From Antedon bifida (taxonomy: Eukaryota > Echinodermata > Crinoidea > Comatulida > Antedonidae): a stretch of 64,000 nucleotides of DNA. Below are positions 1 to 64,000 of this stretch, in pieces. The notes beneath the pieces were generated by a model. The model was not told the DNA's origin. It saw only the letters and a list, made by a program, of their open reading frames with translations, and ran no database searches. The first letter of the stretch is position 1; every line of letters begins with the position of its first letter. Where the stretch lies: positions 28,271,409 to 28,335,408 of the forward strand of contig OY727093.1 in assembly GCA_963402885.1 (NCBI GenBank). Reading direction: 5' to 3'. Both the position numbers and the translations under genes were made by a program.

Positions 1-420
1 AGATGAGGGTCAATGTATGAACACTCTAACCAATTCATCGTATTCATTTATTCATCAGTGGAAAATTACTTCCATTTATTGTCATTTGCATATAAAATAT
101 ACATAGAAATTATCTTTGCTCTGAGATACAAACACAGATAAAAGAAAAACTAACAAAACAAACAATTACAAAGTGTTATATCGCTCTCATACGGTTTACT
201 GACAAGAATTTAGTGCCAGAATGGCAGCTGGATAAAAGCTGTTTTAAACCTATTTGTACGAGAGATGATAGACCGGTAACTCCTATGACACACTTTGTTG
301 TGTCTATGAATAGGAGTTCTACTGTAGTATGTTGCCATGTCTATATAATGTATTCTTCGTCTTCATCATTGTAAGTTCCACAATAAAAATATTATTACAG
401 AACTAGAAGGCCTACCAGAA
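1..420. other. Non-coding DNA, probably intron of the Rabin8 gene
   Basis: AT-rich sequence with no exon-like open frame bounded by splice sites. It lies upstream of the first visible Rabin8 exon, so it is probably intronic. Nothing else was recognised here. Confidence 0.4.
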
Positions 421-1006
421 GTAGTGGCTGTGTGTGACAGTGGCTGTGTGAACTAGTACACCAGGGTAACCCCCTACTCGTCTCAAAAGATGTACTAGGT
501 TCTTTAAAGTGCACATCAGCCTGCGTCGGGCTGGTTAGATCGAAGAGAACGCAAGAAGGATTTCAAGTTGAAAATAAACGACTGTGGACTACTTTACCAA
601 ATGATCTTAAGGATGAGTTTATTTTCAACTTGAAATCCTTTTTGCGTTGTCTTCGATCTAATCTGCCCAACTATTAACTTTTTTCTTTCTTTTTTATTTT
701 TACTTATTTTATTTGTAGACTAATTTTATTTTATTGACAAATTTTTATGAAATTTTTAAAATGAGGGGTAGCTGACTCATTTGAGTTACAGCAATGTATT
801 TTGCTTAAGTTGCCCCTGCCCAGCATTTTTCATCTCTTTTTTTTTTATTATATACATATACATTTATATTGTATATTGTATTGATTTTATGCTGGTCGAA
901 TAAATCAACCAAACGAAATGAAAGAAGCAAAAAGGGGACATTTTGTGTACATTGGACCTATGATTTATAGTCCTTATCCGAGAAGACTTGTTCTACCACC
1001 ATTCAT
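421..1006 (-). mobile_element. tRNA-derived SINE body (minus strand), split by a LINE tail
   Basis: Bases 421-525 and about 935-1006 read, on the minus strand, as the two halves of the SINE seen complete at 15003-15260. The shared parts are the stretch that ends in a GGGGTTACCC-like segment and the stretch with TCTTCTCGGATAAGGACTATAAACC. The two halves are separated by about 400 bp of LINE 3' end, so the SINE was here first. The tRNA-like head with A and B boxes is not present in this copy. Confidence 0.6.
530..930 (+). mobile_element. 5'-truncated, 5'-inverted non-LTR retrotransposon (LINE) tail
   Basis: Bases about 581-678 translate to the end of a LINE reverse-transcriptase ORF: an LWTTLPNDLKD motif followed by FNLKSFLRCLRSNLPNY and a stop. 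About 250 bp of AT-rich 3' UTR follows and ends near GAATAAATCAACCAAACG. Upstream, bases 541-581 are the inverted copy of 621-663, giving arms of about 40 bp. This is the signature of 5' inversion (twin priming) during target-primed reverse transcription. The element interrupts a SINE. The LINE clade cannot be assigned from this little coding sequence. Confidence 0.65.
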
Positions 1007-1037
1007 CCATGTTACTCTTTTATTAATTTATTCACAG

Positions 1038-1137
1038 GATGTGTGCTTTGACCTCCGAGAATCGTGTTTGTAAATATCGTTTAAAGTTGGAAGATTCTGA
1101 TAAATGGTGTGATGTTTCTACGTCAGCAAGAAATAGA
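1038..1137 (+). CDS. RAB3IP: Rabin8 exon (third from last)
   Basis: Acceptor TTATTCACAG, donor GTGAGT. The first base completes a split codon and 33 codons follow, from MCALTSENR to STSARNR. The ATG at 1039 is internal, because the family is conserved upstream of it. Length and phase fit the neighbouring exon. Confidence 0.85.
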
Positions 1138-2631
1138 GTGAGTAATTCTAATACACCTTTTTTCATTTAAAGTACTAATTTCACTTCAGTTTATGTTCTG
1201 TATAAACTATTCACTATACAGCATATACTATTTCATTGTATGTACTATTGCACTTTCATTACATGCAGTACGATTTCACTATATGAACTATTTTGCTTTA
1301 TATACTATTCACTATACAGTATATACTATTTCATTGTATGTACTATTGCACTTTCATTACATACAGTACTATTTCACTATGTATTTTTTCATGGTATGTA
1401 TTTCATTATTGTACTATACCCCTTTCACACCAAAAGCAAAACTCCGGTCACACAAAACATTAAATGACTTCTGAGACTTTTGAAAATAATTATTAAATTA
1501 AAAGTATTAAGTAAAATGATTCTAATGATCGTCGCTATGTAAACAAACAAAATAGAGGGTGACATTTACAATTTTATTTTATAAACCCCAGTGTTGCTAG
1601 GTTGGTTTGAAAGGGGTATCTCCGAAGTTTCTCAACATTTTGAATGGTCATAAACCCAGAGGTGTTTCTGGAGATCACTCCGGAGTTTTGGTGTGAAAGG
1701 GGTAGTATTTAACAATATTATTTCACATGTTCAGCCAATCAATTACCAATGCTTTAGTTGAAAAATTGAAATAAAAAAATACAGAAGATACAAAAGCTTT
1801 TTTTAAATACATATTTAAATTTGTTTTTCAGATTACTGCCGTATGCAATTGTTTCACATATTTACGCTACATACAACAAGGTCTTGTTAAAAGTGAAAGT
1901 AAGTGTTATCAATTTGAAACTACATTATGGTTTTAGTAAGAACATTTTTTTGATGTGTTGTTACCGCATGATTTGTGACTTCGGCTTTGTATATTTGAAC
2001 CTAAAAAAACAGCGACTTACAAATAATACTTACACAGTAATAGGAAAGAATTGTGACTTCCATAACAAATTTGACCTTTGCAATTGTTCGACAAAGGCAG
2101 AGTTGACTGTATGTATGTAGTATACTTCTCATACCTGAAGTTGATTGGTAAAACTTTTGGTAATTGATGAAATGTCCCAAATTATTTTTAATAAAATAAG
2201 TGAATGTCAAAGTTTTCTTTCGACATACAATGTGGATCAGTTTTACATCAAAGAAAGCTCTGTCTACACTAGTTTGACAAAAAAGTTTGATGTGCTCAAA
2301 TATAGTAATGATATACCCAAATATGGTAGTGATATTACATCATTATGTCCATATTTGGGCACATCACTTTTTTTTGTCACATAAAGTTAGATAGTGTAGA
2401 CAGAGCTTCATCGCATCATTCAGGCTTTAGCGTAGTTGATGTATTTCTTGGTTGAGGCATTATTCTTTCTTTTTCTAAGTTGTTGGTTGGAGTGGGAAGT
2501 TCTAATTTAATGAAATATATCAATAATCAATGATAATATTGATTATACTCTTATTTTTTACAGCAATTGACATGTACTGGGAAATAGTACGGCTCCGAAA
2601 GGAAATTGCGTTGGCAAAGTTGAGTTTATAA
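1038..2631 (+). CDS. RAB3IP: Rabin8/GRAB (Sec2-family RAB GEF), C-terminal end, partial
   Basis: Three exons, 1038-1137, 1832-1898 and 2564-2631, each bounded by AG and GT. The phases agree: the first base of the first exon completes a codon, then phase 0, then a codon split 1/2. The joined frame gives about 77 residues ending at TAA 2629-2631. It contains CALTSENRVCKYRLKLEDSD, ITAVCNCFTYLRYIQQGLVK and YWEIVRLRKEIALAKL. These match from memory the conserved C-termini of RAB3IP (Rabin8) and RAB3IL1 (GRAB), including the YIRYIQQGLV and RKEMSLAKLG motifs. The family activates RAB8 and RAB3 through an N-terminal Sec2 coiled coil, in exocytosis and ciliogenesis. That domain is not in the window, so the gene starts to the left. 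Vertebrates have two paralogues and an invertebrate usually one, so the symbol is approximate. The end is shorter than the vertebrate one, stopping soon after AKL. Confidence 0.88.
1203..1400. repeat. Two-copy direct repeat of about 100 bp
   Basis: A unit containing ACTATTCACTATACAGYATATACTATTTCATTGTATG followed by TACTATTGCACTTTCATTACAT occurs at about 1207-1300 and again at about 1307-1400. It is in the Rabin8 intron. Short open frames here come from the repeat. Confidence 0.6.
1417..1704. mobile_element. MITE-like element with TIR TACCCCTTTCACACCAAAA
   Basis: The sequence starting at 1417 reappears inverted at the end, where CCGGAGTTTTGGTGTGAAAG runs up to GGGGTA at 1704. Arms are about 25 bp with a small indel near GCAAA. 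The element is 288 bp, has no coding capacity and sits in a Rabin8 intron. Confidence 0.65.
1832..1898 (+). CDS. RAB3IP: Rabin8 exon (second from last)
   Basis: Acceptor TTGTTTTTCAG, donor GTAAGT. It has 22 codons plus one base and starts directly with ITAVCNCFTYLRYIQQGLVK, the most conserved segment of the Rabin8/GRAB tail. The open frame does not continue usefully past the donor. Confidence 0.88.
2254..2408 (+). mobile_element. MITE-A copy 1
   Basis: Palindromic element with end motif AAAGCTCTGTCTACAC, internal CCCAAATATGGTAGTGATAT, and inverted end GATAGTGTAGACAGAGCTT. It lies in the last Rabin8 intron. The internal TGACAAAAAAG and TTTTTTGTCA segments are part of the inverted repeat. Same family as the copies listed below. 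Confidence 0.8.
2564..2631 (+). CDS. RAB3IP: Rabin8 last coding exon
   Basis: Acceptor TTATTTTTTACAG. The first two bases complete a Thr codon, followed by IDMYWEIVRLRKEIALAKL, SL and TAA. This matches the MFWEIMRLRKEMSLAKLG end of human RAB3IP/RAB3IL1 as recalled. The 3' UTR follows, and I could not fix its end. Confidence 0.87.
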
Positions 2632-2844
2632 ATTCAATGTCGGACGATTGAGATATAGAACAACAAGATGACTTAAATCCATTAAGATGTTAAGAATGAC
2701 TCTTTGATATGTATCTGTATCTCTTGCCAAGAGGTCAAAGTTCACAGAGGGTGGGTGTTACTTGGTGATGTGGATTTTTTACTACCGAGTAAAGTTGAAT
2801 GTGTCTTCCTCCATTTACAATCTTTTTTAGTGTATGTTAAAAAC
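2632..2844 (+). other. Probable Rabin8 3' UTR and flank
   Basis: Non-coding sequence directly after the stop codon. There is no clear AATAAA within 200 bp, so the cleavage site is unknown. Confidence 0.35.
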
Positions 2845-2963
2845 GTCCATATATGGACATGATGATGTCATATCACTACCATATTTAAGCATATAGCTAC
2901 CATATTTGGGGCACCGTCGTAACACTTTTTTTGTCAAACTAGTTTGATAGTGTAGACAGAGTT
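2845..2963 (-). mobile_element. MITE-A copy 2 (5' end lost)
   Basis: Reads as the reverse orientation of the family: GTCCATATATGGACATGATG first, then CACTACCATATTTAAGCATA, ending TTTGATAGTGTAGACAGAG. The opposite terminus is missing. Confidence 0.7.
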
Positions 2964-3044
2964 TCAGTGAATGTTAAATTTTATTATGGTCGTCTTCCAG
3001 GTCTGGCAATTAGTCCCGAAAATAATTATAATAGATAGTTCATG

Positions 3045-3092
3045 TTCATATATGGACATGATGATGTCATATCACTACCATATTTAAGCACT
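3045..3092 (-). mobile_element. MITE-A fragment
   Basis: About 48 bp that repeats the centre of copy 2 (CATATATGGACATGATGATG and CATATCACTACCATATTTAA). It has no termini. It is either a separate relic or part of a local duplication with copy 2. Confidence 0.6.
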
Positions 3093-3490
3093 TATAAAAA
3101 TATCAATAGAAGGATTATTATTAACTAAATTATTATATGAGAGGGGCAATCTATGGACGAAACCATCCTTAGTACAGTTAACTCTATTAAAGGGAACAAC
3201 TAAAAGGTCCTTACAGCATGAGCAAGGTCTATTGATTTTAATAGGGAAAAGGGAACATAATGAGGTATGAAAAATAGAATTAACACATTTAATAATATAA
3301 ATAATTATATGTGCATGAAAGTTAGTATGATTTGCATAGAAATCTCATAAGGTGTTTCCTAAAAGGTCACTACATAGTCCTCATTAAATAAGCATGATTA
3401 ATAACCGAGTTATTCGGAGGCATTCCCAGAACTTCAAGTTCCATTTGTGCTAATTAAAGTCTTTCTTTTGTATCTTGTATTTAGCGGTTT

Positions 3491-3635
3491 AAGCTTTGTC
3501 AATGACACTATCAAACTAATTTGAAAAAAAAATGAGTGATGCCCAAATACGGGAGTGATATGACATCATCGTGTCCATATTTGGGCACATCACATTTATT
3601 TTTCACACAAAATTTGATAGTGTAGACAGAGCTTT
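3491..3635 (+). mobile_element. MITE-A copy 3
   Basis: Degenerate left end AAGCTTTGTCAATGACACTATCAAACT reduced from the consensus, then GCCCAAATACGGGAGTGATA. The right end is intact (TTGATAGTGTAGACAGAGCTT). Confidence 0.7.
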
Positions 3636-3711
3636 ATATATATTCATATATATATATAAACACAGTAGGCAAAGAACATTAATATATATATGTGGTATAT
3701 TTATCTTGTAT

Positions 3712-3870
3712 TTAGTATACCTCAAATGTATGGTACTTATCTTGTTCTAAATTACAAATGTACAACTGGGTACTTATCTTGTTTTTAAATTACAAATGTA
3801 TGATGGTACTTATCTTGTTCTAAATTACAAATGCATGGTAATTATCTTGTTTTTAAATTACACTTTACAC
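3712..3870. repeat. Tandem repeat of about 35-40 bp
   Basis: Four to five imperfect units of GGTACTTATCTTGTTYTAAA followed by TTACAAATGTAT. Units alternate between TTCTAAATT and TTTTTAAATT variants. Confidence 0.65.
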
Positions 3871-4171
3871 AGTACATCTATTAGTATTAGAATTAGTATG
3901 AGAAAATGGATGATTCTTAGCCTGTATTCTACACCCGTCCCTCTATACATTAATCGTCACTAGGTATCAATCAATTAACATGTGGCCCTTTGTTCATTGA
4001 TAGACAACATTCTTCCATAGAGAGTTGGGGGTGGGGGAGAGAGTTTGGGAGGGATGGATACTTTTATATAGACCGTTAATGTATGAAATTATGTACGTAT
4101 AAATTTATAAATAAATGTTTACAAGATATATCTATGTTTATAAGAGTAACAAGGACAACACTATCAATTCA
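3871..4171. other. Intergenic DNA, nothing recognised
   Basis: No exon-like frame, repeat end or RNA gene was seen. A short G-rich patch (GGGGGTGGGGGAGAGAG) is at about 4026-4042. Confidence 0.35.
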
Positions 4172-4662
4172 GTCAAAAGCACTGCTAATTACACAAGGCA
4201 CCAACAACAAGAAGATTTTATTTTCTGTTTTTTGTGCACATAAGTTGTGCTATGTTTATGTGTTATATTCCTATCACTTTTCATTTACACACATTTTTAA
4301 ATTTGGGTAGTTGCAGAAGCTATCATAACATTGATTATTGCGTGACCACACAGATGATCATAACCACCATGTATAGAATTTCCCATCACTTTTGTAGCTA
4401 CCTACATTTTCTGAAATCTTGATAGTCATGGAAGCTATCACAAAATTGAAATGTGAGCATCCCGGGGTGATCATACACAGAAATAAACAAAATTGGTTGT
4501 TAAAGAAATTGCAAATTTCTGAAATCTGGATAGTTGCAGACGCTATCAGAACATAGTATAGTGATCTATGGAGGAAAAAATAATAATAAATATTTTTTCC
4601 TCTATGAGTGATCATAATTGTCAATGTTGGTGGCTTCCAATCAATTGTGCAGTGCTTTTGAC
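4172..4662. mobile_element. Non-autonomous element with TIR GTCAAAAGCACTGC and internal subrepeats
   Basis: The 14-bp sequence at 4172-4185 is found exactly inverted at 4649-4662. Inside, a unit of about 110 bp (TTTCTGAAATCTKGATAGTY, GCAGACGCTATCA, GTGATCATA) occurs about three times. A hairpin (ATGGAGGAAAAAATA against TATTTTTTCCTCTAT) lies at about 4567-4605. There is no coding capacity. Confidence 0.55.
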
Positions 4663-5016
4663 TCTTTTGATTATCATCAGTATATTTTATTAGGCAAATT
4701 ACAATTAATTTATAAATATTAAATGTTACCTCTATAATTGAATATCTGTGTATTTTATATTGTAAATAAAAAACCTAAGGTACAGAATTCTGTTTTATCG
4801 TTTATTGTCATATGATGTGATAAAGCGTCAAAAGATTCACTGTAAATGTACGTTGAACCAGAAATAATGAAAAAAATTAAAACATAATTGATCACCCTTG
4901 ATGGCTGTGTGAAATAAGTGCGAAAATGTCCCAAATGATTGTAAAATCAAAGCGGTAGTCCTACTGTGTTTGATCGACTGGGTGTGATCGACTAGTGGAT
5001 CCGATCTTATAAACAA

Positions 5017-5127
5017 AATTCTTTTTATCAAACCAATGGTACGAATTACGAGATTATAGATGGTAAGAAAAGAAGGTATTTACCATTTAATTTCGTAATT
5101 CGTACCATTGGTTTGATAAAAAGAATT
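5017..5127. repeat. Perfect 35-bp inverted repeat with 41-bp loop
   Basis: Bases 5017-5051 are the exact reverse complement of 5093-5127 (arm begins AATTCTTTTTATCAAACCAA). The loop contains a smaller inverted pair, GGTAA/TTACC. No mismatches in the arms suggests a recent origin or turnover. Nothing else similar was seen in the window. Confidence 0.85.
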
Positions 5128-6340
5128 GTTTGTATCATAACTTGCTTAGCAAAAAAATTCAACTTTCTTTTAAGTTTAAGTCCGTTTAAAAATAACCCAA
5201 ACAAATATTTGTACATATTTTTTAGTAGCCCAATCTACATCCTTCTCATGAATTCCCTTGTCAAATCTTAAGTCAGCAGTTCTGATTATTTTAACAGACT
5301 GACTTTATTTAGTTCAAACAGCTGAACTTTATATTAATATTATATTTGTTGTTAGGTTCGATTAATAAATCAAAAGACAAATTGAGAACAATAACAAAAC
5401 ATTTTGGAATACAATGTAGTGTTGCAATAAATCATATAAAGTAAAGTATAGTAATGTTGATTGTTATATAAAAATTAAAATTGTAGGTTGTTGACACATT
5501 GAACTTTATTAAAGTTACGTATGCCCACAGGAATTATTATATAACTTATGTAACACAACCCAGAAGGAGTTTGAGCCAATTCTATATAAAGGTTATATTA
5601 ATTCAGACATTCTACCAAAAACATTGTCCATATTGAAGGCCAAAAACAATACATAACAAAAACATACATATATTGTGATCTATGCATATTTTCCACTTTT
5701 CCCGGGTTGTTTACTTTTTCGTTTTTATTGAGTGAGCTGTCTACATATTTTGTATGTCTAATTTTTATTTTTTATATTGTATACCACGGTGTAATTCACA
5801 ATAAATATTATTTTCAACAATGTTTTCTGCTAAAAACCATAATATTGTATATATCGCCCTCTAATATTCATGCAGTCTGAGCATGCACACAAACAGCAAG
5901 AGAGCATTACACAGCCAGCTGCATAATAATAACCGAAAAGTTGACAGCGAAAGCGAGTAGTAGTTTTTCTTGGCTGATGAAAAAAAACAACACTTTGTAG
6001 GATTGTCGTAGTCAAATATGGAGGAAATTATTACTGAAAATTGAAAATGAGCTCGATTGAATATCGGCTCTACCGTTTTACGGGATATATTCACAGGATA
6101 CTACCCTACAACGTTTTATTTTTCTTCTATGGTTAGCTAATTAGAAAACGTCAAACGCATTTTGGAGCAAGCAGTAAGCTAAGATTTGTTTTCTTTGTTG
6201 TTATCGTCGTTTTGTGGGCTGGGCCAGAGGAGGCGCTGTGTGTGCCAATGGTGTACGTGCAGCAGCAGCACACCAGGCAGCTGAGAGTGAGAGAGAAACA
6301 CAGCTGATTGTTGAATTGACATTTCAATGTCAAGGCCTAG
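5128..6340. other. Intergenic DNA without recognised genes
   Basis: No supported exon. From about 5860 to 6340 the GC content rises (CAGCAGCAGCACACCAGGCAGC, broken at 6260-6282). This could be a non-coding first exon or promoter, but there is no convincing donor or core promoter motif. Confidence 0.3.
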
Positions 6341-6640
6341 CCTGGCTCAGTCTGTCTAGCCTATTAGTAATTACAGGCCTAGGCCTATATGCCTATTTAC
6401 ACCAAGTTTCTTTTAAAATTAATTTATCTCTAATATTGATGAATTATTGTTGTTTTTTAATAGGTAATAAAAAATTTTCTTTTCCTTTTTGTTCACTGTT
6501 TTTAACTGAAGTTTCATCCAATCCTACACAGTCTAGGTAGGCCCTATTATTAGAGCCTAGGCCTACTCTACTCTAGGCTAGACAGAGTCACAGAGAGAGA
6601 GATAGGCCTAATATAAGATTATAGGCTAGGCCTAGGCTTA
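6341..6640. repeat. AGGCCTA-rich stretch
   Basis: Dense short motifs of the type AGGCCTAGGCCTA and TCTAGGCTAG over about 300 bp. Similar runs occur at about 20025-20070, 45910-45935 and 52960-52975. These look like low-complexity sequence typical of the genome and not like a gene. Confidence 0.55.
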
Positions 6641-6949
6641 TACGAATTTTATAATCTGGCTGCAATACTTAATTGAACGTTCGATTTTTCATCTGAAGGC
6701 AGGAGACTTTGGCAAGACTGCATGTCGCATCGCTCCTTGTCTGGTCTTGATAAATATCCTCCAAAACCAGCCACCTTCCATTTTTTTTTTTATTTCGGCT
6801 GTTGGCATGATGTACATTGACCATGTGCTACTCAGTGAACTAGCAAAATGCTAACAATATAACAAACTATTCGATTGATCTTCCTAAAGATGAATTTATA
6901 CATGACAATTTATACATGATATATGACAATAAATATTTTTTTTTTGTGA

Positions 6950-7195
6950 CCATATTTAATGAGGCTGATCCATCCAGCAATTGCTGATCATTAGGGACCC
7001 TCAGAGGTTCACAAGACCAACATATACACAAGATGCTCTACATAAACAAAGTCTTATTACAAGTCTTTGGGATTGAAATTGTAATTTTATCCTTGGAAAA
7101 AATCCCGACATGTGACAGGACTTGAACCTAGGACCTTTGGGGTGGTAGCCAAGCATCATAACCACCAAGCCACAACTCCACTCCAATCAAATATG
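6950..7195 (-). mobile_element. tRNA-derived SINE (family 2), minus strand
   Basis: The reverse complement reads GGAGTGGAGTTGTGGCTTGG, then GGTTATGATGC, then the B-box-like GGTTCAAGTCCTGTCACATG, then the body ending CAATTGCTGGATGGATCA. It matches the + strand copy at 54357-54580 along its length. It is flanked on both sides by short TATGTGACAATTTATA repeats (6885-6930 and 7190-7262), so it seems to have inserted into a small tandem repeat. Confidence 0.75.
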
Positions 7196-7262
7196 TGACA
7201 ATTTATACAGTATATGTGACAATTTACTGTATATGTGACAAAGTGACAATTTATATGTCATA

Positions 7263-7940
7263 ATTACAGTAGTACTCATACACTGATAATGTTTGTTTTT
7301 TTTTTATCCTCAAATAAATCCTATAAATGTGTATTGAAATGTACAGTACTTTGCCCTCTACTGAATACATTATATATTATACTATGAATTATTAATAATT
7401 TATCGCTCTTTTACTGTTTTACAGTACAGTAGTTAACCTTGAAAATTGAATTGTCAATTTATTAATGTAAATGGTACAAATTAGCTTTTAAACTATTCAT
7501 TTTTTTATTGCTGCTCATATTGTCAATACCATTGAGGAACAAAATCTGCTCGAAATAGTTATTTTGCATTTTTAAAGGATGAAAATTTAAGGCATAATCT
7601 AGATTACTAGGAATTATTATTTATTATTAATAATATTATAATGTAATAATCGCTGTACAGAACAGTCCCATGATATTAATAATGATCATCAGATAATTTT
7701 ATATAACACACCTAATGTATCGTGTGATTTGATTTTGTAATTTTTAAATTATTGTGTGATGTGGTGGGCAAAAATATTGCGTGACCGGCGTCTCATCCTG
7801 AGTTTTAGTTTCACTGTTCTGTGTATACAGTATTTTGCAATAGAAACAGGCTTTTGTCCTTCATTCAAAACGACTTTATTATACGGTAAGCCCGAGGCTT
7901 TCTTTACAATGCCATTTAAAATTGTCACAAATTTGTAAAC
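7263..7940. other. Intergenic DNA, nothing recognised
   Basis: AT-rich; no gene, structured repeat or transposon terminus was seen. Confidence 0.35.
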
Positions 7941-10349
7941 GGGGCATTCCACAGTATTTGGTCCGTGGGTTTAAAAATTTCATTTAGTGATTTTGATGTA
8001 ACTCTTGGCCATTTCTTAAAGTAGACATGTTGAAGTTTATTAAATAACATTTTTTTTATTTTTCTGATATTGATTTTTTAAGTTATTGAATATTAAATAT
8101 GAAAAAGTCATATTTGGCGTTACGGACGGGACATTTTTAATCCTATTTATTTCATAAACTATGCATCTTATTACTGTTTTTTCAACAGATATAGTTACTT
8201 TATGTCTCAATAATACATAATCAAGTATTTAATTAAATTTTTGTTGTTTATTAATTTCATACATCCATTTCAAATTCATAAATGTCCCGTCCGCGACGTT
8301 TTAGGCGGTTTTTTTACATTTATTTTAAAAGTAATGATGCAAAAATCTTGATATTTCATTTTCTCCTCCTGAGAACTATATCTCATTATATTATGAACAA
8401 ATTTTTTGAAAATTTTAGATTTTGATGAAAATATCATATTTCAAAAATATATTGTTACGGACGGGACATTTTTGTTACGGACGGGACGTATCATTTAAAT
8501 CCTAATTATTTCACAAACCATGCATCTTTTAAACATTTTTTTGCCAGATATAGTTACTCTATGTCACTATTGTACATATTCAAGCATTTTATAACATATT
8601 TTGTTTATTAAATTTCATATATACATTTCAAAATTCATAATTGTCCCATCCGCGACATTTTAATAGTAGTTTTATGGTGTTTTTTACATTTCAGTTAAAA
8701 GTATTGATACCACAATTTAATATTTTGTTTTCTCCTTTTAAAACTATATGCAATACATTATAAACAAATATTTTGAAACTTTTGGTGAAAATATCATATT
8801 CAAAAATATATTGATGACATTTTTCGTAGGCACGGGACAGACATTTTTGTTAAGGACGGGACATATCATTTAAATCCTTTTTATTTCATAATAAAACCAT
8901 GCATCTTGTTAACATTTTTGCCCATAAATATACTGCAGTTACTTTTTTTTCAAAGTAAGCTCCAATTATTCATAATATTAATATTGTTTATTAATTTCAT
9001 ACTTGCATTTCAAAATTCATAATTGTTACTGTACTTCTGAGACATTTCGATTGATTAAAATTGTTATTTAATTCCTAATTTTAAATCTTAATTTTCAACT
9101 CCCAAGGATATTAAATTGCAATAGATTTAAACAAGTTTTTTAAAACTTGTATTTTTTAATTAAAAAAACATTACTATCAAAATTTATTGAATGTTACAGA
9201 TGGGACATTTTTTTTATGGATGTGATGACAATATTGTAAGAATTAAAAAGTGTTTTTGTACTGTAGGATGAGAAGTACTGTACAAAGGTGTTAACTGTTG
9301 TTTATTAATCACAAAACATTGTGGTCTGTATTTAAAACAACAACCCACAAAAGAACAATACCTAAATCCAAAACAACATGACCAGTATGAATGGGAGTAT
9401 TGGGTGCGGTCATCGCTTTGTAGATTTCATTCTTTGGTGAATTTGCAACCAAAAACCTTTTATAAATCAGATACTAAATAATTAAGATTGAATTTTAATA
9501 GAAGTAGGCCTACAGTTATTAAATCCAAGAAAGGATAGAAGGAAATTTCAGATGCAACTTGGATCCACTATTCACTAAAACAAATTCAGACGTCAAACGC
9601 CAACGCCAATTTTTAAAGATTCGCCTTAAATGTGTTAATATCTTGAAGTCTTGTTTAATATGCCAAGCATAACTTTTATATTAGTGTAAATAAATATTTT
9701 GATAACATTTTACAATATTGCTTCTCGTTATAACTCTTCGAATAATTAATTTTATAAATAATATTTCATATTTATGAATTTTAATATTTTCACTTGACAT
9801 AAACTTTTAAACAGTGTTTCAAAGGTTGAATTATATTTTGACTTGTAAATAAAAGATTACATTGATGTAAAAAACTTATTTTTAAATTTTTTTAATAGCA
9901 AAATTATACAATTTTTTAACGTGGACAAAGTTGTCCTGTCCGCGACGTTAGAAATGTCCCGTCCGTAACGACATATAAATCATATTTATTAATAAATTTT
10001 CAGTTCAATTTTTATAATTAACATTCAGTTATCTAAAACAACTATCTGGCAACATAATAATACAAAACAAATTTTAAAATCTCTTTTAAATGAGGAGAAA
10101 TATTACAATACGTAAACCTTCTCAAAAGTCATGTCCATTTGCCGTCCCATCCGCGACGCATACAATTTTCATAATAAAATTTTTTTTGTACAGTCTTTTT
10201 TCTTTTTTTGACTTTCATAATAAACATTGGCCATATGTGTATACATTTATTCTACTTTGAATCTTGTATTCTTTTTTATTTCTAAGATATGTCTAGTTAT
10301 ATTCTCAAAAATGTCCCGTCCGTAACAAAAAAATACTGTGGAATGCCCC
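7941..10349. mobile_element. 2.4-kb foldback-like non-autonomous element
   Basis: The ends are inverted: GGGGCATTCCACAGTATTT at 7941 against AAATACTGTGGAATGCCCC at 10331-10349. Both flanks carry AAAC (7937-7940 and 10350-10353), a possible 4-bp target duplication. The interior holds many copies of GTTACGGACGGGACATTTTT. They are forward in the left third (about 8118, 8453, 8474, 8846) and inverted as GTCCCGTCCGTAAC or GTCCYRTCCGCGACG elsewhere (8284, 8643, 9936, 9957, 10143, 10313). There is no transposase-like frame. The superfamily is not assignable. Confidence 0.7.
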
Positions 10350-11513
10350 AAACACAAACACATTTTTTTATATTTTCGTGCACATATTTTGATTTTTTGT
10401 TTGTAATCCTCTATTATTTCAAATTCAATACAATAGTTTATGTTTTGCACCTGACTAGATTAAATAAAATATTTGTGACATCAACTGGTAGCTTGTACAT
10501 TGACATCTAATAAAGTTATAATTGTCAATAATGGCCTGCAATATAATAGTAAATCGTAATGGAATAATTATTGTTTAAAGGTCATAGTTGATTCTAAAAA
10601 TAACCCATTAGTAATGGTGGAAATCCAAAACAAGTCTGTGAAACTACTATAAAGGTCCTATACATTTACTGTTCACTGTACTGTATGCATACACTGATTT
10701 TAGTAAACAGGGAATATTTTCAGATTAAATCCAGGTAAAAATATTTATAATTACAGTTTTATTAATTATTATAAAGTTGTGAACATGTCTTGATGATCTT
10801 CCAAAAGTACTAAGACGAAGATTTATTCATAGACGAAGATAAAGTATAGTATACTATCAGGTATCTCTAACTAACACTAACAGTCAATATTGCAGTTAGT
10901 AATGTGGACTGTGGAGAATTATATAATTGTCCGTCTTTAAAAAACCCATTACTTTTGGACATTTTTCTGTCCTAAAACCTAAAATTACTGTACAGTTTGT
11001 AACCTTATTAAAGTTTCATTTCAAAGCCACTTCCTTGAACTAAATTCTCTTCCATTAATTTTAGCAATCATATTCTCTAATTTTAAAACCAAGTTAAAAT
11101 TATATTTTGGATATAACCAATGATTTTTAGTGGATGTCTGCCCACCATCTCTGAATTTTGATTTAAATATCTAGTCACAAATTTTATCTTTTATAAAAAA
11201 ATTTAGGATACTGTAACAGTAAATGTAGTAATTTGATGTTCTGATTGATAACTGTCTGTAATGTTAGTTATTTTGTGTAGAGGACATCTTTAAGTCCGCT
11301 CTGTACTGCAGTAGCATACTTGTATCCTCTTGAAATAAAGTTGAATAAATTATTTGTAATTAAATATTAATACCTGTACATCATTTAACAATACTGCCAT
11401 TTTAATTGTTTTTGATAAATAATTTTTTTCAAGAGCATAAAGTAGTAAATTCCCTAAATTATATTTACTGTAGTTCCGGGATCAGAAGAAAAATTGTGTC
11501 AAGTGGCTTAAAT
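10350..11513. other. Intergenic DNA, nothing recognised
   Basis: AT-rich with frequent TACTGTA-type words. No exon or element was seen. Confidence 0.35.
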
Positions 11514-11675
11514 TAAAGCTCTGTCTACACTATCAAACTAGTTCTGACAAAAAATTATGTGCCCAAATATGATAGTGATACACAAATATGGTAGTGATAT
11601 GACATCATCATGTCCATATATGGGCACATCCCATTTTTTTGTCACAAAAAAGTTGATAGTGTAGACAGAGCTTTA
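11514..11675 (+). mobile_element. MITE-A copy 4
   Basis: Full-length copy from TAAAGCTCTGTCTACACTAT to GATAGTGTAGACAGAGCTTTA. The internal CCATATATGGGCACATC and TGATATGACATCATCATG are intact. Confidence 0.85.
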
Positions 11676-12319
11676 GTTTTTTATTCCTTGTTCAACAAGT
11701 TGTTTTATTTTCTCCTTATGGAAATTTTAGATAATCTAGTAATCTGTATCACATGTGCCTTTAAATTTGACAGACGGTACAATAGTTTACAATTCCAATG
11801 TTGTATAAAACTATTAAAATATGGAGCTAGTGTAAAATGTACTGAACAGTAGGCCAAAAAGTCTCCCTCCCTCATAAGCAAACATGGTTTCCACTATGGC
11901 ACAATGTAACGCAACAAAGTGGCGTAACAACGCAAAGTGCTGTGTTGCGTATTCACAAGTCCGAACCGAAAATGCAAACATTGCTGCAAACATAGCTACG
12001 GGAAATCCATTTGATTTCAAGCAATGACGCAAGAACACCAGAAACATTACAGTGCATGATGAAGAATGCTGGTAATCTGGTCTTGTTCAAGTACTGTACT
12101 GTACGTACTTGAAAATGTGCTGACTCTTTCATTTTTCCTAGTCATTCTCTCTTTTCAGAACACGTTTCTATACTAGTATCAGTACTGTAGATGAAATTAT
12201 AATGATAACACTGTACCATCATGTTTTATACTGTCTGCACTGCAATTATGAGTGATTATGACATACTGTATGTTCTAAAATTAGTATCCAGTTTCTAGGA
12301 TGTACGTAAATCTTCTAAT

Positions 12320-12722
12320 AGTACTGTAACCCACACTCTAATAGTAATCCCACTTTTAGTAACTCACCTTATAAGTCAATCTATAATAATAACCCACTAC
12401 TCTAATAGTACAGTAACCCATGGGGGTTACTATTAGAGTCACAAAAACTTATGATGCAGTCGTATTTTGAAAATAAGGAGATAATGCATGTTGATCTCGG
12501 GAGTGGGGAAGGATTAATTGTTTTTGAGTTTATAAAATAAAGTTCAACCAAATTTGTTTATTCCTACTGTTTTATTATTTTGCTATGAGTTGCTGACCGA
12601 AAAAGTTGGGGCTGGGTTACTATTTTCAGGTGCCTAATTTAATATTAGTAATAGTAGCCAACTACTCTAATAGTAACCCACCCTAAAAAACAATCAGAGA
12701 ATAATAACCCAGGGTTACAATT
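12320..12722. repeat. Inverted and direct repeats of ACTCTAATAGTAACCCA
   Basis: The motif occurs at about 12335, 12398 and 12663, and inverted as GGGTTACTATTAGAGT at about 12424. A looser copy ends near 12722 (CAGGGTTACAATTGGGAG). It is probably a diverged palindromic element, but clear ends could not be fixed. Confidence 0.45.
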
Positions 12723-13363
12723 GGGAGATTAACGGTACCTGTTTGTATGATAATACAATAGGTTTTACTACAAACTGCAAGTACTACTACAAAAAGTAAT
12801 TCAAAAATTATTTACTTTTATTTAAATTTAAATCCTTTAGTATTTTATGAATAAATAATACGAGTAATATTAATATATTATAACTACAGTACTGCAAAGG
12901 TTTATTGCTTATTGGTCCGTTATATACTGTAATATACGAAAGTAATTTAAATAGTAAAATATTTTAATAAAATACAATAGCTACTGTATACAATGATAAA
13001 TAAAAGGGTACAGTATTTAATAGCTGATGCAAATGGAAAAATTTGCTATAACGTTAACCTTTGACATTTTAGCAAATTTGTCCAGGTCAGTCTTTAAATT
13101 AGCAAGGTCAGTTACCTGCTGTTAATTTTATGAACTTTGCAAAACCACTCAAACGAAAGAAAGGTTTTCTAAAAGGAATTGATGTTATGGTTTTATAGGA
13201 TCTTTTGTCTTTACGGATAGATATATTTAGTACTACTGTTGGAATCTATGTACTGTATCCTACTGTGCAGTATGAGATAATGATCACACATAATAAAACA
13301 AACAAAAAAAAAGACCCTTATGGGGCTACCTGTAGGCCTACTATAGTATTCACTGCAAGTGTA
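12723..13363. other. Intergenic DNA, nothing recognised
   Basis: AT-rich; no supported feature. Confidence 0.35.
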
Positions 13364-13507
13364 TAAAGCTCTTTTACACTATCAAACTAGATGACAAAAA
13401 AAGTGTGCTGTGCCCAAATATGGTAATGATGTAATACCATCATGTCCATATATGGGCACATCACATGTTTTTGTTACATAAGGTTTGATAGTGCAGACAG
13501 AACTTAA
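13364..13507 (+). mobile_element. MITE-A copy 5
   Basis: TAAAGCTCTTTTACACTATC to GATAGTGCAGACAGAACTTA, with the internal GCCCAAATATGGTAATGATG. Both termini have substitutions. Confidence 0.8.
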
Positions 13508-14028
13508 CATTTTTCTAATGTTTTGATTGATTTTGTTTTAGTATGGTATAGTACAGTATATTGGCTAACTCCACTCCACAAGCGCTTCAAATGTATTTAT
13601 AAGCCCCAAATGTAATTTGCACTCTGTACACAATAACATTCATAAACACTCCTTATTTCACTCCATACTACAATCTTTTATTATAGCTGTCACAAGCACT
13701 TTACTATCAGTCTTAATAGTTCTTTACTCACACAGAGGTGCAGGCTTATTGTACATAAAGCCTTTATAGAACCTTGCCATTTGTCACTGATTTGTTACGA
13801 TTTTTTTTTTTTTTTTTTTTTTGCAATTTTTTGTTTAATACAGTATTTATTCTCCATGGTTACACAACAATGTTCATGGTTACACAGTTTTATACAGCTG
13901 TTGTTGCTGAATTAATATAGCTGAATAATACCATTAGGTAATAAAGTACAAGGAAAGATAGCCAAACAGTTATTGTCTGATATTACACCTACAGTACTGT
14001 ATTGTACAAAAAAAAGCATTTCGTATGG

Positions 14029-14200
14029 AGTGGAGTTATAGCCTGCCCTGGTGGTTTACTGTAGATGCTCAGCTGGGTTCAAATCCTGTCAGATGCCAAG
14101 GGGTTTTTCTCATCACAAAACAACTCCACTCACAAAAACTTGTAATACTAATACTAATAGACTTTGTGTAGATCGTCTAATGTGTAATGTTTTTGTTTGT
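14029..14200 (+). mobile_element. tRNA-derived SINE (family 2), diverged copy
   Basis: Begins GAGTGGAGTTATAGCCTGCC; has a B-box-like GGGTTCAAATCCTGTCAGAT; then ACAACTCCACTCACAAAAAC and AGACTTTGTGTAGATCGTCT, matching the family at 54357 in order. It is more diverged than that copy. Confidence 0.6.
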
Positions 14201-15002
14201 TATTGAATAATAATAATTTATTTGGAAGGTATTTGTAAACCGCTTTATTAGCCACTAGCCTTAACGGCTATGTGGCTATCTGACCTTTTCACTCCAGGAG
14301 ACTTGTCTCCAAACTGTCATCAAATTTTTAAAAAATATATAAAATAAAATTACATTTTTATATTACCGCAGTAATTGCATTAATGTCCAATCTAACATCT
14401 TCGTTTATTGTAGTGATTGCCTAGAGTCTTTTAATCACTTCTATTTTATTAAGATTTATTTTAATAAAAATTATACTCTTTAATAATAAATATATTTCAG
14501 AATAAATATTAAATATTTATCATCATTGTCATTTTTAAAATCAATTATCTCCTACTGTAAGATAACAATTTCAATCCATGCCAACAAAAGTAACAATTTA
14601 TTTGTCAAGACTCTTGCACGGTATTCATTTAGACAGAAAATATGTCTGATTTTCCAAGTATCTCGGTAAAGAATTTGTTAAATGTTTACTGGGCGTTCAA
14701 ATCAATATGGAAAATGATTGGATATATGCATGACATATTATGTAGTGATGATTTCATAAGAGTCAATTTGCAAATCAGTTTTTATGGTTCAATTATTATG
14801 CAAACTTTCGTTGCTCAATGTAGCGTAACGATAGGATTAGATTTTTCTCGACTTGCAGACAGCTATTGTATTCAGATAATTTTTTAGCAATGTTTTTGGG
14901 GATATACTTTCAAGAATAGTTGAAATATGTCCTGATAAATTTTTAGTGCAATTAGTCATACACCTACAGTACAACACAGTATATTTGGCCTAAAAAACTG
15001 AT

Positions 15003-15300
15003 TTAGTGAGTGAGTGGCCGAGCGGTTAAGACAGTGGAACCGTAATTACGTAGCCATAACATCGGCAGGAGTTCGAGGCTCACTCACTCCATGGTTCTGG
15101 TGGTAGAACGAGTCTTCTCGGATAAGGACTATAAACCGTAGGTCCAGTGTACACAACTAGCTCGTGTGCACTTTAAAGAACCTAGTACATCTTTCGAGAC
15201 GAGTAGGGGGTTACCCCGGTGTATTAGTACATCACAGCCACTGATCACAAACTGGGCCCTCTGGGAGACCAGTCTTTGACTGAAGAGGTTACCCAGTATA
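15003..15300 (+). mobile_element. tRNA-derived SINE (family 1), near full length
   Basis: The head looks like a Ser/Leu tRNA: A box GTGGCCGAGCGGTTAAGACA and B box GAGTTCGAGGCTCACTC. The body runs CCATGGTTCTGGTGGTAGAA, CTCGGATAAGGACTATAAAC, CTTTAAAGAACCTAGTACAT and GGGGGTTACCCCGGTGTA. It is too long and diverged to be a functional tRNA. Related copies are at 421-1006 (minus), 22838-22945 (minus), 40370-40480 and 49383-49620. Confidence 0.75.
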
Positions 15301-15450
15301 AATATATATTTCAATCAATCAAAATCAATTTTTAGTCGTGTACAACGCGACTCTACAGCTCACTATGTTGGTCGGTTGGTCGGTAAACACTAACTTCAGC
15401 ACGCGACTGCAGCCATGTATATGGCCTTGTTAATTTCATCAAATTCTTCC

Positions 15451-15596
15451 TTAAGCTTGATTCCCACTAGGACGTAACGCGACGTAAGCAATTTAAACCA
15501 ATCACAAGCTGTGGATCATCAAAATTTGCACTTGCAATGTTGCATTGCGCTTACGTCCTTGCGTCCTATACTGGGAACCAAGCTTACCTGGGGCCA
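15451..15596. mobile_element. MITE-B copy 1
   Basis: Left end TTAAGCTTGATTCCCACTAG; internal CAATCACAAGC; right end inverted as CTGGGAACCAAGCTTA. The left GACGTAACGCGACGTAAGC is mirrored by GCGCTTACGTCCTTGCGTC. It has no coding capacity. Other copies are at 39579, 51455 and 61985. Confidence 0.75.
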
Positions 15597-16465
15597 AATT
15601 AAAACATTTTTTTTAGTCAACTTCTACGTTTGATACTTTCATTCATTCATATTTATTAGAAACCATCCGAAAAATAAGGAATTTATAATTTAAATTGGAT
15701 GCAAAAACAGGAACTGTTTGAGGGATCGAAACTGAAAATAAGACAAGCAAAATATTAACATAAACATAAAAAACTGCTGACATCATTAAATTCACCTGAC
15801 TCTAGGTCCCTGGCATAAAGTTACTTCATAGTGCAATAGTTGAAAATATCATTAAAGTGGATAGAATGGTGATAGTGTAGGGCTACACAATACTAGTGCT
15901 ATGGCTATAACCAGGGTCTGCTCATGTAAATAATTCTTGTTTACGCTAATATTAGTGGCTAACCCAATATCAACAATCTGCTAATGTCAGTGCACGCCTT
16001 ATTGTTTGAATAACGGTGCATGTACATATTTGATCAAGTCTCGCTGCAAGATTTCAACATTCCCAATGTGTTAATTTGAAAATATAGTAAAATAAAAGAA
16101 GTAGAATAATTTGCTTTATAATATGTTTCAAACCTTTACATTCACAATAGTATTATTCAAAATGTTGACCCAACATATTTGACCCTCCATAATGTAACAC
16201 AGACCCCTGCCCTGATAAAATCCCAATCACTATTTATACTGTATACCAACCACACTACTGTAGTATTAAAGATATCCCCTTCACCTTCCCTCCCCACTTC
16301 GAGATCGTTATTATTTCAAATGTTGTTTAAAATCTTCCCATGGTACAGTACAATTCCGGTCAATTTGATCCTATGTTTATAGTTTTATACCCATGATTTG
16401 TGAATTGTGTTTAAACCCGGATTTGATACTTGATATGTGATGGACAAGGAAATGATTGCTGTTTA
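15597..16465. other. Intergenic DNA, nothing recognised
   Basis: No exon, repeat end or RNA gene was seen. Confidence 0.35.
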
Positions 16466-17191
16466 GGGAGCGTGCCCAAATGTTTTTACTCCGTTAATAG
16501 ACTTTTAAATGCGTTAATAATATGCAAAACGTTAATGAGTTGGGCGGTCTGTACTCAGCAGAGCGTATCATGGTGGTTAATACTGTACAATGAAATTGAA
16601 TTTACTATCTAACGCGTACAACGGAAGAACAACGTCCGTTGTTTTCGTCCGTTAAACGCCGACCTAACAGATCGTTTTTATATTCGTTAAACGCTCATTT
16701 AACGGACCCTTGTACTGACAATATCACACCACACATTACAGAGTTCAATACAATAATATCTAATAATAATATGAAGATCGACGGCAATTGCTGTAGAAAG
16801 GGCCTTGCTTGAAACTGCAGATGATGTGGTAAACCGTCATTTCGACGGCAAAAAATGCTGTTAAAACAACATTACCCAACATTAAATTATCAGCATCTAC
16901 AATTCCACAATTTTTGTTGAACATTTTCAACTTATAGAACATTCCTATAATATACTAATTTTTTGTTTAGCATGCTTGACGTTAATTCCTTTTTTATTTT
17001 TTACCCTGTACACTTGACCGAAAAAAAAAATGGCGAAATTGTAAACACAGATAAAACCCCGACTGTCGTATCGATAGTATCAGCATGTATAGCCTTTATG
17101 GAGACGGTATGGACCAAACAATATAGAAACCGGTCGCCGTCTATCTAGAGCTAAAACATTTACTGACTGTAGCTGCCGCGCGAGGAGTAGC

Positions 17192-17620
17192 AGTGTCCAA
17201 AAACAGAGGAGGAAACTTTGGGCGATATGACGTCACGTTATTAGCAAGCACATGGTTTTTTTTATCACCGCGAAGCGATGTACAACACGCACCACAGTGT
17301 TTTTGGCCAGCCTCCGTGATGCTGCTGCAAGGGTGTCATGTTTATTACAAAATACTAAAAAAACTGTGTACATGAACAATTATTGTATTACGTAAATAAA
17401 TCATTACTTTAACTATCGCTGACCTCGAATGTGTCCAAAAACAGAGGATGAAACTTTGGGCGATATGACGTCACGTTATTAGCAAGCACATGGTTTTTTA
17501 TCACCGCGATGCGATGTACACACGCACCACGGTGTTTTTGGCAGCCTCCGTGATGCTGCTGCAAGGGTGTCATGTTTATTACAAAATACAAAAAAAAACT
17601 GTGTACATTAACAATTATTG
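17192..17620. repeat. Two-copy direct repeat of about 190 bp
   Basis: GTGTCCAAAAACAGAGGA, then CGATATGACGTCACGTTATT, then CAGCCTCCGTGATGCTGCTG and TGTCATGTTTATTACAAAAT occur at about 17192-17385 and again at about 17431-17620. The offset is about 239 bp. It is inside the 4.0-kb element. Confidence 0.75.
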
Positions 17621-17794
17621 TTTCTATTTAGGCCTAAATGGTGTAATAGGCAAAACACTTATACAGTATATATATAAAATAAATATATAAAAACAATGTG
17701 CAATTGCCTTCTTGCAGTAGGGAGGCGTCGCAAAAAAGGGAATTCCCCTACTTGCTCTCAACCAAGGGCGAATTTACTATTCAGTGCGTTGTTC

Positions 17795-19400
17795 CGTTAA
17801 GTGCGTTGTTCCGTTAAACGCCGAGTTAACGGGCGATAGATGACAGTATATAGAGTATGCATCATTCGAATACCCATCATTCCCGGAGTTTACTGAGTTT
17901 TTGTGTCCGTTAAACGCCGAGCTAACGGACGATAGTATTGAATGACAGCATAATATAGAGTATAGCATCATTCCACAGGTTACTGAGTTTGTGTCCGTTA
18001 AACGCCGAGCTAACGGACGATAGTATTAAATGACAGAGTGTAGCATCATTCCACAATTTACTGAGTTTCTGTGTCCGTTAAACGCCGAGTTTACGGACGA
18101 TAGTATTGAATGACAGCATATAGAGTATACCATCATTCCACAGTATACTGGGTTTTTGAGTCCGTTAAACGCCGAGCTAACGGACGATAGTATTGAATGA
18201 CAGTATTATATAGCATCATATTCCACAGTTTTACTGAGTTTTTGAGTCCGTTAAATGCCGAGTTTACGGACGATATTATTAAATGACAGTAGGCCTATTA
18301 TATAGAGTGTAGTATCATTCTACAGTTTACTGAGTTTTTGTGTCCGTTAAACGCCGATTTAACGGACGATAGTATTGAATTACAGTAGAGTAGCATCATT
18401 CCACAATCTACTGAGTTTTTGTGTCCGTTAAACGCCGAGCTAACGGACGATAGTATTGAATTACAATAGAGTAGCATCATTCCACAATTTACTGAGTTTT
18501 TGTGTCCGTTAAACGCCGAGCTAATGGACGATAGTATTGAATTACAGTAGAGTAGCATCATTCCACAATCTACTGAGTTTTTGTGTCCGTTAAACGCCGA
18601 TCTAACGGACGATAGTATTGAATTACAGTAGAGTAGCATCATTCCACAATCTACTGAGTTTTTGTGTCCGTTAAACGCCGATCTAACGGACGATAGTATT
18701 AAATGACAGATAGAGTATAGCATCATTCCACAGGTTACTGAGTGTTTGTGTCCGTTAAACGCCGAGCTAACGGACGATAGTATTGAATTACAATAGAGTA
18801 GAATCATTCCACAATTACTGAGTTTTTGTGTCAGTTAAACGCCGAGCTAACGGACGATAGTATTGAATGACAGCATATAGAGTATAGCATCATTCCACAG
18901 GTTACTGAGTTTTTGTGTCCGTTAAACGCCGATCTAACGGACGATAGTATTGAATTACAGTAGAGTAGCATCATTCCACAATCTACTGAGTTGTTGTGTC
19001 CGTTAAACGCCGAGCTAACGGACGATAGTATTGAATTACAATAGAGTAGCATCATTCCACAATCTACTGAGTTTTTGTGTCCGTTAAACGCCGATCTAAC
19101 GGACGATAGTATTGAATTACAGTAGAGTAGCATCATTCCACAATCTACTGAGTTTTTGTGTCCGTTAAACGCCGATCTAACGGATGATAGTATTGAATTA
19201 CAGTAGAGTAGCATCATTCCACAATCTACTGAGTTTTTGTGTCCGTTAAACGCCGATCTAACGGACGATAGTATTGAATGACAGCATACAGAGTATAGAA
19301 TTATTCCACAGGTTACTGAGTGTTTGTGTCCGTTAAACGCCGAGCTAACGGACGATAGTATTGAATGACAGTAGGCCTATAGAGTAGCATCATTCCACAG
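17795..19400. repeat. Satellite array, about 81-bp unit, 19 copies
   Basis: The unit is GTCCGTTAAACGCCGAGCTA, CGGACGATAGTATTGAAT, then CATCATTCCACAATCTACTG. I count 19 occurrences of the CGTTAAACGCCGA core (two with one substitution). The first copies are 83-100 bp apart and the later ones settle at 81 bp. Each unit has a small inverted repeat, GTCCGTTA against TAACGGAC. Because 81 is a multiple of three, the minus strand stays open for long stretches; this is not evidence for a protein. Confidence 0.9.
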
Positions 19401-20556
19401 TACTGAGGTTTTATGTCATATACAAATAACAATGCATCTGGGGAAAAGGCAGAATCCCAGAAAGATACAGGATCTTTGGTTGCTTATGCAGATTGCAATC
19501 AGCACATTTTTTTCCGTGAGAAGAATTCCTGGCGTTAAATAAAGTGTACCTTTCGAAATCCATGTTCTTCACAGTCTGAACTGATACAATAAATTATTAA
19601 AAAAAATATTGTCTAAAGTGCAAATCTATATTTGATTGTTTAATTAATGAAATGTTATGGATAAGAGTTGAAACCGTCACAAAATGGCTCAGTCAAAGCA
19701 AAATTATTTAACAATTTTAACGAGAGGAGAAGCTTATCTTTCTAGGCTTTCTTTGTTATTAATTGTTTATAGTGTAATCTAAACAATAGCTACGCGATTG
19801 TCTGGCGGTGTACTTTTAACGAATCGTTCATGGCCTAGCTCTCTGTAGTGCGGTATTCGCGTCGATATCATGTTACATCCAGGGATCAAAAATGCGTATT
19901 TTTTTTCAGGTGAAAGTCGGCTATTAGAAATTTAGACACGTGTCGCCCGACGTACCAGGCTAAAAAATACCATGAATCGGATCGTAAATAGTATGCTTAG
20001 ACCTATATATTTTTATTTTACCGTGTAGGCCTAGGCCTATATATATTTTTATTTTACGGTAGGCCTAGGATACAGTATAATACATGATTATTTTAATAAT
20101 AAATATAATTATAACATAACATACGAGCCCAAAAAGCTATTAAACGAATTAACAATCGTGTTAACAACGCGTTGTAACAACAATGATCGGACTGCTAATA
20201 ACCCGTTATTTTGAGTCATCATAGGATTTCACGCAACATACCATAACAAGGACTGTTAATAACGCGTTGGAATCATCGTTACGCAACACTGAACGGCATG
20301 TCCGGTCTCCCGTTAATTACGCGTTAAACAATGGAGTGATCATAACAGCATAGTAGCTAGTAAACGGAGGGCTTGATATGCCTCACTGAACACGCCCAAC
20401 CCCATTTAAATTAGCTTGCATATAACGGTAAATCGTTAAACTAGTTGCGTTACAACAAGTTAAACGGAGTAAAAACATTTGGGCACGCTCCCTTAATGTT
20501 ATGCCATTGATTGGTTTGCACTGCTGTCTGAATCCAAATAAAGTGATGTAATATGC

Positions 20557-20726
20557 TAAAGCTCTGTCTACACAATCAAACTACTGTAGTTTGACAAAAA
20601 ATGTGTGATGTGCCCAAATATGGTAGTGATATGCCTAAATATGTAGTGATATGACATCATCATGTTTATAAATGGTCACATCACATTATTTTGTCACATA
20701 AAGTTTGATAGTGTAGACAGAGCTTA
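20557..20726 (+). mobile_element. MITE-A copy 6
   Basis: TAAAGCTCTGTCTACACAAT to GATAGTGTAGACAGAGCTTA, with both internal GGTAGTGATAT-type blocks. It lies about 400 bp upstream of the first supported exon of the RING-CH gene. Confidence 0.85.
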
Positions 20727-20919
20727 TGTGTGGGCCAGTCATTACTAATGATGGCATAATACTGAGAAAAAAAAAGCCAATTCTAGACTTTGTTGGCCCG
20801 TTTCTACTGATCAAGAGAATACATGTATTTAAATACCGTATTTTGAACGAGTTGTATTTTCTTGGCAACAGAAAGGATCCACAAAAAACAAACCATCATT
20901 AAAATACGGTTTTACAAAC

Positions 20920-21066
20920 CCCTGTATATTCCGGTCACGGGCATCCAATGCCGGTTTTTAAAAAAGGTTTTTGTGGAACAATTTTTAGCTGCAGCACGAT
21001 TCTTTATTATAAAACTGTTTCAAAGACGATTTTGAGGGGGATTTTCCAATAGAAACAGGCCTAGGC
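20920..21066. mobile_element. Possible MITE-C relic
   Basis: Ends in ATAGAAACAGGCCTAGGCC and contains TTTTTAGCTGCAGCA. Both resemble parts of the elements at 26100-26530 and 50155-50400. The left end is not clear. Confidence 0.35.
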
Positions 21067-21135
21067 CTTAGAGATTATTGTAAAAAAACGGACTTGTCCA
21101 ACTTTATTTCATTTTTCCTTTCCTCTCTTTTGTAG

Positions 21136-21178
21136 ACCTGTGCCTTCAATGTAATGTTTTAGTCATCGTCCACACAAC
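21136..21178 (+). promoter_or_regulatory. 5' UTR segment with two minimal upstream ORFs
   Basis: The exon begins after the acceptor CCTCTCTTTTGTAG (ends 21135), so at least one non-coding exon lies further upstream; it was not found. Before the main ATG there is a start-stop (ATG TAA, 21149-21154) and a two-codon ORF (ATG TTT TAG, 21154-21162). The TAA is in frame with the main ORF, which supports 21179 as the true start. Confidence 0.6.
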
Positions 21179-21326
21179 ATGTCAGAAGAGTACCAAGAAG
21201 AACAGTTAAATTCTTTAATTCTGGAGTTATCTAAAGACAGCACCGACCAGTGCCTAACTAGTCTTCTTGATCCAAGAGGCAATTTCGCTTTTCTTTTACA
21301 AAACTGTCTTGTTCATTGGAAAGATG
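21179..21326 (+). CDS. RING-CH gene, coding exon 1
   Basis: Residues 1-49 plus one base of codon 50. It starts MSEEYQEEQLNSLILELSKD and ends NCLVHWKD; donor GTAAG. An in-frame stop lies 27 bp upstream of the ATG. Confidence 0.82.
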
Positions 21327-24300
21327 GTAAGTTTTTTACATTGGATACATGATTCTAAACTAATTTGACAAAAAAGTGTGAAGTGCCCATATGTTTAGTG
21401 ATATGACATCATCGTGTCCATACAGTACATGGGCACATCACATTTTTTTGTCACATAAAGTTTGATAGTATAGACAGAGCTTAAGATTTATTGTCAGCAA
21501 CTTGTTATAGTGTAGCAACTCAACTAACTGTAAATAACTAAATTATACTGTATATTCTCCGTATCTTATGATTTCCGCAATATATCCAATATGCTATTAT
21601 AAACTGAAACTATATTTTTGTTTGTTTTTAAAAACAAATTTTTGCAATATTATGTTTTTAAACATTAAAGTGTGGAAGACTTTCATTTTTGCATTTCATA
21701 ACATTTATTTACAAAATTGAATTGGATTCATTCATATTGCAGTGCCTGCATCATAAATGTCTGCATTTAACTAAACTAAAATCATATTTTTGTAGTCACA
21801 AAAAATGTAGTTAATTTGCCATGGAAACACACCCCTGCATGTTGTAATGATCAAAATTAATTCATTAATCCCATGAATGTCAACTCGTCCAAGTTAATGA
21901 ACTCTAAATGACTCTTTGGAGTAATTTTATATTGAATAGGATTTTCAAAGAATCTTTAACACATTAAAATAGAATTTGGTTTCCAGCAACTACCCACATT
22001 GTGTATTTTACTTGGTAGTGGTTCCCTGGAGTGTGATAACCTACTAGAGTGTTTAATGAACCTGGAATGTTTTTATGTGATTGTGAAGTTTAATGCTGAT
22101 TAGTGTCGAAAACATAATGCATAAAGGCGTTATTCGACTGGTTGCTTACTGTTTGGGCTTCTTGCAAACGATCTACTCGCACTGCTCAGATAAAAACATC
22201 CGCGGAGCTAACTGTAGAGATATCCCCAAAACAGACCAGTCATTTTTTGGTCAAAGTGAACTTTAAGTGACATTAAAATGGCCTGCAGTACTGTATTCAA
22301 TTAAAAAAAATGTTTTCTTCATGGGAACAATATCGTTAAATATAAAGGTTCCATTGTATGGCTTCACAGTAGAACAGTATATTTTCAGGAGGAAAATATA
22401 CTAAAAACAAATTTGTGTGTGAATCAACTATACAATAGATCTTTGAAATCAATAGGCTGATTTGTGTACAATGGGGATAGCCTTCAACAATACTTGAATA
22501 TTTTGAGTCTTCAATACATTTTATACTGTTGCTATTGTTGTACTAATTATATGGTAACAATGTTCTATTGATTATTCCTCTGGTTTTAAACAGGTTTATT
22601 CTTTATATTGATGTTTTTTCTTCTTTATTATTATGCTTCATAGGCTGGCCTCGTACAACAGTTAAAATCGCTTATATTCAGCAACTACTGTAGTGACGAC
22701 AGCCAAATTATGGTCCGTACCATTCCCTACCTTTTCTAATGTCAATTTTTAAGCACCATTGACAACGATCTCATGGCACTGTAGACTTGATTCTTCTCTT
22801 AGGGTCACATATCATTGCTGACCCTCTCTTATCAGTTGTTCACCACAGTGGCTGTGTGTGAACTAGTACATAAAACTCCCTCATCGTCTTGAAAGTTTTT
22901 TAAGTGCACACAAGCATTTTGTGTATTGGACCTAATGTGCGGTTTCTTTATTTGAGAAAAATATTGAGTCATCAAATCAAGAAATCTTACCAAATTTTTT
23001 GTAAATGTCATACTGTTATAATTTTTCTCACAATTTATTTTGAGATTTGATAAATTTATCAAATTTTATTTTCAATATAAAAACTTAATTAACATACAGT
23101 AAGAACTAGACTTGCCCCAAGTCTGTATTTTTTGTCTTTTTTTTTTATTTATTTGTTTTTATTTCGACCGCGATTTTTGTCTGAAAATACAGACTTGTGA
23201 AACACGTATAGAAATCGATTTGCAGACCGCAAACATCCAATAAGAATGACGTAGGTTATCATACCGTATTTGGCTATATGGGGCGGGCGGTATGTAAATA
23301 TGGATTTCGAATCAACCAATGATCATTTTGTTTCAAAATGAAAAAGATCGAGTACGTACGTACAGTGCTGAATGTACGATCGAGACTGAACAACTGTTGA
23401 AATATAAAATCGTGTTGCCAAGTTGTTTTGTTTATTAATTGTTTAGTCCTGGCCTAGGCCTCCTTCGTAGGGCTACTCAACTCGTACGTATGACCTGCCA
23501 AATAAAACGCCAATAAGGTACATACCACTACCGACCGGCACACAACAGGGCTACACCACCACACAGAACAGGACAGGGTCTGGGTGGGAATTAAATCAAA
23601 TTTTCTCCGCATAATAAATGATCCATTCAAAGTTTGATTTGGCGGAGAAGCTAGCCTATCATATCAAGACGAGTTTTCATGTTCTTGGGAAAAATCTCAT
23701 CAAATGTTTACCAGACTACTAGGCATATAAAATCATTTCTAGCCTTCAGAAACTTTCATCAATGTACCCAACCAGGCCAAGTACACATTGTCTAAACGTA
23801 ACATAGCGCATGCGCATCGTCTTAGATGTTGAGCCTTTGAAAGTCTGAAATATGAATATTAAAACGACGTACGAGTGAGTAGCCAATGGCATGCGGCTGA
23901 AACTAGTCAACTGGATAATTTATGCACCAAGAATTCTTGGTGTCAAACCACGTGACTTATGCGTGTTTCCCCAGACGGAGTATCCAAACTCAAGTAATAC
24001 ACGTATGAAACGCCATATGTGCAAAAATATTTATATTTTTACAAAACTCCGTCTGGAGCCCAGACTAAGTAAGAACCCATGTTAAGTATCTCTGAGTCTG
24101 TCATCCCGTTGTTTCTTATGGACAATTGATTAATCAACCTATCTGATCGTACAACATTATTATTGAATAATTTATGCAGAGGTGCCAAATTTCTATCATC
24201 AAAATTTATTAAATTTTATGGACTTCATTATCTTAAATCCGCTTTAAACTATATGAGAATATAAATACTTGCGTAAACCAATAGCGTTGAATAGTTGACG

Positions 24301-27300
24301 TCACTTTTCTGATTTCTTGAAAATATGCATTAATTTCATCTTTCAATAAAAAACAAATGGACTTCTTCCTTTGACGTACATTGGAGTAACTCAGTAATAT
24401 TCATTTATGATGAATAGTATTAGTAGTGTGGGTGGAAATTAAATAAGAAACATATGAAATTAAAATGGAAGCTAAGAAATAATGACAAGAACTATGTAAT
24501 GAATTTTGATTATATAAAGTTTTCATTGTGTATCTTTAAACTCCTAGTATAGAGTTCTGCGGTGTGACGTCACAACGATAGATGGCGCTGCATGGTTGCT
24601 AGCCAACCAAAAATGCGTTCAACGCTACTACAGTATATTGATAAACAGTATAAATCTGTATCTCTATCAAACTATGTATCTTAGCTTGATTTTTTTTTAA
24701 ACTGTAGTTTCAGAATAAATAGATTATTAAAAACAAATATTTAGTGATCTTTTGAAATTTTAGTTTGTTTTTATTAAAAAATTATTAAGTTTTAAAATGT
24801 CTACTTCAATAAGCCTATTCCAAACCATTGGTGACCTTGGAGTCACTCAGGCAGGTTGAACGCATTTTTATGCAGCGCAATCTACCGTTGTGACGTCAGC
24901 ACCGCAGAACTCTATGTGTATAAAGTACAGTACTGGTATATCATATCAATTCAATCCATCACGTTTTAGAGCTTACACAGACTTTAATAAAAAAAAAATT
25001 ATTTTTTTTCTAAAACCATGGTCCTACAGTATGTCACTTGCATCGTATTCTGTAAGATCTTAATGTTATGTGTATAAAGTATCACTTTGATCATTACAGT
25101 TTTATAGCCTTTATAGTATAAAACAAGCAAAGGGCCATCCACCTACTGTATGTATTAAGTCACTTATAGGCAGGATCTGAATATGTATATGTAAAGTATC
25201 ATCAGGCGGTTTTAGAGCCTTTTAAGTAACACTTTTTGATTCATCATACAGTTTTTAGAGCCTTTAATAGGATTTAAACAAGCAAAGGGCCATCTACCTA
25301 TGTACCTGTAAAGTCACTTATAGACAGGATCTGAGTATGTGTGTAATTGTAAAGTATCATTTTAGTCCATCAGGCGGTTTTTTAGCCTTTTAGTAACAAA
25401 CTTTTTGATTCATCATACAGTTTTAGAGCCTTTAGTTAAACAAGCAAAGGACCATCCACATGTACAGTAAGTCAATCATAGATAGGATCTGAATATGTAG
25501 TACTGTAATTTTAAAGTATCATTTTAGTCCATCAGGCAGTTTTAGAGCCTTTTTAGTAACACTTTTTGATTCATCATACTGTTAAAGCCTTTAGTTAAGC
25601 AAGCAAAGGACCATCCACATGTAAGTCACTCATAGACAGGATCTGAATATGTATGTAAAGTATCATTAGTCCATCAGGCGGTTTTAGAGCCTTTTTAGTA
25701 ACACACAGTTTTAGAGCATTTAGTTTACAAGCAAAGGACCATCCACATGTAAGTCACTAAAACACAGGATCTGAAATGTAAAGTATCATCAGTTCATGCA
25801 GTTTGCGAGCCTACAGTAGAGAAACAAACTTGTTGAAATACACTACTGTATGTGCATAGTAAAACGTATTACTAAATAGAGTAGTCCATCAATAATCATC
25901 AAGTGTGGATACTGTACGTACCAGTTCTGAATACAATTAAATGTCATGTTGTGAAAAGTGGAACAGCAGTGTTGATAAAACGGTTTGCTTAAATTCCTCA
26001 TATTTAATTCTTGGTTCTCTGTTGGACTTAACATACCATAGCAATTATTCCTTTGCATGGTTATGTTTGTAAGACTCCTGTTACTGTCAAATACAATACC
26101 CAAGGTCCTGTTTCTGCTGCATAAAAATAACTGGTTAAAAACGGTGTGAATAGATTAACCCCAATTTCTTGGAAGCAGAAACAAGACAATTTTTAGTAAC
26201 CGGAAATGGTAGTGCAAAAATAATGGTTAAAAACACCCATTCAATTCGGTGTTAGAACGCCATTTTAACCGGTTATTGCTGGGAAACTTTTAGCTGCAAT
26301 CACAAAATATTGACAGCTACTGACCTTGAGTCAACTACACTGCAGTAACGTTTGAATTAACCGCCAGGACCAATTGCATTTTGCATAATTCTAACAATTT
26401 TTGTCAATGACCACCCATTGATTTAAACGGTTATTTTGGAGAAAAAATTGAGCAGAAATGCAGTCAATATAAAAATTACATTTTAAATCTATTTTGAAAT
26501 AAACGGTTTATTTGCAGCTATGCAGCAGAAACAGACCCAAGACACAAAGTTCTGACTTCAGTATAGAGTTCAAATGCGAGTAGAGCTAGGAGCTACAGTA
26601 TGTAACTAACAATATCTAAATTTGGAGTTGAACAAGTGGTTAATATTATGAAAGTTTGATTGATTGATAATTAAAGTAAATTGCTGTTGACGTGTCTGAA
26701 TTAAACGCACCGTACAAAAGCATTTCCATGCTTTACAGTAATTGAAATGTGTCAAAGATTGCTACTGATGGATGGAACATGGCAGTACTGTATACAAATA
26801 ATGAATGGGGAGAATATGTAGATAAAGTTGAAAGATTATCTGTTCTATTAACATGACTGAGGCGAGTTAAATGGGGTAGACAAATGAAAATATTCTCTCC
26901 ATTCAATGAACACAAAATTAATTCAAAACTTTTATTACATTATTCCGAGCTTTCATCTTTATTCAAGGGACCAAAACAAACAAATTTTATTCTCGCCATA
27001 GAACAGTTATACTAATAGATGGCACATACTACTGGTTGGTTTTTGGCAAGTGATATGATATTATTACCAATCAAATGATAAGGATGCACAGAGTGCATGT
27101 GAACATGAACTTGTCTGAGTCGTGAAGGGGCGTACAGTAATTTTGTATTGTAGTACTGCAGATACTATAATATAGCAACAACTTTAAATTAAGGCATACA
27201 TTTTAACTGGCCTACTTTGCCCTTTCTTTACTGAAGAAGATGATACTCTAAACATTAGATTTACTTACTTTATGTAATTGAAGTAGATTGGTTAATTTAA

Positions 27301-30300
27301 ACTGATGCTACTCAGTATTGAATTATAATCAGATGACCTTTGACATTATGTGTGGGCCGTATATATACGGAATATTTTAAATAGACCTACTGTAAAGAAT
27401 ATCAAACAAACTTGTGCAATAAAGACTAATTATTTTGCATACATTTTTTAGGTCATTACAATTCCGAATCAAACCTCACACAATTCTTTAGTTCTAATTT
27501 GAGAACTTGGATGAATCAAGTAATTAATTAAATATAAAAAGCACGAATGTGCGATACTCGGGATACAGCAAAAGAAGCTGTAATGACGTCATAAGACCCG
27601 TAACGTCACATACATCAATAACCTCGCTACCAAATACGGCTATACGGTACCACCTTCGAGACGTGATATGGCTGCATCCGGTTTGAAATTAAAAAATCCG
27701 GCTCTATAGCTTTGAGGACATGTCCCTGTAGTATATTCATGCCAAATCCCAGATCAACGTATATACTACAACGAATAAGGGAGGAGTAGTACTTTATAGA
27801 TCGCACTTTTTACTCAATAGTGTCGGATGGAAGAGAAGATGAGAGAGTCCTAAACTCGAATACCCCGAGTAATAAAAAGAACGTCATATGGCCGCGGCCT
27901 ACTGGAAAGAAAAATGTGAAGCTCTGAAGGAGTTGAACACTAAAGCCTTTGTTATATTAATAGAGGAATTCATGGTACAGACTATAGGCAGGCTTGTGCT
28001 GTGCATAAATTAAGGTAAAACAGGAAAGAGCAAAATTGTTAGAAATGAAAAGCTTGTGGATAGAACTTCTTTAGCTGGGTATTAAAAGAGTTCACAAGTG
28101 GTGCACTGTCAGATTTAAATTGGTAGGGAGTTGCATGTTGGAACTGCCACTGCAAAGGAGCTGCCATAGCAATTTAAGCTTTCTGGCAATAGTTAGACGT
28201 CCTACATAGTCTTTGAGGTACAGTATCATGTAAGTTGACATTGACCACCAGTCCTGACCTATAAGAGATTTAGTTGGCACACTGTCAAATTGACATTTGT
28301 AGGGAATTGCACAACGTTGTAGCTGCCACAGTAAAGGAGCAGCCACAGCAAAAGCTTTCCTGTCATACTGTAGGTACTTAGTCTTTGTAGATCTAATCAG
28401 ACCTAATAAGAGATTTAGCTGTCAAATTGAACTTTGGAGCTGCCACAGCACGAGGTAGCTTTAAGGTAGATGCACTCTTTGAAAGTGACCACCTGAGCAA
28501 AGAGATCTAGCTGTCTAATTTTTAAATTGGTTCAGAATTCCTTTGGAGCTGCCACAGCAAAATCTCTCCAGCTCTAAGGTAGATGCACTAGTCATTGTAG
28601 TCATAAGCTGACAGTGAACACCAGACCTAAGAGATCTAGCTGTCTAATTTTTAAATTGGTTCAGAATTCCTTTGGAGCTGCCACAGCAAAAGCTCTCCAG
28701 CTCTAAGGTAGATGCACTAGTCATTGTATTCATAAGCTGACAGTGAACACCAGACCTACTGTAAGAGATCTAGCTGTCGAATTGAAGTTGGTTCAGAATT
28801 CTTCAACTTTGGAGCTGCTACTGCACAAGCTTTCCAGCTATTGTAGATCTAGATGCGCTAGTCTTTGCAGTCATATGCTGACAGTGACCATCTGATCTAA
28901 GAGATCTAGCTGTCAAATTGAAGTTGATTCAGAATTCCACAACTTTGGAGCAGCCACAGCAAAAGCTCTCCAGCTACGCTAGGTACAGTAGATGCACTAG
29001 TCTTTGGAGTCATATGCTGACAGTGACCTCCAGCGCCTGACCTTAGAGATTACCAGATTTAGCTGTTAAATATGCTCAAGCTCAGATACTGATAGCTAGC
29101 CAGTACTAAATGTTTACTTCATTCTGTGATGCACAGCAAAAAGAAAACATATTCACAGCTACTTTATTTTCCTTTCCATTTCTTTCCCTTTCCATTTCAT
29201 CGTTTATGGCCTGTTTTTGTATAAGTTGTGCATATTGTTTTTTATTCAGTTCAAACATCGGTCAGTAAAGGTTATAATATAGTAGTGATTCTAAAGCCGG
29301 TGGTACAATCGTGCATATATTAATGTGATAGAAATGTTTTGGATTGGCCATCAGAACTTGACTGATTACCGTTCTAATGTGAGCATAACTTGATTGAGCT
29401 ATAGCAGTTTGTTCACCACTTGAATATCATTTTCATGAGTATGTATTTAAGTACTTGTTTATTTTTATCAGTTTAACAAAACCTAGATATTACTGATAGC
29501 CTATTTGTGGTTTTGTTCTTGCCATCCTGGTTCAGATATACTGTAACATAAATATAGTGCGTTACTATGAGTAATTGAGTTTATTCTGACACCATTTGGC
29601 ATGGAAAAATGTGTCTGCTTCACTAAGGGTTTTGTCAGTAGAGGGCCGTGATTGTGTTACAAATAAAAATTGCTCTGATTAAAGACTGTTAGAAAAAAAT
29701 TAACTGACTGGAAGTGGAATGGATTGGAATTTTTTAAACATGGTATTAATATCATATTTTCATTTAAATTAAAAACTACAGTACTATTAGTACTGTGGAA
29801 AAGCGTTCCAAGTGTATATTACACACACTATCTATTGCTACTTTGGTCACATTAAGCGGCAAGATGAAATGGAGAAGAGAGTGTTGGAGGCTTACATTCC
29901 AGGGAAGAGAAGAAGAGGGTGACCAAGATGTCAATGGGAGAAGATTATAACAGATGTGTTTGGCTCTTAATCAAGCAAGTAGAATGACAGAAGACAAAAG
30001 ATGGTTTCAGAATACTGTTAGAGAAGCCAAGTTTGGTATGACGACGTAGAAAACTCAACACTATTAAATATAACATTGCATATATTCCTAATTATTAATT
30101 TCAATAATAGCAATAAAACTTGATCATATTAATTTATTATTGAAAGTTTTATAGTATACAATGAGTACTAATGCAGTATTTTAATAAACTCCAGAAGGTC
30201 ATTGACATTAAGAGTAAAGACCAACATTAGAAATTATTATATTGTCTCGAGTCCAAGGATGCTATCTATATTACTTCATTACTTTCAAGACAGTAAATTA

Positions 30301-33300
30301 ATATTATTGACAATTTAGAATTTGAAAATGCCTTGGAGTTATTGTTTTTAGTTTTCATTAGGTTATGTGTCAGAAGTTATATCAACAAAGTCAGATAATA
30401 TCAATGCTGTTATTAAATTATCCTCTTGAATATATTAATATTATAGCAAACAGTATTGTAGAAATTAATAAATGAAAGATCTGATTAGTCCTAATAAAGG
30501 GCGATAGAAAGCAATACCCTAATTAATAGAATTATTGTTGCTTCTTTGAAAATAACCCTTGCTGTTTTCAAAATACTGATATTTTTCTCAAGTAGCCTGA
30601 TTTGATAAACACGTTTACATAAAAATAGAATTAACATACTTCTAAAAAAACAATTATTTTTTTAATATTTTAAGAATACTTTAATTACAGAGTTTTATCC
30701 TCTTTCATTGTACAGAGACATAGTGGGGTACATTGGGCCATTCTTGTGGTTTACATAACAAAATTAACTTGTGGAGTTCTTTGCCTGACACAGTGTGCAT
30801 GACAGAGCCTAAAATGGACCAGCCAAGGAGTGTTTGAACCTTTGCCTGAGTATGGCTGTGGTTTGAGTTGCCATTCCACTGTCTACTGCTCCACCACTTG
30901 ACACATTATAAGGAATACTTTAAAATTACCAGGTTCAGTTTCAGACTATAAGCTGAGAATGATGTGTCAGAACCTTTTTCACATTCTATTCCGGGCCACA
31001 GTCACTTTAGGCCTATACCTGAGTGATTAAACCTGCATTTTAACAGATTGAAGATCCATTTTGTTTCAAGGAAAACTTGTTAAAAATTATTATATTTTTT
31101 GTTTGAATTATAGGTTGGGAAGGTGCTTGCTTAGATAGCTTTTTGAAATACAGTCTATGTGATGCAATAGGAAGGATCAACAATGAATTGGAAGACAAGA
31201 AAGAAGAGAAAACACTATCAACAGATTTGACAGAAATAGAGGTAAGAACGAAAACGACAAAGTTGAGGGAAAAAAATAAGCACATCTCAAATGTCCTTTT
31301 ACATTGCCTTTGATTGTATTGTGACCATTTGTATTTACCGTAGGCGGATTGGGCCCCTCCTAAATTTTGCAAATTATAGTGCAAAAGGTAGGAGTAATTT
31401 CAGTTCGGCACCTAAAATTTGCCATTTTTAGGCCCTGCAACACTGCACATGGCATTGCTATCTAATAGCGCCATTTCTATGTTTGGATGGATTCATTTTT
31501 TCCACACTTAAGTCACAATCCCTACAACCCTCTTCCGATATTTCATTTTTCCTAGTTGGGGTTTCTGAATTTTATTTACTGCTAGACTAATAAATCAGAA
31601 ATGTACTGTATCACATTTCACCCTCACTCACAGGTGTGAAAGGAAATATCATCATAGGTTTAATCATGTATTAACCTCTTGAATTTGTGTAATTTTCTAG
31701 AAAACATTTTTGGCATACAGACTAATAGTGATAAATTTTACACAAAAAAAACTCCCCAATAATAATAGTTATAGAGTTACTTGTAAAACATGACGATAAA
31801 AGTGACTTTTAATGTCAAAAGTTATGTACAAAAAGTATTTGTTTTATCTGTCTAGACGTACTGTACTATTCACAATTATAGGTCTGGAGTAATAGCAACA
31901 ATAAGAGAAAAAGGTGTCCAAACCAAGCTTCTTTTGCAACATGATTTTACAGACCATACAACTTTCATCATAAAGCTAAAATATATATTTTATATTAGTG
32001 TTTATTTCTTTTTTTCAGATGAATCTATAAAGCTTGTCTTTGAACCAGTGGCGTAACGTAGAGGGCGAAGGCCTTTAGCACTCTTAAGTGGCCCTCCACA
32101 GCTGGGTAGTTGCATTGGGCCTGCTCATGCTCTAGAGCTCCTTAGCCTCTGAGGCCCCTTAAGCTCTGGGCCCCTTAAGCTCTTGGGCCCTTTAAGCTCT
32201 GGGTTCCTTAAGCTCTGGGCCCCTTAAAGTTCTGGGGCCACTTAATCTCTGAGCTCCTTAAGCTCTGGGGCCCCTTAAGCTCTGTGTTTTAGTCAATTAT
32301 TAGTGCCTGGGCCCAGCTGTTACGCCACTGCTATCAGAAATAAAGATTGTACAGACTATATATGCTATGAGGTGTTTGTTATTTTTTTCAGGTGAATCTA
32401 TTAGCTCGTCTTGAACAAGTCATAGAGCTTGCTGTTTGTTGTCTAAGTAAGCAAGATCTAAATCCACACGTATTATCAGCTCTTAACCTGATCCTGGATC
32501 CAAAGACAAGGTAAGTAATACCCAATCGATGCCGCTTCTGACGCGGTTGCGCAAATAGCCTCAATACTTTAGAATTAATCACTTAACTCTCAAATCCACA
32601 TGTCAGTGCTTGTCTTCCAATTGCTCTTTTACCCTCAGTTAAGTCTCCGGGGCACAAGCTCAGTCACTACTCTTTCCTTACACATTTTGGTAGTACGATT
32701 GCTAACCATTACACAAAAGCACTCTATTAAATGGGTATGATTTGTATGCATATTTGACTAAAGTAATATTCAAATTAGTGTTTCTGTATTATTATACAGA
32801 GGAAATAGCATATAATAGCTATACTATTTTATGATTGCTCTATAGGCATAATAGTGCATAAATTTTCAATCCAATTTCTACGCAAATATATAATATGAAT
32901 ATTATACACAAAAGATAATTTAATATACATATTAATATTGACAATACACAGTACGTTCATAGGTCACATACAGGATGATAATTGTATAACTATGTATGGA
33001 GTAGCTTTGCGTCATGGAACTAAGTAATTGATTAGATGTTTGCCCTACACTGACATAAGTACTAGTACTTAAATACTAAATATATTGAGAACACTTGCGA
33101 AAAAAATAAGTAATTCTCAGGTTGAACTTACAACCTCCAAATAACTAGCCTATAGCGTTTATACCTCTAAAGCTTTAAACCTCTAGATTGCGCTGGTGGC
33201 TAGGGGTTAGATTTGAGTCCAAGGAAGCAGGGGATGTACAACTATACTTGGTGGAGTACCTTTGCGTCCGGAAGCTAAGTAATTGGTCAGAACTGACCAA

Positions 33301-36300
33301 GAGTACCGTCCGTATCATGATACAAAAACACGACAAATATTCATAATCATACAGCCAACATGGAGAGTCAATGCAAATGTTACACACAAAAATAAATGAT
33401 ATGAATGCTCGATAACGGATCAATATTACATAACAGCGACATTACATTAAGTTTGATATATTGACCTTGAAGTGACATGACTGTCACACTATACAAATAG
33501 CGAATATCAAAAATCCAACTTAATACATTCAAATCTGGAGTGTGCATCAATAAACATCAAATACATGCTGAGGAGATACTAATTATGAATTTTGATTTTT
33601 TTTCAATCTCAGTCTTTAATCTTTAAAACTGTTGATACTTTATTACTGATAGTATTATCACTAATAATTATGTACAGTAGGCACCAAATCCTAGATAGGG
33701 TGAGGCTATTTGCATGGTCGCCTGGACATGCAAATTAGTATTTTCTATGAGTACAGTTGGCCGTGCCTATAATCCATATTTGGTATGTCTTCTGATGATA
33801 AGGAAGTTCAATTTAAAATGTGTTCAAAATGAAATAAATTGTGATAAATAAAATGTGAATATATTGCTTTAATAAAAAAAAAATGTAGGTGTGGATATAT
33901 TGACAGAGTTCTCAACTTGCTATAAATAATTTTAATAGTCTTAAAAAAAAAAATTCTTGAGGAAATATCAGTGTGTTTTAATATTTCAGTTTTTTATGCA
34001 TGGCGTCAAATAGTCATTCTGCATGTGCAGATTGAATGTCTGATTTGACAATGTTATAGTTTGCTTGGTGTTTCATGAAAACAAAAGGCCACTAGCATGT
34101 TTTGACTTGCATGTATCATTGGGTGAGACTCCGGAACCAGGCCTTTCTTCAGTGTTGGTCGTGGATTTTTTTCATATTATTGTGTTTTGGCAGAGGGTTT
34201 TCATAATAAGGCCTAATCATAATTTTGTGCTTGTATGTATTTCTATGGCATTTATCTCTATTTGCATACGTCTCTAATCGGCTGAATTTCTATAGTAATT
34301 ATGGACGTTTCGTAGAACTATTTGAATGTATAAAGTATGATCTTTCTACACATGGTGATATGCAGTGCTACATGATATGAATGTTTTTAACTTGGCTAGC
34401 TGATAAACATTTCAACTTGGTGAGTGAATAAGGCTGGTTAATCACAGTGCAGAGAGAAACATATCCAATTGGTATTGATTAAAGCACAAGAACGAAAGAA
34501 AAAAAAAACGTAGAATGTTCTGGTTTATTAAAAGATCAAATATAAGCTGAGGAAGAAAGATTTCCTTTTGGTTTTAATCAAGGCAATTACAAATTATGTT
34601 GTTTAAAGATATATTGTCTCCCTAAAAAAAATGTTTTTCTATTTTTTTTGTTGAATATGCCATTTTAATGTCACATATAGGTATTCACTTTGACCAAAAA
34701 CTGGATCTAAAAAAAAAAATTATTTAGCTGAAAAAAAAGAAATTTCATCACACACAAAAAATCAGCCTAAAGCTCTGTCTACACTATCAATATTTATGTG
34801 TGGAAATTATGTGCCCATACATGGACATGATAGTGTAGACAGAGCTCTAATTTAGTAATACTGCATATTGGTTGTTGCCTAGTTTTATTATTTGCTTTGA
34901 AGTGATTATGAAAGGATAGACTTGCTGTACGTATAAAATAAAGCTCTGTGTCGAGAATGTTTATGCACCATTGAACCTTAATAAATATACAGTGAAAGTA
35001 CATTGCTAAACCTGGTTCGTTTAATACTGTACTTTGTTTATAATTCACATTACTGAAATTGTTGCCCTTGTAAGTGCACTAAATATCCTGTTCCTTATTC
35101 TTGCTGTTTGTCATGATCAATTGTATATTGTTTGCTTGTCTTGTAAATCTACTAGTTACTTCATCATAGGTTATTGCTCTTCCTTTATGATTCCTGGCAT
35201 ATAACATAATCTACTACTCGTCTACATTGATTTTCTAAAGTATTCCTAGTATAAATAAATGCATGCGTCTATAAACATCCTCATTAGTGCCACTACTAAT
35301 GGCTAATGCCTATGATTACTCCGGTGGTTTATTTACTCAAATGGAGCTTCGTCTTACTTATGATATTTGTTCAAATCTATCATTTACTTCTGTTTCATGG
35401 CTGTGTGAATCGTTCATGAAATTTTAAACTATTATGAATTGAGTCCAAATAAAACAAAACTGTTTAGTTTAATATGTTGCAGGTATTTGAAATTATTTTT
35501 GTTGAGGGTTTTAGTATTAGCTGCGAGAATGATGGTTCAAAGATTCAGTTGCTATTTATTACACGCCTCGGAATGCTTGAAGACTGCGACTGAAATTTCG
35601 ATGGAAAATTTAAAGTAATGTTTTTTTATTGAATAAATAGCTTATGTGGCTTCCAAATTTGATAAGGAGGTTATATATTGTCCCTTAAAAAAATAATTTT
35701 GTTGAATAGGCCATTTTAATGTCACATTAAAAATGTTTTCCCTAAAGTGAATAACTTTATTAAAACTGCAAAATGGCCTATTCAAAGTCTGATTCTATTA
35801 ATCTTTATTTTTCATGTTTTTTTTAGGACAATACATCTTTAAATATGTTTTTATTTGGCTTAGCATTCTTTTGCTTTTTTCTTCACATAGACTAGTGGAG
35901 CTGTTATAACGTTCCTGCCTTCCAATACCAAGGTCGAGGGTTCAATGCTGACCTAGTGTCAGTTTCTCTTCCTCCTGTCTGGCAATTCCATTCTAAACAT
36001 AAATAAAGGTTCCTTTTTCAACTTCCTGAAATAGCCTTTCCATCTTCCCCCATCCCTCCCTTCCTTTTTTTTAAGTATCTGCATCACCTGTGTTTTTAGA
36101 ATACTTAATAACCATGAAATTGATTTAAGGTAATTCAGTTAATAACATAATACAGTATCATGATCATAGAACATGGTAATTATTGTTGTTAAATTAATTT
36201 GTCATTGACTCCTGTTTAACCTATAGTATTTCAAGGGCAATGAAGATTGTCATTTGAAACAGATTTGCAATGCTAATCACTGAAGTATATTTTAATGGAG

Positions 36301-39300
36301 CAGGTAGTGGTATTTCATCATCATTAGAAAAAAATGTCAATTAATAACAATAATTACCAAATTGTGCATACTTTATACATACAGTAGAACCCCTCTTTTG
36401 AGACACCCTTATTAAAGAGGGTACAACTATTCAGGGAATGCCCCTATTAAGGGGACACCCCTAATTAAGGGGACACCCCCTATTAAGGGGACACCCCCTA
36501 TTGAGCGGGCACACTTATTAAGGTACACTTTCCAGTAAAATGATTGAAGTATTAAAACATGAAGGTTTTAATGGTGGTACAGTTGGAACTTCCCTTTTCA
36601 TAGAACACCTCTATTAGGGGGACACTTTCTTGGTGCAATTGTTTTAACACTACAACCCCTATTCAGATCACAGTAGAACTTTTCCTTTGGGACATCCCTT
36701 TTCATAAGACACCTCTATATTAGGGGGACACTTTCTTGTATTTTAACACTATAACCCCTATTCAGAGCACAGTAGAACTTCTACCTTGGGATATTCCTAT
36801 TCACAGGACACCTCTATAATAGGGGGACACTTTCTTGTGAACTGATTGAGGTGCAATGTATATTTTAACACTACAGCCAACCCCGGGGGGGTCACTTGTA
36901 TATAAACCAAACGGGGGGGTGCAGCAGCCACTTCAAGACATGAGGCACTTGCGCTACCTGTTTTACTGAAAAATACCACGGACTTGAACTACCATTTACC
37001 AAAATCCAGTGTCGGTTAAACTACCTGTTAAAATATTCGAGCCATATAAAAAGACGGCAGAAACAAGGCCACACCAGAGAGGGCGCAATATTTGTACTGG
37101 TTCCCGGCATGATCTGCGCATGGCCAAAGAGACCACCGTTCATCAAAAAACGTGACGTGTTTTGACAAGAAGTTTATCGCGCGTCCGATATCCGAGGTGC
37201 AATTGTGTGTCGTGATCGTGAACGATCGATGATCAAGAGTGGTCACAGTTGAATGATTTTGTCCTAGGCCGGCCGGCCCGCTGGCTAGCTATCTGGCTGA
37301 ACTCTATTCAAATGTATTTTATAGCGATGGGCCCCGCGATGGGCTTTTTATAGCCGGGCTTAGGCCTATAGATAGCATCCAGTATGCTAAAATCCCTGCA
37401 AAATTTGGCGATAAATCATGCCATTTTGACACGGGTGGGCGGGCCAGGGACTTAAACTACTAATTTCACCCTGTCATTTCCTACACTTGTGCTACCAACT
37501 CTCCATATTTTCCCACACTTGTGCTACCAGGCCCTCGAAAATATACCCGTAAATGCGGCACCTCCCCGTATGGAAATATTTAAGAGTGACCCCCCCGGGC
37601 AGCCAACCCCTACTCAGGGAGATTGATTGTACTATAATGTGCAACAGAATTTGATTGGATTTAATTTATTTCATTTTCAGAACAAATCTGTGAATTACCA
37701 TCTACTCTACATATTTGTGGATTTAGCAGAATCAATGAAAAAATATGCATAGAAAAAACTTATAATTTCTTTCTCGAGTAGAGCGTGCTCAGTCGAGCAA
37801 GAAATAGATTTATCGGCATTTGTTCAATTTACTCACGTCATCCGATAGGGGATTGTTGCCACGGCAATTTAACATCCGCTACCAATCTTCTAAGTTGTAT
37901 GCTTACCTTATAGACTAGACGGATAAACTTATTGATGCGAGTAATTTGACCTCTCACTAGACGTTATTAGGTTTTTGACCTTCGTATTTCCAATATAAAA
38001 TCTCAATCCTGCAATTATGATGGTAATATGCTCAATTACTATAAAGCGCAGTAGCACATCAACTGATTCTAGAAATTAATTTTTAAATTTACAAATTATT
38101 AATTTTTTCATACTTTTATTAGTATTGCCACTAGCCAGTGGGCATGAGTTAGTACTTTGGCCTATGTGAGTAAGCAAACTTTTGGTTACTTTAGTAAACA
38201 AAACTACCAAAATGTTTCAATCGAAACAGGCCTTTAGTAAACCATTTTGAAATAATTTAACCGTGTTAATTTTCTTCTTTCTAACCATAATCAAAAATTT
38301 CAAACTATGATTTTTTTAATCGATCGTCGCAAATCGCTAACCTGATACATGTCGAAATTCAATGATGCATTGCGTTCACATCGTGTCACAAAATCCATAC
38401 CATTGAAATGTTGCGCTCTATATGTTCATAGTTGATTATCTGTGCCGCATATTGCTGTCAAACATCTCTCCAAAGTACTTTATGTTTTAGTACATGTAGA
38501 TTACATTTGAACCATGCTGCAGACAAAACATTCGTAATACTCATTATAGCACATTTCTCGTTGATGTAAACACGTATTACATATAATGACATTTCCAATT
38601 ACTAAGGAAACATGAATTATTTCCCATGAAATGCATCTACCAATTCGTTGTAAACAAATAAATTAACACCACCACCATCAGACAGAGTACTAACAGCTAA
38701 ATCCTTTTATTTTGTGTTTTTCCACAAATAAAATGATAGTGAAAATTAGGAATTAAATACAAAAATGTTGATATTGAAATTTTCATCATAATCATAATGT
38801 ATAGAAGTAACAAAAATTCTTTGGTGTCAAACTGTAAGAGAAATATATTGAAATACAAAACTTCATGAAAAAAAATGTTGTTTTAAAAATGGTTATAAAT
38901 GTTTAGAAAATATATTTAAAAAGGTATATAAAATGAAAATGTGTTATTGTATTAACATTTGTATACTACAAGTTTTATGTATTTTGATATAAATTTTAAA
39001 TTACACTTTGTTTTCTTATTTTATTTTCAGCATCCACAGTTTTTCCAAGGCTACCTCTTCTGGGTATAAAAAGGTAAGTAAGAATCCTGATGGAGATAAT
39101 AAATATGCATCTTTTAATATGCGGTTACGAGATTATTGCGAGCCTAGCAAACGCACGAACCAGTGAGCAACTGTTTTTATAATTTTTTTATGAGATTTAC
39201 AAAATAGTTTAGTTTAACCATGGAGGAATTAATTAAGTTCTAAACGAAAGTTAAAAGATTTGTCCATCGGTTGAGAATAACATCTCTGACTTGGGCGAGT

Positions 39301-42300
39301 TAAAGAAAAAGCTTGACTGAAACCTGAGGAAATTCGGATTAGGCCCTCTACAAACCCATGCCAGCCAGCAGTGCAGTGTCTACCAGAACACTGTGAGACG
39401 ATCCTCTACTCTTTTTTTAATACTGTCAAACCAAATTAACATGCACTAACTTCGGTGATCTGACGAGTACCGGTGTTTCAGCGCAACATGGCATTATACT
39501 ATGAGCCTTTGATAAGAAACACTTGTATGTTTATACCAAATTTATCTACCGTGTATTATTTGACAGTAACTGTAGGATAATGCTTGGCTCCCACTAGAGA
39601 CGCAACACAACAACGCAACGTAAGGGATTTGACCAATCACAAGCGATGGATTTATTCGATTGTCGCTTGTCATTGGTCAACTCAATTGCATTGCGTCTAC
39701 GTCCTTGCATTGCGTCCTAGTGGGAACCAAGCTTAAGTGATTAGTGACATTTCCGCCAGATTCTATACTATTACTACTTTAGGATATAACAATTTTGAGG
39801 TTATTTAATAATATGGTAAGCTCATTTCATTAGTCCCTTTGGAATTAAAAATAAATTTCTACATTTTGTAAGCTGATACCATTGAACTGTATTAAATCAG
39901 CTTATGTAGTCAACTAGGGTAATGTATGCTTTTATGATGTGTAATTTTATGAAGTAATAATAATAAGCACATTATAATGGTCCCTTAATGGGATATTCTT
40001 TGAAAAATTCCCAATCGTGTCGTCTGATACCAAAATGAAGTACAATGGGTTAGTTCTATTATACAACAGTGCTAACATATAGAAGTTTATAGTTATGTAT
40101 CCTAAACCATTAACACTATTTATTATCGATATGTACTATGTCTGTGAACTGGCCTAGTTATGGATTCGGGGTCGTGATAAATGTATCTGTCTATGATCCT
40201 TTGTAATATACTTTAAGTGCAATACTATTTATCATGGTTACTTGGTGCTATAAAACCAATTTTTTTTAGCCATTTGATGCTTCAACTTTATTGATGGTAC
40301 AAACAGTCTACCATGTGTATATGTGATGATCGTAAATGCTGGAGAGCCACATTGATCAACCAATTGGCCGAGTGAGTGGCTGAGCGGTTAAGACAGTGGA
40401 AACCTAATTACGTAGCCATAACATAACAAGGGTTTGAGACTCACTCGCTCCATGGGTCTGGTGGTAGAATGAGTCTTTTCAGTGTAAATGTATAGTGTCT
40501 GTATAGTACCATCGAAAGGGCAAGGCACAAAGGACATCACGGATGTGAATTGTGCTGGGCAGAGATGGGCACCTATACTTCCTTCAAAGTCTCCACCCAG
40601 CTAGCCTAAAGATTATTTTAAAGCCTTCCACCCAGACTATATTTAACACAGCTCAGACAACTCAGGGTATCTTTATTTCCTCATGTGCAACCCTTATTTG
40701 TTTAGCTCTATTAGGGTTAGCTGCCAGTGGCGTAACACAGGTTGAAAGGGCCCTTGTTTAGCACTCCTAAGGGGCCCTCAAACCCTGAAACTCTGGGGCC
40801 CCTGGGTTTAACGAGTGTTTATAGATGTTACGACACTGGTTACTGCCTTGAATGCTGTTTTCTAACAGTGTTTATGATTACATTATTTGATTGTTTACAA
40901 TGACCCAGTTAAGACTTGGTTACTAGCTATGATCACTCCTTATTCATATTTATTTTAGAGTTTTATTGTAGCTTTGTGCTGTAATTCATTGCAAACAGTT
41001 TGACTGTTACAATTATCAGCTGAGATGTCAACGACTTGCTGTTTGTATCATGCAGATGTTATTCCGAAAGCGTATGAACTATGAACTTATAATGTGATTA
41101 GGTTATTGACATTAAATGTGTTATGAGAGAGACTTGTCAAGTATTATGAATGAGTCTACTGTGTAGGCAGTAGCCAGACTATGGTAATCTCCTTATTATT
41201 GCCATTCCATCGAATATCGTTAATAATTTTAATCAAATAAAATTAAGTATTTCAAAGAAATTATCTATTTGAAATTTCTTTAGATTAAAGCTTTTGTATT
41301 TTTAATTATAATTTTTGTATTAATATTTTGTTTTCTATTATAGCTGTTGATTACTGTAGAACATTCTGCGCAAAGAGAATGACTATTAGACTCAATAGCT
41401 GCACAGAGAATAAAACACAGATAAACACAAATCTAAAACTAGAATTTAATTCGTCACTTTGACGAATTATAGGTGATCATTTTTATCATTTTACTGAAAT
41501 TAATTTTTTTTAAACATGCACGTACGTTAACATACGATCGGAAAATGTTGATGTATGCCATCCTATTATATGCTTATAGTGCTGAGTTGTGCCTATATGC
41601 CATATACAATATGTACAGTATATACTGTATATCTATATACAGTGTAGCATAGGTGAAATTACGGGACACACATGTTCTAATTTTTTGGCATGATGACGTT
41701 ATCAAACTAAACTTTAAGATGACAATTTCGAAAGATAATTAATTGAGCAAAAAAATATAAGATTTGGAAAAAAATTTGGCACGTAGAAGCGCTGTGCGCG
41801 CTCTTTGAATTGTGTATAACTTTGACGAAAAATATGAAAAAACTACTTTTTCACTTCAACTGGCCATATGTTAACGTCACAACATCTGATAGGCTTAATT
41901 TTTATATGAATTAATATCTACATTTCATCAGCTTTCATAATAAATTATAATCATCAAGGTAACCTTTAATTCTGAAGAGCTGTAAGATATTCAAATTTAC
42001 TGCGAAGGTGAAATTACACTGCCTACGTTATTCAAGTTTTTACGCGTGATGACGTCATTAAAATGAAGATAGTGTCAACTCATGATAAAGATAATTAATT
42101 AAGCAAGCACATACTGAAAGTTGTGCGAAATTCGAGCACACATAACCAAGATGCGCTCTGTTGAATGTGATAATCTACACAAAAAGATAACAAATCCTAA
42201 TTTTTAAATTCAAGTGGCCATTTGATGACGTCAAAACATTTTGTACGTAAAGTGTGTACATGAATTCATATCTACAACTCAATGGCTTCCAGAATAAGTT

Positions 42301-45300
42301 AAAAAAATCGGGGGTCATCTTGCATTCTGAAGAATTATTTTCATTTTAAAAAAGACCTATTTTTCACCATTTTCAGAACTTTTGTAAAATAAATGTGCGC
42401 ATTTTGTCATTTTTAACGTGCTCGTATAGCGTTATTTTAAGTCGGAACTGACTCAAATTTGGTGAATGTACTAAGGATGGTGAGTAGAATGAGATTTGTA
42501 AAAAAAATTCATATTTTTTACGCTTTTTAAGTATCGCGCGCGCAAAAACGCATTTTTGCGCAGTAATTTTTTGAAACACGCAAATGGCCTAATTCATGCT
42601 CTAAATTGATCAAAACTTAATTTTGGGCGTTTTAAATTTTTAACGCGCGATATCACGCGCATGAACCTACGTGCGCGTGCGTTTTTATTTGCTAATATTT
42701 TTACCCTTGATCTGAAGTTTACGTGTAGTGAATTTCATTAATATGTGATAATGAATTATGGAGATATGATTGATAATGTGATTTCGCAAAATGGCGTATA
42801 AATGTCGTCACGGATGAGTGATCACGCTGGAAAGCTTATTAGGATTAAGTTGTATTATTTGAAAGATATTCTGAAATTTTTGTAATCATTGACATTAAAC
42901 TTTTTGAGATAATTGTTACACAAAATAGTGTACAGAAACAATAAAAAGAAAAAAAATAACTAGATTTGAACTCGTCACTTTGACGAGTTCGGGTTATCCG
43001 CGCAAATGCAACATGCAGATACTTTAAACTATGAACCTCGACAATTACTATGCCATCCTATGACATGAAATAAATATGTTTACAGTGCTGAATTGTACCT
43101 ATTTTGTAGCATACAGCATATTACAGTATTTACAGAATACACTGTATATGTTATACAGTGTAGCATAGACGAAATTACGAGACCCATCTTTTAAATCCAA
43201 TTATTAACACGATGATGTCATCAAATTGACATATAAACATAACTATTTTAGAAGCTGATTATCTAAATAATTACATTAATACAAATTTGAAGAATTTTGG
43301 GCACGTAAAAGTGAGATGCGCTCTCGTTTAAATGCAATGAACTTTTACGCAAGAGATGAAAATATGACTTTTTGAATTAAACTGGCCATATGATGACGTC
43401 ACAACATCTGATTGGCAAAATATTTACATGAATTCGTATCTACAATCCAATAGCTTCCAGAAAACGTTTTAATCATGATTATCACTTTTTATTCTGACGA
43501 GCTATAACAGATTAAAATTTACTGTAATGATAAAAATAAGTGCCCTACGTTATTTACATTTTTAGACATGATGACGTCATAAAAATTAAAATATTTTTAA
43601 CTCATGCGAAAGATAGTTGATTGACGTAGTCAATAATAAAATCTCGGGGGAAATGGAATACGTATAAGCGAGATGCGCTCTGTTGAATGTGATGAGCAAT
43701 AACGAAAGAGATAAAAATCCTATATTTTACATGCGTGTGGCCATACGATGACGTCATAACATCCGAGAGGTGAAAATTCTGCATGAAATCATTTCTACAA
43801 TTTATCTTCTTGCATAATAAGTTAAAAAAATTGGGGGTCACCTTCGATCCTGAAGAGCTATAATAGATTTAAAATAGGCATTATTTTGACAATATTTTGT
43901 AACTTTTTAAACAAAAACGCGCGCAAATGGTCTAAATCAACATGTTCGTATGACGTCATTTTAATTTGAAATGATGTAAATCTTTTTTAAAATGACTAAG
44001 AAAGGCTGTAAAATCATAATTCAAGAAAAAAACACATGATTTTCATGCTCCGTGCGCACCTTACGCGTAAATTTTTTCGCGCGCGTGGGAATTTTTGACA
44101 TGCTCAAAATGTCATGATCAGCGTAGAAAGTTGATTAGAAATTAATTTTGCGCATTTTGAAATGTTAAATGCGCGTGCGCGCGTAACTTTTTGTGAAACA
44201 TGCCATTTTTAATCTATAGAAAGTTTGCCCTTGATATGACTTAAATTTTCACCAAGTGTCAATACAAAATGACTTTTGGTTTATAATCTATGATCAATCA
44301 TTGAAATTCATAAAATCGCGCGTAACTTACGCTGCGCGACTCTAACGTCATATAACGAAGTTTCTTGCACATCTACAGCTACAGGTCAATCTTTTGACAA
44401 AGTTATACAAAGTTACGTTCACAAGCAATAGAGATATGCTGGTCACAAAAATCCGGGAAAGAAAGAAGAATAACAAAGAAGATGAAAAAGATATTTACAA
44501 TCACAAGGGTTATCCGCAACTTTACAAGTTGCGGATAACCAATAAAAAAAAAAAAATAATAATAAAGATTTTATACAATAACAATAGGTGATCATTTTAT
44601 TCTAAATGATCACCTAATTAAATTTCACACAAATAGAAACCACGGTTCCCACAGAGGTCTGGTTTTGCATTTCTCCTTGCAAAAAAAATCATTCCTATAT
44701 CAAATGTAACAACAACAATGAGGTCAAAGTTTTACATTGCAAAATTCTCCACATAAACCTCTTTGGTTTGGGAGATTGGGATCTAAAATCAATTGAGTTT
44801 ATTAACCTGAATCTCATTCTATATTTTAAAAGGTTTTTTTTTTTCTTTATTGGGAGACTATTGTAAAAATATGGTATTAAATCCGTTCTTTCATTTTAAA
44901 TAGAAAGTGCCCATAGTAGGATTACATTACAAAAGGCCTTTTGTTTTAATTTTGAACTTGCCTTCTGTGTCGATTATCATATAGTAGTATTGTTTCCTTT
45001 ATTTCCTGGTTCAGAATTGATTCTAATCCAAAATCGCATTTTGTGCACATGTCTCTCATCTACGAGGAAATAGTTTAATTTTTCGTTTTATCTTCTGTAT
45101 TGAAATTTTTTACTTAAACCATAATTCTAGATTTGAATCTATCACATATTTTTTTACTTGATTGAATATGATATAATGATAGGCTGGTCCCTATAGAAGA
45201 CTCCTTTACATACTGACTGTACATCGTCTCAACTGCTGTATTGAAAATTTTTACTTACACTTACAGTAAACCATAACTCTAGGTTCGAGTCTACCACAAA

Positions 45301-48300
45301 TTTTCTTATTTTATTGAATATGATATGATAGGCTGGTTCCTAAACAAGAATCCTTTTACATACTGTACATCGTCTCAACTGCTGTATTGACATTTTTTAC
45401 TTTAATTAAATCATAATTCTAGGTTTGAGTCCACCACCGGATTTCTTACGTTATTGAATATGATAGGCTGGTCCCTAAACAAGAGTCTATGTATTACATT
45501 TTCTTTTGGTTTTGATTCTTATATAATTAATAATAGGCAATTTTTGATGTGATAGGTAATAGGTGCCATTCTTCCTGTAATTTAATTAAGTTGTACTCTA
45601 TTTCTTGACATTATTTATGTTATGATATACTAATATTAATTATTAAGTGAATGATTATGGTTGTATTTGCCTCATGAATTATTCATGAATCAATTAGGTA
45701 TATCACAATATAATCAATTTATAAAAGGACAAGGCAACTTTGTATCAAGGTGACATGTGTCAAGTCTTGATGCTTTTGTTTATATTTTAATGTTGAGGAG
45801 ATATTAAGAGGGGTATAGCCTAACCCTTAGAGCCCTAATGTTTTTCAAGCCAACGAACCTTCTTTTTGCCTGAAATAATGCCCTTTTCAACTAGATACTA
45901 GCAGCGGAAGTAATGGTATATAGGCCTAGGCTAGCCTAGCTTTCAGCTTTTTTCCCCTTTTGTGAAATAAGTCATGGAGTGAAAAGTATCCATGTAATAA
46001 TATTAATAATAATTTTGACTTGTTTAGTGCATAATGTGTAAAGCTGCTATATGCTTTACATTAAAAAAAAGAAAAACATGTTTTCAATAAAATAAAAAAA
46101 ATAATCTGGATCTAGAAGGCCACAAATAACATAAACTAGAAACTGATTATTGTGAATGAAAATATGTAACACAATAGCTAATCAGTCTCATTCATTCCCT
46201 AAATAAATTTAAATTATGGAATCATTGTCCTAAAAAGTATAATCTAGCTTATTGTTCATCCCTTTGTATAGTTTCTTTGTTTCGATGTTCATTAGAACAT
46301 GAAGGGTTTGAAATCTGAACAATAAGATCATTATCTATCAAAATAAATCATCTCCATGAAATGGATGTAAAGCTCTGTCTACACTATCAAACTAGTTTGA
46401 CAAAAAAAAGGTAGATTAATTATTCATCAGTAGTGATATGATCATCATTGTAATTTTTGTGTTTGAACACAGGTTATTAAACTCTGTCTACACTGTCTAC
46501 ATCAAACTAGTTTGACAAAAAAAGTGTGATGTGCCCAAATATGGTAGTGATATTTCCAAATATGGTAGTGATCATCATGTCCATATATGAGCACATTTTT
46601 ATAGTGTAGACAAGGCTTTAGGTTCTTTTAAAATAATATTTTATCATTTTTTCTTCATAAAAACAAATTGCATATTCAGATTTAACAAAACTACAGTATA
46701 TCGCATAAAAATGATAAATTAAAAAATAGTAATTATAGTTATTACTCATTTTTCAGAAAGACTTTTTATTTTATAATTTTTTAAATTTATATTTTCTTCA
46801 GTGGATTGGCAGATTTCATTGTAAGTTTGTTTAACCTTTTACATTGTACAAATGTGCACCCACATAACAAAAATACACTCCTTTTGGGTTCATTAGAGTA
46901 TTTATTGAATATCATGTGACCAACAATCCTCCAACCAAATGACAAGGATAATACTTTAGGTGTAATATAACTTCAGCGCATTGGCAGATTTCTTTGTAAG
47001 TTTGTTTAACCTTTGCAAGAAACATTGTACATTGTACAAATGTGCACCCGCATAACAAAAAAATATACCCCTGATGTCGTTTGGGTTCTTTAGAGTATTT
47101 ATTGAATATCATGTGACCAACAATCCTCCAACCAAATGACTTTAGGTGTAATATAACATGATATATTATCTTGTCTTTAGTGTTAATACCTCTAGGAAAT
47201 CTTGTCATTTCAAGTCCATAATTACTTTTTGTAAATTGTCTGGTCTATTAATTACTGTACATCTTTTGCAATGACATAAAAATAAACCTCAGACAATATC
47301 TGCAGACATACCTTGGATGCGATGTAGGGCTCAATGGAATTACGATTCAAGTGACTGATGACCTCTATCTACATTAAGCGCAATGATGACGAATGTTATG
47401 ACCATAGTGTGTGTGGTGTATAGACACCTCCAAGCTAGTTAACATTTTACCGAGTTGCGAGATCACTATAGAGCTTAATACTTGATTAATGTTGCAGACC
47501 AATTTACATGCAATTTTAAACAGACATCCTTTAGTATTATTCCATTTTTGTAGGCGACGTATTGTCAAGGATTGCCAAAGGTGAATTTAATGAGTGTTCC
47601 CAATATACAGAGGACAATACCGTACATTCATAATACAAACGTGCAAGAAACTCTAATAGGTAAATGAAGATTTGTCATTAAAAAAAATCGAACAGGATTT
47701 GAATCCAATTTCAATTCAATTCAAAATTCTTTAATCGTCCCACACAGGGCAATTCAATTAAAAAGGTCGGAATTAAAATGATCTTACAAAATATACAAAA
47801 TATCACAATACACAGTACAATATAACAAGAGTAACACCCTGGGATCAGTAAATTATCAAAACCGTTATTAGAAACAATTTCTGACATCAGACAAAATTTG
47901 AACCTAGGTCCCTAGAATCGGTAACCGATCATCAAAACCACATGCAATAGTACTGCTTTTAGTAAAAATTAAATGATTAATATTAACTCCCTGCCTATAT
48001 GTTACAGGGTAATGGTGAGTAATATTGGACTAGAGGGTGAGGCAAGATTTTGAGACCTGTCTATGCCATATATTTTATATATATCATACAGTATAGTTTT
48101 TATCAAATTTACTAATTTAATGCCAATAGAGTGAGTTATTTCTTAATAAAATTCTTACATTTTTGCTATATCAGTATCGTAGTAAACACAGTAAAATGCT
48201 CATCACGCTGTAAAGCTCTGTCTATACACTATTAAACTAGTTTGACAAAAAAGTGTGATGTGTCCAAATATGGTAGAAATATGCCCAAATATGGTAGAGA

Positions 48301-51300
48301 TCATCATCATGTCCATATGGGCAAATCACATTTTTTTGTCACATAAAGTTTGATAGTATAGACAGAGCTTAACATGGTGGCATATGTGTAGGGACATGAA
48401 TTCAACGGCGGGGGCATCTGATTGGCCAATTAAGGCAGCCATATTCGATAGTCCCTCTCCATTTTGAATCACATTTTCAGCTGTGTTGGAGTTTTAAAAA
48501 AACTGTAGCTCCTTCTATCTACAAACAAAAAAAATTCATTAAAAAAGTCCTAATTCAGCTTAAAGTTCATTCACAGATTAGCTGAGCTCATACTGAATTA
48601 GTGCTTTGTGATCGCCATGGCAATAATTTGTTTCTGAATTCTCAAGTGTGTTTTTTCATATGAACAAGAATAATTATGTCAATTACTATGAAATTGTCTT
48701 TGGGAAAAATCTGAACCAATTTTTGATTTGTGTACAGATTAAAATTGATGGCTAAATGATTACCATTGCTCATTATGTGGGAATATGTTATGATGCAAGT
48801 CTACAGTAATTGAGTACTGCTGTGCTATTTTAAAATCTTGCATTAATGCATTGTATAGTGAGATGACGCATGTGTATGATTTACTTGAATTTCCATGTCC
48901 TTTGGAGTAGACGTTAAGTGGTTCCAACAGTGTGTAGAATAAGTCTAAATTACAAATGTGAACAGGGGAAAATGGATTATTGAGAATAAAAAAATTAAGA
49001 AATTTATATCCCAGTGTAATAATTGTTTTCAGTTCTTGTTGGAATTAGAAATATAGACAGCAATATAAATTTATGATTTGGATTGTTTTTGCAATCTGGT
49101 TTGTCATGAGTATAGTTTTTGCTCTAATAGCCTCCCATAGAAATTAGCCTCAATCAGAAGCCATGTATGATATTAGAACAAGAGTTGCTAATTAAACTAA
49201 AAAGGTATCAACTTACCTAATATATTAGTGTCCTATTTAAAGATTATTTAGTTTACAAGTAAAGGTATAATAATTAGATAGTAGTTGAGCCAATAGACTG
49301 ATCTGTGAAGATGATTTAAACTACAGCCATAATGTTGGCACCCGTTCAAAGTTCTCCTTGGCCATAGTTCGAGTGGTTTTGAGTGAGTGAGTGGCCGAGC
49401 GGTTAAGACAGTGGAATCCTAATCCATAGCCATAACATCGGCAAGGGTCTGAGGCTCCATGGTTCTGGCTGTAGAACAAGTCTTCTCGCATAAGTACTAT
49501 AAACCTTAGGTCCAATGTACATAGAAGCACTTTAATGAACCTAGTACATCTTTGAGCCACCGAGTAGGGGTTACCCCGGTGTACTAGTACACACACTGAG
49601 CCAGTGTCGCGAACAGACGGCACCGTAGTTGGCTGCCGGTGACACAATGAGGCAAACAAGGAATTTATAATTAATGACAAATAGAAACCTTTAAAACCTG
49701 GAAAGAAATTGCCCTTTTAAAAAGTGCTTGACAATTAATAGTTTACCCATACAATTATGATCTGTCTACTTACTTATTACGTCACATTGGCGTAATTTAA
49801 GTTTTAAGGAGATTGTTGCTAAGCATTCAATTTTTATGTTTGTGAGTTTATTATTAACTGTTTAATGATTCTAGGTCTTTGATTATAATATGGTCATTTT
49901 TTTCAGATGAGAAGTGTGGATTGTATTTAATGTGCGTTTATTGAGGATGTTTCCTCTCAGTGTTGTAACTAAAGTAGGCTTAAATGTTCTCAGAAAAACC
50001 CATTTCTAAATGTGGCTATGTAATAAAGCTGTCAAGCTTTTCTCTATGGTGTACAAATTGTTAAATTAAGTTCCCAAATTCAATACATTTCCATTCTAAT
50101 TTTGTTTTTTAGTAATCGTGAACTGTACTATCTATTAGATACTGCACTTTAGGGGTGTGTTTCTGCTGCATAACGCAAATTAACCATTTAGCTGTCAATA
50201 AAATAACCGTTGCGGCTAAAAGTTGCCCAGCAATAACCGGTTAAATGGCGTTCTAACACAGAATTGAATGGGTCTTTTTAACCGGTTATTTTGCGCTGCC
50301 TTTTAACCGGTTACCACAAATTTGTCCTGTTTCTGCTCCAAAGAAAATGGAGTTAATTTATTCACGATTTTAACCATTTTTATGCAGCAGAAACAGGCCC
50401 TACATTTCCATTCTAATTTTGTTTCTAATAATAGTGACCTGTACTGTTTATTAGTAAGACTGCACTTTAGTCATAGCAGATATATTCAACCGTTGATTTT
50501 AATGTCAAACATAATTCTATGTCGTTGTTAACTAACATGGTACAAATAATACTATTATTATTTGTTATTCCTTATGATCAAAAGTAATTTGATATATTTT
50601 GTATATATGACAAGAACACCATAACCATTAACCTATTTAATCAATAGTGATAATTAGTATGTCAATAATCTCACTCACTCGTTTCTTTACAGCCTTCGTT
50701 GAAGAAGCCAATCGTTTCTCGGCACAAAAGACATTCAATTTTCTTCTTGCGATTATGCATTAAATAAAATTAAATAATATAATTGGGATTTTTAATATTA
50801 TAATTTTTGTACTACAGTAAAATGTTCCCTTTATTTAAGCTCTGTCTACACTATCAAACTTTATGTGACAAAAAATGTGATGTGTCCATATATGGACATG
50901 ATGATGTGATCACTATCATATTTGGGCATATCACTACCATATTTGGGCACATCACACTTTTTTTGTCAAACTAGTTTGATAGTGTAGAGCTTTTAGATAT
51001 CCATATTCAGTGGACATCTCTGTTTTGAAGGGACATTTCCCAGTAAAATTAGGCTAACCATATATGTTTTAGTGTTACTATTATTTACGATAAAGTAAAT
51101 GAATAATTATTATTATTAATAATACATAATTCTGTCTTTACAGTCTCCATTGGTGAAACAGCTTTTGAGTCATTATTCCAACGCTGGAGGTTTTGTCTCG
51201 TTACAGGAGCGTCTGACCCGATGTAACGAGTTAAATCTGATACAGATAGCTTGTCTCCTTAGGTATAGTATTACTTATCAGTTACTTAAGCTCTGTTTAC

Positions 51301-54300
51301 ACTATCAAACTAGTTTGACAAAAAAAGTGTGGATGTGCCCAAATATGGTAGTGATATACCCAAATATGGTAGTGGTATGACATCATCATGTCCATATATG
51401 CGCACATCACATTTTTTTGTAATATAAAAAGTTTGATATTGTAGACAGAGCATTAAGCATGGTTTCCACTAGAGACGCAACACAAAACATAGACAAAACG
51501 CAAGCAAGTTGGCAGACGACAGTTCGAGTGTTCCAACGCTTGTGAATGGTCAACTCTGTATGTTGCGTCTCTTAGTGGGAACCACGCATTAGAGACCATG
51601 TGAAATTATCATACTGCAGTTTACTGCAGTAACTAGATTTTGTTTTTTTCGATTACCACAACATGATGTTTAGATTTTCAAACGTAAGTAATTACTGTGC
51701 CTTTTAATATGTCTGGTTGTACAAAATGAAATGTATACCATAAAATAAAATGATAAAAAGGGAATAATTTCGCCAGTTCAGCATAGCAAGCTATACAAAA
51801 CAACCTTATTGCTACACATTTCAAAAACTGTGTCAAAAATACAATACAAAACTATGTTTCTGGACTTAAAAATCAGTTTAAATAGCAATAACAATATTGC
51901 TAAATATAATTTTTCCCTGATAAATATTAATATTTCATATTTAATAGTGTATGTATACATGAGACAAAATCATTATGAATATCTATACAGAAAAACATAA
52001 ACAACATAATACATCACTCTTCTTCAACAACACACCTGGTAAATAATATTATTTCTGAAAATGATATGCCTCTGACAGAGATAATAACTAATGTCATTGA
52101 TAGAAGACCAATTGACACAGTTCAGTGACCTCTCTGATGGTAATCAGATCCATATCAAATATCGAAAATTTATATAACCTTTAATCCACATGCATTATTA
52201 TGTCATACATTTATGAGTATGGTATATTATAAGTTGTATTTGAATTGTAGTTTAATAAAAGAGTCTAAAATAATAATGTTAAATAGCATGTCAATATTAA
52301 GTAAACTTGAACAATATTTAGTGTACTAGCACGTGGGGAGGGGGGGGATCACTTGTATATAAACCAAACGGGGGGGGGGGGGGGGGAGGGTGTGCAGCAG
52401 CCACTTCAAGACATGAGGCACTTGTGCTACCTGTTTTACTGAAAAATACCACAGACTTTAACTACCATTTACAAAAATCCAGTGTCGGGTAAACTACCTA
52501 AAATATATTATATTTTTATCTGCTGATGCGAAAACTCTATTCAAAGGTATTTAGCTTGGTCCTGCGATGGGCTTATATAGCCGGCCGGGCTTGTAGCATC
52601 TAGTATGCTAAAATCCCTGCAAAATTTGGTGATAAATCGTGACATTTTGACACGGGTGGGCGAGCCAGGGACTTAAACTACTATTATCACCCTGTCATTT
52701 CCCACACTTGTGCTACCAACTCTCCATATTTTCCCACACTTGTGCTACCAGGCCCTCGAAAATATACCCGTAAATGCGGCACCTCCTCAATACATGTATC
52801 CAACTCAAAATTTCGAAGATAGTTCAGTTTTTAATCCCTCTTGTTAACCATGTACGTTTTCTAATTTTCATGTTCGCCTTGTTGTGGTCATGACAATAAA
52901 GTTTTATCTTATCTTATCTTACTACATTAACAGTACTGTACTCCTAAGCTTTCGTGCTTAAGGCCTAGGCCGTAGCTATAGGACTTCGGAATCATGCCAG
53001 GCCTATTTTTATTCTAATTAACAGTACTGTACTTCTAAGTAGTTTAATTAATTTAAGAACATATCATCTAATGATGGATTATCAATTAAACATCAAAATC
53101 TCATTATCATTCATAATTACCCATTCAATGTCACTATGGGTGATTAGTTTAATATTAGAATTCAATAGATTAGTACTCGACATCAACAATGGTTAATTAA
53201 TTATCACTGAATATGATGTGATTAAGATTAATAGAATAAGTACTAGTGTACTATTGAGGTACTGCACAGTACATTGTACTCAATGTGTTTATTCTTTCTT
53301 CCAAAATGAATAATTCTATATATTTCAAATTATTCTGGATAATTCTCATCCTCAGTTATCATTCAATGTATAATTTCAAGGCAGTAGTGAGAGTTTAAAA
53401 ACAGACGAGGCAAAGATGCTTTAAATATAAAATCTGACGATCTCTGCTGGAGAATTGGGGTGGGTGGTGAAAATTGAAGCACCTCGTCTGCCTCATGCTG
53501 GCTACGGCCCTGAATTTTGTAGCCTGATCGTATGGGAAAATGCTACTGAAAGGCCTAAAAATGCTGCTGGGGTCAAATCCTTTCTTAGTCAATACTCTGA
53601 TTTTACCTATGTCTGAAAACACTGTACTCATAGATTAGGTATTAGGATTTTACTTATTAATGATCAGTGCTACTAACTCAAATACTATGGTATAAAATTT
53701 GAATACTGAGCTAAGCCTCACATGAGACAGATGGTAATGGGTTATTCTCATTCTGTAATTTCCGAAATATGTGAGAAATACATGTTCATGACAATTCTAA
53801 AATTGTATTTGTACCCAAATTTCACACTGCAAGAGCAGTAACAATATACAATACAACTGGTGAGATATTTGTTCGTTTTCTCTGTCTAGTCGAAATATCT
53901 TTTATCTTTCTACCTCAATAGGTAATATTTATTCAATAGAATATTAATGCGCTTTATTTACTCTTTACAGGCCCTTTGGTAACTGTGCAGAGGCTTTGAC
54001 CCCCGACATTGTGCAGTCGTATTTTGTTACGGTTCTAGTAAGTATGAGAAGTCGCAATTATTTGGGAAATTCCGCTTTTGGAAATTTGTCATGGTTTTTA
54101 TTATGCAAATTTGTGTGTTTCCCCATGTCTGTCAACTGTCAAACTTGTTCTAAATTAAATTTAATAGCATACAGTACTCAACAATACATTAATGGTTATA
54201 GACATAGCCAGCAATGCTACGTGTAATATCCTGGTGTGGATGACCTATCAAGATTTATTTTCTACAGAAAATATGGGAGGGGGAAAGGGGAAATGTTGAT

Positions 54301-57300
54301 TGATAGATTAACTTTATTAAAAAAAACAAATACAAAAATACGGAAACAAATACAACATGGAGTGGAGTTGTGGCTTGGTGGTTATGATGCTTGGCTACCA
54401 CTCCAATGGTCCTGGGTTCAAGTCCTGTCACATGTCAGGATAAGGGCAAAATTACAACTCCACTCCCAAAGACTAATATTATGTAGAGCATCTTGTGTAT
54501 ATGGTTGTCTTGTGAACCTCTGAGGGTCCCTAATGATCAGCAATTGCTGGATGGATCACCCTCATTAAATATGGTTAAAAAAACAAACAACAGAGAAAAT
54601 CAGGATAACCCTAAGGGGTCCTAAAACATTTAAAATAAAGTTTCAACCATGCACATACATACAAAAAAAAGCATCTTGTACAAAATATTCTGTTTTAACA
54701 GAGAAACCAAAGGAGTACTAGTGCAACAACTATCCGAGTTTGTCAAAACTTCACTTGTTACTGTTAGTGTTAGGAATTACACAATAACAAATAGTAGATT
54801 TTATTACAGTACCTCCATATAAATGGCACCTTATAAAGACTTAAGTGGGGAGACATCGGATGCTGTAAAGTTTGTATTGCTATGAGGAAACAACTAAAAC
54901 TCTGGTTGAAATAAAAATTCCTCTATTTCCTACTTGTGTAAAGATTTTACTGTTGTACACATTTGGCATGTGTGCACTTAAAAGAGTAATTTTTTTTGAA
55001 AAGTAGGCGGCAGAACTAACCCAGTGTTCATAAAGCCCCCCTCTTGTTAAATGGTTGATAAACGACACTAAAATTCCGCCTACAACATGTCTGTGATTAG
55101 ACTACAATCCATTTAAATGGTGACACTGATGGGGAGGCTTAGGCATTTCCAACAACGCACTGGTTTAGGGACTTTAAGTGGCACCCCAGCCTTTTTTGAC
55201 ATGTTGTAATTCCCTTTTCCCCTTCCGGGCCTTGCTCAGGGGCTCCTTTAAGCTCTGGGTTTAGCCAGTGTACGCTCATAGCCATTCCACTGCCAATAGT
55301 CTGTAAAGGCAATATAGAAATGTGCTTTACTTTTGCAAATGCTTCTGTTAGCAATGCACTATTACAGCACACAACCAGATAACCTTTAGATGTTTGTAGA
55401 CAATTTTAACAGCAGTTTGGTGCTGGTATATCATGACCCGCTGACATTGTATTCTGTAGGTACATGGATAAAAGATAAGACATGTTTACTGTACTTGAAT
55501 AGGTCATGTTGACTTTCAATATTATTGGTAGTAAGGGCTCATAGGTGTGGTTATGTTTATAAAGCTAATGAGGGCGCTGTCATGTTTTTGTCACATTAGA
55601 TTTTCAAAGTTTACATTCCTAATGTCGTTTTTGTATAAAAAGCTGTAGAAAAATTGTTGTAGACAAAATTATTGTCCCAACAATTTTTTTTTTTTCCTGA
55701 GCGTAAGTATCAAAAAAATCAATAGAAATACAAAACACAATTACATCCTCATTTACATACAACCTGTCCTATTTGTATATAAGTACTCTAGGCGTTGTTT
55801 TCTGTTCTGATGATGAGAATAGTTTCTCGAAACATTTTAAGGCAGTTTGCCTATTTATCAAATGCCTCACAACTCAAAAGTTTTAGTGGAATCATACATG
55901 ATTTATCTAACAAAACACAATAGTCAATATACATTGAATTACCAGCCACTAAATTGCACTAAATCATGTTTATTGATGCAGATGTTTATTTCCAGACATT
56001 CTATAGCTGATTTTACAATTCATAATAAACATAAAAGATATGATCATTATTAAATGCATGAGATATGAAAAAGCATTTGTTTATTTCAAATCATGGTTTT
56101 TACATTGTGGGAATAATTGCAGAGTAATTTATATTTCCGGTAAGGAGATATTTTTACAATAAGTTGTCTAAATTGTTTGATTGAGCGGTTAATGTTGTCT
56201 AGACATCACATTTTATACCTGAGTAATTATTGATTAATAACATTATGTATTTCTTTACTCTAGAAGAATGGTCTATGTTATACTTAATAAACATTGTATT
56301 TCTATGACAGTTAAAGGAAAATAGCAAAATCAGCACTGTGGTCATGTTACAAGAGTTGTCAAAACAATATAGATTATATGATAAAAATCCTAGAAAGTAG
56401 GAAACCTACGTGTCTCCGGTGTAGTTAAACACCGGAGACACATAGGTACACCAAAAAACATTTAGCTTCATTTCACCTCACAGAAAGCACACCGTGGTTG
56501 TTGGATTTTCCCATTTACACCAACCAATAAAAACTGCAACACAGGGTTACTTCGCTGTTGCAGTGATAGTGTAAAGAGGGTTTCAGTTTCATGTATGATT
56601 TTCTTTCTTTTTCTTTCAGGATGGATTATGTAAATATGTTGAAGAATTAGATAGTGATGTTTTACTACAGGAAGACACACAAATTCCCTGTATTTTACCA
56701 GATCTTGCCGGTCAAAAACTTATAGAAACGTTACTTGACGTAAGTTAGTTCATGGAGTTAAGTTAATTCATACCCCATCGTTTTTTCTATACTACAGGTG
56801 GGTTTCCGGTTGCACAAAAAGCTAGCAATGCAATAGAACCATTGATTAGATCTTTACGTTCAATGGAACAAACCAAAATTACTTACAGTATGTTGCGTGG
56901 TCACTCAATCAAAAAGTAAATAAGCAGTATATTATATTATTATTGTCAACAGCAAATCAATGACTACCTAATGGTATGTTTCATGATACAAAATAAACCA
57001 ATAGAATGGCAAGCATACTATCTATAGGTGTTTTTATAAAGTTGCAGGGCAAAGGCCCCTGGTTTTAGCACTCCTAAGTGGCCCTGCAATGCTGGGTAGT
57101 TGCATTGTACTGCTCTGGCACCCCTTAAGCCGTGAGGCCCCTGGGTTTAGCCATAGCCGTTAGCCACTGAAAGTTGCTATGCATCATGGAGTCTGCTCCT
57201 AGCTTTCATCTTGAATTTTCACTGTTGGACATATAGATGGCAACAGTGTTAAATTTCCTTTTAGACTTCAACTACAAATTATACCCAAATCATGACATTT

Positions 57301-60300
57301 CCTTTTTCATAAATATTTTTGATATTTAAATGATGAGATGATTTAAAAAAAATACAAAAGCAAGCTTGTAATGATGAATATAATCCAACATAAACCAGTT
57401 AAGCACAGTGGATTGAGGATATTAAGCTGTCTGCAAAAATCAAAATTAGTTTCAGGGTACACGCACCTATTCAGGGTACGCACACCTATTCAGGGTACAC
57501 GCACCTATTCAGGGTACGCACACCTATTCAGGGTACATGCACCTATTCAGGGTACGCACACCTATTCAGGGTACATGCACCTATTCAGGGTACACACACC
57601 TATTCAGGGTATGCGCACCTATTCAGGGTACACACACCTATTCAGGGTACACGCACCTATTCAGGGTACGCGCACCTATTTAGGGTACGCGCACCTATTC
57701 AGGGTACATGCACCTATTCAGGGTACACGCACCTATTCAGGGTACGCGCACCTATTCAGGGTACGCGCACCTATTCAGGGTACGCGCACCTATTCAGGGT
57801 ACGCGCACCTATTCAGGGTATGCGCACCTATTCAGGGTACGCGCACCTATTCAGGGTACGCGCACACCTATTCAGGGTATGTGCACCTATTCAGGGTACA
57901 CACACCTATTCAGGGTACACACACCTATTCAGAGGACGCACACCTATTCAGGGTACGCACACCTATTCAGGGTACACACATCTATTCAGGGTACGCACAC
58001 CTATTCAAGGGAAATCCTGACACTTTCCTGTGAAAAAACATGGGGCAAGGGGTATGTTTTAACATTTAATTTTGAAGTGGACACTTTGTTTTGCCCTGAA
58101 GGTGTCCCCATAATAGACTTATTATGTTTAATTTATATTTCTGGTGACATTGTACCTAGAAGTAGCTTAGTCGAACTCCTAATTGATTGATATAAAACAT
58201 GGTGTTGTACATTAATTATTTCTACTAATATATTTCGGATTCCGGAAACCAGTCGACACACCATTAATTAATTTATTAAAATATTTATGTTGCAAGTAAG
58301 TGTAGACATCATTGATATGTCACTCATTTTATGTCATAGTAATTGTGTCAAGCACGATAATTGTCAATTGTAGTGACAACCAGAACTGGAGTGATAGATG
58401 ACGGGGACATTAACGATGGCTTGTATATTAAACGAAGATGACTCAATTACACTATATTAAAACAACTTTTATCTTGTCTTAGTCACTGAGTGCCATCATC
58501 GTTCAAGTGAAGTCAGAAGATGTGGATGCGTATATCAACGTACAGTGCTGGCAACATCGTATACGAACAAGGTATTATAATGAGGCTCGAAAAAAAAAAC
58601 CCATGAAGAAATCTGTTGATCATGCCGCAATATATACCCACTCACTGAAAATAAAAATATGTGTTTCGTGAATCCTTATAATATTAATATCTGCATACAA
58701 TTTTTAATCTATATTCATTATGAAATCCGATCATCATTATATATTTATTACATAAATATGAATAATTCATATGCCTCAAAAAGAATTAGGAAGAATATAG
58801 AAAAATAGTATACAAATAATGGATGTTTGTGATATAATTCAGGTCAGGCTTTCGAAGAACGTAAATATTGTCCCATTCAACAAATACAAAACATTCATTT
58901 TTTTTGTTATAACACACCTGAGTAGATTGGAGGATTGTGGTCATATGATATTCAATAAAATACTCGAATGAACACACCTTACGTTATCAAGGGTGCAAAT
59001 GCGAGTGAAATTTTGTTATATGCGAGTTGAATTTGTTATAATGCCTGTTCATTCTAGTTACAATGGTATGACACAAGCCTATAAAGTGCGCATTCTATAA
59101 TTATTCTACTTCCCGTCCAAAATGCTTTAGGTCTTGGCCTATAGCATCTCGTTAAAAGTAGGTGTGTTATAAAACAAAAATGAATGTTTTATATTAGTGC
59201 AATGGAACAAATAATTTCATGAAATTTCATTTCAAGTTGAAATATTTATTATTTCTGTTGAATCAATTCTAGGCAGGAGACGACAGTATTAATCTACTGT
59301 ATATGAGATATAATACTATTTTGTAAAAACCAAATAGTGCACAAAAAAGCAATTTCTAATAAGTCCTATCCATTAATTTTCACAAAAATGTCATTGATGG
59401 GAAAAATATGTTTAACCATTTATTGTTATTTGTCGTTGTGCATAGTATAAATGGGCCTAAACAGCTGGCACTCAATATGGCATTTACAACAATAATAATT
59501 TTTTTTTAGGCTAATGATGCTAGTTGATGGTTGCCAGGGTGCTTCTTCTTCCAAACCTCCAGGAATTGCTTTGGCTACAGGAGGAGGAGAATTAAATACA
59601 ATGGACTTGAAACAACAACGGGAGCAGGCCTCCCTCAAATCTAGAAACGTGAACGTTCTGATAAACGTACAGAATAAAGGCATGGAATGTATAGAAGGAC
59701 CGACCGCCGGAAATGATAGTTGCAGTAGTGGAGAGAACTCGCCGGGTCTCGGGCCTAGTATTAGCGGTTATCAGTCTCAGAGTCAAACGACAACGGACAT
59801 TCCCATTCCAATTGAAACACAAGCTAGGGCTACCAAAGTGAGAGGTGAAATGAGTGAAACATCATCTCTCGTATCCACTGTACCGTCGGTACATGTCTCA
59901 CAGTCTGGAAGTGAAAATGGGAATTATTGTCGGGTGTGTTTCGAAGCAGAAACATCACCGAAAAATCCATTGATTAACCCGTGCCGATGCACAGGTTCTG
60001 CTGGTAGTATCCATCGCCAGTGTCTCGTAAAATGGATTCATATCTCTGGGCATCGCCAATGCGAGGTCTGTAACGCACGATTTAACTACGTTCCAGTCGG
60101 GGAAAGGTTGAGAGGAGTTGTCGAGAACTTTCGGAGGAATAAGGTGAGGATGGAATTTGTGAAAGCCACCAGCATCATCGTCATTTCTGCTACCATCACG
60201 ATCATCATTGTCCTCACCACATCATTATAGTCATCATCTGTATTGTCGTCAACCAACATTATCATCACCATCATTATCACTATCATCATGATCAGGTTGC

Positions 60301-61057
60301 ATCAGTTTGTGGTCAGATGTTTGCCCTTCTCTTACAGAATTGTACTTTATGCAAAGTACATACTGAGAACACTTAATGTTATTATTACACTTAGGTAATT
60401 CTCAGGTGGGACTCAAACCCATGACCTCCAGATCACTAGCCTGGCACTCATACCTCTATACCACCATACATTGACTAGAGGCCAGGGTTAGATTCTAACC
60501 CAAGGAAGCAGCGTGTACTGCACCAACATGATGTTCTCAATATGCACTTAAGTACAATTACGAGAGTTGGGCAAACATCTGCTCATTAGCCAATCAGTGA
60601 TCTCCATCTCTGCTATGCACAACTTAAGAATTGTTCATAGACCTACAGTAGCAATGTATTTATATAGACAGATGATCATAATCATACTTTGTTATTTTAT
60701 TTTGCTGCGTCACAAAAGTCACTTCTTGAATTATGTATGTATAATAACATCGGATTACATTTTAGGATTACTTAAAGTCAACACTGTAGTTCGAGAAAAC
60801 GGATTAGTACGAAGATAGTAAATTTATGATAACCTCTTAGTGAACTTCAGGAAAAGCAAAAACATCATTAATTTTTAAAGTTCATTTATAATGTACAATC
60901 CAACCAAATGCTGTAATAGTGAATTAACTAGCTTTATTTTATGTTTTCATTTCTACAGCGATGGCGAAATGCTGCGTTTGCTGTACTCGTGGGACTCGTC
61001 ATTCTTCTGTACCTTATCATTTTCGCCGTCTTTCCTGGTGGTATCATGAACGAATGA
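21179..61057 (+). CDS. RING-CH (MARCH-type) membrane E3 ligase with USP9X/USP24-like N-terminal region, 10 coding exons
   Basis: Exons: 21179-21326, 31114-31241, 32392-32510, 39031-39073, 51144-51262, 53971-54037, 56620-56739, 58483-58571, 59510-60143, 60959-61057. They total 1566 nt, or 521 residues plus stop. Every junction is GT/AG and every phase matches. Residues about 1-290 are helical with no catalytic motif. Order and wording (GWEGACLDSF, LILDPKTS, GGFVSLQERL, CLLRPFGNCAEAL, QHRIRTRLMML) parallel the N-terminal armadillo-like region of USP9X/USP24 as recalled (ALIKPFGQCYEFL, ALIQPLGVCAEYL). Residues 290-410 are Ser/Gly/Gln-rich linker. Residues 418-465 form a C4HC3 RING-CH: C418, C421, C436, C438, H446, C449, C462, C465, plus W453. 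Residues 494-514 are one membrane span. The expected role is transferring ubiquitin from an E2 at a membrane; the N-terminal module may choose the substrate (inference). Known MARCH proteins usually have two or more spans after the RING, so one short span at the extreme C-terminus is unusual. No close family name is known to me. Confidence 0.85.
21353..21483 (+). mobile_element. MITE-A copy 7 (left end lost)
   Basis: Starts within the left arm at TCTAAACTAATTTGACAAAA; ends intact with TTTGATAGTATAGACAGAGC. It begins about 26 bp after the exon 1 donor. Confidence 0.8.
22838..22945 (-). mobile_element. SINE family 1, tail fragment, minus strand
   Basis: CAGTGGCTGTGTGTGAACTA, GTACATAAAACTCCCTCATC, AAGTGCACACAAGC and TTGGACCTAATGT follow the reverse complement of the 15003 copy, with small deletions. 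The tRNA-like head is absent. Confidence 0.55.
24549..24915. mobile_element. 367-bp element with TIRs of about 45 bp
   Basis: The left end ATAGAGTTCTGCGGTGTGAC and GTCACAACGATAGATGGCGC is mirrored on the right by GCGCAATCTACCGTTGTGAC and GTCAGCACCGCAGAACTCTA. A TA duplication at the edges is possible. It has no coding capacity. Each arm carries a TGACGTCA-like word, so a copy can bring CREB-type sites with it. Confidence 0.75.
24960..25825. repeat. Tandem array, about 120-190-bp unit, 5-6 copies
   Basis: The unit contains AAGTATCATTTTAGTCCATC, AGGCGGTTTTAGAGCCTTTT, CAAGCAAAGGACCATCCACA and GTAAGTCACTCATAGACAGG. Unit lengths vary by internal deletion, with later copies shorter. It is non-coding. 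Confidence 0.8.
26100..26535. mobile_element. MITE-C copy 1
   Basis: Ends are inverted: GTCCTGTTTCTGCTGCATAA near 26104 and TATGCAGCAGAAACAGACCC near 26522. Internal CCATTTTAACCGGTTATTGC and TTAGAACGCC are shared, in the opposite order, with the copy at 50155. A further internal AAGCAGAAACAAGAC suggests nesting or a chimeric copy. Confidence 0.65.
27570..27890 (+). promoter_or_regulatory. Possible cryptic promoter with CRE-like sites
   Basis: A full TGACGTCA palindrome (about 27582) and an AACGTCAC word stand above the intron's background GC content. They are followed 300 bp later by a GC-rich start context and a 41-codon ORF. No TATA box or splice donor that joins exon 2 in phase was found. 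Confidence 0.25.
27888..28013 (+). CDS. Small ORF of 41 codons in intron 1, unknown
   Basis: ATG at 27888 in TCATATGGCCGCGG context; begins MAAAYWKEKCEALKELNTKA and ends VLCIN before TAA. The first 30 residues read like ordinary protein (charged, helical, balanced), unlike the repeat-derived frames nearby. A GTACAG after codon 29 could be a donor, but it gives phase 0, which does not fit exon 2. It could be the first exon of a nested gene, a retroposed fragment or chance. I do not recognise it. Confidence 0.25.
   Translation: MAAAYWKEKCEALKELNTKAFVILIEEFMVQTIGRLVLCIN
28090..29060. repeat. Tandem array, about 125-bp unit, 7-8 copies
   Basis: The unit contains AAGAGATCTAGCTGTCTAAT, TGGTTCAGAATTCCTTTGGA, GCTGCCACAGCAAAAGCTCT and GTAGATGCACTAGTCATTGT. 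The copies at 28498-28620 and 28628-28750 are nearly identical; outer copies are more diverged. It is non-coding; the minus-strand open frame at the left end comes from the repeat. Confidence 0.85.
29842..30049 (+). pseudogene. Decayed C-terminal fragment of a non-LTR reverse transcriptase
   Basis: The frame reads FGHIKRQDEMEKRVLEAYIP, GKRRRG, a TGA stop, PRCQWEKIITDVFGS, then after a frame change ASRMTEDKRWFQNTVREAKF. The order GH-(I/V)-x-R, RVLEG-(x)-PGKRxRGRP, W, then DRxxWRxxV is the usual end of LINE ORF2 products. With two breaks it is inactive. Confidence 0.65.
30050..31113. other. End of intron 1, nothing recognised
   Basis: AT-rich sequence leading to the acceptor of exon 2. No repeat end or frame of note was seen. 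Confidence 0.35.
31114..31241 (+). CDS. RING-CH gene, coding exon 2
   Basis: Residues 50-92. GWEGACLDSFLKYSLCDAIG is followed by a charged helix, RINNELEDKKEEK. Acceptor GAATTATAG, donor GTAAGA. In USP9X-type proteins the equivalent position has a Trp-containing segment before the next helix pair (from memory). Confidence 0.85.
32010..32050 (+). pseudogene. Degenerate duplicate of the exon 3 acceptor and first codons
   Basis: CTTTTTTTCAGATGAATCTA, TAAAGCTTGTCTTTGAACCAG (32010-32050) aligns with the true exon 3 start TTTTTTTCAGGTGAATCTAT, TAGCTCGTCTTGAACAAG (32381-32417). It has a stop and a 1-base insertion and ends where a MITE-D element begins. It looks like a dead local duplication. Confidence 0.55.
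32046..32331. mobile_element. MITE-D copy 1 with expanded internal repeat
   Basis: Ends CCAGTGGCGTAACGTAG and CAGCTGTTACGCCACTG are inverted. The interior has about ten copies of a CCCTTAAGCTCTGGG unit (32150-32290), far more than the related copies. CAGTGGCGTAAC ends are typical of hAT-like MITEs, but no 8-bp duplication is visible. Confidence 0.65.
32392..32510 (+). CDS. RING-CH gene, coding exon 3
   Basis: Residues 93-131 plus two bases of codon 132. VNLLARLEQVIELAVCCLSK is followed by LSALNLILDPKT. Acceptor ATTTTTTTCAG, donor GTAAGTA. Matches the USP9X LxLLAMALNPHCKFH-type helix in order and spacing (from memory). Confidence 0.87.
33034..33300. mobile_element. MITE-E copy 1, diverged
   Basis: AGATGTTTGCCCTACACTGA, TTGAGAACACTTGCG, AAGTAATTCTCAGGTTGAAC and CAAGGAAGCAGGGGATGTAC follow the same order as the element at 60314-60581. 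The right end is degraded. Confidence 0.5.
34598..34745. repeat. MITE-F-like repeat
   Basis: GATATATTGTCTCCCTAAAA, GTTGAATATGCCATTTTAAT and GTCACATATAGG recur at 35668-35790 (and inverted, weakly, at about 22250-22330). It is probably a small palindromic element; no exact ends were found. Confidence 0.4.
34768..34849 (+). mobile_element. MITE-A copy 8, internally deleted (82 bp)
   Basis: Both termini are intact (TAAAGCTCTGTCTACACTAT and GATAGTGTAGACAGAGCTCTA), with only a short centre, TGTGCCCATACATGGACAT. It shows the minimal form of the family. Confidence 0.85.
35668..35790. repeat. MITE-F-like repeat, second copy
   Basis: TATATATTGTCCCTTAAAAA and GAATAGGCCATTTTAATGTC, then the inverted CAAAATGGCCTATTCAAAGT. 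The last two make an inverted pair about 60 bp apart. Confidence 0.45.
35888..36000 (+). mobile_element. tRNA-like SINE fragment
   Basis: A-box-like AGTGGAGCTGTTATAACGTT and B-box-like GAGGGTTCAATGCTGACC, followed by CTTCCTCCTGTCTGG. It is a different family from the other SINEs here. No tail or target duplication is clear. Confidence 0.45.
36395..36535. repeat. 18-bp tandem repeat, TATTAAGGGGACACCCCC
   Basis: Six to seven imperfect units. The unit contains the palindrome GGGG(ACA)CCCC. It is adjacent to the block at 36575. Confidence 0.75.
36575..36850. repeat. Three-copy direct repeat of about 95 bp
   Basis: CACAGTAGAACTTYYCYTTT, GACACCTCTATATTAGGGGG and ACACTTTCTTG occur at about 36577, 36668 and 36768. 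The GGGGACAC word links it to the neighbouring 18-bp repeat. Confidence 0.7.
36882..37599. mobile_element. 718-bp DNA transposon relic with 15-bp TIRs and 8-bp target duplication
   Basis: Left end CCCGGGGGGGTCACT (36882-36896), right end AGTGACCCCCCCGGG (37585-37599). The flanks are CAGCCAAC on both sides (36874-36881 and 37600-37607), a perfect 8-bp target-site duplication. An 8-bp duplication fits hAT, P or Merlin-like elements; which one is unknown. No transposase frame was seen. A second, rearranged copy is at 52341-52795. The intact duplication implies a fairly recent insertion. Confidence 0.85.
39031..39073 (+). CDS. RING-CH gene, coding exon 4 (43 bp)
   Basis: Completes codon 132 (AG|C, Ser) and encodes IHSFSKATSSGYKK to residue 146. 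Acceptor TTTATTTTCAG, donor GTAAGTA. It is short, but required by phase: exon 3 ends in phase 2 and exon 5 starts in phase 0. Confidence 0.75.
39579..39735. mobile_element. MITE-B copy 2
   Basis: AATGCTTGGCTCCCACTAGA at the left, inverted as CCTAGTGGGAACCAAGCTTA at the right. The centre CCAATCACAAGCGATGG is mirrored by TCGCTTGTCATTGG. Confidence 0.8.
40370..40520 (+). mobile_element. SINE family 1, head half
   Basis: GAGTGAGTGGCTGAGCGGTT, AAGACAGTGGAAACCTAATT, ACGTAGCCATAACATAACAA and CCATGGGTCTGGTGGTAGAA match the first 130 bp of the 15003 copy. The tail diverges after about 40475. Confidence 0.7.
40726..40838. mobile_element. MITE-D copy 2
   Basis: CAGTGGCGTAACACAGGTTG at the left, inverted as GATGTTACGACACTGG at the right. 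Internal GCACTCCTAAGGGGCCCTC and CTGGGGCCCCTGGGTTTA are shared with the copies at 32046, 55190 and 57030. Confidence 0.65.
41448..44616. mobile_element. Two related elements, one nested in the other, with terminal hairpins
   Basis: Element 1 begins with hairpin AATTCGTC-ACTTT-GACGAATT (41448-41468) followed by TAGGTGATCATTTT, and ends with a hairpin built from that word (44585-44616, stem 13, loop 6). Element 2 begins with hairpin AACTCGTC-ACTTT-GACGAGTT (42969-42989) followed by GGGTTATCCGC. It ends with a 15-bp perfect hairpin built from that word (44508-44540, loop TAC). The two bodies are alike: both carry TATGCCATCCTAT, GTGTAGCATAGRYGAAATTAC and GATGACGTCA blocks about 1.5 kb apart. Element 2 interrupts element 1 near its 3' end. 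Paired short inverted words near both ends plus a 3' hairpin recall Helitron2/Helentron elements. No Rep or helicase frame is present. The class is inferred. Confidence 0.65.
45090..45490. repeat. Three-copy tandem repeat of about 135 bp
   Basis: The unit contains TACTTAAACCATAATTCTAG, GATATGATAGGCTGGTCCCT and CATCGTCTCAACTGCTGTAT. Copies begin near 45090, 45228 and 45370. Confidence 0.7.
46368..46620 (+). mobile_element. MITE-A copy 9, duplicated left end
   Basis: A left terminus TAAAGCTCTGTCTACACTAT at 46368 is followed by about 100 bp of partly unrelated sequence. A second left terminus, AAACTCTGTCTACACTGTCT, lies at about 46484 with a full body and the right end GTGTAGACAAGGCTTTA. It is a tandem or nested copy. 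Confidence 0.75.
46800..47160. repeat. Two-copy direct repeat of about 175 bp, MITE-G related
   Basis: ATTGGCAGATTTCATTGTAA, ACAAATGTGCACCCACATAA, GAGTATTTATTGAATATCAT and AACAATCCTCCAACCAAATG occur at about 46802 and again at about 46980. The last two blocks are inverted at 58925-58970 in the MITE-G element. Confidence 0.75.
47691..47860 (-). mobile_element. LINE 3'-end fragment, minus strand
   Basis: The reverse complement reads AATTGCCCTGTGTGGGACGA, TTAAAGAATTTTGAATTGAA, TTGAAATTGG, which is a short 3' UTR ending in an ATTGA-type repeat. This is typical of CR1/L2-like LINE tails (inferred). It has no coding sequence. Confidence 0.5.
48211..48372 (+). mobile_element. MITE-A copy 10
   Basis: TAAAGCTCTGTCTATACACT to GATAGTATAGACAGAGCTTA, near full length. 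Confidence 0.85.
49383..49620 (+). mobile_element. SINE family 1, near full length
   Basis: GAGTGAGTGGCCGAGCGGTT, CCATAACATCGGCAAGGGTC, CCATGGTTCTGGCTGTAGAA, CTTTAATGAACCTAGTACAT and GGGGTTACCCCGGTGTACTA. Small deletions have removed part of the B-box region. Confidence 0.75.
50155..50400. mobile_element. MITE-C copy 2
   Basis: GTGTTTCTGCTGCATAACGC at the left, TTATGCAGCAGAAACAGGCC at the right. It carries four AACCGGTTA words and an internal CCTGTTTCTGCTCCAAAG. Confidence 0.75.
50835..50995 (-). mobile_element. MITE-A copy 11, inverted orientation
   Basis: TTAAGCTCTGTCTACACTAT with the short arm first (CAAACTTTATGTGACAAAAA), then the two CATATTTGGGCA blocks, ending TTTGATAGTGTAGAGCTTTT with a 6-bp deletion. 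Confidence 0.85.
51144..51262 (+). CDS. RING-CH gene, coding exon 5
   Basis: Residues 147-185 plus two bases of codon 186. SPLVKQLLSHYSNAGGFVSL is followed by QERLTRCNELNLIQIACLL. Acceptor CTTTACAG, donor GTATAG (weak). It corresponds to the LINKFGTLNGFQILHDRF and VQIIAALIKP region of USP9X as recalled. Confidence 0.9.
51286..51455 (+). mobile_element. MITE-A copy 12
   Basis: TTAAGCTCTGTTTACACTAT to TTGATATTGTAGACAGAGCA. It begins 24 bp downstream of the exon 5 donor and is followed directly by a MITE-B. Confidence 0.85.
51455..51591. mobile_element. MITE-B copy 3
   Basis: AAGCATGGTTTCCACTAGAG, then GACGCAACACAAAACATAGA, mirrored by TGTTGCGTCTCTTAGTGGGA and ACCACGCATTA. It adjoins a MITE-A copy. 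Confidence 0.75.
52335..52795. mobile_element. Second copy of the GGGGGGGTCACT element, rearranged, with a long G tract
   Basis: GATCACTTGTATATAAACCA, AGCCACTTCAAGACATGAGG, GCTACCTGTTTTACTGAAAA and, later, TTTGACACGGGTGGGCGAGC and CCCACACTTGTGCTACCAGG match 36882-37599 in order, with a deletion of about 250 bp. The right TIR is absent. A run of about 17 G lies at 52371-52387. Confidence 0.75.
52800..52921 (+). mobile_element. LINE 3' tail ending in a TTATC repeat
   Basis: CATGTACGTTTTCTAATTTT, TGTTGTGGTCATGACAATAA and AGTTTTATCTTATCTTATCT. The AATAAAG signal followed by a short pentanucleotide tail is typical of CR1/L2-type retrotransposons. It adjoins the truncated element to its left. Confidence 0.5.
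53971..54037 (+). CDS. RING-CH gene, coding exon 6
   Basis: Completes R186, then PFGNCAEALTPDIVQSYFVT and VL to residue 208. Acceptor CTCTTTACAG, donor GTAAGT. The (K/Q)P(F/L)GxCxExL motif of USP9X/USP24 is read across the exon 5-6 junction, which supports the join. Confidence 0.9.
54357..54580 (+). mobile_element. tRNA-derived SINE (family 2), + strand
   Basis: A-box-like GTTGTGGCTTGGTGGTTATG, B-box GGGTTCAAGTCCTGTCACAT, and tail GGTCCCTAATGATCAGCAAT, TGCTGGATGGATCACC. It is close to the reverse complement of 6950-7195. Confidence 0.8.
55185..55300. mobile_element. MITE-D relic
   Basis: CCGGGCCTTGCTCAGGGGCT, CCTTTAAGCTCTGGGTTTAG and CCAGTGTACG resemble the family's right half. No clear ends remain. 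Confidence 0.4.
56404..56446. repeat. 18-bp hairpin, CCGGTGT stem
   Basis: CCTACGTGTCTCCGGTGT is followed by a 5-base spacer, AGTTA, and then ACACCGGAGACACATAGG on the other side. One position differs, and it pairs as G-U in RNA. It is isolated, lies about 170 bp before exon 7, and its function is unknown. Confidence 0.65.
56620..56739 (+). CDS. RING-CH gene, coding exon 7
   Basis: Residues 209-248, phase 0 at both ends. DGLCKYVEELDSDVLLQEDT, then QIPCILPDLAGQKLIETLLD. A long pyrimidine tract precedes the acceptor; donor GTAAGT. Skipping it would keep the frame. Confidence 0.87.
57030..57180. mobile_element. MITE-D copy 3
   Basis: GGCAAAGGCCCCTGGTTTTA, GCACTCCTAAGTGGCCCTGC, TGGGTAGTTGCATTG and GAGGCCCCTGGGTTTAGCC parallel the 32046 copy. 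The ends are degraded (GTTAGCCACTG at the right). Confidence 0.55.
57457..58012. repeat. 19-bp minisatellite, CAGGGTACGCGCACCTATT, about 29 units
   Basis: Units vary mainly at RCGYRC (ACACGC, GCGCGC, GCACAC, ATGCAC). One unit at about 57868 has two extra bases, and one has AGAGGACGC. It lies in intron 7. The unit lacks a stop in all three forward frames, so long open frames (57371-58033 and 57708-58190) arise that encode a GTRTYSGYAHLFRVRAPIQ-type 19-residue repeat. These are artefacts unless transcription and translation are shown. Confidence 0.92.
58483..58571 (+). CDS. RING-CH gene, coding exon 8
   Basis: Residues 249-277 plus two bases of codon 278. SLSAIIVQVKSEDVDAYINV, then QCWQHRIRT. 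Acceptor CTTGTCTTAG, donor GTATTA (weak). The next exon completes the Arg codon. Confidence 0.85.
58888..59190. mobile_element. MITE-G, 303 bp with TIRs of about 30 bp
   Basis: AAAACATTCATTTTTTTTGT and TATAACACACCT at the left; AGGTGTGTTATAAAACAAAA and ATGAATGTTTT at the right. Internal GATTGGAGGATTGTGGTCAT and ATGATATTCAATAAAATACT are the inverse of the repeat at 46800-47160. It lies in intron 8. Confidence 0.8.
59510..60143 (+). CDS. RING-CH gene, coding exon 9 (linker and RING-CH finger)
   Basis: Residues 278-489; at 634 bp it is by far the largest exon. It begins RLMMLVDGCQGASSSKP, continues through a disordered Ser/Gly/Gln/Thr-rich stretch, then NYCRVCFEAETSP to CEVCNARFNYVPV with all eight zinc ligands. 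It ends NFRRNK at donor GTGAGG. The open frame continues 87 bp into the intron (see the retention entry). All eight ligands and W453 are in one exon. Confidence 0.95.
60144..60230 (+). CDS. Possible alternative C-terminus by retention of intron 9
   Basis: If the exon 9 donor is not used, the frame adds 28 residues, VRMEFVKATSIIVISATITI followed by IIVLTTSL, and ends at 60230. The tail is hydrophobic enough to be a membrane span, like the spliced version. Its hydrophobicity comes from an imperfect ATC/ATT repeat. Retention is not shown by the sequence alone. Confidence 0.3.
   Translation: MRMEFVKATSIIVISATITIIIVLTTSL
60165..60295. repeat. Imperfect (ATC)n microsatellite
   Basis: CATCATCGTCATTTCTGCTA through CATCACCATCATTATCACTA and ATCATCATGATCA. 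It straddles the readthrough stop and the start of intron 9. Confidence 0.8.
60314..60581. mobile_element. MITE-E copy 2, 268 bp
   Basis: CAGATGTTTGCCCTTCTCTT at the left, inverted as GAGTTGGGCAAACATCTG at the right. The inner arms ATTGTACTTTATGCA and TGCACTTAAGTACAAT also pair. The centre has a tRNA-like GGTGGGACTCAAACCCATGA (minus strand), so a SINE could be enclosed. Confidence 0.75.
60959..61057 (+). CDS. RING-CH gene, coding exon 10 (membrane span and stop)
   Basis: Residues 490-521: RWRN, then AAFAVLVGLVILLYLIIFAV, then FPGGIMNE and TGA at 61055-61057. Acceptor TTTCTACAG. One span of about 21 residues ends eight residues from the stop. The basic RRNKRWR before it suggests the RING and N-terminal region face the cytosol (positive-inside rule, inferred). 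Confidence 0.9.
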   Translation, partial: RWRNAAFAVLVGLVILLYLIIFAVFPGGIMNE

Positions 61058-61760
61058 CCAATAGCGATCAACCTGCACTATTAGTAAAACTTTATCTTCT
61101 TCCAGACCTGTTATTACTCCTGTTTAAAATGCATTTACTTGCCGAATGTAAAAGAAAAAGTAACGGGTATTAGACATTGATTTTGAATGTATGTATTTAA
61201 CTTCTGTTCACACTATGAAACTTCATTAAAGGGTTGTTCAAACACATGTTCAGATACCCAAAAGACACAAAAGCACATTTACATTAATAGTATAGTTTAA
61301 TTAAGCCTGTGTTCACATTATGAAATTGTATTCAGGATTGTTCACACACAACAAAGGTCTTTATTGTTAAGATCGTTGATTTATTACTTATGTCTGTGTA
61401 AATGAATATGATGAGTTTATGAGTTGTTTATTAGTACATGGTCTTTGTAAAACTGTCTTTAGATTCTAGATTAATCTAATCCTAATAGTGTTTGTGCTAG
61501 TCTTAGTTAATTCATACACATTTTAAATCAAATAGCTTAGTTTAATGCCATCACAGTAATGTGTGAACATCCAAATAGGGAGCATTCAGTTTCGACCTAT
61601 GACCTATGCATTAATGTGTTGCTGGTCATCATCTACGAACCACCAAATCTGTTTCAAGGAAAGGAATAGAGTGAGCAAGCTATGCATGCTATGCACGATG
61701 AATTAACAATTAAGTTGTCTCTCGTTGCAAAGCTCCCTAATAACAACCACTAATAAACAA
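61058..61760 (+). other. Probable 3' UTR and flank of the RING-CH gene
   Basis: Non-coding after the stop. An AATAAA is at 61752-61757, about 700 bp downstream; an ATTAAA lies near 61226. Which is used cannot be told. Confidence 0.35.
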
Positions 61761-61984
61761 TATAATGTGGAAACTTAGACCATAATGATCACCATGTCAA
61801 TAGAGTGCGTTGTTTAGATATTTTTTTTTTCCGTTCATAGTGTGAACAAAGTTTACATTTAATTTTCACTTAGCGGCGAGTCATTGGTACGGATGCCTTT
61901 AAACATAATGCTATTGGTGGATACAGTAGAATTAATACTGATAATGGCCGATGATGTACCAATTTGTTATTCGTCCTCCGCTGG

Positions 61985-62125
61985 CTAAGGCTTGTTTCCC
62001 ACTTGGACGTAACACAACGATATAGGCACAACGTATGTGAGTTGACCAATCACAAGCTACAATTCCTCCATTCACAATTGGATACTTATGTTATTCCGCT
62101 GCGTCCAAGTTGGAACCTAGCTTTA
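61985..62125. mobile_element. MITE-B copy 4
   Basis: TAAGGCTTGTTTCCCACTTG and GACGTAACACAACG at the left; CGCTGCGTCCAAGTTGGAAC and CTAGCTTTA at the right. Centre TTGACCAATCACAAGC. Confidence 0.75.
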
Positions 62126-62733
62126 GAAATATAGCTAAGGGTTTAAGATTGTATATCTGTTTATTGCAATGACAACAGTTGAGAACGAACCTTACTACTT
62201 AATTATTTTATCATATTTTAGTAAAATATAATATATACTGCTATTAATAGCAAAAATAATGCACAAAGCAACAAACACATCTATATATATATATATATAA
62301 TTACACATTTTTGCTTCGCATGTATATATATTTTTCGTGTTTCCTAGCATATTTCCTACAATTCCCTCTCATTTATCGTTTTCACTTTGAATTTTTAACT
62401 GTATAGTAGTACATAGCTTTTCACATATTTGTTTAATGGTAGCAGAAAGTAAAGTCCATTGATAGAACTTGGTGCTCAGTAAAAGCTAAGGTTTAAATGT
62501 TGACCCAATGTCAATATTCATTATTTACTAGTGATCTGGATTTATGATTGAAGGAACCACTAAAATACATATCTAGTAATTGTCCAAATTCTAAATTTAA
62601 AACCTTATTTACTTACAATGATAGTAACACGTCACTAGTCATATTAGGCAACATAGACATTGTGGCCGACTAGTTCTGCATACACCTTAAAATGGCGAGA
62701 TAATTAATGTAGTAAAATCTGTCTATGTATAGA

Positions 62734-62840
62734 ATCATAGGCAAAAATCACATATGTATCACATGTGATGCCTGTATAAGGCCATAGATACAATATATTA
62801 TTGATTTCACATGTGATATATCCCAGAATTTGCCTATGAT
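62734..62840. repeat. 107-bp hairpin-forming repeat
   Basis: ATCATAGGCAAA (62734-62745) is inverted as TTTGCCTATGAT (62829-62840). Inside, two copies of TCACATGTGA-like palindromes (about 62758 and 62805) also pair. Confidence 0.65.
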
Positions 62841-62851
62841 ACTGGACACAT

Positions 62852-62920
62852 TGTCATATCTGGAGATTCATTTACCATATCTGGAGATTCATAATGCAAT
62901 ATCTGGAGATTTGTAATGTC
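62852..62920. repeat. Short tandem repeat, ATATCTGGAGATTCAT
   Basis: Three units of about 24 bp: GTCATATCTGGAGATTCATT, ACCATATCTGGAGATTCATA and GCAATATCTGGAGATTTGTA. Confidence 0.75.
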
Positions 62921-62964
62921 ATGTAGATATGTAGAGATAATCAGGTGGACAACATGCTTAGTAA

Positions 62965-63095
62965 GGGCATGTGGCGCAGTGTGTTGACCTTGGACTACTG
63001 ACTGTACGGTCATGAGTTCGAATCCAACACTCGTCACATTGCTTGCATTCTTAGGCAAGACACTTTACTTACATTTGTCTCTCTCCAGTCTAGGA
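62965..63095 (+). mobile_element. tRNA-derived SINE (family 3)
   Basis: A box GTGGCGCAGTGTGTTGACC, B box GAGTTCGAATCCAACACTC, then GGCAAGACACTTTACTTACA and TTTGTCTCTCTCCAG, a conserved SINE central domain as recalled from many animals. No other copy is in the window. Confidence 0.7.
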
Positions 63096-63482
63096 AATTA
63101 TTATTATGAGTAATACCATAAATGATTTACTACTGAATCTCTTATGACAGACTGTTTTTTAGGCTGTGGCATTAGGATTACTATGTTTTTAAAGGGATTT
63201 AAATAGGCAATACAACTTGACAAAGTAGTATTTTCAACCATTAGTTATAGGATCAAGGAGTTGTTGCCATTTATCACTGCTCAGTCACCAGATCCTATTT
63301 ACATAGGTTCTTTTTTATGGATAGTAAACAAATCTTTTGTTCGTTGACCCTTGATATTCACTTTATGGCTTTATGGTTTATTATTCATTGTTTGTGAACA
63401 TCTTATTATTAACCACAAAATCAAATCGTAAATTTAAGATCCAATACAGTCGTTCATCTTTTTTATTTTACCAAAATCCAAC

Positions 63483-63649
63483 TAAATCTCTGTCTACAAC
63501 ATCAAACTAGTTCGACAAAAAAGTGTGATGTGCTCAAATATGGTAGTGGTATGCTTAAATATGGTAATGATATGACATGTGATGTGTCCATATATGGGCA
63601 CATCACATTTTTTTGTCACATAAAGTTTGGTAGTGTAGAAAGAGGTTTA
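63483..63649 (+). mobile_element. MITE-A copy 13
   Basis: TAAATCTCTGTCTACAACAT to TTTGGTAGTGTAGAAAGAGG, full length but with several terminal substitutions. Confidence 0.8.
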
Positions 63650-64000
63650 TAATTTTTGGCACACATGGTATGTCATACCTGTACCTAGTTACAAACAAAA
63701 AACAAAACACATGCTGATGCTGGTGGAACTTGCACAGAACTAGAGACTTGGAGCAAGGTTGTGTTAGAACTGCTTTTGGAAAAGATTGAAAACATTAGAT
63801 TGTAAAAGTTCTTTTGCATTGTAATACTAAAGGTGTTTTGAATTTCTTTCTAACTAATCGTAATAACCTTTACCATCAGCGTTTTTTTTTTTATGACTGG
63901 TTTGTTAAAAAGAATTTCTAAAAAAATTACAGTAGTTTTTCTCAAAATATTTTAGAATTAAACAATATCACAAACCTCTAAGAATTGACATTTCTGGTTG
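63650..64000. other. Intergenic DNA, nothing recognised
   Basis: No exon or repeat end was seen up to the edge of the window. Confidence 0.35.

What the first reader, a model, noticed from the sequence alone, without database searches (positions are those of the whole stretch)
21179..61057. USP9X/USP24-like N-terminal module fused to a membrane RING-CH ubiquitin ligase
Ten exons with fully consistent phases encode 521 residues. The first part (about 1-290) follows the order of motifs in the N-terminal armadillo-like region of USP9X/USP24, for example CLLRPFGNCAEAL spanning the exon 5-6 junction. It has no protease domain. The second part is a complete C4HC3 RING-CH finger with one C-terminal membrane span. 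This joins a deubiquitinase-type helical module to a ubiquitin ligase. It might let the ligase recognise the same partners as the USP, and so oppose it.
Basis: partly seen in the sequence, partly recalled or inferred. Interest (0 to 1): 0.88.

Follow-up and report, generated by a model that had tools for sequence, protein, structure and literature searches.

The report
USP9X front end joined to ubiquitin ligase
In this animal genome, a strongly changed copy of the front part of a ubiquitin-removing enzyme's gene appears to be spliced onto a membrane-anchored ubiquitin-adding enzyme, which could make a ligase aimed at what the other enzyme protects; no RNA evidence was at hand to prove the join.

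Summary
The first part is related to USP9X: PDB 7yxx is hit at 3e-6 (whole model) and 3.4e-8 (exons 3, 5-7); hhalign gives probability 97.7, E=1.8e-12. New and strongest: the same genome has ordinary USP9X and USP24 genes, and of the module's seven internal introns four coincide in column and phase with USP9X and one with USP24; simple binomial chance about 1e-9. So exons 1-8 are a diverged USP9X-family paralogue of human residues up to about 341, ending at a USP9X donor. No USP9X ARM or protease match lies near. Exons 9-10 encode a complete RING-CH finger and a C-terminal membrane span. Not shown is the exon 8-9 join: phase and frame agree, but exon 9 begins with its own ATGATG, the exon 8 donor is weak, and no RNA or second species was available. 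I favour one fused tail-anchored ligase (0.62) over two genes (0.27). USP9X and the RING-CH ligase MARCH7 oppose each other on NPHP5 in human cells (PMC5446187), so an antagonist role is plausible, untested.

The parts
21179..21326 (+). Exon 1 (coding start; residues 1-49 and first base of codon 50); an acceptor-like site just before 21136 and an in-frame stop between it and the ATG suggest a further 5' UTR exon
   Evidence: its phase-1 intron falls on an intron of this genome's USP24 in three of three alignment modes
31114..31241 (+). Exon 2 (to residue 92)
   Evidence: its 3' intron (phase 0) is in the same column as own USP9X; sequence similarity alone weak (rank 10 of 558)
32392..32510 (+). 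Exon 3 (residues 93-131 plus 2 bases)
   Evidence: rank 1 of 274 candidate exons against USP9X; 3' intron phase 2 in the same column as own USP9X
39031..39073 (+). Exon 4 (43 nt)
   Evidence: the one candidate at the first thresholds (top of 19 at laxer ones); inside the hhalign match; own USP9X has two exons here
51144..51262 (+). Exon 5
   Evidence: rank 1 of 264; 3' intron phase 2 in the same column as own USP9X; weak donor
53971..54037 (+). Exon 6 (PFGNCAEALTPDIVQSYFVTVL with a split R codon)
   Evidence: rank 1 of 857; 67 nt, same length as the own USP9X exon; 3' intron phase 0 in the same column
56620..56739 (+). Exon 7
   Evidence: rank 2 of 585; begins with D like the own USP9X exon, same phases
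58483..58571 (+). Exon 8, last USP9X-type exon, ending at a phase-2 donor at the position of a USP9X donor (weak: AAG|GTATTA)
   Evidence: rank 1 (tied) of 626; 89 nt against 86 nt in own USP9X, same phases, both start S-L
59510..60143 (+). Exon 9: about 138 residues without a recognised domain, then a complete C4HC3 RING-CH finger; ATGATG begins 4 nt after the acceptor
   Evidence: Pfam RINGv 3.3e-14, PDB 2d8s 6e-10, pattern
60959..61057 (+). Exon 10: C-terminal membrane span and stop codon (tail anchor)
   Evidence: peak mean hydropathy 3.14 over 19 residues at 496-514; phase-0 junction

Best explanation
One gene makes a tail-anchored RING-CH ubiquitin ligase whose cytosolic front end is a strongly diverged paralogue of the N-terminal region of USP9X (up to about human residue 341). 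It arose when a 5' copy of a USP9X-family gene, with its introns and without the later ARM repeats and protease, came to lie just upstream of a RING-CH gene. The last USP9X-type donor (phase 2) then splices into what was the RING-CH gene's first coding exon (phase-2 acceptor). Most likely working: the membrane span fixes the protein to a membrane with front end and RING in the cytosol, the USP9X-type module holds a partner, and the RING-CH recruits an E2 so that the partner is ubiquitinated. Shown here: the gene model, USP9X/USP24-family ancestry, no ARM or protease match nearby, intact RING-CH and membrane span. Inferred: the exon 8-9 join, the topology, partner binding, and opposition to USP9X.
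For: All ten exons are phase-consistent. USP9X homology. Five of the seven introns between exons 1 and 8 fall on own USP9X (four) or USP24 (one) introns in exact column and phase, binomial chance about 9e-10; the other two share the phase and lie 3 and 7 columns off. The exon 8 donor stands at the USP9X donor; survival there would be odd if it were unused (inference). Of 24 acceptors scoring above 1 (hand-set matrix) at 58600-63950, only exon 9's continues the exon 8 frame beyond 35 codons (240 codons). 0 of 17 PF25010 matches and 0 of 25 USP9X-protease matches in the genome fall within 14 Mb of the window. Module (searched with exons 5-7) and RING half are each found once at this sensitivity. 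277 open codons at 29% identity over 137 aligned columns argue against a decayed pseudogene. Precedent: human USP9X stabilises MARCH7 (PMC4897099 passage) and opposes it on NPHP5 (PMC5446187).
Against: No transcript and no second species (searches found no relative of exons 5-10). Exon 9 begins G-CTA-ATG-ATG, which would suit a separate gene with a 5' UTR intron. The exon 8 donor is weak (score -0.1); reading through it gives a stop 33 codons on with AATAAA at 58954. A phase match alone has a 1-in-3 chance. The intron test was made after the fact on exons that had been picked by phase; own USP9X has one intron in this stretch that the window gene lacks, and one USP24 intron read there is not shared. 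The CpG profile gives no clear promoter map.
Confidence: 0.62

Rival explanations
1. Two neighbouring genes on one strand: a truncated USP9X-type gene ending in exon 8 (read through its donor to a stop at about 58.67 kb) or in an unseen exon, and a separate RING-CH gene with a 5' UTR exon whose start codon is the ATGATG of exon 9. Occasional read-through splicing could still make the fused protein.
For: ATGATG 4 nt after the exon 9 acceptor; weak exon 8 donor; possible terminal reading and AATAAA signals at 58650 and 58954 (such signals are common in AT-rich DNA, expectation not computed).
Against: The exon 8 donor sits at the USP9X donor position; only exon 9 extends its frame substantially; the halves are 938 bp apart, and by eye on open frames of 85 codons or more plus Pfam on two of them the next gene I recognised downstream is a Bcl-2 gene 56 kb beyond the window.
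Confidence: 0.27
2. The USP9X-type gene runs on past a nested RING-CH gene to further exons downstream, as a third full USP9X/USP24 paralogue.
For: The exon 8 donor is the normal USP9X donor; one intron here is 12 kb.
Against: tblastn with recalled USP9X and USP24 over 224 kb, to 100 kb beyond the window, found only exon 6 at E up to 1 (it also missed the other module exons, so its sensitivity is limited). An exon-shaped scan for three later USP9X exons gave its best scores inside a Bcl-2 exon (39) and at 118820 (26), which I take as noise; its control was poor. No PF25010 or USP9X-type protease match near the window.
Confidence: 0.06
3. A pseudogene or assembly artefact: a decaying partial duplicate next to an ordinary RING-CH gene.
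For: Weak splice sites (donors of exons 5 and 8); strong divergence.
Against: No stop or frame break in 277 codons at 29% identity, with splice sites kept at ancestral positions.
Confidence: 0.05

Closest known systems
USP9X / fat facets (N-terminal region, up to about human residue 341)
   Same: Homologous sequence and intron positions and phases
   Different: 29% identity over 137 columns; no PF25010 match and no protease match nearby; the module ends about where PF25010 begins in human USP9X (residue 329)
USP24
   Same: Same family; shares the exon 1-2 intron
   Different: The other introns I read there differ (one exon between was not resolved); lower score (100 against 135-138)
MARCH (RING-CH) ligases
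   Same: Complete C4HC3 RING-CH finger and a membrane span
   Different: One C-terminal span; most MARCH proteins have an N-terminal RING-CH then two spans (PMC4897099 passage). Not clearly orthologous to any of six human MARCH pieces compared (recalled letters). USP9X-type front end
MARCH7 with USP9X (human)
   Same: A RING-CH ligase paired with USP9X and acting oppositely on NPHP5 (PMC5446187: abstract, passages, section 13); RING-CH nearer the C-terminus, as here (PMC4897099 passage)
   Different: There they are separate proteins, and MARCH7 has no membrane span (PMC4897099 passage)

Membership tests
USP9X/USP24 deubiquitinases | Homologous N-terminal region | tested here: met
   intron positions
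USP9X/USP24 deubiquitinases | PF25010 ARM repeats | tested here: not met
   No PF25010 in the 521-residue protein; 17 of 17 genome matches at E up to 1 lie on C10 or C11
USP9X/USP24 deubiquitinases | USP protease domain | tested here: not met
   25 genome matches at E up to 0.01, nearest on C1 14 Mb away; none in 224 kb around the gene
RING-CH (RINGv) E3 ligases | C4HC3 finger | tested here: met
   Pfam 53.2 bits against cut-off 21.6; all eight metal-ligand positions
RING-CH (RINGv) E3 ligases | E2-dependent ubiquitin transfer | not testable with these tools
   needs an in vitro assay
MARCH subfamily | N-terminal RING-CH followed by two membrane spans (most members) | tested here: not met
   One span, at the C-terminus; layout and exceptions from PMC4897099
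Fused USP9X/RING-CH protein | Both halves on one transcript | tested here: inconclusive
   Phase and frame agree; no RNA data

The most novel reading that the evidence does not exclude
A natural counter-enzyme: a ubiquitin ligase that took the partner-binding front end of a deubiquitinase, binds the same partners at a membrane and marks them for removal, so that one family of scaffolds serves both adding and removing ubiquitin.
Probability: 0.25. Interest if true: 0.85.

Novelty: new variant of a known kind. Interest (0 to 1): 0.6.

Why it matters
It would be a natural case of a deubiquitinase scaffold reused by a ligase, a way to find what the poorly understood N-terminal region of USP9X binds, and a natural model for aiming ligases at DUB substrates. 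Even if the halves are separate genes, it documents a third, protease-free member of the USP9X/USP24 family in one animal genome.

Tried and rejected
Origin from USP24: rejected as main source, because introns and scores favour USP9X, although one intron is shared only with USP24. Exons from the 19-bp tandem array between exons 7 and 8: many open phase-compatible readings exist there, but they are repeat-derived. CpG profile as a promoter map: high before exon 1 (16-20 kb) and lower before exon 9, but also high at 8-10 and 42-44 kb, so too noisy. Bacterial-type promoter scan, tRNA and Rfam searches: nothing of use. Relatives of exons 5-10 in the prokaryote and viral collections: none. Motifs of later USP9X exons by eye-made patterns in the window: none convincing. 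Exon-shaped scan for later USP9X exons: its control was poor, since in the own USP24 locus the homologous segment came only 4th of 817 and 3rd of 721, so I rely instead. Papers: searches showed no title or abstract start describing such a fusion; I saw listings only, and those (12 of 98; 10 of 40) were partial. Structure prediction was not run, because the spliced protein is not read letter for letter from contiguous DNA, as the tool requires. The species was not identified.

Full report
Exons 2 and 8 needed relaxed splice-site thresholds.

Is the first part USP9X-like? phmmer against PDB sequences hits USP9X (7yxx) at E=3.4e-8 with exons 3, 5, 6 and 7 joined and at 3e-6 with the whole model. 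A profile of own USP9X, human USP9X and recalled human USP24 matches residues 88-226 with probability 97.7, E=1.8e-12 and 29% identity over 137 columns. The full module beats 500 of 500 shuffles for each of three targets. Singly, exon 6 beats 500 of 500 for all three targets; exon 5 beats 500 of 500 for recalled USP24 and 499 of 500 for human USP9X, but is not significant against own USP9X; exons 1, 2, 3, 4, 7 and 8 are not significant. Pfam finds only RINGv in the protein; its USP9X ARM model starts at human residue 329, about where this module ends. A genome search with human USP9X found the C10 and C11 genes and not the window, a measure of the divergence.

The strongest evidence is the introns. 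The genome has a USP9X gene on C10 and a USP24 gene on C11, with N-terminal and protease exons. I read their N-terminal exon boundaries (one USP24 exon was not resolved) and aligned the proteins without using introns. Introns 2/3, 3/4, 5/6 and 6/7 of the window gene fall in the same column and phase as USP9X introns. Intron 1/2 falls on a USP24 intron in three of three alignment modes. Introns 4/5 and 7/8 share phase and lie 3 and 7 columns off. Own USP9X has one further intron here that the window gene lacks. Four of seven exact matches with USP9X have a binomial chance of 4.6e-8, and five of seven including USP24 about 9e-10; this is a simple test made after the fact on exons picked by phase. 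The exon 8 donor, outside that test, also stands at a USP9X donor of the same phase, in an exon of 89 against 86 nt. A scan of open AG..GT segments of the window puts exons 3, 5 and 6 clearly first, exon 8 first in a tie, exon 7 second and exon 2 tenth.

What follows? The ARM family has 17 matches, all on C10 or C11, and the USP9X protease query 25 matches, the nearest 14 Mb away on C1. tblastn over 224 kb around the gene finds only exon 6 at E up to 1, which also shows its limited reach for diverged exons. After exon 8, of 24 acceptors scoring above 1 at 58600-63950, only exon 9 continues the frame beyond 35 codons. Exon 9 carries about 138 residues without a recognised domain and a complete RING-CH; exon 10 carries a single membrane span close to the C-terminus. 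The RING is not clearly orthologous to any of six human MARCH pieces compared (recalled letters) and is one of eight RINGv matches in the genome, a lower bound.

Against a fusion: exon 9 starts with ATGATG right after its acceptor, the exon 8 donor is weak, read-through of it stops after 33 codons, and there is no RNA and no second species. I therefore give the fused gene 0.62 and two genes 0.27.

Mechanism: a tail-anchored ligase with a USP9X-derived front end would be expected to hold a USP9X-type partner at a membrane and ubiquitinate it. In human cells USP9X binds and stabilises the RING-CH ligase MARCH7 (PMC4897099, passages; listed also in PMC4427618, passage) and opposes it on NPHP5, which binds both (PMC5446187: abstract, passages, section 13). 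In the passages I read the binding site was mapped on NPHP5, not on USP9X, so that the module seen here binds partners remains an inference.

Noticed in passing
57451-58007: 19-bp tandem array (29 copies) in the intron between exons 7 and 8; its period keeps long frames open, giving spurious open frames of up to 228 codons.
   Followed up: partly
18309-19374: 81-bp tandem array (13 copies) upstream of exon 1, inside a stretch of high CpG content that runs on to about 20.5 kb.
   Followed up: no
G000:C10 about 20881210-20882227 (L043:3210-4227): In the host's USP9X gene, a tandem array of units of roughly 81 bp, each repeating the last codons of an exon (TLTLEDLDNIWAAQ) with flanking sequence; 12 rows of tblastn hits.
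   Followed up: no
L009:5856-6215 (window coordinate 119856-120215): Exon of a Bcl-2 family gene (Pfam 6e-24), the next gene I recognised downstream.
   Followed up: partly
L014-L019 (60 kb upstream): Several open frames that look like immunoglobulin-type membrane proteins and mobile elements; judged by eye only.
   Followed up: no
60144-60230: Intron 9 begins with an open frame that would give a different hydrophobic C-terminus if retained; a simple repeat follows at 60252-60294.
   Followed up: no
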